DNA of 64,000 nt from the NCBI GenBank assembly GCA_947650365.1, contig CANTAL010000104.1, positions 62,001-126,000 on the forward strand, read 5' to 3'. Numbering within the stretch: position 1 is the stretch's first letter; each line of letters begins with the position of its first letter. The position numbers and the translations under genes are program-made. The notes under the pieces are model-generated. The model searched no databases, was not told the origin of the DNA, and saw only the letters and a list, made by a program, of their open reading frames with translations. This document shows, piece by piece, positions 1 through 64,000 of the stretch. This DNA comes from Chamaelirium japonicum. Lineage: Eukaryota; Streptophyta; Magnoliopsida; Liliales; Melanthiaceae.

Positions 1-500
1 CGTGCGAATGAATTAGAATGGATCATACGAATGAATTAGAATGGATATATTTGAACGAATAAATTAGAATGGATCATACGAATGAATTAGAATGGATCGT
101 ACGAATGAATTAGAATGGATAGTGCGAATGAATTAGAATCGATCGTACGAATGAATTAGAATGGATCGTACGAATGAATTAGAATGGATCATACGAATGA
201 GTAAGAATGGATCTTACGAATGAATTAGAATGGATCGTACGAATGAATTAGAATGGATCGTATGAATAAATTAGAATGGATACATTCATCCGAATGAATT
301 AGAATGGATCATACGAATGAGTGAGAATGGATCGTACGAATGAAATAGAATAGATTGTACGAATGAATTAGAATGGATCCTACGAATGAATTAGAATGGA
401 TCGTGTGAAAGAATTAGAATGGATTGTATGAATGAATTAGAATGGATCGTATGAATGAATTAGAATGGATCGTGCGAATGAATTCGAATGGATCGTACGA
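1..500 (+). repeat. Forward block 1
   Basis: Forward units with a GGATACATTCATCCG 28-mer near 277 and a GTGTGAAAG unit near 411. Ends at the recurrent switch GGATCGTACGAATT. Confidence 0.93.
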
Positions 501-1050
501 ATTTATTCTAATTCATTCATACAATCTATTCTAATTCTTTCACACGATCCATTCTAATTCATTTGTACGTTCCATTCTAATTCATTAGCATGATCCATGC
601 TAATTCATTCATTCGATCAATTCTAATTCATTAGCACGATCCATTCTAATTCATTCGTACGATCCATTCTAATTCATTCACACGATCCACTCTAATTCAT
701 TCATAGGATCCATTCTAATTCATTCATACGATCTATTCTAATTCTTTTGCACGAATGTATCCATTCTAATTCATTCGCACGAATGTATCCATTCTAATTC
801 ATTCGTACGATCCATTCTAATTCATTTGTACGATCCATTCTAATTCATTCGTACGATCCATTCTAATTCATTCATACGATCTATTCTAATTCATTCATAC
901 AATCCATTCTAATTCTTTCACACGATCCATTCTAATTCATTCGTACGATCCATTCTAATTAATTCGCACAATCCATTCTATTTCATTCGTACGATCCATT
1001 CTTACTCATTCGTATGATCCATTCTAATTCATTCGCACGAATGTATCCAT
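501..1050 (-). repeat. Reverse block 2
   Basis: Reverse units including TTAGCACGATCCATGC near 578 and 28-mers near 765 and 1035. Ends at TATCCAT joined to AATGGATCAT. Confidence 0.93.
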
Positions 1051-1219
1051 AATGGATCATACGAATGAGTAAGAATGGATCGCACGAATGAAATAGAATG
1101 GATTGTGCGAATAAATTAGAATGGACCGTACGAATGAATTAGACGTACGAATGAATTAAATGGATACATTCATGCGAATAAATTAGAATGGATCATACGA
1201 ATGAGTAAGAATGGATCGT
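1051..1219 (+). repeat. Forward block 3 with a truncated unit
   Basis: Contains the GAGTAAG/GAAATAG unit pair and a 17-bp unit at 1132-1148 (TTAGACGTAC, missing AATGGAT plus one base shift). The cassette recurs at 24187, 42114 and 50430. Confidence 0.92.
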
Positions 1220-3450
1220 CATTCTAATTTATTCGTATGATCCATTCTAATTCATTTGTATCCATTCTATTTCATTCGCACGATCCATTCTAATTCATTC
1301 GCGCAATCTATTCCAATTCATTCGTACGATCCATTCTAATTCATTCGTACGATCCATTCTAATTCATTCATACAATCCATTCTAATTTATTTGCACGAAT
1401 GTATCCATTCTAATTCATTCGTACGATCCATTCTAATTCATTCGCACAATCTATTCTAATTCATTCATACGATCCATTCAAATTCATTCGCACTAATGTA
1501 TCCATTCTAATTCATTCATACGATCCATTCTACTTCATTCATACTATCCGTTCTAATTCACTCATACGATCCATTCTAATTCATTCATACGATCCATTCT
1601 AATTCATTTGCACGAATATATCTATTCTAATTCATTCGTACGATCCATTCTAATTCCTTCGTACGATCCATTCTAATTCCTTCGTACGATCCATTCTATT
1701 TCCTTCGTACGATCCATTCTATTTAATTCGTATGATCCATTCTAATTCCTTCGTACGATCCATTCTAATTCCTTCGTATCCATTCTAATTCACTCATACG
1801 ATCCATTCTAATTCATTCGTACGATCCATTCTAATTCATTCATACAATCCATTCTAATTCATTCGCACGAATGTATCCATTCTAATCCATTCGTACGATC
1901 CATTCTAATCCATTCGTACGATCCATTCTAATTCATTCGCATGAATGTAACCATTCTAATTCATTCATTTGATCCATTCTAATTCATTCGTACGATCCAT
2001 TCTAATTCATTCGTCCGATCCATTCTAATTCATTCGCACGAATATATCCATTCTAATTTATTCGTACGATCCATTCTAATTCATTCGTACGATCCATTCT
2101 AATTCATTCGTAAGATCCATTCGAATTCATTCGTACGATCCATTCTAATTCATTCATACGATCCATTCTAATTCATTCGCACGAATGTATCCATTCTAGT
2201 TCATTCGTACGATCCATTCTAGTTTATTCATACGATCCATTCTAATTCATTCGTACGATCCATTCTAATTCATTCGTATTATCCATTCTAATTAATTCGT
2301 ATGATCCATTCTAATTCATTCGTACGATCCATTCTAATTCATTTATACAATCCATTCTAATTCATTCGCTAGAATGTATCCATTCTAATTAATTCGTACG
2401 ATCCATTCTAATTCATTCGTATGAGCCATTCTTATTCATTCGCACGATCCAGTCTAATGGATTCGCACGATCCATTCTAATTTATTCGCACGAATGTATC
2501 CATTCTAATTCATTTGTACGATCCATTCTAATTCATTAATATGATCCATTCTAATTCATTCGTACGATCCATTCTAATTCATATGCACAAAGGTATCCAT
2601 TCTAATCCATTCGTAGGATCTATTCTAATCTATTCGTACGATCCATTCTAATTCATTCGTACGATCCATTCTAATTAATTCTCTCGAATGTATCCATTCT
2701 AATCCATTCGTACGATCCATTCTAATCCATTCGTACGATCCATTCTAATTCATTCGCATGAATGTAACCATTCTAATTCATTCATTTGATCCATTCTAAT
2801 TCGTTCATACGATCCATTCTAATTCATTCGTCTGATCCATTCTAATTCATTCGCACGAATGTATCCATTCTAATTTATTCGTACGATCCATTCTAATTCA
2901 TTCGTACGATCCATTCTAATTCATTCATAAGATCCATTCTAATTCATTCATATGATCCATTCTAATTCATTTGTACGATCCATTCTAATTCATTCGCACG
3001 AACGTATCCGTTCTAGTTCATTCGTACGATCCATTCTAATTCATTCGTACGATCCATTCTAATTCATTCGCACGATCCATTCTAATTTATTCGTAAGATC
3101 AATTCTAATTCATTCGCACGAATGTATCCATTCTAATTCATTCATACGATCCATTCTAATTCATTCGTACGATCCATTCTAATTCACTCATACGATCCAT
3201 TCTAATACATTCATACGATCCATTCTAATTCATTTGCACGAATATATCCATTCTAATTCATTCGTACGATCCATTCTAATTCCTTCGTACGATCTATTCT
3301 AATTCATTCGTACGATCTATTCTAATTCATTCGTACGATCCATTCTAATTCATTCGTACGATCCATTCTAATTCCTTCGTACGATCCATTCTAATTCATT
3401 CGTACGATCCATTCTAAGTCATTCGTACAATCTATTCTAATTCATTCGTA
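1220..3450 (-). repeat. Reverse block 4
   Basis: 2.2 kb of reverse units with frequent 28-mers (CACGAATGTATCC), the AGTCTAATGGATTCG unit near 2452, and ATATGCACAAAGGTATCC near 2582, a landmark shared with 16160, 29150, 32130, 38166 and 57848. Confidence 0.94.
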
Positions 3451-4047
3451 CGAATGGATACATTCGTGTGAATGAATTAGAATGGATCGTACGAATGAGT
3501 AAGAATGGCTCGTACGAATGAAATAGAATGGATTGCACGAATGAATTAGAATGGATCGTACGAATGAATTAGAATGGATCGTGTGAAAGAATTAGAATGG
3601 ATTGTATGAATGAATTAGAATGGATCGTACGAAGGAATTAGAATGGATCGTACGAAGGAATTAGAATGGATCGTACGAATGAATTAGAATGGATCGTACG
3701 AATGAATTAGAATAGATCGTATGAATGAATTAGAATGGATCGTACGAAGCAATTAGAATGGATCGTACGAATGAATTAGAATGGATATATTCGTGCAAAT
3801 GAATTTGAATGGATCGTATGAATGTATTAGAATGGATCGTATGAGTGAATTAGAATGGATCGTACGAATGAATTAGAATGGATCGTATGAATGAATTAGA
3901 ATGGATCGTGCGAAAGAATTAGAATGCATTGTATGAATGAATTAGAATGGATCGTATGAATGAATTAGAATGGATCGTGCGAATGAATTCGAATGGATCG
4001 CATGATCCATTCGAATAGAATGGATCGTATGAATGAATTAGAATGGA
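3451..4047 (+). repeat. Forward block 5
   Basis: Begins at ATTCGTACGAATGG and includes the 28-mer GGATACATTCGTGTG, the rare GGCTCG unit, and the GTGCAAATG, GTATGAATGTATTAG, GTATGAGTG series from 3793. Contains hairpin copy 1. Confidence 0.93.
3987..4016 (+). repeat. 30-bp hairpin element, copy 1
   Basis: Perfect inverted repeat: arm ATTCGAATGGATC, loop GCAT, arm GATCCATTCGAAT. It replaces a normal forward unit with a 16-bp inverted piece (4001-4016) inside an otherwise forward block. It is followed by AGAATGGATCGTATG. Confidence 0.9.
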
Positions 4048-4064
4048 TCCATTCTAATTCATTC
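4031..4064. repeat. 34-bp perfect palindrome at an F-to-R switch
   Basis: Arms of 17 bp meet inside GGATCC at 4047/4048, just downstream of hairpin copy 1. It marks the left edge of the second 967-bp copy. Confidence 0.92.
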
Positions 4065-4417
4065 GTACGATCTATTCTAATTCATTCGTACGATCCATTC
4101 TAATTCATTCATACGATCCATTCTAATTCATTCGTACGATCCATTCTAATTCACTCATACGATCCATTCTAATACATTCATACGATCCATTCTAATTCAT
4201 TTGCATGAATATATCCATTCTAATTCATTCGTACGATCCATTCTAATTCCTTCGTATGATCCATTCTAATTCATTCGTACGATCTATTCTAATTCATTCG
4301 TACGATCCATTCTAATTCATTCGTACGATCCATTAAAATTCCTTCGTACGATCCGTTCTAATTCATTCGTACGATCCATTCTAATTCATTCATACAATCT
4401 ATTCTAATTCATTAGTA
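4048..4417 (-). repeat. Reverse block 6
   Basis: Reverse half of the second 967-bp copy, starting at the GGATCC palindrome and ending at ATTAGTACGAATGG. Confidence 0.93.
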
Positions 4418-5280
4418 CGAATGGATACATTCGTGTGAAGGAATTAGAATGGATCGTACGAATGAGTAAGAATGGCTCGTACGAATGAAATAGAATGGAT
4501 TGCACGAATGAATTAGAATGGATCGTACGAATGAATTAGAATGGATCGTGTGAAAGAATTAGAATGGATTGTATGAATGAATTAGAATGGATCGTACGAA
4601 GGAATTAGAATGGATCGTAGGAATGAATTAGAATGGATCGTACGAATGAATTAGAATAGATCGTACGAATGAATTAGAATGGATCGTACGAAGGAATTAG
4701 AATGGGTCGTACGAATGAATTAGAATGGATATATTCATGCAAATGAATTAGAATGGATCGTATGAATGTATTAGAATGGATCGTATGAGTGAATTAGAAT
4801 GGATCGTACGAATGAATTAGAATGGATCGTATGAATGAATTAGAATGGATACATTCGTGCGAATGAATTAGAATTGATCGTACGAATGAATTAGAATGGA
4901 TCGTACGAATGAATTAGAATGGATCGTACGAATGAACTAGAATGGATACATTCGTGCGAATGAATTAGAATTGATCGTACGAATGAATTAGAATGGATCG
5001 TATGAATGAATTAGAATGGATCTTACGAATGAATTAGAATGGATCGTACGAATGAATTAGAATGGATCGTACGAATGAATTAGAATGGATACATTTGTGC
5101 GAATGAATTAGAATGGATCGGACGAATGAATTAGAATGGATCGTACGAATGAATTAGAATGGATCAAATGAATGAATTAGAATGGTTACATTCATGCGAA
5201 TGAATTAGAATGGATCGTACGAATGGATTAGAATGGATCGTACGAATGGATTAGAATGGATACATTCGAGAGAATTAATT

Positions 5281-5657
5281 AGAATGGATCGTACGAAGGA
5301 ATTAGAATGGATCGTAGGAATGAATTAGAATGGATCGTACGAATGAATTAGAATAGATCGTACGAATGAATTAGAATGGATCGTACGAAGGAATTAGAAT
5401 GGATCGTACGAATGAATTAGAATGGATATATTTGTGCAAATGAATTAGAATGGATCGTATGAATGTATTAGAATGGATCGTATGAGTGAATTAGAATGGT
5501 TCGTATTAATGAATTTGAATGGATCGTATGAATGAATTAGAATGGATCGTGCGAAAGAATTAGAATGCATTGTATGAATGAATTAGAATGGTTCGTATGA
5601 ATGAATTAGAATGGATCGTGCGAATGAATTCGAATGGATCGCATGACCCATTCGAAT
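5281..5657 (+). repeat. Third partial copy of the 3.6-4.8 kb segment
   Basis: The left part matches 4585-4855 at offset 696 (TAGGAA at 4619 and 5315). The right part, including the hairpin, matches 3793-4016 at offset 1641. It combines features of both earlier copies, as expected of a recombinant. Confidence 0.75.
5628..5657 (+). repeat. 30-bp hairpin element, copy 2
   Basis: Same element as at 3987, offset 1641, with one arm mismatch (GACCCATT instead of GATCCATT). It is followed by units with GTATG, GGGCG and GTAGG cores, a string also seen after copies 3 and 4. Confidence 0.88.
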
Positions 5658-5952
5658 AGAATGGATCGTATGAATGAATTAGAATGGATCGGGCGAATGA
5701 ATTAGAATGGATTGTAGGAATGAATTAGAATGGATCGTATGAATGAATTAGAATGGATCGTGCGAATGAATTAGAATGGATCATACGAATGAATTAGAAT
5801 GGATCATACGAATGAATTAGAATGGATCATACGAATAAGTAAGAATGGATCGTACGAATGAAATAGAATGGATTGTACGAATGAATTAGAATGGATACAT
5901 TCATGCGAATGAATTAGAATGGATCGGACGATTGAATTAGAATGGATCGTAC

Positions 5953-6336
5953 GATTCATTCTAATTTATTCGTACGATCCATTCTAATACATTCGTACGA
6001 TTCATGCTAATTCATTCGCACGATCCATTCTAATTCATTCGTACGATCCATTCTTATTCATTCATACGATCCATTCTAATTCATTCGCACAATCCATTCT
6101 AATTCATTCGTACAATCCATTCTAATTCATTCGTATGATCCATTCTAACTCATTCGGTGGATCCATTCTAATTCATTCGTACGATCCATTCTAATTCATT
6201 CCCACGATCCATTCTAATATATTCATACGATCCATTCTAATTCATTCGTACGATCTATTCTAATTCATTCGCACGAATGTAACCATTCTAATTCATTCAT
6301 ACGATTTATTCTAATTCATTCGTATGAGCTATTCGT
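5953..6336 (-). repeat. Reverse block 8
   Basis: Entered at GGATCGTACGATTC and left at ATTCGTACGAAT. The entry sequence with GGACGATTG just upstream is shared with the switches near 15158 and 31129. Confidence 0.93.
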
Positions 6337-7220
6337 ACGAATGAATTAGAATGGATCGTACGAATGAATTAGAATGGATCGTACGAATGAATTAGAATAG
6401 ATCGTACGAATGAATTAGAATGGATCGTACGAAGGAATTAGAATGGATCGTACGAATGAATTAGAATGGATATATTCGTGCAAATGAATTAGAATGGATC
6501 GTATGAATGTATTAGAACGGATCGTATGAGTGAATTAGAATGGATCGTACGAATGAATTAGAATGGATCGTATGAATGAATTAGAATGGATACATTCGTG
6601 TGAATGAATTAGAATGGATCGTATGAATGAATTAGAATAGATTTTGTGAATGAATTAGAATGGATCGTACGAATGAATTAGAATGGATACATTCGTGCGA
6701 ATGAAATAGAATGGATTGTATGAATGAATTAGAATGAATCGTACAAATGAACTAGAATGGATATATTCGTGCGAATGAATTAGAATGGATCGTACGAATG
6801 AATTAGAATGGATCTTACGAATGAATTAGAATGGATCGTACGAATGAATTAGAATGGATCGTACGAATGAATTAGAATGGATACATTCGTACGAATGAAT
6901 TAGAATGGATCGGACGAATGAATTAGAATGGATCGTACGAATGAATTAGAATGGATCGTACGAATGAATTAGAATGGGTCGTACGAATAAATTAGAATGG
7001 ATACATTCGTCCGAATGAATTAGAATGGATCATACGAATAAGTAAGAATGGATCGTACGAATGAATTAGAATAGATTGTACGAATGAATTAGAATGGATC
7101 CTACGAATGAATTAGAATGGATCGTGTGAAAGAATTAGAATGGATTGTATGAATGAATTAGAATGGATCGTATGAATGAACTAGAATGGATCGTGCGAAT
7201 GAATTCGAATGGATCGTACG
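6337..7220 (+). repeat. Forward block 9
   Basis: Carries the GTGCAAATG and GTATGAATGTATTAG series again (from 6479), then several 28-mers, ending at GGATCGTACGAATTC. Confidence 0.93.
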
Positions 7221-9234
7221 AATTCATTCTAATTCATTCATACAATCCATTCTAATTCTTTCACACGATCCATTCTAATTCATTCGTACGTTCCATTCTA
7301 ATTCATTAGCACGATCCATGCTAATTCATTCGTTCGATCAATTCTAATTCATTAGCATGATCCATTCTAATTCATTCGTACGATCCATTCTAATTCATTC
7401 GCACGATCCATTCTAATTCATTCATAAAATCCATTCTAATTCATTCGCACGAATGTATCCATTCTAATTCATTCGTACGATCAGTTCTAATTCATTCACA
7501 AAATCTATTCTAATTCATTCATACGATCCATTCTAATTCATTCACACGAATGTATCCATTCTAATTCATTCATACGATCCATTCTAATTCATTCGTACGA
7601 ACCATTCTAATTCACTCATACGATCCATTATAATACATTCATACGATCCATTCTAATTCATTTGCACGAATATATCCATTCTAATTCATTCGTACGATCC
7701 ATTCTAATTCCTTCGTACGATCCATTCTAATTCATTCGTACGATCTATTCTATTTCATTCGTACGATCCATTCTTACTCAATCGTACGATCCATTCTAAT
7801 TCATTTATTCGATCCATTCTAATTCATTCGCACGAATATATCCATTCTAATTCATTCGTTCGATCAATTCTAATTCATTAGCACGATCCATTCTAATTCA
7901 TTCGTATGAGCTATTCTAATTCATTCGCACGATCCATTCTAATTCATTCATAGGATCCATTCTAATTCATTCATACGATCTATTCTAATTCAGTCGCACG
8001 AATGTATCCATTTTAATTCATTCGCACGAATGTATCCATTCTAATTCATTCGTATGATCCATTCTAATTCATTCGTACGATCCATTCTAATTCATTCATA
8101 CGATCTATTCTAATTCATTCATACAGTCCATTCTAATTCTTTCACACGATCCATTCTAATTCATTCGTTCGATCAATTCTAATTCATTAGCATGATCCAT
8201 TCTAATTCATTCGTACGATGTATTCTAATTCATTCGTACGATTCAATTCTAATTCATTCGTACGATCCATTCTAATTCATTCATATAATCCATTCTAATT
8301 AATTCGTATGATCCATTCTAATTCATTCGTACGATCCATTTTAATTCATTCATACAATCCATTCTAATTCATTCGCACGATCCATTCTAATTCATTCGTA
8401 GGATCCAGTCTAATTCATTCGTACAATCTATTCTATTTCATTCGTACGATCCATTCTTACTTATTCGCATGATCCATTCTAATTCATTCGGACGAATGTA
8501 TCCATTCTAATTTATTCATACGATCCATTCTAATTCAATCGTACGATCCATTCTAATTCATTCGTCCGATCCATTCTAATTCATTCGCACGAATGTATCC
8601 ATTCTAATTCATTCGTACGATCCATTCTAATTCATTCGTCCGATCCATTCTAATTCATTCGCACGAATGCATCCATTCTAATTCATTTGTACGATCCATT
8701 CTAATTCATTCGTACGATCCATTCTAATTCATTCGTAAGATCCATTCTAATTCATTCGTACGATCCATTCTAATTCATTCGTACGATCCATTCTAATTCA
8801 TTCGCACGAATGTATGCATTCTAGTTCATTCGTACGATCCATTCTAATTCATTCGTACGATCCATTCTAATTCATTCGTACGATCAATTCTAATTCATTC
8901 GCACGAATGTATCTATTCTAATTCATTCATACGATCCATTCTAATTCATTCGTACGATCCATTCTAATTCACTCATGCGATCCATTCTAATACATTTATA
9001 CGATCCATTCTAATTCATTTGCACGAATATATCCATTCTAATTCATTCGTACGATCCATTCTAATTCCTTCGTACAATCCATTCTAATTCATTCGTACGA
9101 TCTATTCTAATTCATTCATACGATCCATTCTAATTCATTCGTACGATCCATTCTAATTCCTTCATACGATCCATTCTAATTCATTCGTACGATCCATTCT
9201 AATTCATTCGTACAATCTATTCTAATTCATTCGT
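7221..9234 (-). repeat. Reverse block 10
   Basis: 2.0 kb of reverse units. The left end repeats the 500-type junction with TTAGCACGATCCATGC. The right end matches the 3.2-3.45 kb segment. Confidence 0.94.
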
Positions 9235-11496
9235 ACGAATGGATACATTCGTGTGAATGAATTAGAATGGATCGTACGAATGAGTAAGAATGGATCGTAC
9301 GAATGAAATAGAATGGATTGCACGAATGAATTAGAATGGATCCTACGAATGAATTAGAATGGATCGTGTGAAAGAATTAGAATGGATTGTATGAATGAAT
9401 TAAAATGGATCGTACGAAGGAATTAGAATGGATCGTACGAAGGAATTAGAATGGATCGTACGAATGAATTAGAATGGATCGTACGAATGAATTAGAATAG
9501 ATCGTACGAATGAATTAGAATAGATCGTACGAAGGAATTAGAATGGATCGTACGAATGAATTAGAATAGATATATTCGTGCAAATGAATTAGAATGGATC
9601 GTATGAATGTATTAGAATGGATCGTCTGAGTGAATTAGAATGGATCGTACGAATGAATTAGAATGGATCGTATGAATGAATTAGAATGGATACATTCATG
9701 TGAATGAAATAGAATGGATCGTATGAATGAATTAGAATAGATTTTGTGAATGAATTAGAACTGATCGTACGAATGAATTAGAATGGATACATTCGTGCGA
9801 ATGAATTAGAATGGATTGTATGAATGAATTAGAATGGATCGTACGAATGAACTAGAATGGATGCATTCGTGCGAATGAATTAGAATGGATCGTACGAATG
9901 AATTAGAATGGATCTTACGAATGAATTAGAATGGATCGTACGAATGAATTAGAATGGATCGTACGAATGAATTAGAATGGATACATTCGTGCGAATGAAT
10001 TAGAATGGATCGTACGAATGAATTAGAATGGATCTTACGAATCAATTAAAATGGATCGTACAAATGAATTAGAATAGATCGTACGAATGAATTAGAATGG
10101 ATACATTCGTGCGAATGAATTAGAATGGGTCGTACAAATGAATTAGAATGGATCGTACGAATGAATTAGAATGGATACATTCGTGCGAATGAATTAGAAT
10201 GGATCGTACGAATGGATTAGAATGGATCGTACGAATGGATTAGAATGGATACATTCGAGCGAATGAATTAGAATAGATCGTACGAATGAATTAGAATGGA
10301 TCTTTCGAATGGATTAGAATGGATCCTACGAATGGATTAGAATGGATCCTACGAATGGATTAGAATGGATACCTTTGTGCATATGAATTAGAATGGATCG
10401 TACGAATGAATTAGAATGGATCATATTAATGAATGAGAATGGATCGTACGAATGAATTGAATGGATACATTCGTGCGTATGAATTAGAATGGATCGTGCG
10501 AATCAGTTAGACTGGATCGTGCGAATGAATAAGAATAGATCATACGAATGAATTAGAATGGATCGTACGAATTAATTAGAATGGATACATTCGTGCGAAT
10601 GAATTAGAATGGATTGTATGAATGAATTAGAATGGATCGTACGAATGAATTAGAATGGATCATACGAATTAATTAGAATGGATCATACGAATGAATTAGA
10701 ATGGATCGTACGAATGAATTAGAATGGATCGTACGAATGAATTAGAATAGATACATTCGTACGAATAAATTAGAATGGATTGTGCGAATGAATAAGAACA
10801 GATCGTGCGAATGTTTTAGAATGGATCGTACGAATGAATTAGAATGGATCGTGCGAATGAATTAGAATGGACCGTACGAATGAATTAGAATGGATACATT
10901 TGTGCGAATGAATTAGAATGGATCGTACGAATGAATTAGAATGGATCGTATGAATGAATTAGAATGGATCGTACGAATGAATTAGAATGGATCGTGCGAA
11001 TGAATTTGAATGGATCGTACGAATGAATTAGAATGGATCGTACGAATGAACTAGAATGGATACATTCGTGCGAATGAATTAGAATAGATCGTACGAATGA
11101 ATTAGAATGGATCGTACGAATAAATTTGAATGGATCTTACGAATGAATTAGAATGGATCGTACGAATGAATTAGAATAGATACATTCGTGCGAAGGAATT
11201 AGAATGGATCGGACGAATGAATTAGAATGGATCGTACGAATGAATTAGAATGGATCGTACGAATGAATTAGAATGGATACATTCGTCCGAATGAATTAGA
11301 ATGGATCATACGAATGAGTAAGAATGGATCGTACGAATGAAATATAATAGATTGTACGAATGAATTAGAATGGATCCGACGAATGAATTAGAATGGATCG
11401 TGTGAAAGAATTAGAATGGATTGTATGAACTAATTAGAATGGATCGTATGAATGAATTAGAATGGATCGTGCGAATGAATTCGAATGGATCGTACG
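9235..11496 (+). repeat. Forward block 11
   Basis: 2.3 kb of forward units with the clean 28/23 lattice and the rare GATACCTTTGTGCATATG unit at 10368, also at 33462, 51062 and 62809. Confidence 0.94.
9787..10276 (+). repeat. Well-preserved 28+23n lattice
   Basis: The 28-bp units start (ATACATTC or ATGCATTC) at 9787, 9861, 9981, 10101, 10175 and 10249. Spacings are 74, 120, 120, 74 and 74 bp, i.e. exactly 28 plus two or four 23-bp units. This is the clearest stretch for defining the two unit types. Confidence 0.93.
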
Positions 11497-13296
11497 AATT
11501 CATTCTAATTCATTCATACAATCCATTCTAATTCTTTCACACGATCCATTCTAATTTATTCGTACGTTCCATTCTAATTCATTAGCACGATCCATGCTAA
11601 TTCATTCGTTCGATCAATTCTAATTCATTAGCACGATCTATTCTTATTCATTCGTAAGATCCATTCTAATTCATTCGCACGATCCATTCTAATTCATTCA
11701 TAGGATCCATTCTAATTCATTCATACAATCTATTCTAATTCTTTCGCACGAATGTATCCATTCTAATTCATTCGCACGAATGTATCCATTCTAATTCATT
11801 CGTACGATCCATTCTAATTCATTCGTACGATCCATTCTAATTCATTCGTACGATCCATTCTAATTCATTCATACGATCTATTCTAATTCATTCATACAAT
11901 CCATTCTAATTCTTTCACACGATCCATTCTAATTCATTCGTACGATCCATTCTAATTCATTCGCACAATCCATTCTCTTTCATTCGTACGATCCATTCTT
12001 ACTCATTGGTACGATCCATTCTAATTCATTCACATGAATGTATCCATTCTAATTCATTCGTACGAATCCATTCTAATTCATTCGTACAATCCATTCAATT
12101 TCATTTGTACGATCCATTCTTACTCATTCGTATGATCCATTCTAATTCATTCGCATGAATGTATCCATTCTAAATCATTCGTACGATCCATTCTAATTCA
12201 TTCGTACAATTCATTCTATATCATTCGTACAATCCATTCTATTTCATTCGTACGATTAATTCTAATTCATTGGCACAATCCATTCTAATTCATTCATACG
12301 ATCCATTCAAATTCATTCGCACGATCCATTCTAATTCATTCGTACAATCCATTCTATTTCATTCGTACGATCCATTCTTACTCATATGTATGATCCATTC
12401 TAATTCATTCGCACGAATGTATCCATTCTAATCCATTCGTACGATCCAATCTAATCCATTCGTACGATCCATTCTAATTCATTCGCATGAATGTAACCAT
12501 TCTAATTCATTCATTTGATCCATTCTAATTCATTCGTACGATCCATTCTAATTCATTCGTCCGATCCATTCTAATTCATTCGCACGAATGTATCCATTCT
12601 AAACCATTCATACGATCCATTCTAATTTATTCGTATGATCCATTCTAATTCATTCGTAAGATCCATTCTAATTCATTAGTACGATCCATTCTAATTCATT
12701 CGTACGATCCATTCTAATTCATTCGCACGAATGTATCCATTCTAGTTCATTCGTACGATCCATTCTAATTCATTCGTACGATCCATTCTAATTCATTCGT
12801 ACGATCCATTCTAATTCATTCGTACGATCCATTCTAATTCATTCGCACGAATGTATCCATTCTAATTCATTCGTACATACGATCCATTCTAATTCATTCG
12901 CACGAATGTATCCATTCTAATTCATTTGTGTAATCCATTCTATTTCATTCGTACGATCCATTCTTACTCATTCGTATGATCCATTCTAATTCATTCGCAT
13001 GAATGTATCCATTCTAATTCATTCGTACGATCCATTATAATTCATTCGCACGATCCATTCTAATTTATTCGTAAGATCCATTCTAATTCATTCGTACGAT
13101 CCATTCTAATTCATTCGTACGATCCATTCTAATTCATTCGCACGAATGTATCCATTATAGTTCATTCGTTTGATCCATTCTAATTCATTCGTACGATCCA
13201 TTCTAATTCATTCGCACGATCCATTCTAATTCATTCGTACGATCAATTCTATTTCATTCGCACGAATGTATCCATTCTAATTCATTCGTACGATCC
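11497..13296 (-). repeat. Reverse block 12
   Basis: Starts at the third 500-type junction. Holds TAAATCATT and TAAACCATT variants copied at 33.7-34.2 kb. Ends abruptly at GATCC joined to TGAATTAG, a break also seen at 51026. Confidence 0.94.
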
Positions 13297-13969
13297 TGAA
13301 TTAGAATTGATCGTACGAATGAATTAGAATGGATCGTACGAATGAACTAGAATGGATACATTCGTGCGAATGAATTAGAATGGATCGTACGAATGAATTA
13401 GAATGGATCGTACGAACGAATTAGAATGGATCATACGAATGAATTAGAATGGATCATACGAATGAGTAAGAATGGATCGTACGAATGAAATAGAATGGAT
13501 TGTACGAATGAATTAGAATGGATCGTACGAATGAATTAGAATGGATCATGTGAAAGAATTAGAATGGATTGTATGAATGAATTAGAATGGATCATATGAA
13601 TGAATTAGAATGGATCGTGCGAATGAATTCGAATGGATCGTACTAATGAATTAGAATGCATCGTACGAATGAATTAGAATGGATACATTCGTGCGAATGA
13701 ATTAGAATGGATACATTCGTGCGAAAGAATTAGAATAGATCGTATGAATGAATTAGAATGGATCCTATAAATGAATTAGAATGGATCGTGCGAATGAATT
13801 AGAATGGATCGTACGAATGAATTAGAATGGATTGTGCTAATGAATTAGAATTGACGAACGAATGAATTAGCATGGATCGTGCTAATTAATTAGAATGGAA
13901 CATACGAATGAATTAGAATGGATCGTGTGAAAGAATTAGAATGGATTGTATGAATGAATTAGAATGAAT
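13297..13969 (+). repeat. Forward block 13
   Basis: Includes the GTGCTAATG, CATGGATCGTGC, GTGTGAAAG, GATTGTATG series that precedes AGAATGAATTCGTACG switches here and near 17596, 35426, 56003 and 60502. Confidence 0.93.
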
Positions 13970-14396
13970 TCGTACGATCCATTCGAATTCATTCGCACGA
14001 TCCATTCTAATTCATTCATACGATCCATTCTAATTCATTCATACAATCCATTCTAATTCTTTCACACGATCCATTCTAATTCATTCGTTGGAACCATTCT
14101 AATTCATTCGTACAATCTATTCTATTTCATTCGTACGATCCATTCTTACTCATTCGTATGATCCATTTTAATTCATTCGGATGAATGTATCCATTCTAAT
14201 TTATTCGTACGATCCATTCTAATTCATTCGTACGATCCATTCTAATTCATTCGTACGATCCATTCTTACTCATTCGTATGATCTATTCTAATTCATTCGT
14301 ACGGTCCATTCTAATTCATTCGTACGATCCATTCTAATTCATTCGCACAATCTATTCTAATTCATTCGTACGATCCATTCTAATTCATTCGTACGA
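13970..14396 (-). repeat. Reverse block 14
   Basis: Entered at GAATTCGTACGATCC. Contains CTTTCACACG and CTTACTCATTCG units. Ends on the 50-bp palindrome. Confidence 0.93.
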
Positions 14397-14421
14397 TCGT
14401 ACGAATGAATTAGAATGGATC
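14372..14421. repeat. 50-bp perfect palindrome at an R-to-F switch
   Basis: Two 25-bp arms meet with no spacer at 14396/14397 around TACGATCGTA. Each arm is one unit plus two bases. The first mismatch is at 14371/14422. It is the longest perfect palindrome I found and could extrude as a cruciform. Confidence 0.93.
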
Positions 14422-15157
14422 ATACGGAATGAATTAGAATGGATTGTATGAATGAATTAGAATGGATACATTCGTACGAATGAATTAGAATGGATCATAC
14501 GAATGAGTAAGAATGGATCGTACGAATAAAATAGAATGGATTGTACGAATGAATTAGAATGGATCGTACAAATGAATTAGAATGGATCGTACGAATGAAT
14601 TAGAATGGATCATACGAATGAGTAAGAATGGATCGTACAAATTAAATAGAATGGATTGTACGAATGAATTAGAATGGATCGTACGAATGAATTAGAATGG
14701 ATCGTGTGAAAGAATTAGAATGCATTATATGAATGAATTAGAATGGATCGTATGAATGAATTAGAATGGATCGTGCGAATGAATTCGAATGGATCGCATG
14801 ATCCATTCGAATAGAATGGATCGTATGAATGAATTAGAATGGATCGGGCGAATGAATTAGAATGGATTGTAGGAATGAATTAGAATGGATCGTATGAATG
14901 AATTAGAATAGATCGTGCGAATGAATTAGAATGGATCGTGCGAATGAATTAGAATGGATCGTACGAATGAATTAGAATGGATCGTACGAATGAATTAGAA
15001 TGGATCCTACGAATGAATTAGAATGGATCATACGAATGAGTAAGAATGGATCGTACGAATGAAATAGAATGGATTATACGAATGAATTAGAATGGATACA
15101 TTCATGCGAATGAATTAGAATGGATCGGACGATTGAATTAGAATGGATCGTACGATT
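14397..15157 (+). repeat. Forward block 15
   Basis: Two GAGTAAG/GAAATAG unit pairs, a 24-bp unit (CATACGGAATG near 14421), and hairpin copy 3. Ends at GTACGATTGATTC. Confidence 0.93.
14783..14812 (+). repeat. 30-bp hairpin element, copy 3
   Basis: Perfect 13-bp arms around GCAT, with the same downstream order of GTATG, GGGCG and GTAGG units. It lies in the forward block 14397-15157. Confidence 0.9.
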
Positions 15158-16530
15158 GATTCTAATTCATTCGTACGATCCATTCTAATACATTCGTACG
15201 ATTCATGCTAATTCATTCGCACGATCCATTCTAATTCATTCGTTCGAATATATCCATTCTAATTCATTCATACGATCCATTCTAATTCATTAATATGATC
15301 CATTCTAAGTCATTCGTACGATCGATTCTAATTCATTCGCACTATCCATTCTAACTCATTCGTACGATCCATTCTAATTCATTCGTATGATCCATTCTAA
15401 TTTATTCGTTCAAATATATCCATTCTAATTCATTCGTACGATCCATTCTAATTCATTCGCACGATCCATTCTAATTCATTCGCACGAATATATCCATTCT
15501 AATTCATTTGCACGATCCATTCTAATTCATTCCTATGATCTATTCTAATTCATTCGTACGATCCATTCTAATTTATTCGCTCGAATGTATCCATTCTAAT
15601 TCATTGGTACGATCCATTCTAATTCGTTTATATGATCCATTCTAATTCGTTCGTACGATCCATTCTAATTCGTTCGTACGATCCATTCTAATTCATTCGT
15701 ATGATCCATTCTAATTCATTCCTACGATCTATTCTAATTTATTCGCTCGAATATATCCATTCTAATTCATTCGTTCGATCCATTCTAATTCATTCGCACA
15801 ATCCATTCTAATTCATTCGTACGATCCATTCGTACGATCCATTCTAATTCATTCGTACGATCCATTCTAATTCATTCGTATGATTCATTCTAATTCATTC
15901 GTACGATCCATTCTAATTCATTCATACAATCCATTCTAATTCATTCGCACGAATGTATCCATTCTAATTAATTCGTACGATCCATTCTAATTCATTCGTA
16001 TGATCTATTCTTATTCATTCGCACGATCCAGTCTAATTGATTCGCACGATCCATTCTAATTCATTCGCACGAATGTATCCATTCTAATTTATTCGTACGA
16101 TCCATTCTAATTCATTAATATGATCCATTCTAATTCATTCGTACGATCCATTCTAATTCATATGCACAAAGGTATCCATTCTAATCCATTCGTAGGATCC
16201 ATTCTAATCCATTCGTACGATCCATTCTAATTCATTCGTACGATCCATTCTAATTCATTCGCTCGAATGTATCCATTCTAATCCATTCGTACGATCCATT
16301 CTAATCCATTCGTACGATCCATTCTAATTCATTCGCATGAATGTAACCATTCTAATTCAATCGTACGATCCATTCTAATTCATTCGTCCGATCCATTCTA
16401 ATTCATTCGCACGAATGTATCCATTCTAATTCATTCGTACGATCCATTCTAATTCATTCGTACGATCCATTCTAATTCATTCGTACGATCCATTCTAATT
16501 CATTCGTACGATCCATTCTAATTCATTCGG
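15122..16530 (+). repeat. Segmental duplication, source-like copy (1.4 kb)
   Basis: Matches 31094-32542 at offset 15972, starting at GGATCGGACGATTG, crossing the same F-to-R switch and the same rare R units (AGTCTAATTGATTCG, ATATGCACAAAGGTATCC). The other copy has one extra 23-bp unit near 32328 and a 1-bp loss near 31815, which explains the final offset of 15994. Confidence 0.85.
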
Positions 16531-17366
16531 ACGAATGTATCCATTCTAGTTCATTCATACGATCCATTCTAATTCATTCGCACGATCCATTCTAATTCAT
16601 TCGTACGATCCATTCTAATTCATTCATACGATCCATTCTAATTCATTCGTACGATCCATTCTAATTCATTCGCACAAATGAGTCCATTCTAATTTATTCG
16701 TACGATCCATTCTAATTCATTCGCACGATCCATTCTAATTCATTCATACGATCCATTCTAATTCTTTCACACGATCCATTCTAATTCATTCGTACGATCC
16801 ATTCTAATTCATTCGCACGATCCATTCTATTTCATTCGTATGATCCATTCTAATTCATTCATACGATCCATTCTAATTCATTCGTACGATCCATTCTAAT
16901 TCATTCGCACAAATGTATCCATTCTAATTCATTCGTACGATCCATTCTAATTCATTCGCACGATCCATTCTAATTCATTCGTACGATCCATTCTAATTCA
17001 TTCGCACGAATGTATCCATTCTAATTCATTCGTACATACGATCCATTCTAATTCATTCGCACGAATGTATCCATTCTAATTCATTTGTATAATCCATTCT
17101 ATTTCATTCGTACGATCCATTCTTACTCATTCGTATGATCCATTCTAATTCATTCACACGAATGTATCCATTCAAATTCATTCATACGATCCATTCTAAT
17201 TCATTCGCACAATCCATTCTATTTTATTCGTACGATCCATTCTTACTCATTCGTACGATCCATTCTAATTCCTTCATACGATCCATTCTATTTCATTCGT
17301 ATGATCCATTCTAATTCCTTCGTACGATCCATTCTAATTCCTTCGTATCCATTCTAATTCATTCAT
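15158..17366 (-). repeat. Reverse block 16
   Basis: 2.2 kb. The left part is duplicated at 31.1-32.5 kb; from about 16430 it belongs to higher-order copy 1. 28-mers near 16411 and 16531 are 120 bp apart. Confidence 0.94.
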
Positions 17367-17595
17367 ACGAATGAATTAGAATGGATCCTATGAATGAATT
17401 AGAATGGATCGTGCGAATGAATTAGAATGGATCGTACGAATGAATTAGAATGGATCGTGCTAATGAATTAGAATTGATCGAACAAATGAATTAGCATGGA
17501 TCGTGCTAATGAATTAGAATGGAACGTACGAATGAATTAGAATGGATCGTGTGAACGAATTAGAATGGATTGTATGAATGAATTAGAATGAATTC
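17367..17595 (+). repeat. Forward block 17
   Basis: Short forward island with the GTGCTAATG, CATGGATCGTGC cassette. Leaves through GAATTCGTACGATCC. Confidence 0.93.
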
Positions 17596-18536
17596 GTACG
17601 ATCCATTCGAATTCATTCGCACGATCCATTCTAATTCATTCATACGATCCATTCTAATTCATTCATACAATCCATTCTAATTCTTTCACACGATCCATTC
17701 TAATTCATTTGTAGGATCCATTCTAATTCATTCGTACAATCTATTCTATTTCAATCGTACGATCCATTCTTACTCATTCGTATGATCCATTCTAATTCAT
17801 TCGGACAAATGTATCCATTCTAATTTATTCGTACGATCCATTCTAATTCATTCGTACGATCGATTCTAATTCATTCGTACGATCCATTCTAATTCATTCG
17901 TCTGATCCATTCTAATTCATTCGCATGAATGTATCCATTCTAATTCATTCGTACGATCCATTCTAATTCATTCGTACGATCCATTCTAATCCATTCGTAC
18001 GATCCATTCTAATTCATTCGCACAAATGTATCCATTCTAATTCATTTGTACGATCCATTCTAATTCATTCGTACGATCCATTCTAATTCATTCGTACGAT
18101 CCATTCTAATTCATTCGTCCGATCCATTCTAATTCATTCGCACGAATGTATCCATTCTAATTCATTCGTACGATCCATTCTAATTCATTCGTACAATCTA
18201 TTCTATTTCAATCGTACGATCCATTCTTACTCATTCGTATGATCTATTCTAATTCATTCGGACAAATGTATCCATTCTAATTTATTCGTACGATCCATTC
18301 TAATTCATTCGTACGATCCATTCTAATTCATTCGTCCGATCCATTCTAATTCATTCGCACGAATGTATCCATTCTAATTCATTCGTACGATCCATTCTAA
18401 TTCATTCGTACGATCCATTCTAATTCATTCGTACGATCCATTCTAATTCATTCTAATTCATTCGTATGATCCATTCTACGATCCATTCTAATTTATTCGT
18501 ATATTCCATTCTAATTCATTAGCACGATCCATGCTA
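17596..18536 (-). repeat. Reverse block 18
   Basis: Ends with the compound string CCATTCTACGATCCATTC near 18471 and GCACGATCCATGC before a switch at CTAATGAATTAG. The same end is at 25.2, 36.4 and 43.2 kb. Confidence 0.93.
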
Positions 18537-20081
18537 ATGAATTAGAATGGATCGTATGAATGAATTAGAATGGATCGTGTGAAAGAATTAGAATGGATTG
18601 TATGAATGAATTAGAATGGATCGTATGAATGGATTAGAATGGATACATTCGTGCGAATGAATTAGAATGAATCGTGCGAATCAATTAGACTTGATCGTGC
18701 GAATGAATAAGAATAGATCATACGAATGAATTAGAATGGATCGTACGAATGAATTAGAATGAATTAGAATGGATCGTACGAATGAATTAGAATAGATCGT
18801 ACGAATGAATTAGAATGGATATATTCGTGCGAATGAATTAGAATGGATCGTGCGAATCAATTAGACTGGATCGTGCGAATGAATAAGAATAGATCATACG
18901 AATGAATTAGAATGGATCGTACGAATTAATTAGAATGGATACATTCGTGCGAATGAATTAGAATGGATTGTACGAATGAATTAGAATGGATCATACGAAT
19001 GAATTAGAATGGATCATACGAATTAATTAGAATGGATCATACGAATGAAGTAGAATGGATCGTACGAATGAATTAGAATGGATCATACGAATGAATTAGA
19101 ATGGATCGTGCGAATGAATTACAATGGATCGTACGAATGAATTAGAATGGATACATTTGTGCGAATGAATTAGAATGGATCGTACGAATGAATTAGAATG
19201 GATCGTATGAATGAATTAGAATGGACCGTACGAATGAATTAGAATGGATCTTGTGAATGAATTAGAATGGATCGTACGAATGAATTAGAATGGATCGTGT
19301 GAAAGAATTAGAATGGATTGTACGAATGAATTAGAATGGATCGTGCGAATGAATTAGAATGGATTGTATGAATGAAATAGAATAGATTTTGTGAATGAAT
19401 TAGAACTGATCGTACGAATGAATTAGAATGGATCGTACGAATGAATTAGAATGGATACATTTGTGCGAATGAATTAGAATGGATCGTACGAATGAATTAG
19501 AATGGATCGTATGAATGAAATAGAATGGATACATTCGTGCGAATGGATTAGAATGGATCGTGCGAATCCATTAGACTGGATCGTGCGAATGAATAAGAAT
19601 GGATCATACGAATGAATTAGAATGGATCGTACGAATTAATTAGAATGGATACATTCGTGCGAATGAATTAGAATGGATTGTATGAATGAATTAGAATGGA
19701 TCGTACGAATGAATTAGACTGGATCATACGAATGAATTAGAATGGATCGTACGAATGAATTAGAATGGATCGTACGAATGAACTAGAATGGATCGTACGA
19801 ATGAAATAGAATAGATTGTACGAATTAATTAGAATGGATTCGTACGAATGAATTAGAATGGATACATTCGTGCGAAAGAATTAGAATAGGTCGTATGAAT
19901 GAATTAGAATGGATCCTATGAATGAATTAGAATGGATCGTGCGAATGAATTAGAATGGATCGTACGAATGAATTAGAATGGATCGTCCTAATGAATTAGA
20001 ATTGATCGAACGAATGAATTAGAATGCATCGTACGAAAGAATTAGAATGGATATATTCGTGCGAATGAATTAGAATGAATC
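18537..20081 (+). repeat. Forward block 19
   Basis: Contains GAATCAATTAGAC and GAATCCATTAGAC units followed by GAATAAGAATAG, a linked series repeated in 26-28 kb and 36-46 kb. A direct GAATGAATTAGAAT duplication without core lies near 18754. Confidence 0.93.
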
Positions 20082-20867
20082 GCACGATCCATTCTAATTA
20101 ATTCATACGATCCATTCTAATTCATTCATACAATGCATTCTAATTCTTTCACATGATCCATTCTAATTCATTCGTACGATCCATTCTAATTCATTAATAT
20201 GATCCATTCTAATTTATTCGTACGATCCATTCTAATTCAAATGCACAAAGGTATCCATTCTAATCCATTCGTAGGATCCATTCTAATCCATTTGTATGAT
20301 CCATTCTAATTCATTCGTACGATCCATTCTAATTCATTCGCTCGAATGTATCTATTCTAATCCATTCGTACGATCCATTCTAATCCATTCGAACGATCCA
20401 TTCTAATCCATTCGTACGATCTATTCTAATCCATTCGTAGGATCCATTCTAATCCATTCGTACGATCCATTCTAATTCATTCGTACGATCCATTCTAATT
20501 CATTCGCTCGAATGTATCCATTCTAATCCATTTGTACGATCCATTCTAATCCATTCGTACGATCCATTCTAATTCATTCGCATGGATGTAACCATTCTAA
20601 TTCATTCATTTGATCCATTCTAATTCATTCGTATGATCCATTCTAATTCATTCGCACGATCCATTCTAATTCATTCATAGGATCCATTCTAATTCATTCG
20701 TACAATCCATTCTAATTCTTTTACACGATCCATTCTAATTCATTCGTACGATCCATTCTAATTCATTCATACAATCCATTCTAATTCATTCGTACGATCC
20801 ATTCTAATTCACTCATACGATCCATTCTAATACATTCATACGATCCATTCTAATTCATTTGCACGAA
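20082..20867 (-). repeat. Reverse block 20
   Basis: Carries ATGCACAAAGGTATCC near 20240 and a run of TAATCCATTCG units. Ends at GCACGAATAGATC. Confidence 0.93.
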
Positions 20868-22282
20868 TAGATCATACGAATGAATTAGAATGGATCGTAC
20901 GAATGAATTAGAATGGATCGTACGAATGAATTAGAATGGGTACATTCATGCGAATGAATTAGAATGGATCAGACGAATGAATTAGAATGGATCGTACGAA
21001 TGAATTAGAATGGATCGTACGAATGAATTAGAATGGATCATACGAATGAATTAGAATGGATCATACGAATGAGTAAGATGGATCGTACGATTGAAATAGA
21101 ATGGATTGTACGAATGAATTAGAATGGATACATTCGTGCGAATGAATTAGAATGGATCGTACGAATGAATTAGAATGGATCGTACGAATGAATTAGAATG
21201 GATATATTCGTGTGAATGAATTAGAATGGATCGTACGAATGAATTAGACTGGATCGTACGAATGAATTTGAATGGATACATTTGTGCGAATGAATCTAAA
21301 TGGATTGTATGAATGAATTACAATGGATCGTACGAATGAATTAGAATGGATCGTACGAATGAATTAGAATAGCTCATACGAATGAATTAGAATGAATCGT
21401 ATGAATGAATAAGAATGGTTACATTCGTGCGAATGAATTAGAATAGATCGTACGAATGAATTAGAATGGATCGTACGAATGAATTAGAATGGATCGCACG
21501 AATGAATTAGAATGGATCTTACGAATGAATTAGAATGGATCGTACGAATGAATTAGAATAGCTCATACGAATGAATTAGAATGAATCGTATGAATGAATT
21601 AGAATGGTTACATTCGTACGAATTAATTAGAATGGATCGTACGAAGGAATTAGAATGGATCGTACGAATGAATTAGAATGGATCGTATGAATGAATTAGA
21701 ATGGATCGTACGAATGAATTAGAATGGATCGTGCGAATGAATTAGAATGGATCGTACGAATGAATTAGAATGGATCATATTAATGAATTAGAATGGATCG
21801 TACGAATGAATTAGAATGGATCGTACGAATAAATTAGAATGGATACATTCGTCCGAATGAATTAGAATGGATCATACGAATGAGTAAGAATGGATCGTAC
21901 GAATGAAATAGAATAGATTGTACGAATGAATTAGAATGGATCCTACGAATGAATTAGAATAGATCGTGTGAAAGAATGTATCGTACAAATGAATTAGAAT
22001 GGATCGTACGAATGAGTAAGAATGGATCGTACGAATGAATTAGAATGGAATAGAATAGATTGTACGAATGAATTAGAATGGATCGTACGAATTAATTAGA
22101 ATGGATCGTACGAATGAATTAGAATGGATCGTACGAATGAATTAGAATGGATACATTTGTGCGAATGAATTAGAATGGATCGTACGAATGGATTAGAATG
22201 GATCGTACGAATGGATTAGAATGGATACATTCGTGCGAATGAATTAGAAAGGATTGTATGAATGAATTAGAATGGATCGTAC
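20868..22282 (+). repeat. Forward block 21
   Basis: Contains AATCTAAATGG at 21293, the ATAGCTCATACG unit twice, GGTTACATTCG 28-mers and a GAATGGAATAGAATAG compound near 22050. Confidence 0.93.
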
Positions 22283-22410
22283 AATTCATTCGAAGTCAAT
22301 CGCACGATCCATTCTAATTCATTCGTACGATCCATTCTAATTCATTCATACGATCCATTCTAATTCATTCGTACGATCCATTCTAATTCATTCGTATATT
22401 CCATTCTAAG
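22283..22410 (-). repeat. Reverse block 22
   Basis: 128-bp reverse island ending at CATTCTAAGATCCTACG. Counterparts are at 30874, 40186 and 48167. Confidence 0.92.
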
Positions 22411-22891
22411 ATCCTACGAATGAATTAGAATGGATCGTACAAATGAATTAAAATGGATCGTACGAATGAATTAGAATGGATCGTGCGAATGAATTAGAAT
22501 GGATACATTCGTGCGAATGAATTAGAATGGATCGGACGAATGAATTAGAATGGATCGTACGAATGAATTATAATGGATCAAATGAATGAATTAGAATGGT
22601 TACATTCATGCGAATGAATTAGAATGGATCGTATGAATGGATTAGAATGGATCGTACAAATGAACTAGAATGGATACATTCGTGCGAATGAATTAGAATG
22701 GATCGTACGAATGAATTAGAATGGATCGTACGAATGAATTAGAATGGATTTTACGAATGAATTTGAATGGATCGTACGAATGAATTAGAATGGATCGTAC
22801 GAATGAATTAGAATGGATACATTCGTGCGAATGAATTAGAATGGATCGGACGAATGAATTAGAATGGATCGTACGAATGAATTAGAATGGA
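22411..22891 (+). repeat. Forward block 23
   Basis: Forward units with GGATCAAATGAATG followed by GGTTACATTCATGCG, a common linked pair. Ends in the 38-bp palindrome. Confidence 0.93.
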
Positions 22892-22910
22892 TCCATTCTA
22901 ATTCATTCGT
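22873..22910. repeat. 38-bp perfect palindrome at an F-to-R switch
   Basis: Arms of 19 bp meet inside GGATCC at 22891/22892. The switch preserves unit phase. Confidence 0.92.
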
Positions 22911-23630
22911 CCGATCCATTCTAATTCATTCGCACGAATGTATCAATTCTAATTCATTCGTACGATCCGTTCTAATTCATTCGTACGATCCATTCTAATT
23001 CATTCGTAAGATCCATTCTAATTCATTCTTACGATCCATTCTAATTCTTTCGTACGATCTATTCTAATTCATTCGCACGAATGTATCCATTCTAGTTCAT
23101 TCGTACGATCCATTCTAATTCATTCGTACGATCCATTCTTACTCATTCGTACGATCCATTCTAATTCATTCGGACGAATGTATCCATTCTAATTTATTCG
23201 TACGATCCATTCTAATTCATTCATACGATCCATTCTAATTCATTCGTCCGATCCATTCTAATTCATTCGCACGAATGTATCCATTCTAATTCATTCGTAC
23301 GATCCATTCTAATTCATTCGTACGATCCATTCTAATTCATTCGTAAGATCCATTGTAATTCATTCGTATGATCCATTCTAATTCATTCGTACGATCCATT
23401 CTAATTCATTCGCACGAATGTATCCATTCTAGTTCATTCGTACGATCCATTCTAATTCATTCGTACGATCCATTCTAATTCATTCGCACGATCCATTCTA
23501 ATTCATTCGTACGATCAATTCTAATTCATTCGCACGAATGTATCCATTCTAATTCATTCGTACGATCCATTCTAATTCATTCGTACAATCCATTCTAATT
23601 CATTCATACAATCCATTCTATTTCTTTCAT
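22892..23630 (-). repeat. Reverse block 24
   Basis: Reverse units with regularly spaced CACGAATGTATCC 28-mers. Ends at CTTTCATAGATC. Confidence 0.93.
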
Positions 23631-23772
23631 AGATCATATGAATGAATTAGAATGGATCGTACGAATGAATTAGAATAGATCGTGCGAATGAATTAGAATG
23701 GATCGTACGAATGGATTGTATGAATGAATTAGAATGGATCGTACGAATGAATTAGAATGGATCGTACGAAGG
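23631..23772 (+). repeat. Forward block 25
   Basis: Short forward island ending at GAAGGAATTCTAATTC, a switch on GAATTC rather than on the usual dyads. Confidence 0.92.
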
Positions 23773-24186
23773 AATTCTAATTCATTCGCACGAATGTATC
23801 CATTCTAATTCATTCATACGATCCATTCTAATTCATTCGTACGATCTATTCTAATTCATTCATAGGCTCCATTCTAATTCATTCATACGATCTATTCTAA
23901 TTTTTTCGCACGAATGTATCCATTCTAATTCATTCGCACGAATGTATCCATTCTAATTCATTCGTACGATCCATTCTAATTCATTCGTACGATCCATTCT
24001 AATTCATTCATACGATCTATTCTAATTCATTCATACAATCCATTCTAATTCTTTCACACGATCCATTCTAATTCATTCGTACGATCCATTCTAATTCAAT
24101 CGCACAATCCATTCTATTTCATTCGTACGATCCATTCTTACTCATTCGTATAATCCATTCTAATTCATTCGCACGAATGTATCCAA
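23773..24186 (-). repeat. Reverse block 26
   Basis: Reverse units with an ATAGGCTCC variant near 23853. Ends at GTATCCAAAATGG. Confidence 0.93.
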
Positions 24187-24355
24187 AATGGATCATACGA
24201 ATGAGTAAGAATGGATCGTACGAATGAAATAGAATGGATTGTGCGAATGAATTAGAATGGACCGTACAAATGAATTAGACATACGAATGAATTAGAATGG
24301 ATACATTCGTGCGAATAAATTAGAATGGATCATACGAATGAGTAAGAATGGATCG
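24187..24355 (+). repeat. Forward block 27 with a truncated unit
   Basis: Same cassette as 1051-1219, with TTAGACATACG instead of TTAGACGTACG at the 17-bp unit. Confidence 0.92.
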
Positions 24356-25297
24356 TCATTCTAATTCATTCGTATGATCCATTCTAATTCATTTGTATCC
24401 ATTCTATTTCATTCGCACGATCCATTCTAATTCATTCGCGCAATCTATTCTAATTCATTCTTACGATCCATTCTAATTCATTCGTACGATCCATTCTAAT
24501 CCATTCATACAATCCATTCCAATTTATTCGCATGAATGTATCCATTCTAATTCATTCGTACGATCCATTCTAATTCATTCGCACAATCTATTCTAATTCA
24601 TTCATACGATCCATTCGAATTCATTCGCACGATCCATTCTAATTCATTCATGTGATCCATTCTAATTCATTCATACAATCCATTCTAATTCCTTCACATG
24701 ATCCATTCTAATTCATTCGTAGGATCCATTATAATTCATTCGTACAATCTATTCTATTTCATTCGAACGATCCATTCTTACTCATTCGTATAATCCATTC
24801 TAATTCATTCGGAGGAATGTATCCATTCTAATTTATTCGTACGATCCATTCTAATTCATTCGTACGATCCATTCTAATTCATTCGTACGATCCATTTTTA
24901 CTCATTCGTATGATCCATTCTAATTCATTCGTACGATCCATTCTAATTCATTCGTACGATCGATTCTAATTCATTCGCACTATCCATTCTAATTCATTCG
25001 TACGATCCATTCTAATTCATTCGTATGATCCATTCTAATTTATTCGTTCAAATATATCTATTCTAATTCATTAGTACGATCCATTCTAATTCATTCGCAC
25101 GATCCATTCTAATTCATTCGCACGAATGTATCCATTCTAATTCATTTGCACGATCCATTCTAATTCATTCCTATGATCTATTCTAATTCATTCGTACGAT
25201 CCATTCTAATTCATTCTAATTCATTCGTACGATCCATTCTACGATCCATTCTAATTCATTCGTATATTCCATTCTAATTCATTAGCACGATCCATGC
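24356..25297 (-). repeat. Reverse block 28
   Basis: Starts GATCGTCATTC. Includes GCGCAATC, TTGTATCC and TTCAAATATATC variants. Ends GCACGATCCATGC. Confidence 0.93.
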
Positions 25298-25319
25298 TAA
25301 TGAATTAGAATGGATCGTA
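25298..25319 (+). repeat. Single forward unit
   Basis: One forward unit, about 22 bp, flanked by reverse units on both sides. It exits through GGATCGTACGATCC. Confidence 0.9.
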
Positions 25320-25549
25320 CGATCCAATCTAATTCATTCATACGATCCATTATTACTCATTCGTATGATCCATTCTAATTCAATCGTACGATCAATTCTA
25401 ATTCATTCGTACGATCCATTCTAATTCCTTCGTACGATCCATTCTAATTCATTCATACGATCCATTCTAATTCATTCGTACGATCCATTCTAATTCCTTC
25501 GTACGATCCATTCTAATTTATTCGTACAATCTATTCTAATTCATTCGTA
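25320..25549 (-). repeat. Reverse block 30
   Basis: About ten reverse units starting CCAATCTAATTC and ending at ATTCGTACGAATAG. Confidence 0.92.
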
Positions 25550-28500
25550 CGAATAGATACATTCGTGTGAATGAATTAGAATGGATCGTACGAATGAGTA
25601 AGAATGGATCGTACAAATGAAATAGAATGGATTGCACGAATGAATTAGAATTGATCATACGAATGAATTTGAATGGATCGTGCGAATGAATTAGAATGGA
25701 TCGTACGAATGAATTAGAATGAATCGTACGAATGAACTAGAATGGATACATTCGTGCGAATGAATTAGAATGGATAGTACGAATGAATTAGAATAGATCG
25801 TACGAATGAATTAGAAGGGATCTTACGAATGAATTAGAATGGATCGTACGAATGAATTAGAATGGATCGTTCGAATGAATTAGAATGGATACATTGTGCG
25901 AATGAATTAGAATGGACCGTACGAATGAATTAGAATGGATCGTATGAATGAATTTGAATGGATACATTCGTGCGAATGAATTAAAATGGATCGGACGAAT
26001 GAATTAGAATGGATCGTACGAATGAATTAGAATGGATCGTATGAATGAATTATAATAGAACGTACGAATGAATTAGAATGGATCGTGCGAATGAATTTGA
26101 ATGGATCGTACGAATGAATTAGAATGGATCGTGTGAAAGAATTAGAATTGATCGTACGAATGAATTAGAATGGATCGTGCGAATGAATTAGAATGGATCG
26201 TAGGAATGAATTAGAATGGATCGTACAAATGAATTAGAATGGATACATTTGTGCGAATGAATTAGAATGGATCGTACGAATGAATTAGAATGGATCGTAT
26301 GAATGAATTAGAATGGATACATTCGTGCGAATGAATTAAAATGGATCGTGCGAATCCATTAGACTGGATCGTGCGAATGAATAAGAATGGATCATACGAA
26401 TGAATTAGAATGGATCGTACGAATTAATTAGAATGGATACATTCGTGCGAATGAATAAGAATGGATTGTATGAATGAATTAGAATGGATCGTACGAATGA
26501 ATTAGAATGGATCATACGAATTAATTAGAATGGATCATACGAATGAATTAGAATGGATCGTACGAATGAATTAGAATGGATCGTACGAATGAACTAGAAT
26601 GGATCGTACGAATGAAATAGAATAGATTGTACGAATGAATTAGAATGGATTCGTACGAATGAATTAGAATGGATACATTTGTGCGAATGAATTAGAATGG
26701 ATACATTCGTGCGAAAGAATTAGAATAGATCGTATGAATGAATTAGAATGGATCCTATGAATGAATTAGAATGGATCGTGCGAATGAATTAGAATGGATC
26801 GTACGAATGAATTAGAATGGATCGTCCTAATGAATTAGAATTGATCGAACGAATTAATTAGCATGGATCGTGCTAATGAATTAGAATGGATCGTACGAAT
26901 GAATTAGAATGGATCAAATGAATGAATTAGAATGGTTACATTCATGCGAATGAATTAGAATGGATCGTACGAATGGATTAGAATGGATCATACGAATGGA
27001 TTAGAATGGATACATTCGAGCGAATGAATTAGAATGGATCGTACGGAATGAATTAGAATGGATTGTATGAATGAATTAGAATGGATATATTCGTGCGAAT
27101 GAATTAGAATGGATCGTGCGAATGAATTAGAATGGATTCGTACGAATGAATTAGAATGGATACATTCGTGCGAATGAATTAGAATGGATCGTACCAATGA
27201 GTAAGAATGGATCGTACGAATGAAATAGAATGGATCGTACGAATGAATTAGAATGGATCGTACGGAATGAATTAGAATGGATTGTATGAATGAATTAGAA
27301 TGGATCGTACGAATGAATTAGAATGGATCATACGAATTAATTAGAATGGATCATACGAATGAATTAGAATGGATTGTACGAATGAATTAGAATGGATCGT
27401 ACGAATGAATTAGAATGGATCGTGCGAATGAATTAGAATGGATCGTACGAATGAATTAGAATGGATCGTACGAATATATTAGAATGGATCGGATGAATGA
27501 ATTAGAATGGATCGTACGAATGAATTAGAATGGATCAAATGAATGAATTAGAATGGATCGTACGAATGAATTAGAATGCATCGTACGAAAGAATTAGAAT
27601 GGATATATTCGTGCGAATGAATTAGAATGGATCGTATGAATGAATTAGACTGGATCGTACGAATGAATTTGAATGGATACATTTGTGCGAATGAATCTAA
27701 ATAGATTGTATGAATGAATTAGAATGGATCGTACGAATGAATTAGAATGGATCATACGAATTAATTAGAATGGATCGTACGAATGAATTAGAATGGTTAC
27801 ATTCGTGCGAATGAATTAGAATGGATCGTACGAATGAATTAGAATGGATATATTCGTGCAAATGAATTAGAATGGATCGTACGAATGAATTAGAATGGAT
27901 CATAAGAATTAATTAGAATGGATCATACGAATGAATAAGAATGGATCGTACGAATGAATTAGAATGGATCGTACGAATGAATTAGAATGGATCGTGTGAA
28001 TGAATTAGAATGGATCGTATGAATGAATTAGAATGGATACATTTGTGCGAATGAATTAGAATGGATCGTACGAATGAATTAGAATGGATCGTATGAATGA
28101 ATTAGAATGGATCGTACGAATGAATTAGAATAGATCGTGCGAATGAATTAGAATGGATCGTACGAATGAATTAGAATGGATCTTGTGAAAGAATTAGAAT
28201 GGATCGTACGAATGAAGTAGAATGGATCGTGCGAATGAATTAGAATGGATCGTATGACTGAATTAGAATAGATTTTGTGAATGAATTAGAACTGATCGTA
28301 CGAATGAATTAGAATGGATCGTACGAATGAATTAGAATGGATCGTACGAATGAATTATAATGGATCGTATGAATGAATTAGAATGGATACATTCATGCGA
28401 ATGAATTAGAATGGATCGTGCGAATCCATTAGACTGGATCGTGCGAATGAATAAGAATGGATCATACGAATGAATTAGAATGGATCGTACGAATTAATTA

Positions 28501-28991
28501 GAATGGATACATTCGTGCGAATGAATTAGAATGGATTGTATGAATGAATTAGAATGGATCGTACGAATGAATTAGAATGGATCATACGAATTAATTAGAA
28601 TGGATCATACGAATAAATTAGAATGGATCGTACGAATGAATTAGAATGGATCGTATGAATGAACTAGAATGGATCGTAAGAATGAAGTAGAATAGATTGT
28701 ACGAATGAATTAGAATGGATTCGTACGAATGAATTAGAATGGATACATTCGTGCGAATGAATTAGAATGGATACATTCGTGTGAAAGAATTAGAATAGAT
28801 CGTATGAATGAATTAGAATGGATCCTATGAATGAATTAGAATGGATCGTGCGAATGAATTAGAATGGATCGTACGAATGAATTAGAATGGATCGTGCTAA
28901 TGAATTAGAATTGATCGAACGAATGAATTAGAATGCATCGTACGAAAGAATTAGAATGGATATATTCGTGCGAATGAATTAGAATGAATCG
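25550..28991 (+). repeat. Forward block 31, the longest
   Basis: 3.4 kb of uninterrupted forward units. It has an internal 2070-bp (90 x 23) repeat: CGAATCCATTAGAC at 26351 and 28421. 24-bp units (GGATTCGTACG, CGTACGGAATG) lie at 26645-27260. Confidence 0.94.
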
Positions 28992-29610
28992 CACGATCCA
29001 TTCTAATTCATTCATACGATCCATTCTAATTCATTCATATAATGCATTCTAATTCTTTCACACGATCCATTCTAATTCATTCGTACAATCCATTCTAATT
29101 CATTCGTATGATCCATTCTAATTCATTCGTACGATCCATTCTAATTCATATGCACAAAGGTATCCATTCTAATCCATTCATAGGATCCATTCTAATCCAT
29201 TCGTACGATCCATTCTAATTCATTCGTACGATCCATTCTAATTCATTCGCTCGAATGTATCTATTCTAATCCATTCGTACGATCCATTCTAATCCATTCG
29301 TACGATCTATTCTAATTCATTCGCATGAATGTAACCATTCTAATTCATTCATTTGATCCATTCTAATTCATTCGTACGATCTATTCTAATTCATTCGCAC
29401 GATCCATTCTAATTCATGCATAGGATCCATTCTAATTCATTCGTACAATCCATTCTAATTCTTTCACACGATCCATTCTAATTCATTCGTATGATCCATT
29501 CTAATTCATTCATACAATCCATTCTAATTCATTCGTACGATCCATTCTAATTCACTCATACGATCCATTCTAATACATTCATACGATCCATTCTAATTCA
29601 TTTGCACGAA
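28992..29610 (-). repeat. Reverse block 32
   Basis: Carries ATATGCACAAAGG near 29148 and GTAACCATTC near 29331. Its left 315 bp are missing from copy 2. Confidence 0.93.
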
Positions 29611-30873
29611 TAGATCGTATGAATGTATTAGAATGGATCGTACGAATGAATTAGAATGGATACATTCGTGCGAATGAATTAGAATGGATCGGACGAATGA
29701 ATTAGAATGGATCGTACGAATGAAATAGAATGGATTGAAATAGAATGGATTGTACGAATGAATTAGAATGGATACATTCGTGCGAATGAATTAGAATGGA
29801 TCGTACAAATGAATTAGAATGGATCGTACGAATGAATTAGAATGGATCGTACGAATGAATTAGAATGCATCGTACGAAAGAATTAGAATGGATATATTCG
29901 TGCGAATGAATTAGAGTGGATCGTACGAATGAATTAGACTGGATCGTACGAATGAATTTGAATGGATACATTTGTGCGAATGAATCTAAATGGATTGTAT
30001 GAATAAATTACAATGGATCGTACGAATGAATTAGAATGGATCGAACGAATGAATTAGAATAGCTCATACGAATGAATTAGAATGAATCGTATGAATGAAT
30101 TAGAATGGTTACATTCGTGCGAATGAATTAGAATAGATCGTACGAATGAATTAGAATGGATTGTACGAATGAATTAGAATGGATCGTACGAATGAATTAG
30201 AATGGATCTTACGAATGAATTAGAATGGATCGTATGAATGAATTAGAATAGCTCATACGAATGATTTAGAATGAATCGTATGAATGAATTAGAATGGTTA
30301 CATTCGTACGAATGAATTAGAATGGATCGTACGAAGGAATTAGAATGGATCGTACGAATGAATTAGAATGGATCGTACGAATGAATTAGAATGGATCGTA
30401 CGAATAAATTAGAATGGATCGTATGAATGAATTAGAATGGATCGTGCGAATGAATTAGAATGGATCGTACGAATGAATTAGAATGGATCGTACGAATGAA
30501 TTAGAATGGATCGTACGAATGAAATAGAATAGATTGTACGAATGAATTAGAATGGATCCTACGAATGAATTAGAATAGATCGTGTGAAAGAATGTATCGT
30601 ACGAATGAATTAGAATGGATCGTACGAATGAATTAGAATGGAATAGAATGGATTGTATGAATGAATTAGAATGGATCGTACGAATTAATTAGAATGGATC
30701 GTACGAATGAATTAGAATGGATCGTACGAATGAATTAGAATGCATACATTTGTGCAAATGAATTAGAATGGATCGTACGAATGGATTAGAATGGATCGGA
30801 CGAATGGATTAGAATGGATACATTCGTGCGAATGAATTAGAATGGATTGTATGAATGAATTAGAATGGATCGT
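29611..30873 (+). repeat. Forward block 33
   Basis: Counterpart of 20868-22282, with AATCTAAATGG at 29983, a GGATTGAAATAG half-unit duplication near 29735, and exit through GGATCGTACGATCC. Confidence 0.93.
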
Positions 30874-31002
30874 ACGATCCATTCGAATTCATTCGCACGA
30901 TCCATTCTAATTCATACGTACGATCCATTCTAATTCATTCATACGATCCATTCTAATTCATTTGTACGATCCATTCTAATTCATTCGTATATTCCATTCT
31001 AA
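30874..31002 (-). repeat. Reverse block 34
   Basis: 129-bp reverse island, ending CATTCTAAGATCCTACG as at 22411. Confidence 0.92.
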
Positions 31003-31128
31003 GATCCTACGAATGAATTAGAATGGATCGTACGAATGAATTAGAATGGATCGTACGAAGGAATTAGAATGGATCGTGCAAATGAATTAGAATGGATCGG
31101 ACGATTGAATTAGAATGGATCGTACGAT
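31003..31128 (+). repeat. Forward block 35
   Basis: About five forward units spanning the edge at 31094, where higher-order copy 1 gives way to the 15122-type segment. Confidence 0.92.
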
Positions 31129-32542
31129 TGATTCTAATTCATTCGTACGATCCATTCTAATACATTCGTACGATTCATGCTAATTCATTCGCACGATCCA
31201 TTCTAATTCATTCGTACGAATGTATCCATTCTAATTCATTCGTACGATCCATTCTAATTCATTAATATGATCCATTCTAAGTCATTCGTACGATCGATTC
31301 TAATTCACTCGCACTATCCATTCTAATTCATTCGTACGATCCATTCTAATTCATTCGTATGATCCATTCTAATTTATTCGTTCAAATATATCCATTCTAA
31401 TTCATTTGTACGATCCATTCTAATTCATTCGCACGATCCATTCTAATTCATTCGCACGAATGTATCCATTCTAATTCATTTGCACGATCCATTCTAATTC
31501 ATTCCTATGATCTATTCTAATTCATTCGTACGATCCATTCTAATTTATTCGCTCGAATGTATCCATTCTAATTCATTGGTATGATCCATTCTAATTCGTT
31601 TATATGATCCATTCTAATTCGTTCATACGATCCATTCTAATTCGTTCGTACGATCCATTCTAATTCATTCGTATGATCCATTCTAATTCATTCCTACGAT
31701 CTATTCTAATTCATTCGCTCGAATATATCCATTCTAATTCATTCGTTCGATCCATTCTAATTCATTCGCACAATCCATTCTAATTCATTCGTACGATCCA
31801 TTCGTACGATCCATTTAATTCATTCGTACGATCCATTCTAATTCATTCGTATGATTCATTCTAATTCATTCGTACGATCCATTCTAATTCATTCATACAA
31901 TCCATTCTAATTCATTCGCACGAATGTATCCATTCTAATTAATTCGTACGATCCATTCTAATTCATTCGTATGATCTATTCTTATTCATTCGCACGATCA
32001 AGTCTAATTGATTCGCACGATCCATTCTAATTCATTCGCACGAATGTATCCATTCTAATTCATTCGTACGATCCATTCTAATTCATTAATATGATCCATT
32101 CTAATTCATTCGTACGATCCATTCTAATTCATATGCACAAAGGTATCCATTCTAATCCATTCGTAGGATCCATTCTAATCCATTCGTACGATCCATTCTA
32201 ATTCATTCGTACGATCCATTCTAATTCATTCGCTCGAATGTATCCATTCTAATCCATTCGTACGATCCATTCTAATCCATTCGTACGATCCATTCTAATT
32301 CATTCGCATGAATGTAACCATTCTAATTCATTCATCTGATCCATTCTAATTCAATCGTACGATCCATTCTAATTCATTCGTCCGATCCATTCTAATTCAT
32401 TCGCACGAATGTATCCATTCTAATTCATTCGTACGATCCATTCTAATTCATTCGTACGATCCATTCTAATGCATTCGTAAGATCCATTCTAATTCATTCG
32501 TACGATCCATTCTAATTCATTCGTACGATCCATTCTAATTCA
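31094..32542 (+). repeat. Segmental duplication, inserted-like copy (1.4 kb)
   Basis: Copy of 15122-16530 lying between the two large higher-order repeats. It ends abruptly at 32542, where a truncated R unit (CTAATTCA) abuts a forward unit starting GGATCGTACG. The sharp edge and phase break mark a recombination or insertion boundary. Confidence 0.85.
31129..32542 (-). repeat. Reverse block 36
   Basis: Reverse part of the segmental copy, ending in a truncated unit. Includes one 22-bp unit (CCATTTAATTC, near 31813). Confidence 0.94.
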
Positions 32543-33570
32543 GGATCGTACGAATGAATTAGAATGGATACATTCGTGCGAATGAATTAGAATTGATCGT
32601 ACGAATGAATTAGAATGGATCGTGCGAATGAATTAGAATGGATCGTATGAATGAATTAGAATGGATCATACGAATGAACTATAATAGATACATTCGTGCA
32701 AATGAATTAGAATGGATCGTACAAATGAATTAGAATGGATCGTACGAATGAATTAGAATGGATCTTACGAATGAATTAGAATGGATCGTGCGAAGGAATT
32801 AGAATGGATCGTACGAATGAATTGGAATGGATACATTCGTGCGAATGAATTAGAATGGATCATACGAATGAGTAAGAATGGATCGTACGAATGAAATAGA
32901 ATGGATTATACAAATGAATTAGAATGGATACATTCGTGCGAATGAATTAGAATGGATCGTATGTACGAATGAATTAGAATGGATACATTCGTGCGAATGA
33001 ATTAGAATGGATCGTTCTAATGAATTAGAATGTATCGTACGAATGAATTAGAATGGATCGTACGAATGAATTAGAATGGATCTTACGAATGAATTAGAAT
33101 GGATCGTACGAATGAATTTGAATGGATCGTACGAATGAATTAGAATGGATCGTACGAATGAATTAGAATGGATCGTACGAATGAATTAGAATGGATACAT
33201 TCGTCCGAATGAATTAGAATGGATCGGACGAATGAATTAGAATGGATCGTACGAATGAATTAGAATGGATCAAATGAATGAATTAGAATGGTTACATTCA
33301 TGCGAATGAATTAGAATGGATCGTACGAATGGATTAGAATGGATCGTACAATTGGATTAGAATGGATACATTCGAGCGAATGAATTAGAATGGATCGTAC
33401 GAATAAATTAGAATGGACCACACGAATGGATTAGAATGGATCCTACGAATGGATTAGAATGGATACCTTTGTGCATATGAATTAGAATGGATCGTACGAA
33501 TGAATTAGAATGGATCATATTAATGAATTAGAATGGATCGTACGAATGAATTAGAATGGATACATTCGTG
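32543..33570 (+). repeat. Forward block 37
   Basis: Forward units with seven or so 28-mers, GGATCAAATG/GGTTACATTC near 33270 and the CCTTTGTGCATATG unit at 33466. Ends at TTCGTGCACGATCC. Confidence 0.93.
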
Positions 33571-35196
33571 CACGATCCATTCTAATTCATTCGCACGAAT
33601 GTATCCATTCGAATTCATTCGTACGATCCATTCTAATTCATTAATATGATCCATTCTATTTCATTCGTACGATCCATTCTTACTCATTCGTATGATCCAT
33701 TCTAATTCATTCACACGAATGTATCCATTCTAAATCATTTGTACGATCCATTCTAATTCATTCGTACGATCCATTCTAAATCATTCGTACAATCCATTCT
33801 ATTTCATTCGTACGATCAATTCTAATTCATTAGCACGATCCATTCTAATTCATTCGTACGATCCATTCAAATTCATTCGCACGATCCATTCTAATTCATT
33901 CGTACAATCCATTCTATTTCATTCGTATGATCCATTCTTACTCATTCGTATGATCCATTCTAATTCATTCGCACGAATGTGTCCATTCTAATCCATTCGT
34001 ACGATCCATTCTAATCCATTCGTACGATCCATTCTAATTCATTCGCATGAATGTAACCATTCTAATTCATTCATTTGATACATTCTAATTCATTCGTACG
34101 ATCCATTCTAATTCATTCGTCCGATCCATTCTAATTCATTCGCACGAATGTATCCATTCTAAACCATTCATACGATCCATTCTAATTTATTCGTACGATC
34201 CATTCTAATTCATTCGCACGAATGTATCCATTCTTATTCATTCGTATGATCCATTCTAATTCATTCGTACGATCTATTCTAATTCATTCGTAAGATCCAT
34301 TCTAATTCATTCGTACGATCCATTCTAATTCATTCGTACGATCCATTCTAATTCATTCGGACGAATGTATCCATTCTAGATCATTCATACGATCCATTCT
34401 AATTCATTCGCACGATCCATTCTAATTCATTCGTACGATCTATTCTAATTCATTCATACGATCCATTCTAATTCATTCGTACGATCCATTCTAATTCATT
34501 CGCACAAATATATCCATTCTAATTTATTCGTACGATCCATTCTAATTCATTCGCACGATCCATTCTAATTCATTCATACGATCCATTCTAATTCTTTCAC
34601 ACGATCCATTCTAATTCATTCGTACGATCCATTCTAATTCATTCGCACGATCCATTCTATTTCATTCGTACGATCCATTCTAATTTATTCATACGATCCA
34701 TTCTAATTCATTCGTACGATCCATTCTAATTCATTCGCACAAATGTATCCATTCTAATTCATTCGTACGATCCATTCTAATTCATTCGCACGATCCATTC
34801 TAATTCATTCGTACGATCCATTCTAATTCATTCGCACGAATGTATCCATTCTAATTCATTCGTACATACGATCCATTCTAATTCATTCGCACGAATGTAT
34901 CCATTCTAATTCATTTGTATAATCCATTCTATTTCATTCGTACGATCCATTCTTACTCATTCGTATGATCCATTCTAATTCATTCACACGAATGTATCCA
35001 TTCTAATTCATTCATACGATCCATTCTAATTCATTCGCACAATCCATTCTATTTTATTCGTACGATCCATTCTTACTCATTCGTACGATCCATTCTAATT
35101 CCTTCATACGATCCATTCTATTTCATTCGTATGATCCATTCTAATTCCTTCGTACGATCCATTCTAATTCCTTCGTATCCATTCTAATTCATTCGT
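33571..35196 (-). repeat. Reverse block 38
   Basis: Left part copied from the 12 kb region; from about 34260 it is higher-order copy 2. Ends on the 40-bp palindrome. Confidence 0.94.
33680..34200 (-). repeat. Segmental copy of 12120-12640
   Basis: Rare R variants TAAATCATT (12171 and 33731) and TAAACCATTCA (12599 and 34159) align at a constant offset of 21560 bp, with matching intervening units including the GTAACCATTC form. The sequence changes partner after about 34205, near the left edge of higher-order copy 2. Confidence 0.8.
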
Positions 35197-35216
35197 ACGA
35201 ATGAATTAGAATGGAT
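35177..35216. repeat. 40-bp perfect palindrome at an R-to-F switch
   Basis: Arms of 20 bp meet at 35196/35197 on ATTCGTACGAAT. The equivalent site in copy 1 (17361-17372) reads ATTCATACGAAT, with the dyad broken by one CpG-to-CpA change. Confidence 0.92.
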
Positions 35217-35425
35217 CCTATGAATGAATTAGAATGGATCGTGCGAATGAATTAGAATGGATCGTACGAATGAATTAGAATGGATCGTGCTAATGAATTA
35301 GAATTGATCGAACAAATGAATTAGCATGGATCGTGCTAATGAATTAGAATGGAACGTACGAATGAATTAGAATGGATCGTGTGAACGAATTAGAATGGAT
35401 TGTATGAATGAATTAGAATGAATTC
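35197..35425 (+). repeat. Forward block 39
   Basis: Copy of 17367-17595, with the GTGCTAATG/CATGGATCGTGC cassette. Confidence 0.93.
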
Positions 35426-36463
35426 GTACGATCCATTCGAATTCATTCGCACGATCCATTCTAATTCATTCATACGATCCATTCTAATTCATTCATACAA
35501 TCCATTCTAATTCTTTCACACGATCCATTCTAATTCATTCGTAGGATCCATTCTAATTCATTCGTACAATCTATTCTATTTCAATCGTACGATCCATTCT
35601 TACTCATTCGTATGATCCATTCTAATTCATTCGGACAAATGTATCCATTCTAATTTATTCGTACGATCCATTCTAATTCATTCGTACGATCGATTCTAAT
35701 TCATTCGTACGATCCATTCTAATTCATTCGTCTGATCCATTCTAATTCATTCGCATGAATGTATCCATTCTAATTCATTCGTACGATCCATTCTAATTCA
35801 TTCGTACGATCCATTCTAATCCATTCGTACGATCCATTCTAATTCATTCGCACAAATATATCCATTCTAATTCATTCGTACGATCCATTCTAATTCATTC
35901 GTACGATCCATTCTAATTCATTCGTCCGATCCATTCTAATTCATTCGCACGAATGTATCCATTCTAATTCATTCGTACGATCCATTCTAATTCATTCGTA
36001 CAATCTATTCTATTTCAATCGTACGATCCATTCCTACTCATTCGTATGATCTATTCTAATTCATTCGGACAAATGTATCCATTCTAATTTATTCGTACGA
36101 TCCATTCTAATTCATTCGTAAGATCCATTCTAATTCATTCGTCCGATCCATTCTAATTCATTCGCACGAATGTATCCATTCTAATTCATTCGTACGATCT
36201 ATTCTAATTCATTCGTACGATCCATTCTAATCCATTCGTACGATCCATTCTAATCCATTCGTACGATCCATTCTAATTCATTCGCACAAATGTATCCATT
36301 CTAATTCATTCGTACGATCCATTCTAATTCATTCGTACGATCCATTCTAATTCATTCGTACGATCCATTCTAATTCATTCTAATTCATTCGTACGATCCA
36401 TTCTACGATCCATTCTAATTTATTCGTATATTCCATTCTAATTCATTAGCACGATCCATGCTA
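35426..36463 (-). repeat. Reverse block 40
   Basis: Copy of 17596-18536, longer by 97 bp net (three 23-bp units and one 28-bp unit). Confidence 0.93.
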
Positions 36464-38009
36464 ATGAATTAGAATGGATCGTACGAATGAATTAGAATGG
36501 ATCGTGTGAAAGAATCAGAATGGATTGTATGAATGAATTAGAATGGATCGTATGAATGGATTAGAATGGATACATTCGTGCGAATGAATTAGAATGAATC
36601 GTGCGAATCAATTAGACTTGATCGTGTGAATGAATAAGAATAGATCATACGAATGAATTAGAATGGATCGTACGAATGAATTAGAATGAATTAGAATGGA
36701 TCGTACGAATGAATTAGAATGGATCGTACGAATGAATTAGAATGGATATATTCGTGCGAATGAATTAGAATGGATCGTGCGAATCAATTAGACTGGATCG
36801 TGCGAATGAATAAGAATAGATCATACGAATGAATTAGAATGGATCGTACGAATTAATTAGAATGGATACATTCGTGCGAATGAATTAGAATGGATTGTAC
36901 GAATGAATTAGAATGGATCATACGAATGAATTAGAATGGATCATACGAATTAATTAGAATGGATCATACGAATGAAGTAGAATGGATCGTACGAATGAAT
37001 TAGAATGGATCGTACGAATGAATTAGAATGGATCGTGCGAATGAATTAGAATGGATCGTACGAATGAATTAGAATGGATACATTTGTGCGAATGAATTAG
37101 AATGGATCGTACGAATGAATTAGAATGGATCGTATGAATGAATTAGAATGGATCGTACGAATGAATTAGAATGGATCTTGCGAATGAATTAGAATGGATC
37201 GTACGAATGAATTAGAATGGATCGTGTGAAAGAATTAGAATGGATCGTACGAATGAATTAGAATGGATCGTGCGAATGAATTAGAATGGATTGTATGAAT
37301 GAATTAGAATAGATTTTGTGAATGAATTAGAACTGATCGTACGAATGAATTAGAATGGATCGTACGAATGAATTAGAATGGATACATTTGTGCGAATGAA
37401 TTAGAATGGATCGTACGAATGAATTAGAATGGATCGTATGAATGAAATAGAATGGATACATTCGTGCGAATGGATTAGAATGGATCGTGCGAATCCATTA
37501 GACTGGATCGTGCGAATGAATAAGAATGGATCATACGAATGAATTAGAATGGATCGTACGAATTAATTAGAATGGATACATTCGTGCGAATGAATTAGAA
37601 TGGATTGTATGAATGAATTAGAATGGATCGTACGAATGAATTAGAATGGATCATACGAATGAATTAGAATGGATCGTACGAATGAATTAGAATGGATCGT
37701 ACGAATGAACTAGAATGGATCGTACGAATGAAATAGAATAGATTGTACGAATTAATTAGAATGGATTAGTACGAATGAATTAGAATGGATACATTCGTGC
37801 GAAAGAATTAGAATAGATCGTATGAATGAATTAGAATGGATCCTATGAATGAATTAGAATGGATCGTGCGAATGAATTAGAATGGATCGTACGAATGAAT
37901 TAGAATGGATCGTCCTAATGAATTAGAATTGATCGAACGAATGAATTAGAATGCATCATACGAAAGAATTAGAATGGATATATTCGTGCGAATGAATTAG
38001 AATGAATCG
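36464..38009 (+). repeat. Forward block 41
   Basis: Copy of 18537-20081 at offset 17927, including the coreless GAATGAATTAGAAT duplication near 36681. Confidence 0.93.
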
Positions 38010-38794
38010 CACGATCCATTCTAATTCATTCATACGATCCATTCTAATTCATTCATACAATGCATTCTAATTCTTTCACAGGATCCATTCTAATTCATTC
38101 GTACGATCCATTCTAATTCATTAATATGATCCATTCTAATTTATTCGTACGATCCATTCTAATTCATATGCACAAAGGTATCCATTCTAATCCATTCGTA
38201 GGATCCATTCTAATCCATTCGTACGATCCATTCTAATTCATTCGTACGATCCATTCTAATTCATTCGCTCGAATGTATCTATTCTAATCCATTCGTACGA
38301 TCCATTCTAATTCATTCGAACGATCCATTCTAATCCATTCATACGATCTATTCTAATCCATTCGTAGGATCCATTCTAATCCATTCGTACGATCCATTCT
38401 AATTCATTCGTACGATCCATTCTAATTTATTCGCTCGAATGTATCCATTCTAATCCATTTGTACGATCCATTCTAATCCATTCGTACGATCCATTCTAAT
38501 TCATTCGCATAAATGTAACCATTCTAATTCATTCATTTGATCCATTCTAATTCATTCGTATGATCCATTCTAATTCATTCGCACGATCCATTCTAATTCA
38601 TTCATAGGATCCATTCTAATTCATTCGTACAATCCATTCTAATTCTTTTACACGATCCATTCTAATTCATTCGTACGATCCATTCTAATTCATTCATACA
38701 ATCCATTCTAATTCATTCGTACGATCCATTCTAATTCACTCATACGATCCATTCTAATACATTCATACGATCTATTCTAATTCATTTGCACGAA
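38010..38794 (-). repeat. Reverse block 42
   Basis: Copy of 20082-20867, with ATATGCACAAAGG near 38166. Confidence 0.93.
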
Positions 38795-40185
38795 TAGATC
38801 ATATGAATGAATTAGAATGGATCGTACGAATGAATTAGAATGGATCGTACGAATGAATTAGAATGGATACATTCATGCGAATGAATTAGAATGGATCGGA
38901 CGAATGAATTAGAATGGATCGTACGATTGAATTAGAATGGATCGTACGAATGAATTAGAATGGATCATACGAATGAATTAGAATGGATCATACGAATGAG
39001 TAAGATGGATCGTACGATTGAAATAGAATGGATTGTACGAATGAATTAGAATGGATACATTCGTGCGAATGAATTAGAATGGATCGTACGAATGAATTAG
39101 AATGGATCGTACGAATGAATTAGAATGGATATATTCGTGTGAATGAATTAGAATGGATCGTCCGAATGAATTAGACTGGATCGTACGAATGAATTTGAAT
39201 GGATACATTTGTGCGAATGAATCTAAATAGATTGTATGAATGAATTACAATGGATCGTACGAATCAATTAGAATGGATCGTACGAATGAATTAGAATAGC
39301 TCATACGAATGAATTAGAATGAATCGTATGAATGAATTAGAATGGTTACATTCGTGCGAATGAATTAGAATAGATCGTACGAATGAATTAGAATGGATCG
39401 TACGAATGAATTAGAATGGATCTTACGAATGAATTAGAATGGATCGTACGAATGAATTAGAATAGCTCATACGAATGAATTAGAATGAATCGTATGAATG
39501 AATTAGAATGGTTACATTCGTACGAATTAATTAGAATGGATCGTACGAAGGAATTAGAATGGATCGTACGAATGAATTAGAATGGATCGTATGAATGAAT
39601 TAGAATGGATCGTACGAATGAATTAGAATGGATCGTGCGAATGAATTAGAATGGATCGTACGAATGAATTAGAATGGATCATATTAATGAATTAGAATGG
39701 ATCGTACGAATGAATTAGAATGGATCGTACGAATAAATTAGAATGGATACATTCGTTCGAATGAATTAGAATGGATCATACGAATGAGTAAGAATGGATC
39801 GTACAATTGAAATAGAATAGATTGTACGAATGAATTAGAATGGATCCTACGAATGAATTAGAATAGATCGTGTGAAAGAATGTATCGTACAAATGAATTA
39901 GAATGGATCGTACGAATGAGTAAGAATGGATCGTACGAATGAATTAGAATGGAATAGAATAGATTGTACGAATGAATTAGAATGGATCGTACGAATTAAT
40001 TAGAATGGATCGTACGAATGAATTAGAATGGATCGTACGAATGAATTAGAATGGATACATTTGTGCGAATGAATTAAAATGGATCGTACGAATGGATTAG
40101 AATGGATCGTACGAATGGATTAGAATGGATACATTCGTGCGAATGAATTAGAAAGGATTGTATGAATGAATTAGAATGGATCGTA
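38795..40185 (+). repeat. Forward block 43
   Basis: Copy of 20868-22282, with AATCTAAATAG near 39220 and two ATAGCTCATACG units. It is one 23-bp unit shorter by its right end. Confidence 0.93.
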
Positions 40186-40314
40186 CAATCCATTCGAATT
40201 CAATCACACGATCCATTCTAATTCATTCGTACGATCCATTCTAATTCATTCATACGATCCATTCTAATTCATTCGTACGATCCATTCTAATTCATTCGTA
40301 TATTCCATTCTAAG
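40186..40314 (-). repeat. Reverse block 44
   Basis: Copy of 22283-22410. Confidence 0.92.
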
Positions 40315-40795
40315 ATCCTACGAATGAATTAGAATGGATCGTACGAATGAATTAAAATGGATCGTACGAATGAATTAGAATGGATCGTGCGAATGAATTA
40401 GAATGGATACATTCGTGCGAATGAATTAGAATGGATCGGACGAATGAATTAGAATGGATCGTACGAATGAATTAGAATGGATCAAATGAATAAATTAGAA
40501 TGGTTACATTCATGCGAATGAATTAGAATGGATCGTATGAATGGATTAGAATGGATCGTACAAATGAACTAGAATGGATACATTCGTGCGAATTAATTAG
40601 AATGGATCGTACGAATGAATTAGAATGGATCGTACGAATGAATTAGAATGGATCTTACGAATGAATTAGAATTGATCGTACGAATGAATTAGATTGGATC
40701 GTACGAATGAATTAGAATGGATACATTCGTGCGAATGAATTAGAATGGATCGGACGAATGAATTAGAATGGATCGTACGAATGAATTAGAATGGA
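40315..40795 (+). repeat. Forward block 45
   Basis: Copy of 22411-22891, ending in the duplicate 38-bp palindrome. Confidence 0.93.
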
Positions 40796-40814
40796 TCCAT
40801 TCTAATTCATTCGT
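40777..40814. repeat. 38-bp perfect palindrome, duplicate
   Basis: Copy of the palindrome at 22873 in higher-order copy 2, offset 17904, still perfect. Confidence 0.92.
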
Positions 40815-41534
40815 CCGATCCATTCTAATTCATTCGCACGAATGTATCAATTCTAATTCATTCGTACGATCCATTCTAATTCATTCGTACGATCCATTCT
40901 AATTCATTCGTAAGATCCATTCTAATTCATTCTTACGATCCATTCTAATTCTTTCGTACGATCCATTCTAATTCATTCGCACGAATGTATCCATTCTAGT
41001 TCATTCGTACGATCCATTCTAATTCATTCGTACGATCCATTCTTACTCATTCGTACGATCCATTCTAATTCATTCGGACGAATGTATCCATTCTAATTTA
41101 TTCGTACGATCCATTCTAATTCATTCATACGATCCATTCTAATTCATTCGTCCGATCCATTCTAATTCATTCGCACGAATGTATCCATTCTAATTCATTC
41201 GTACGATCCATTCTAATTCATTCGTACGATCCATTCTAATTCATTCGTAAGATCCATTGTAATTCATTCGTACGATCCATTCTAATTCATTTGTACGATC
41301 CATTCTAATTCATTCGCACGAATGTATCCATTCTAGTTCATTCGTATGATCCATTCTAATTCATTCGTACGATCCATTCTAATTCATTCGCACGATCCAT
41401 TCTAATTCATTCGTACGATCAATTCTAATTCATTCGCACGAATGTATCCATTCTAATTCATTCGTACGATCCATTCTAATTCATTCGTACGATCCATTCT
41501 AATTCATTCATACAATCCATTCTATTTCTTTCAT
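40796..41534 (-). repeat. Reverse block 46
   Basis: Copy of 22892-23630. Confidence 0.93.
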
Positions 41535-41677
41535 AGATCGTATGAATGAATTAGAATGGATCGTACGAATGAATTAGAATCGATCGTGCGAATGAATTAG
41601 AATGGATCGTACGAATGGATTATATGAATGAATTAGAATGGATCGTACGAATGAATTAGAATGGATCGTACGAAGGA
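41535..41677 (+). repeat. Forward block 47
   Basis: Copy of 23631-23772, again leaving through GGAATTCTAATTC. Confidence 0.92.
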
Positions 41678-42113
41678 ATTCTAATTCATTCGCACGAATG
41701 TATCCATTCTAATTCATTCATACGATCCATTCTAATTCATTCGTACGATCTATTCTAATTCATTCATAGGCTCCATTCTAATTCATTCATACGATCTATT
41801 CTAATTCTTTCGCACGAATGTATCCATTTTAATTCATTCGCACGAATGTATCCATTCTAATTCATTCGTACGATCCATTCTAATTCATTCATACGATCCA
41901 TTCTAATTCATTCGTACGATCCATTCTAATTCATTCATACGATCTATTCTAATTCATTCATACAATCCATTCTAATTCTTTCACACGATCCATTCTAATT
42001 CATTCGTACGATCCATTCTAATTCAATCGCACAATCCATTCTATTTCATTCGTACGATCTATTCTTACTCATTCGTATAATCCATTCTAATTCATTCGCA
42101 CGAATGTATCCAA
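41678..42113 (-). repeat. Reverse block 48
   Basis: Copy of 23773-24186 with one additional 23-bp unit, restoring offset 17927. Confidence 0.93.
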
Positions 42114-42283
42114 AATGGATCATACGAATGAGTAAGAATGGATCGTACGAATGAAATAGAATGGATTGTGCGAATGAATTAGAATGGACCGTACAAATGA
42201 ATTAGACGTACGAATGAATTAGAATGGATACATTCGTGCGAATAAATTAGAATGGATCATACGAATGAGTAAGAATGGATCGT
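42114..42283 (+). repeat. Forward block 49 with a truncated unit
   Basis: Copy of 24187-24355; the short unit reads TTAGACGTACG here, so the CpG is intact. Confidence 0.92.
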
Positions 42284-43225
42284 CATTCTAATTCATTCGT
42301 ATGATCCATTCTAATTCATTTGTATCCATTCTATTTCATTCGCACGATCCATTCTAATTCATTCGCGCAATCTATTCTAATTCATTCTTACGATCCATTC
42401 TAATTCATTCGTACGATCCATTCTAATCCATTCATACAATCCATTCTAATTTATTCGCACGAATGTATCCATTCTAATTCATTCGTACGATCCATTCTAA
42501 TTCATTCGCACAATCTATTCTAATTCATTCATACGATCCATTCGAATTCATTCGCACGATCCATTCTAATTCATTCATGCGATCCATTCTAATTCATTCA
42601 TACAATCCATTCTAATTCTTTCACACGATCCATTCTAATTCATTCATAGGATCCATTATAATTCATTCGTACAATCTATTCTATTTCATTCGAACGATCC
42701 ATTCTTACTCATTCGTATAATCCATTCTAATTCATTCGGAGGAATGTATCCATTCTAATTTATTCGTACGATCAATTCTAATTCATTCGTACGATCCATT
42801 CTAATTCATTCGTACGATCCATTCTTACTCATTCCTATGATCCATTCTAATTCATTCGTACGATCCATTCTAATTCATTCGTACGATCGATTCTAATTCA
42901 TTCGCACTATCCATTCTAATTCATTCGTACGATCCATTCTAAGTCATTCGTATGATCCATTCTAATTTATTCGTTCAAATATATCTATTCTAATTCATTC
43001 GTACGATCCATTCTAATTCATTCGCACGATCCATTCTAATTCATTCGCACGAATGTATCCATTCTAATTCATTTGCACGATCCATTCTAATTCATTCCTA
43101 TGATCTATTCTAATTCATTCGTACGATCCATTCTAATTCATTCTAATTCATTGTTACGATCCATTCTACGATCCATTCTAATTCATTCGTATATTCCATT
43201 CTAATTCATTAGCACGATCCATGCT
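42284..43225 (-). repeat. Reverse block 50
   Basis: Copy of 24356-25297, with the same GCGCAATC, TTGTATCC and TTCAAATATATC variants. Confidence 0.93.
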
Positions 43226-43247
43226 AATGAATTAGAATGGATCGTAC
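43226..43247 (+). repeat. Single forward unit, duplicate
   Basis: Copy of the lone forward unit at 25298-25319. Confidence 0.9.
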
Positions 43248-43476
43248 GATCCAATCTAATTCATTCATATGATCCATTATTACTCATTCGTATGATCCAT
43301 TCTAATTCAATCGTACGATCCATTCTAATTCATTCGTACGATCCATTCTAATTCCTTCGTACGATCCATTCTAATTCATTCATACGATCCATTCTAATTC
43401 ATTCGTACGATCCATTGTAATTCCTTCGTACGATCCATTCTAATTCATTCGTACAATCTATTCTAATTCATTCGTA
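43248..43476 (-). repeat. Reverse block 52
   Basis: Copy of 25320-25549. Confidence 0.92.
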
Positions 43477-46400
43477 CGAATAGATACATTCGTGTGAATT
43501 AATTAGTATGGATCGTACGAATGAGTAAGAATGGATCGTACAAATGAAATAGAATGGATTGCACGAATGAATTAGAATTGATCATACGAATGAATTAGAA
43601 TGGATCGTGCGAATGAATTAGAATGGATCGTACGAATGAATTAGAATGAATCGTACGAATGAACTAGAATGGATACATTCGTGCGAATGAATTAGAATGG
43701 ATAGTACGAATGAATTAGAATGGATCGTACGAATGAATTAGAATGGATCTTACGAATGAATTAGAATGGATCGTACGAATGAATTAGAATGGATCGTTCG
43801 AATAAATTAGAATGGATACATTGTGCGAATGAATTAGAATGGACCGTACGAATGAATTAGAATGGATCGTATGAATGAATTAGAATGGATACATTCGTGC
43901 GAATGAATTAAAATGGATCGGACGAATAAATTAGAATGGATCGTACGAATGAATTAGAATGGATCGTATGAATGAATTATAATGGATCGTACGAATGAAT
44001 TAGAATGGATCGTGCGAATGAATTTGAATGGATCGTACGAATGAATTAGAATGGATCGTGTGAAAGAATTAGAATTGATCGTACGAATGAATTAGAATGG
44101 ATCGTGCAAATGAATTAGAATGGATCGTATGAATGAATTAGAATGGATCGTACGAATGAATTAGAATGGATACATTTGTGCGAATGAATTAGAATGGATC
44201 GTACGAATGAATTAGAATGGATCGTATGAATGAATTAGAATGGATACATTCGTGCGAATGAATTAAAATGGATCGTGCGAATCCATTAGACTGGATCGTG
44301 CGAATGAATAAGAATGGATCATACGAATGAATTAGAATGGATCGTACGAATTAATTAGAATGGATACATTCGTGCGAATGAATAAGAATGGATTGTATGA
44401 ATGAATTAGAATGGATCGTACGAATGAATTAGAATGGATCATACGAATTAATTAGAATGGATCATACGAATGAATTAGAATGGATCGTACGAATGAATTA
44501 GAATGGATCGTACGAATGAACTAGAATGGATCGTACGAATGAAATAGAATAGATTGTACGAATGAATTAGAATGGATTCGTACGAATGAATTAGAATGGA
44601 TACATTCGTGCGAATGAATTAGAATGGATACATTCGTGCGAAAGAATTAGAATAGATCGTATGAATGAATTAGAATGGATCCTATGAATGAATTAGAATG
44701 GATCGTGCGAATGAATTAGAATGGATCGTACGAATGAATTAGAATGGATTGTGCTAATGAATTAGAATTGATCGAACGAATGAATTAGCATGGATCGTGC
44801 TAATGAATTAGAATGGATCATACGAATGAATTAGAATGGATCAAATGAATGAATTAGAATGGTTACATTCATGCGAATGAATTAAAATGGATCGTACGAA
44901 TGGATTAGAATGGATCATACGAATGGATTAGAATGGATACATTCGAGCGAATGAATTAGAATGGATCGTACGGAATGAATTAGAATGGATTGTATGAATG
45001 AATTAGAATGGATACATTCGTGCGAATGAATTAGAATGGATCGTGCGAATGAATTAGAATGGATTCGTACGAATGAATTAGAATGGATACATTCGTGCGA
45101 ATGAATTAGAATGGATCGTACCAATGAGTAAGAATGGATCGTACGAATGAAATAGAATGGATCGTACGAATGAATTAGAATGGATCGTACGGAATGAATT
45201 AGAATGGATTGTATGAATGAATTAGAATGGATCGTACGAATGAATTAGAATGGATCATACAAATTAATTAGAATGGATCATACGAATGAATTAGAATGGA
45301 TTGTACGAATGAATTAGAATGGATCGTACGAATGAATTAGAATGGATCGTGCGAATGAATTAGAATGGATCGTACGAATGAATTAGAATGGATCGTACGA
45401 ATAAATTAGAATGGATCGGACGAATGAATTAGAATGGATCGTACGAATGAATTAGAATGGATCAAATGAATGAATTAGAATGGATCGTACGAATAAATTA
45501 GAATGCATCGTACGAAAGAATTAGAATGGATATATTCGTGCGAATGAATTAGAATGGATCGTATGAAAGAATTAGAATGGATTGTACGAATGAATTTGAA
45601 TGGATACATTTGTGCGAATGAATCTAAATGGATTGTATGAATGAATTAGAATAGATCGTACGAATGAATTAGAATGGATCATACGAATTAATTAGAATGG
45701 ATCGTACGAATGAATTAGAATGGTTACATTCGTGCGAATGAATTAGAATGGATCGTACGAATGAATTAGAATGGATATATTCGTGCAAATGAATTAGAAT
45801 GGATCGTACGAATGAATTAGAATGGATCATAAGAATTAATTAGAATGGATCATACGAATGAATAAGAATGGATCGTACGAATGAATTAGAATGGATCGTA
45901 CGAATGAATTAGAATGGATCGTGTGAATGAATTAGAATGGATCGTACGAATGAATTAGAATGGATACATTTGTGCGAATGAATTAGAATGGATCGTACGA
46001 ATGAATTAGAATGGATCGTATGAATGAATTAGAATGGATCGTACGAATGAATTAGAATTGATCGTGCGAATGAATTAGAATGGATCGTACGAATGAATTA
46101 GAATGGATCGTGTGAAAGAATTAGAATGGATCGTACGAATGAAGTAGAATGGATCGTGCGAATGAATTAGAATGGATCGTATGACTGAATTAGAATAGAT
46201 TTTGTGAATGAATTAGAACTGATCGTACGAATGAATTAGAATGGATCGTACAAATGAATTAGAATGGATCGTACGAATGAATTATAATGGATCGTATGAA
46301 TGAATTAGAATGGATACATTCGTGCGAATGAATTAGAATGGATCGTGCGAATCCATTAGACTGGATCGTGCGAATGAATAAGAATGGATCATACGAATGA

Positions 46401-46620
46401 ATTAGAATGGATCGTACGAATTAATTAGAATGGATACATTCGTGCGAATGAATTAGAATGGATTGTATGAATGAATTAGAATGGATCGTACGAATGAATT
46501 AGAATGGATCATACGAATTAATTAGAATGGATCATACGAATAAATTAGAATGGATCGTACGAATGAATTAGAATGGATCGTATGAATGAACTAGAATGGA
46601 TCGTAAGAATGAAGTAGAAT
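43477..46620 (+). repeat. Forward block 53
   Basis: Copy of 25550-28693, 3.1 kb. It ends early at GAAGTAGAAT, where the 613-bp deletion joins it to reverse units. Confidence 0.94.
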
Positions 46621-46924
46621 CCATTCTAATTCATTCGCATGAATGTAACCATTCTAATTCATTCACTTGATCCATTCTAATTCATTCGTACGATCTATTC
46701 TAATTCATTCGCACGATCCATTCTAATTCATTCATAGGATCCATTCTAATTCATTCGTACAATCCATTCTAATTCTTTCACACGATCCATTCTAATTCAT
46801 TCGTATGATCCATTCTAATTCATTCATACAATCCATTCTAATTCATTTGTATGATCCATTCTAATTCACTCATACGATCCATTCTAATACATTCATACGA
46901 TCCATTCTAATTCATTTGCACGAA
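46621..46924 (-). repeat. Reverse block 54
   Basis: Copy of 29307-29610 only; the left part of the counterpart block is deleted. Ends GCACGAATAGATC. Confidence 0.93.
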
Positions 46925-48166
46925 TAGATCGTATGAATGTTTTAGAATGGATCGTACGAATGAATTAGAATGGATCGTACGAATGAATTCGAATGGATAC
47001 ATTCGTGCGAATGAATTAGAATGGATCGGACGAATGAATTAGAATGGATCGTACGAATGAAATAGAATGGATTGAAATAGAATGGATTGTACGAATGAAT
47101 TAGAATGGATACATTCGTGCGAATGAATTAGAATGGATCGTACGAATGAATTAGAATGGATCGTACGAATGAATTAGAATGCATCGTATGAAAGAATTAG
47201 AATGGATATATTCGTGCGAATGAATTAGAGTGGATCGTACGAATGAATTAGACTGGATCGTACGAATGAATTTGAATGGATACATTTGTGCGAATGAATC
47301 TAAATGGATTGTATGAATAAATTACAATGGATCGTACGAATGAATTAGAATGGATCGTACGAATGAATTAGAATAGCTCATACGAATGAATTAGAATGAA
47401 TTGTATGAATGAATTAGAATGGTTACATTCGTGCGAATGAATTAGAATAGATCATACGAATGAATTAGAATGGATTGTACGAATGAATTAGAATGGATCG
47501 TACGAATGAATTAGAATGGATCTTACGAATGAATTAGAATGGATCGTATGAATGAATTAGAATAGCTCATACGAATGAATTAGAATGAATCGTATGAATG
47601 AATTAGAATGGTTACATTCGTACGAATGAATTAGAATGGATCGTACGAAGGAATTAGAATGGATCGTACGAATGAATTAGAATGGATCGTATGAATGAAT
47701 TAGAATGGATCGTATGAATGAATTAGAATGGATCGTGCGAATGAATTAGAATGGATCGTACGAATGAATTAGAATGGATCGTACGAATGAATTAGAATGG
47801 ATCGTACGAATGAAATAGAATAGATTGTACGAATGAATTAGAATGGATCCTACGAATGAATTAGAATAGATCGTGTGAAAGAATGTATCATACGAATGAA
47901 TTAGAATGGATCGTACGAATGAATTAGAATGGAATAGAATAGATTGTACGAATGAATTAGAATGGATCGTACGAATTAATTAGAATGGATCGTACGAATG
48001 AATTAGAATGGATCGTTCGAATGAATTAGAATGGATACATTTGTGCAAATGAATTAGAATGGATCGTACGAATGGATTAGAATGGATCGTACGAATGGAT
48101 TAGAATGGATACATTTGTGCGAATGAATTAGAATGGATTGTATGAATGAATTAGAATGGATCGTAC
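46925..48166 (+). repeat. Forward block 55
   Basis: Copy of 29611-30873, including the GGATTGAAATAG partial duplication near 47071. Confidence 0.93.
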
Positions 48167-48295
48167 GATCCATTCGAATTCATTCGCACGATCCATTCTA
48201 ATTCATACGTACGATCCATTCTAATTCATTCATACGATCCATTCTAATTCATTCGTACGATCCATTCTAATTCATTCGTATATTCCATTATAAGA
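48167..48295 (-). repeat. Reverse block 56
   Basis: Copy of 30874-31002, ending CATTATAAGATCCTACG. Confidence 0.92.
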
Positions 48296-49239
48296 TCCTA
48301 CGAATGAATTAGAATGGATCGTACGAATGAATTAGAATGGATCATACGAAGGAATTAGAATGGATCGTGCAAATGAATTAGAATGGATACATTCGTGCGA
48401 ATGAATTAGAATGGATCGGACGAATGAATTAGAATGGATCGTACGAATGAATTAGAATGGATCAAATGAATGAATTAGAATGGTTACATTCATGCGAATG
48501 AATTAGAATGGATCGTACGAATGGATTAGAATGGATCGTACGAATGAACTGGAATGGATACATTCGTGCGAATGAAATAGAATGGATCGTACGAATGAAT
48601 TAGAATGGATCGTACGAATGAATTAGAATGGATCTTACGAGTAAATTAGAATGGATCGTACGAATGAATTAGAATGGATCATACGAATGAATTAGAATGG
48701 ATACATTCGTGCGAATGAATTAGAATGGATCGGACGAATGAATTAGAATGGATCGTACGAATGAATTAGAATGGATCAAATGAATGAATTAGAATGGTTA
48801 CATTCATGCGAATGAATTAGAATGGATCGTACGAATGGATTAGAATGGATCGTATGAATGGATTAGAATGGATACATTCGAGCGAATGAATTAGAATGGA
48901 TCGTACGAATGAATTAGAATGGATCGTTCGAATGGATTAGAATGGATACATTTAAGTGAATGAATTAGAATGGATCGTACGAATGAATTAGAATGGATCA
49001 TACGAATAAATTAGAATAGATACATTCGTCCGAATGAATTAGAATGGATCATACGAATGAGTAAGAAAGGATCATACGAATAAAATAGAATAGATTGTAC
49101 GAATGAATTAGAATGGATCCTATGAATGAATTAGAATGGATCGTGTGAAAGAATTACAATGGATTGTATGAATGAATTAGAATGGATTGTATGAATGAAT
49201 TAGAATGGATCGTGCGAATGAATTCGAATGGATCATACG
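48296..49239 (+). repeat. Forward block 57
   Basis: The first ~100 bp are the end of higher-order copy 2. The rest has two GGATCAAATG/GGTTACATTC pairs and ends at the fourth 500-type switch. Confidence 0.93.
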
Positions 49240-50429
49240 AATTCATTCTAATTCATTCATACAATCCGTTCTAATTCTTTCACACGATCCATTCTAATTC
49301 ATTCGTACGTTCCATTCTAATTCATTAGCACGATCCATGCTACTTCATTCGTTCGATCAATTCTAATTCATTAGCACGATCCATTCTAATTCATTCGTAC
49401 GATCCATTCTAATTCATTCGCACGATCCATTCTAATTCATTCATAGGATCCATTCTAATTCATTCATACGATCTATTCTAATTCTTTCGCACGAATGTAT
49501 CCATTCTAATTCATTCGCACAAATATATCCATTCTAATTCATTCGTACGATCCATTCTAATTCATTCGCACAAATATATCCATTCTAATTCATTCGTACG
49601 ATCCATTCTAATTCATTCGCACGATCCATTCGAATTTATTCGTACGATCCATTCTAATTCTTTCACACGATCTATTCTAATCCATTCTAATTCATTCGTA
49701 CGAATCCATTCTAATTCATTCGTACAATCTATTCTATTTCATTCGTACGATCCATTCTTACTCATTCGTATGATCCATTCTAATTCATTCGGACGAATGT
49801 ATCCATTCTAATTCATTCGTACGATCCATTCTAATTCATTCGCTCGAATGTATCCATTCTAATCCATTCGTACGATCAATTCTAATCCATTCGTACGATC
49901 CATTCTAATTCATTTGCATGAATGTAACCATTCTAATTCATTCATTTGATCCATTCTAATTCATTCGTACGATCCATTATAATTCATTAGCACGATCCAT
50001 GCTAATTCATTCGTTCGATCAATTCTAATTCATTCGTACGATCCATTCTAATTCATTCGCACGATCCATTCTAATTCATTCATAGGATCCATTCTAATTC
50101 ATTCATACGATCTATTCTAATTCTTTCGCACGAATGTATCCAATCTAATTCATTCGCACGAATGTATCCATTCTAATTCATTCGTACGATGCATTCTAAT
50201 TCATTCGTACAATCCATTCTAATTCATTCGTACGATCCATTCTAATTCATTCATACGATCTATTTTAATTCATTCATACAATCCATTCTAATTCTTTCAC
50301 ACGATCCATTCTAATTCATTCGTACGATCCATTCTAATTCATTCGCACAATCCATTCTATTTCATTCGTACGATCCATTCTTACTCATTCGTATGATCCA
50401 TTCTAATTCATTCGCACGAATGTATCCAT
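49240..50429 (-). repeat. Reverse block 58
   Basis: Reverse units related to 501-1050 but longer, with two TTAGCACGATCCATGC sites at 49326 and 49987. Confidence 0.93.
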
Positions 50430-50599
50430 AATGGATCATACGAATGAGTAAGAATGGATCGTACGAATGAAATAGAATGGATTGTGTGAATGAATTAGAA
50501 TGGACCGTACGAATGAATTAGACGTACGAATGAATTAGAATGGATACATTCGTGCGAATAAATTAGAATGGATCATACGAATGAGTAAGAATAGATCGT
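50430..50599 (+). repeat. Forward block 59 with a truncated unit
   Basis: Fourth copy of the 1051-type cassette, with TTAGACGTACG near 50518. Confidence 0.92.
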
Positions 50600-51026
50600 C
50601 ATTCTAATTCATTCGTATGATCCATTCTAATTCATTTGTATCCATTCTATTTCATTCGCACGATCCATTCTAATTCATTCGCGCAATCTATTCTAATTCA
50701 TTTGTACGATCCATTCTAATTCATTCAGACGATCCATTCTAATTCATTCATAAAATCCATTCTAATTTATTCGCACGAATGTATCCATTCTAATTCATTC
50801 GTACGATCCATTCTAATTCATTCGCACAAGCTATTCTAATTCATTCATACGATCCATTCTAATTCATTCGCACGAATGTATCCATTCTAATTCATTCATA
50901 CGATCCATTCTACTTCATTCGTACTATCCGTTCTAATAAACTCATACGATCCATTCTAATTCATTCATACGATCCATTCTAATTCATTTGCACGAATATA
51001 TCCATTCTAATTCATTCGTACGATCC
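50600..51026 (-). repeat. Reverse block 60
   Basis: Copy of 1220-1643; ends abruptly at GATCC joined to TGAATTAG. Confidence 0.93.
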
Positions 51027-51372
51027 TGAATTAGAATGGATCGTACGAATGAATTAGAATGGATACCTTTGTGCATATGAATTAGAATGGATCGTACGAA
51101 TGAATTAGAATGGATCATATTAATGAATTAGAATGGATCGTACGAATGAATTAGAATGGATACATTCGTGCGAATGAATTAGAATGGATCGTATGAATGA
51201 ATTAGAATAGATTTTGTGAATGAATTAGAACTGATCGTACGAATGAATTAGAATGGATACATTCATGCGAATGAATTAGAATAGATTGCGCGAACAAATT
51301 AGAATGGATCGTGCGAATGAAATAGAATGGATACAAATGAATTAGAATGGATCATGCGAATGAATTAGAATG
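51027..51372 (+). repeat. Forward block 61
   Basis: Starts with a truncated unit. Has the CCTTTGTGCATATG unit at 51066 and GATTTTGTGAATG near 51212, and ends at AGAATGACGATCC. Confidence 0.92.
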
Positions 51373-51542
51373 ACGATCCATTCTTACTCATTCGTATGAT
51401 CCATTCTAATTTATTCGCACGAATGTATCCATTCTAATTCATTCGTACGTCTAATTCATTCGTACGGTCCATTCTAATTCATTCGTACAATCCATTCTAT
51501 TTCATTCGTACGATCCATTCTTACTCATTCGTATGATCCATT
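51373..51542 (-). repeat. Reverse block 62
   Basis: Short reverse island containing a truncated unit (TTCGTACGTCTAATTC near 51443), the reverse-strand equivalent of the 17-bp form. Ends CCATTATGGATAC. Confidence 0.92.
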
Positions 51543-52840
51543 ATGGATACATTCGTGCGAATGAATTAGAATGGATCATACGAATGAGTAAGAATGGATC
51601 ATACGAATGAAATAGAATGGATTGTGCGAATGAATTAGAATGGATCGTACGAATGAATTAGAATGGATCGTGTGAAAGAATTAGAATGGATTGTATGAAT
51701 GAATTAGAATAGATCATATGAATGAATTAGAATGGATCGTATGAATGAATTAGAATGGATCGTACGAATGAATTAGAATGGATCGTACGAATGAATTAGA
51801 ATGGATACATTCGCGAATGAATTAGAATGGATCGTACGAATGAATTAGAATGGATCGTACGAAAGAATTAGAATGGATCTTACAAATGAATTCGAATGGA
51901 TCGTACGAATGAATTAGAATGGATCGTACAAATGAATTAGAATGGATACATTTGTGCGAATGAATTAGAATAGATCGTACGAATGAATTAGAATGGATCG
52001 TATGAATGAATTAGAATGGATCGTACGAATGAATTAGAATGGATCGTACGAAGGATTTAGAATGGATCGTGCAAATGAATTAGAATGGATCGTGCGAATG
52101 AATTAGAATGGATCGTATGAATGAATTAGAATAGATTATGCGAATGAATTAGAATGGATCGTACGAATGAATTAGAATGGATCGTGCGAATGAATTAGAA
52201 TGGATCGGACGAATGAATTAGAATGGATCGTACGAATGAATTAGAATGGATCGTACAAATGAATTAGAATAGATCGTACGAATGAATTAGAATGGATCGT
52301 ACGAAGGAATTAGAATGGATCGTACGAATGAATTAGACTGGATCGTACAAATGAATTTGAATGGATACATTTGTGCGAATGAATCTAAATGGATTGTATG
52401 AATGAATTACAATGGATCGTACGAATGAATTAGAATGGATCGTACGAATGAATTAGAATAGCTCATACGAATGAATTAGAATGAATCGTATGAATGAATT
52501 AGAATGGTTACATTCGTGCGAATGAATAAGAATAGATCGTACGAATGAATTAGAATGGATCATACGAATAAATTAGAATGGATCGTGGGAATGAATTAGA
52601 ATGGATCGTACGAATGAATTAGAATGGATCCACCGAATGAGTTAGAATGGATCATACGAATGAATTAGAATGGATTGTACGAATGAATTAGAATGGATTG
52701 TGAGAATGAATTAGAATGGATTGTATGAATAAATAAGAATGGATCGTACGAATGAATTAGAATGGATCGTGCGAATGAATTAGCATGAATCGTACGAATG
52801 TATTAGAATAGATCGTACGAATGAATTAGAATGAATCGTA
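51543..52840 (+). repeat. Forward block 63
   Basis: Forward units with AATCTAAATGG near 52383 and ATAGCTCATACG near 52459. The right third (52600-52840) is richer in unusual cores (CCACCG, GTGAG, GTGGG). Confidence 0.93.
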
Positions 52841-53150
52841 CGATCCATTCTAATTCAATCGTACAATCCATTCTAATTCATTCGTACAATCCATTCTATT
52901 TCATTCGTACGATCCATTCTTACTCATTCGTATGATCCATTCTAATTCATTCATATGATCCATTCTAATTCATTCGTACGATCCATTCTAATTCATTCGT
53001 ACGATCCATCCTAATTCATTCGCACGATCCATTCTAATTCATTCATACGACCCATTCTAATTCATTCATACGATCCATTCTAATTCATTCCTACAATCCA
53101 TTCTAATTCATTCGCCCGATCAATTCTAATTCATTCATACGATCCTTTCT
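52841..53150 (-). repeat. Reverse block 64
   Basis: Reverse units with diverged cores (CGCCCGATC, CTACAATC), ending at the inverted hairpin. Confidence 0.92.
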
Positions 53151-53180
53151 ATTCAAATGGATCATGCGATCCATTCGAAT
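53151..53180 (-). repeat. 30-bp hairpin element, copy 4, inverted
   Basis: Reverse complement of the same element with one arm mismatch (ATTCAAATGG instead of ATTCGAATGG). It sits in a reverse block, so its direction agrees with the surrounding units. The preceding R sequence GATCCTTTCTATTC mirrors the downstream flank of the forward copies. Confidence 0.85.
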
Positions 53181-53712
53181 TCATTCGCACGATCCATTCT
53201 AATTCATTCATACGATCCATACCAATTCATTTATACAATGCATTCTAATTCTTTCGCATGATCCATTCTAATTCATTCATACGATCCATTCTAATTCATT
53301 CGTACGATCCATTCTAATTCACTCATACAATCCATTCTAATACATTCATACGATCCATTCTAATTCATTTGCACGAATAAATCCATTCTAATTCATTCGT
53401 ACGATCCATTCTAATTCCTTCATACGATCCATTCTAATTCATTCGTACGATCCATTCTAATTCATTCGTACGATCCATTCTAATTCATTCGTACGATCCA
53501 TTCTAATTCATTCATACAATCCATTCTAATTCTTTCACACGATCCATTCTAATTCATTCGTACGATCCATTCGTACTATCCGTTCTAATTCACTCATACG
53601 ATCAATTCTAATTCATTCATACGATCAATTCTAATTCATTTGCACAAAGGTATCCATTCTAATTCATTCGTACGATCCATTCTAATTCATTCACATGAAT
53701 GTATCCATTCGT
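53168..53712 (-). repeat. Reverse block 66
   Basis: Reverse units after the hairpin, with GTACTATCCG near 53573 and TGCACAAAGGTATCC near 53641. Ends ATTCGTACGAATG. Confidence 0.92.
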
Positions 53713-56002
53713 ACGAATGAATTAGAATAGATTGTACGAATGAATTAGAATGGATCGTACGAATGAATTAGAATGGATCGTACGAAGGAATTAGAATGGA
53801 TCGTACGAATGAATTAGAATGGATCGTACGAATGAATTAGAATAGATCGTACGAATGAATTAGAATGGATCGTACGAATGAATTAGAATGGATCGTACGA
53901 ATGAATTAGAATGGATCGTACGAATGAACTAGAATGGATACATTCGTGCGAATGAATTAGAATGGATCATACGAATGGATTAGAATGGATCGTACGAATG
54001 AATTAGAATGGATCGTGCGAATGAATTAGAATGGATCGAACGAATGAATTAAAATGGATATATTCGAGCGAATGAATTATAATAGATCATAGGAATGAAT
54101 TAAAATGGATCATACGAATGAATTAGAATGGATCATACGAACGAATTAGAATGGATCGTACGAACGAATTAGAATGGATCATATGAACGAATTAGAATGG
54201 ATCGTACGAATGAATTAGAATGGATACATTCGAGCGAATGAATTAGAATGGATCGTACGAATGAATTAGAATATATCATAGGAATGAATTAGAATGGATC
54301 GTGCAAATGAATTAGAATGGATACATTCGTGCGAATGAATTAGAATGGATCGTGCGAATGAATTAGAATGGATCGTACGAATGAATTAGAATGGATATAT
54401 TTGAACGAATAAATTAGAATGGATCATACGAATGAATTAGAATGGATCGTACGAATGAATTAGAATGGATAGTGCGAATGAATTAGAATGGATCATACGA
54501 ATGAATTAGAATGGATACATTCGTGCGAATGATATAGAATGGATCATAGGAATGAGTAAGAATGGATCGTATGAATGAAATAGAATGGATTATACAAATG
54601 AATTAGAATGGATACATTCGTGCGAATGAATTAGAATGGATCGTATGTACGAATGAATTAGAATGGATACATTTGTGCGAATGAATTAGAATAGATCATA
54701 CGAATAAATTAGAATGGATTGTGCGAATGAATTAGAATGGATCGTACGAATGAATTAGATTGGATCGTACGAATGAACTAGAATGGATACATTCGTGCGA
54801 ATGAATTAGAATGGATCGTACGAATGAATTAGAATGGATCGTACGAATGAATTAGAATGGATCTTACGAATGAATTAGAATGGATCGTACGAATAAATTA
54901 GAATGGGTCGTATGAATGGTTTAGAATGGATACATTCGTGCGAATGAATTAGAATGGATCGGACGAATGAATTAGAATGGATCGTACGAATGAATTAGAA
55001 TGGATCAAATGAATGAATTATAATGGTTACATTCGTGCGAATGAATTAGAATGGATCGTACGAATGGATTAGAATGGATCGTACGAATGGATTAGAATGG
55101 ATACATTCGTGCGAATGAATTAGAATGGATCATACGAATGAGTAAGAATGGATCGTACGAATGAAATAGAATGGATTGTACGAATGAATTAGAATGGATC
55201 GTGCGAATGCATTTGAATGGATCGTACGAATGAATTAGAATGGATCGTGCTAATGAATTAGAATTGATCGTACGAATGAAATAGAATGGATTGTACGAAT
55301 GATTTAGAATAGATCGTACGAATGAATTAGAATGGATCGTACGAATGATTTAGAATGGTTACATTCGTGCGAATGAATTAGAATGGATCATATGAATGAG
55401 TAAGAATGGATCGTACGAATGAAATAGAATGGATTGTACGAATGAATTAGAATGGATTCGTACGAATGAATTAGAATGGATACATTCGTGCGAATGAATT
55501 AGAATGGAACGTACCAATAAGTAAGAATGGATCGTACGAATGAAATAGAATGGATTGTGCGAATGAATTAGAATGGATCGTACGAATGAATTAGAATGGA
55601 TCGTGTGAAAGATTTAGAATGGATTGTATGAATGAATTAGAATAGATCGTATGAATGAATTAGAATGGATCGTACGAATGAATTAGAATGGATCGTACGA
55701 ATGAATTGGAATGGATACATTCGTGCGAATGAATTAGAATGGATACATTCGTGCGAAATAATTAGAATAGATCGTACGAATGAATTAGAATGGATCCTAT
55801 GAATGAATTAGAATGGATCGTGCGAATGAATTAGAATTTATCGTACGAATGAATTAGAATGGATCGTGCTAATGAATTAGAATTGATCGAACGAATGAAT
55901 TAGCATGGATCGTGCTAATGAATTAGAATGGAACGTACGAATGAATTAGAATGGATCGTGTGAAAGAATTAGAATGGATTGTATGAATGAATTAGAATGA
56001 AT
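53713..56002 (+). repeat. Forward block 67
   Basis: 2.3 kb with GAACGAATTAG units near 54140, the 54350-54490 copy of the window start, and the CATGGATCGTGC cassette near 55903. Confidence 0.94.
54350..54490 (+). repeat. Copy of the first 140 bp of the window
   Basis: The unusual unit GGATATATTTGAACG, then GAATAAATTAG and a later GGATAGTGCG, occur in the same order at 43-140 and 54393-54490 (offset 54350). This shows segmental exchange across nearly the full window. Confidence 0.8.
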
Positions 56003-57088
56003 TCGTACGATCCATTCGAATTCATTCGCACGATCCATTCTAATTCATTCATACGATCCATTCTAATTCATTCATACAATCCATTCTAATTCTTTCACAC
56101 GATCCGTTCTAATTCATTCGTAGGATCCATTCTAATTCATTCGTACAATCTATTCTATTTCATTCGTACGATCCATTCTTACTCATTCGTATGATCAATT
56201 CTAATTCATTCGGACGAATGTATCCATTCTAATTTATTCGTACGATCCATTCTAATTCATTTGTACGATCCATTCTAATTCATTCGTATGATCCATTCTA
56301 ATTCATTTGTCCGATCCATTCTAATTCATTCGCACAAATGTATCCATTCTAATTCATTCGTACGATCCATTCTAATTCATTCGTACGATCCATTCTAATT
56401 AATTCGTAAGATCCATTCTAATTCATTCATACGATCCATGTTAATTCATTCGTACGATCCATTCTAATTAATTCGCACGAATGTATCCATTCTAGTTCAT
56501 TCGTACAATCCATTCTAATTCATTCATACAATCCATTCTAATTCATTCGCACAAATGTATCCATTCTAATTCATTCACAAAATCTATTCTAATTCATTTA
56601 TACGATCCATTCTAATTCATTCACACGAATGTATCTATTCTAATTCATTCATACGATCCATTCTAATTCATTCGTACGATCCATTCTAATTCACTCATAC
56701 GATCCATTCTAATACATTCATACGATCCATTCTAATTCATTTGCACGAATATATCTATTCTAATTCATTCGTAAGATCCATTCTAATTCCTTCGTACGAT
56801 CCATTCTAATTCATTCGTACGATCTATTCTAATTCATTCGTACGATCCATTCCAATTCATTCGTACGATCCATTCTAATTTCTTCGTACGATCCATTCTA
56901 ATTCATTCGTACGATCCATTCTAATTAATTCATACAATCCATTCTAATTCTTTCACACAATCCATTCTAATTCATTCGTACGATCCATTCTAATTAATTC
57001 GTGCAATCCATTCTATTTCATTCGTATGATCCATTCTTACTCATTCGTACGATCCATTCTAATTCATTCACACGAATGTATCCATTTG
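56003..57088 (-). repeat. Reverse block 68
   Basis: Entered at GAATTCGTACGATCC. Shares its first ~230 bp with the blocks at 13970, 17596, 35426 and 60502. Confidence 0.93.
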
Positions 57089-57754
57089 TACGAATGAGTA
57101 AGAATCGATCATGCGAATGAATTAGAATGGATCGTACGAATGAATTAGAATGGATACATTTGTGCGAATGAATTAGAATGGATCGTACAAATGAATTAGA
57201 ATGGATCGTATGAATGAATTAGAATGGATCGTACGAATGAATTAGAATGGATCGTGCGAATGAATTAGAATGGATCGTATGAATGAATTAGAATGGATCG
57301 TACGAATGAACTAGAATGGATACATTCGTGCGAATGAATTAGAATGGATCGTACGAATGAATTAGAATGGATCGTACGAATGAATTAGAATGGATCTTAC
57401 GAATGAATTAGAATGTATCGTATGAATGAATTAGAATGGATCGTACGAATGAATTAGAATGGATACATTCGTGCGAATGAATTAGAATGGATCGGACGAA
57501 TGAATTAGAATGGATCGTACGAATGAATTAGAATGGTTCGTACGAATGAATTAGAATGGATTGTGCGAATGAATTAGAATGGATCGTGTGAAAGAATTAG
57601 AATGGATTGTATGAATGAATTAGAATGGATCGTACGAATGAATTAGAATGGATCTTACGAATGAATTAGAATGGATCGTACGAATGAATTAGAATGGATC
57701 GTACGAATGAACTAAAATGGATACATTCGTGCGAATGAATTAGAATGGATCGTG
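57089..57754 (+). repeat. Forward block 69
   Basis: Starts from ATTTGTACGAATGAGTAAG and ends on GGATCGTGCACGAATG, a switch through the palindrome GTGCAC. Confidence 0.93.
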
Positions 57755-58916
57755 CACGAATGTATCCATTCTAATTCATTCATACGATCCATGCTAATTC
57801 AATAATATGATCCATTCTAATTCATTCGTACGATCCATTCTAATTCATATGCACAAAGGTATCCATTCTAATCCATTCGTAGGATCCATTCTAATCCATT
57901 CGTACGATCCATTCTAATTCATTCATACGATCCATTCTAATTCATTCGCTCGAATGCATCCGTTCTAATCCATTCGTACGATCCATTCTAATCCATTCGT
58001 ACGATCCATTCTAATTCATTCACATGAATGTAACCATTCTAATTCATTCATTTGATCAATTCTAATTCATTCGTACGATCCATTCTAATTCATTCGTCTG
58101 ATCCATTCTAATTCATTCGCACGAATGTATCCATTCTAATTCATTCATACGATCCATTCTAATTTATTCGTACGATCCATTCTAATTTATTCACACAAAT
58201 GTATCCATTCTAATTCATTCGTACGATCCATTCTAATTCATTCGCACGATCCATTCTAATTCATTCGTACGATCCATTCTAATTCTTTCACACGATCCAT
58301 TCTAATTCATTCGTACGATCCATTCTAATACATTCATACGATCCATTCTAATTCATTTGCACGAATATATCCATTCTAATTCATTCGTACGATCCATTCT
58401 AATTCCTTCGTACGATCCATTCTAATTTATTCATACGATCTATTCTAATTCATTCGTATGATCCATTCTAATTCATTCGCACGATCCATTCTAATTCCTT
58501 TGTACGATCCATTCTAATTCATTCGTACGATCCATTCTAGTTCATTCATACGATCCATTTTAATTCTTTCACACGATCTATTCTAATTCATTCGTAGGAT
58601 CCATTCTAATTCATTCGTACAATCTATTCTATTTCATTCGTACGATCCATTCTTACTCATTTGTATGATCCATTATAATTCATTTGCACGAATATATCCA
58701 TTCTAATTCATTCGTACGATCCATTCTAATTCCTTCGTACGATCTATTCTAATTCATTCGTACGATCTATTCTAATTCATTCGCACGATCCATTCTAATT
58801 CATTCGTACGATCCATTCTAATTCTTTCACACGATCCATTCTAATTCATTCGTACGATCCATTCTAATTAATTCGTGCAATCCATTCTATTTCATTCACA
58901 CGAATGTATCCATTCG
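57755..58916 (-). repeat. Reverse block 70
   Basis: Reverse units with ATATGCACAAAGG near 57848 and GTAACCATTC near 58030. Ends ATTCGTACGAATG. Confidence 0.93.
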
Positions 58917-60501
58917 TACGAATGAATTAGAATAGATTGTATGAATGAATTAGAATGGATCGTACGAATGAATTAGAATAGATCGTACGAAGGAATTAGA
59001 ATGGATCATACGAATGAATTAGAATAGATCGTACGAATGAATTAGAATGGATCGTACGAAGGAATTAGAATGGATCGTACGAATGAATTAGAATGGATAT
59101 ATTCGTGCAAATGAATTAGAATGGATCGTATGAATGTATTAGAATGGATCGTATGAGTGAATTAGAATGGATCGTACGAATGAATTAGAATGGATTGTAT
59201 GAATGAATTAGAATGGATCGTACGAATGAATTGGAATGGATCATACGAATAAATTAGAATGGATCATACGAATGAATTAGAATGGATCGTACGAATGAAT
59301 TAGAAAGGATCGTACGAATGAATTAGAATGGATACATTCGTGCGAATGAATTAGAATGGATCGTACGAATGAATTAGAATGGATCGTGCGAATGAATTAG
59401 AATGGATCGTATGAATGAATTAGAATGGATATATTTGTGCGAATGAATTAGAATGGATCGTACGAATGAATTAGAATGGATCGTACGAATGAATTAGAAT
59501 GGATCGTGCGAATGAATTAGAATGGATCGTGCGAATGAATTAGAATGGATCGTACGAATGAATTAGAATGGATCATGTGAAAGAATTAGAATGGATCGTA
59601 TGAATGAATTAGAATGGATCGTGCGAATGAATTAGAATGGATCGTACGAATGAGTTAGAATGGATACATTTGTGCGAATGAATTAGAATGGATTGTACGA
59701 ATGAATTAGAATGGATCGTATGAATGAATTAGAATGGATCGTACGAATGAATTAGAATGGATCGTGCGAATGAATTAGAATGGATCGTACGAATGAATTA
59801 GAACGGATCGTACGAATGAACTAGAATGGATACATTCGTGCGAATGAATTAGAATGGATCGTACGAATAAATTAGAATGGATCGTATGAATGAATTAGAA
59901 TGGATCTTACGAATGAATTAGAATGGATCGTACGAATGAATTAGAATGGATCGTACGAATGAATTAGAATGGATCTTACGAATGAATTAGAATGGATCGT
60001 ACGAATAAATTAGAATGGATCGTATGAATGGTTTAGAATGGATACATTCGTGCGAATGAATTAGAATGGATCGGACGAATGAATTGGAATGGATAGTACG
60101 AATGAATTAGAATGGATCAAATGAATGAATTAGAATGGTTACATTCATGCGAATGAATTAGAATGGATCGTACGAATGGATTAGAATGGATCGTACGAAT
60201 GGATTAGAATGGATACATTCGTGCGAATGAATTAGAATGGATACATTCGTGCGAAAGAATTAGAATAGATCGTATGAATAAAATAGAATGGATCCTATCA
60301 ATGAATTAGAATGGATCATGCGAATGAATTAGAATGGATCGTACGAATGAATTAGAATGGATCGTGCAAATGAATTAGAATTGATCGAACGAATGATTAG
60401 CATGGATCGTGCTAATGAATTAGAATGGAACGTACGAATGAATTAGAATGGATCGTGTAAAAGAATTAGAATGGATTGTATGAATGAATTAGAATGAATT
60501 C
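58917..60501 (+). repeat. Forward block 71
   Basis: Has the GTGCAAATG, GTATGAATGTATTAG, GTATGAGTG series from 59105 and the CATGGATCGTGC cassette near 60400 (one unit there is short, GAATGATTAGC). Confidence 0.93.
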
Positions 60502-61921
60502 GTACGATCCATTCGAATTCATTCGCACGATCCATTCTAATTCATTCATACGATCCATTCTAATTCATTCATACAATCCATTCTAATTCTTTCACACGAT
60601 CCATTCTAATTCATTCGTAGGATCCATTCTAATTCATTCGTCCAATCTATTCTATTTCATTCGTACGATCCATTCCTACTCATTCGTATGATCCATTCTA
60701 ATTCATTCGAACGAATGTATCCATTCTAATTTATTCGTACGATCCATTCTAATTCATTCGTACGATCCATTCTAATTCATTCGTCCGATCCATTCTAATT
60801 CATTCGCACAAATGTATCCATTCTAATTCATTCATACGACCCATTCTAATTCATTCGTATGATCCATTCTAATTCATTCGTAAGATCCATTCTAATTCAT
60901 TCGTACGATCCATTCTAATTTATTCGTATGATCCATTCTAATTCATTCGCACGAATGTATCCATTCTAATCCATTCGTACGATCTATTCTAATTCATTCG
61001 CATGAATGTAACCATTCTAATTCATTCATTTGATCCATTCTAATTCATTCGTACGATCCATTCTAATTTATTAGCACGATCCATGCTAATTCATTCGTTC
61101 GATCAATTCTAATTCATTAGCACGATCCATTCTAATTCATTCGTACGATCCATACTAATTCATTCGCACGATCCATTCTAATTCATTCATAGGATCCATT
61201 CTAATTCATTCATACGATCTATTCTAATTCTTTCGCACGAATGTATCCATTCTAATTCATTCGCATGAATGTATCTATTCTAATTCATTCGTACGATCCA
61301 TTCTAATTCATTCGCACGATCCATTCTAATTCATTCGTACGATCAATTCTAATTCATTCGCACGAATGTATTCATTCTAATTCATTCGTACGACCCATTC
61401 TAATTCATACATAGGATCCATTCTAATTCATTCATACAATCCATTCTAATTCATTTGCACGAATGTATCCATTCTAATTCATTCGTACGATCAGTTCTAA
61501 TTCATTCACAAAATCTATTCTAATTCATTCATACGATCCATTCTAATTCATTCACACGAATGTATCCATTCTAATTCATTCATACGATCCATTCTAATTC
61601 ATTCGTACGATCCATTCTAATTCCTTCGTACGATCCATTCTAATTCATTCGTATGATCTATTCTAATTCATTCGTACGATCCATTCTAATTCATTCGTAC
61701 GATCCATTCTAATTCCTTCGTACGATCCATTCTAATTCATTCGTACGATCCATTCTAATTCATTCATACAATCCATTCTAATTCTTTCACACGATCCATT
61801 CTAATTCATTCGTACGATCCATTCTAATTCATTCGTGCAATCCATTCTATTTCATTCGTACGATCCATTCTTACTCATTCGTACGATCCATTCTAATTCA
61901 TTCACACGAATTTATCCATTC
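60502..61921 (-). repeat. Reverse block 72
   Basis: Shares its left 230 bp with the block at 56003. TTAGCACGATCCATGC recurs near 61071. Confidence 0.93.
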
Positions 61922-63733
61922 GTACGAATGAATTAGAATAGATTGTACAAATGAATTAGAATGGATCGTACGAAGGAATTAGAATGGATCGTACGAAGGA
62001 ATTAGAATGGATCGTACGAAGGAATTAGAATGGATCGTTTGAATGAATTAGAATGTATATATTCGTGCAAATGAATTAGAATGGATCATACGAATGAGTA
62101 AGAATGGATCGTACGAATGAAATACGTACGAATGAATTAGAATAGATTTTGTGAATGAATTAGAACTGATCGTACGAATGTATTAGAATGGATACATTCG
62201 TGCGAATGAATTAGAATGGATTGTATGAATGAATTAGAATGGATCCTATGAATGAATTAGAATGGATCGTACGAATGAATTAGAATGGATACATTCGTGC
62301 GAATGAATTAGAATTGATCGTACGAATGAATTAGAATGGATCGTACGAATGAAATAGAATGGATTGCACGAATGAATTAGAATGGATCGTACGAATGAAT
62401 TAGAATGGATCGTGTGAAAGAATTAGAATGGATTGTATGAATGAATTAGAATGGATCGTACGAATGAATTAGAATGGATCGTACGAAGGAATTAGAATGG
62501 ATCGTACGAAGGAATTAGAATGGATCATACGAATGAATTAGAATGGATCGTACGAATGAATTAGAATGGATCGTGCGAATGAATTAGAATGGATCGTACG
62601 ACTGAATTAGAATGGATCAAATGAATGAATTAGAATGGTTACATTCATGCGAATGAATTAGAATGGATCGTACGAATGAATTAGAATGGATCGTACGAAT
62701 GGATTAGAATGGATACATTCGAGCGAATGAATTAGAATGGATCGTACGAATGAATTAGAATGGATCGTACGAATGGATTAGAATGGATCCTACGAATGGA
62801 TTAGAATGGATACCTTTGTGCATATGAATTAGAATGGATCGTACGAATGAATTAGAATGGATCATATTAATGAATTAGAATGGATCGTACGAATGAATTA
62901 GAATGGATCATGTGAAAGAATTAGAATGCATTGTATGAATGAATTAGAATGGATCATATGAATGAATTAGAATGGATCGTGCGAATGAATTCGAATGGAT
63001 CGCATGATCCATTCGAATAGAATGGATCGTATGAATGAATTAGAATGGATCGGGCGAATGAATTAGAATGGATTGTAGGAATGAATTAGAATGGATCGTA
63101 TGAATGAATTAGAATGGATCGTACGAATGAATTAGAATGGATCGTACGAATGAATTAGAATGGATCGTACGAATGAATTAGAATGGATCATACGAATGAG
63201 TAAGAATGGATCGTACGAATGAAATAGAATGGATTGTACAAATGAATTAGAATGGATACATTCGTGCGAATGAATTAGAATGGATCGTACGAATGAATTA
63301 GAATGGATCGTACGAATGAATTAGAATGCATCATACGAAAGAATTAGAATGGATATATTCGTGCGAATGAATTAAAATGGATCGTACGAATGAATTGGAC
63401 TGGATCGTACGAATGAATTTGAATGGATACATTTGTGCGAATGAATCTAAATGGATTGTATGAATGAATTACAATGGATCGTACGAATGAATTAGAATGT
63501 TTCGTACGAATGAATTAGAATAGATCAAATGAATGAATTAGAATGGTTACATTCATGCGAATGAATTAGAATGGATCGTACGAATGGATTAGAATGGATC
63601 GTATGAGTGAATTAGAATGGATACGAAGGAATTAGAATGGATCGTACGAAGGAATTAGAATGGATCATACGAATGAAATAGAATGGATCGTACGAAGTAA
63701 TTAGAATGGATCGTACGAAGGAATTAGAATGCA
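61922..63733 (+). repeat. Forward block 73
   Basis: Includes the CCTTTGTGCATATG unit at 62813, hairpin copy 5, and AATCTAAATGG near 63446. Several GAAGGAATTAG units lie at the right end. Confidence 0.94.
62989..63018 (+). repeat. 30-bp hairpin element, copy 5
   Basis: Perfect 13-bp arms around GCAT, followed by the same GTATG, GGGCG, GTAGG unit series as copies 2 and 3. Confidence 0.9.
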
Positions 63734-64000
63734 TTCGTATGATCCATTCTAATTAATTCGGATGAATGTATCCATTCTAATTTATTCGTACGATCCATTC
63801 TAATTCATTCGTACGATCCATTCTAATTCATTCGTACAATTCATTCTTACTCATTCGTATGATCCATTATAATTCATTCGTACGATCCATTCTAATTCAT
63901 TCGAACGAATGTATCCATTCCATTCGTACGATCCATTCATACGATCCATTCTAATTCATTCATACAATCCATTCTAATTCTTTCACACGATCCATTCTAA
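63734..64000 (-). repeat. Reverse block 74, cut by window end
   Basis: Reverse units with a rearranged short stretch near 63913 (ATTCCATTCGTACG). It runs off the window end still in the array. Confidence 0.92.

Follow-up and report, generated by a model that had tools for sequence, protein, structure and literature searches.

Recurring strand-switch junctions in a Chio-type centromeric satellite array point to possible orientation-blind homogenisation

Chio1/Chio2 is the CENH3-associated centromeric satellite of the holocentric plant Chionographis japonica. Chio1 differs from Chio2 by five missing base pairs and one substitution, and a conserved 8-bp dyad forms a hairpin between adjacent monomers (PMC10264360). 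Mixing of forward and reverse repeats in Chio arrays is already in print (PMC10264360, PMC12722358); the orientation of Chio alternates frequently, whereas the arrays of Chamaelirium luteum are consistently oriented, and TTCGTACGA is common to Chio and this sister-genus satellite (PMC12722358). A higher-order cluster of Chio is mentioned as well (PMC10264360).

Here we analysed a stretch of 64,000 bp (hereafter, the window), in which an earlier note had described a short repeat that keeps reversing its direction. The premise of that note, that such alternation is unexpected, has been overtaken by the work on the Chio satellite (PMC10264360, PMC12722358), and the alternation that we describe confirms what was published on this unusual holocentromere with its few, very large satellite units. 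A literature search made up mostly of titles and listings, supplements aside, brought up no junction-level study of Chio that we recognised; with the alternation itself already known, we regard the census of junctions presented here as a modest addition.

The satellite unit and its identity

We modelled the 23-bp unit with a cyclic profile HMM that covers both strands and whose emissions were re-estimated on the window itself. It assigned every base to a 23-bp unit or to a short insertion, making the whole 64,000 bp a single uninterrupted satellite. The longest insertion run anywhere in the window was 5 bp, in keeping with the earlier statement that no foreign sequence lies between the blocks, and 389 of the 427 runs had exactly this length. 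Of the units, 2,615 could be cut out whole, a count that leaves out partial units at block ends. The dominant length was 23 bp (2,145 units) and the second 28 bp (376 units), matching the monomer sizes of Chio1 and Chio2, with 94 units of other lengths (10-27 bp among the 91 listed). The number of 5-bp insertion runs is close to that of the 28-bp units, and alignment of the 28- and 23-bp consensuses placed exactly one 5-bp indel and one substitution between them.

The 9-mer TTCGTACGA occurs 978 times in the window, 437 times on the plus strand and 541 times as its complement. When a consensus dimer of the 23-bp (Chio1-type) unit was folded as DNA, the 8-bp TCGTACGA paired with its own copy in the neighbouring unit, giving -6.8 kcal/mol; the Chio2-type dimer folded at -11.9 kcal/mol, and 0 of 200 shuffles reached these energies in either case. 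In the 28-bp unit, the additional 5 bp give rise to a near-palindrome around TTCGTGCGAA, to which we attribute the stronger folding of the 28-bp dimers.

Based on these descriptors and the 9-mer, rather than on a match of the full monomer, the array is very probably the CENH3-associated Chio1 (23 bp) and Chio2 (28 bp) satellite of Chionographis japonica, named Chamaelirium japonicum in the NCBI taxonomy, or of a very close relative; occupancy by CENH3 would carry over from the published work. The window contained no Rfam match at gathering score, no tRNA and no ORF of at least 150 aa in the bacterial code, and we rejected coding or RNA content at these thresholds. Stretches of the consensus had no exact matches in genome_contigs (stretches of 43 and 28 bases) or in viral_contigs (39 and 28 bases), and the first 4,000 bases of the window had no blastn match in plasmids or phages; on these searches, in collections that may lack the window's own genome, a prokaryotic, phage or plasmid origin was also rejected.

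Alternating blocks and recurring junctions

Annotating the strand of each unit with the profile and then counting the switches, as the earlier note had proposed, divided the window into 80 blocks of alternating orientation separated by 79 switches, which bears out the roughly 73 reversals that it had reported. The count was 83, 79, 71, 67 and 67 at switch priors of 1e-2, 1e-3, 1e-4, 1e-6 and 1e-8, respectively. The same HMM called no switch in any of four control arrays of one orientation only, namely three shuffled arrays of the window's units, each of 61,708 bp, and a version of the window in which all blocks had been turned to plus. These results supersede a first k-mer count of 144 pieces, in which single 9-mers flipped the label. 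Block lengths ranged from 14 to 3,438 bp, in agreement with the range of one unit to 3.4 kb given earlier, and plus blocks covered 34,682 of the 64,000 bases; 73 of the 80 blocks were at least 100 bp long, with a mean of 0.87 kb, and seven were shorter than 40 bp. The array and some of its features are as follows.

1..64000, unstranded: Chio1/Chio2-type satellite array of 80 alternating blocks (HMM and unit cutting).
25551..28988, plus strand: longest block of one orientation, 3,438 bp (HMM).
1051..1219, plus strand: short inverted block with two junction types travelling together at its ends (HMM and junction clustering); repeated at 24186-24356, 42113-42283 and 50430-50599 and, inverted, at 51373-51542.
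3998..4016, minus strand: 19-bp inverted block (HMM and junction clustering); repeated at 14794-14812 and 63000-63018 and, inverted and 14 bp long, at 53156-53169.
50159..51813, unstranded: macro-dyad with 551-bp arms (50159-50709 and 51263-51813) that are 97% complementary and 553 bp apart.

The flipped fragment of 14-19 bp, held between two switches and present four times, once inverted, suggests that even inversions of this small size take part in the copying.

We then clustered the 60 bases around each switch, ungapped and with both orientations compared. At 85% identity the 79 switches fell into 18 junction types (13 at 0.75, 17 at 0.80 and 22 at 0.90). Sixteen of the types are multi-copy and, among these, 10 are found in both orientations. 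The ungapped version was used in place of an earlier single-linkage clustering on local scores, which gave 19 types and lumped different registers. The 79 switches are therefore not 79 independent events but about 18 junction types. The largest type, with 13 copies, is near-palindromic and hence has weak orientation calls, and it is counted among the 10 two-orientation types. As a hint of saturation, 16 of the 18 types are found among the first 39 switches (up to position 31131) and the other 40 add two, a count inflated by the 16-18-kb duplication described below. Four of the junctions are listed here.

504, unstranded: plus-to-minus junction type present in 10 copies, four of them one way (504, 7225, 11501 and 49244) and six the opposite way (13967, 17591, 35421, 56000, 60497 and 63732, the last being a weaker member, single in the earlier clustering).
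3452, unstranded: minus-to-plus junction type with nine copies in both orientations; 3452, 4419, 9237, 25551 and 43478 one way, 53711, 57087, 58916 and 61922 the opposite way.
14395, unstranded: minus-to-plus junction at a natural palindrome, perfect, with 25-bp arms, single copy.
22893, unstranded: plus-to-minus junction at a GATC palindrome with 19-bp arms; junctions of this type also lie at 40797 (arms of 19 bp) and 4049 (arms of 17 bp).

The likeness between junctions of one type was not confined to the switch. With pairs at the 17.0-18.2-kb duplication spacing excluded, the flanks at 50-150 bp had an identity of 0.869 between same-orientation copies (100 pairs) and 0.870 between opposite ones (105 pairs), compared to 0.769 between different types (241-254 flanks per bin, compared without register matching). 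The corresponding values were 0.817, 0.814 and 0.734 at 150-300 bp, and 0.747, 0.756 and 0.719 at 500-800 bp. Within the first 50 bp, same-type identity was about 0.90 outside the duplication spacing and 0.973 at it, and 18 further same-orientation pairs at this spacing, kept apart, reached 0.963 at 50-150 bp. Since flank likeness fades towards background over several hundred bases regardless of orientation, the switches appear to have been copied with pieces of a few hundred bases that were flipped as readily as not. Of the processes named in the earlier note, duplication of junctions is well supported, in that 77 of the 79 switches belong to the 16 multi-copy types and within-type homology extends beyond the junction, and repeated inversion fits with the 10 of 16 multi-copy types found in both orientations.

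Block duplication and a shared pool of variants

On a larger scale, the satellite harbors a tandem segmental duplication with a spacing of about 16-18 kb, an identity of up to 97.7% and indels.

15026..31097, unstranded: first copy of the duplication, carrying its own orientation switches (20 inside the copy).
31003..48388, unstranded: second copy of the duplication.

The matches between the copies are 17598-28693 with 35520-46620 (97.7%), 15776-18453 with 33573-36260 (94.0%), 29309-31097 with 46623-48388 (95.0%) and 15026-16534 with 31003-32528 (96.5%), and 22 junction pairs in the same orientation lie 15.7-18.4 kb apart. This duplication could be a large higher-order repeat; that it represents joined haplotypes is less likely.

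To compare the two orientations as sources of variants, we searched for the best match of each ten-unit segment, leaving out matches less than 1 kb or 15.7-18.4 kb away. Mean identity was 0.947 for matches in the same orientation and 0.944 for those in the opposite one (n=2,005 segments), the opposite match being the better in 45% of the segments and the same-orientation match in 51%; permuting the block labels gave a difference as large in 12.5% of 200 trials. With the duplication spacing kept in, the best match more than 300 bp away was opposite-oriented in only 32% of the segments. Separate forward and reverse subfamilies were not seen, plus and minus blocks sharing variants almost equally.

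Identity between neighbouring units (0.828) was no higher than between any two units (0.834), on which we rejected unit-by-unit local slippage as the main mode of growth and take the array to have grown by multi-unit blocks. That neighbours differ as much as distant units do is contrary to what is seen in arrays made by single-unit slippage.

How the junctions may have arisen and spread

Recent fold-back, or template switching at hairpins, predicts junction arms that are mirror images of one another. The two arms of a junction were compared over 115 bp in the 66 of 79 switches whose arms were both long enough (13 were dropped). Their identity had a median of 0.80 and a maximum of 0.887, compared to a median of 0.817 and a 95th percentile of 0.887 in 600 random opposite-strand pairs, placing junction arms slightly below random opposite-strand pieces (Mann-Whitney p = 0.0005). 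On this result we rejected fold-back chimeras and recent palindromic duplication as a general explanation of the switches.

The same comparison bears on whether the switches are artefacts, made by fold-back chimeric reads or misjoined contigs. We took the switch positions from the assembly and assumed the HiFi assembly of the region to be correct; satellite arrays can misassemble, and the window is a product of hifiasm if it comes from the published assembly (PMC10264360). Chimeras, however, predict near-identical arms, and none of the 66 arm pairs exceeded 0.887. Moreover, the same junctions recur in differently diverged copies and in both orientations, the published HiFi libraries have mean lengths of 14-26 kb (PMC10264360), so that at a mean block of 0.87 kb (blocks of at least 100 bp) one read would span many switches, and alternation is reported for Chionographis japonica next to consistent orientation in Chamaelirium luteum (PMC12722358). 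We therefore consider an artefact highly improbable.

Another possibility is that hairpins of TCGTACGA and of Chio2 stall replication forks, with the strand folding back to produce a new inverted copy at a palindrome each time. The strong folds of both consensus dimers agree with this, and the authors of the Chio work propose hairpins, breakage and ectopic recombination for the spread of the repeats (PMC12722358). At 9 of the 79 switches the centre is a perfect palindrome whose arms measure 8-25 bp, as against 0 of 860 random points away from junctions. Likewise, 5 of the 18 types lie at the register of the unit's own palindromes (CGTACG, GATC, AATT), where 2.3 were expected, and 11 lie within one base of it, where about 7.0 were expected; the former enrichment, however, is not significant (p = 0.075). 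As shown above, mirror identity between the arms does not exceed that of random pieces from opposite strands, and breakpoint sides fell in TCGTACGA at the chance rate (13 of 36, 12.5 expected), on which a preference for breakage there was rejected. As an account of the switches in general, hairpin fold-back is thus unlikely. The interpretation given in the earlier note is accordingly supported in part: it holds for junction duplication and fits for inversion, and the hairpin-mediated rearrangement that it names as an alternative is not the general rule. In view of the nine palindromic centres, hairpins may have given rise to a minority of the joins. Old fold-backs that have since diverged could likewise explain the low arm identity. 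We concluded that most junction types are ordinary illegitimate joins, with a minority that may have been palindrome-assisted, and infer that the joins predate the copying by which they spread.

The model that we favour, and hold to be probable, is that a few old illegitimate joins were followed by orientation-blind recombination and block duplication. The window would then come from within a centromere unit of a holocentric plant, and its alternating orientation would be a fossil record. A few old joins (about 18 types here) would have linked opposite strands, most of them at points without a palindrome and a minority at short palindromes of the unit itself. With inverted blocks in place, pieces of several units, facing either way, could be copied, moved and flipped through recombination or template switching among homologous segments. 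Such orientation-blind copying would multiply junctions in both directions and keep plus and minus blocks in one variant pool, and the larger tandem duplications (16-18 kb) would then have copied stretches with about 20 switches together.

More broadly, we tentatively propose, as a reading that is plausible though somewhat short of probable, that homogenisation in this satellite is orientation-blind: ancient strand-switch junctions, a small set that is close to saturation, undergo copying and flipping by recombination across the array, and forward and reverse repeats form one gene pool. Junctions are perhaps copied across the roughly 100 centromere units too. If this proposal is true, junction types could serve as pedigree markers for the spread of holocentromere units, since most switches here seem to be copied from a restricted number of joins and each join would be a heritable marker. 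How centromere units spread between chromosomes is an unsolved question according to the authors of the Chio work (PMC12722358); a map of the junction types across every centromere unit would tell whether the units spread by block copying between chromosomes, and would separate ectopic recombination from hairpin-driven inversion.

The switches might instead be kept by selection, with macro-dyads helping centromere chromatin. The 551-bp-arm dyad at 50159-51813 and the published association of the Chio satellite with CENH3 (PMC10264360) are compatible with this idea, and in Tribolium, conserved inversion sites and macro-dyads led the authors to propose a structural role (PMC13081366). Yet the centromere satellite of the sister genus is consistently oriented (PMC12722358), showing that alternation is not required for centromere function in the tribe, and the block lengths of the window vary widely, from 14 to 3,438 bp. 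We regard selection of this kind as distinctly unlikely and retain the model of old joins spread by orientation-blind copying.

Among the known systems, Chio1/Chio2 (PMC10264360) shares with the window the 23- and 28-bp units, the 5-bp indel and substitution, the 8-bp dyad hairpin, TTCGTACGA and the mixed orientation, with TCGTACGA presumably equivalent to the published 8-mer. The covered passages of that paper do not describe single junctions; the recurring types and the orientation-blind similarity come from the present analysis. The Chama satellite of Chamaelirium luteum is likewise centromeric, belongs to the sister genus and has TTCGTACGA, but its monomer is 60 bp long and its arrays are consistently oriented and homogeneous over hundreds of kb (PMC12722358). 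In organisation, to which the comparison is confined, the nearest structural parallel that we found is Tribolium madens, whose TmSat1 and TmSat2 arrays change orientation at a few recurrent, conserved inversion sites (PMC13081366). There, monomers of 225 and 704 bp form mostly two subarrays per array, with three inversion types and 98-99% similarity within a type (PMC13081366), whereas the window, rather than two long inverted subarrays, holds 80 blocks of 14-3,438 bp in one array, irregular and averaging less than 1 kb, with junctions that recur as about 18 types in 64 kb.
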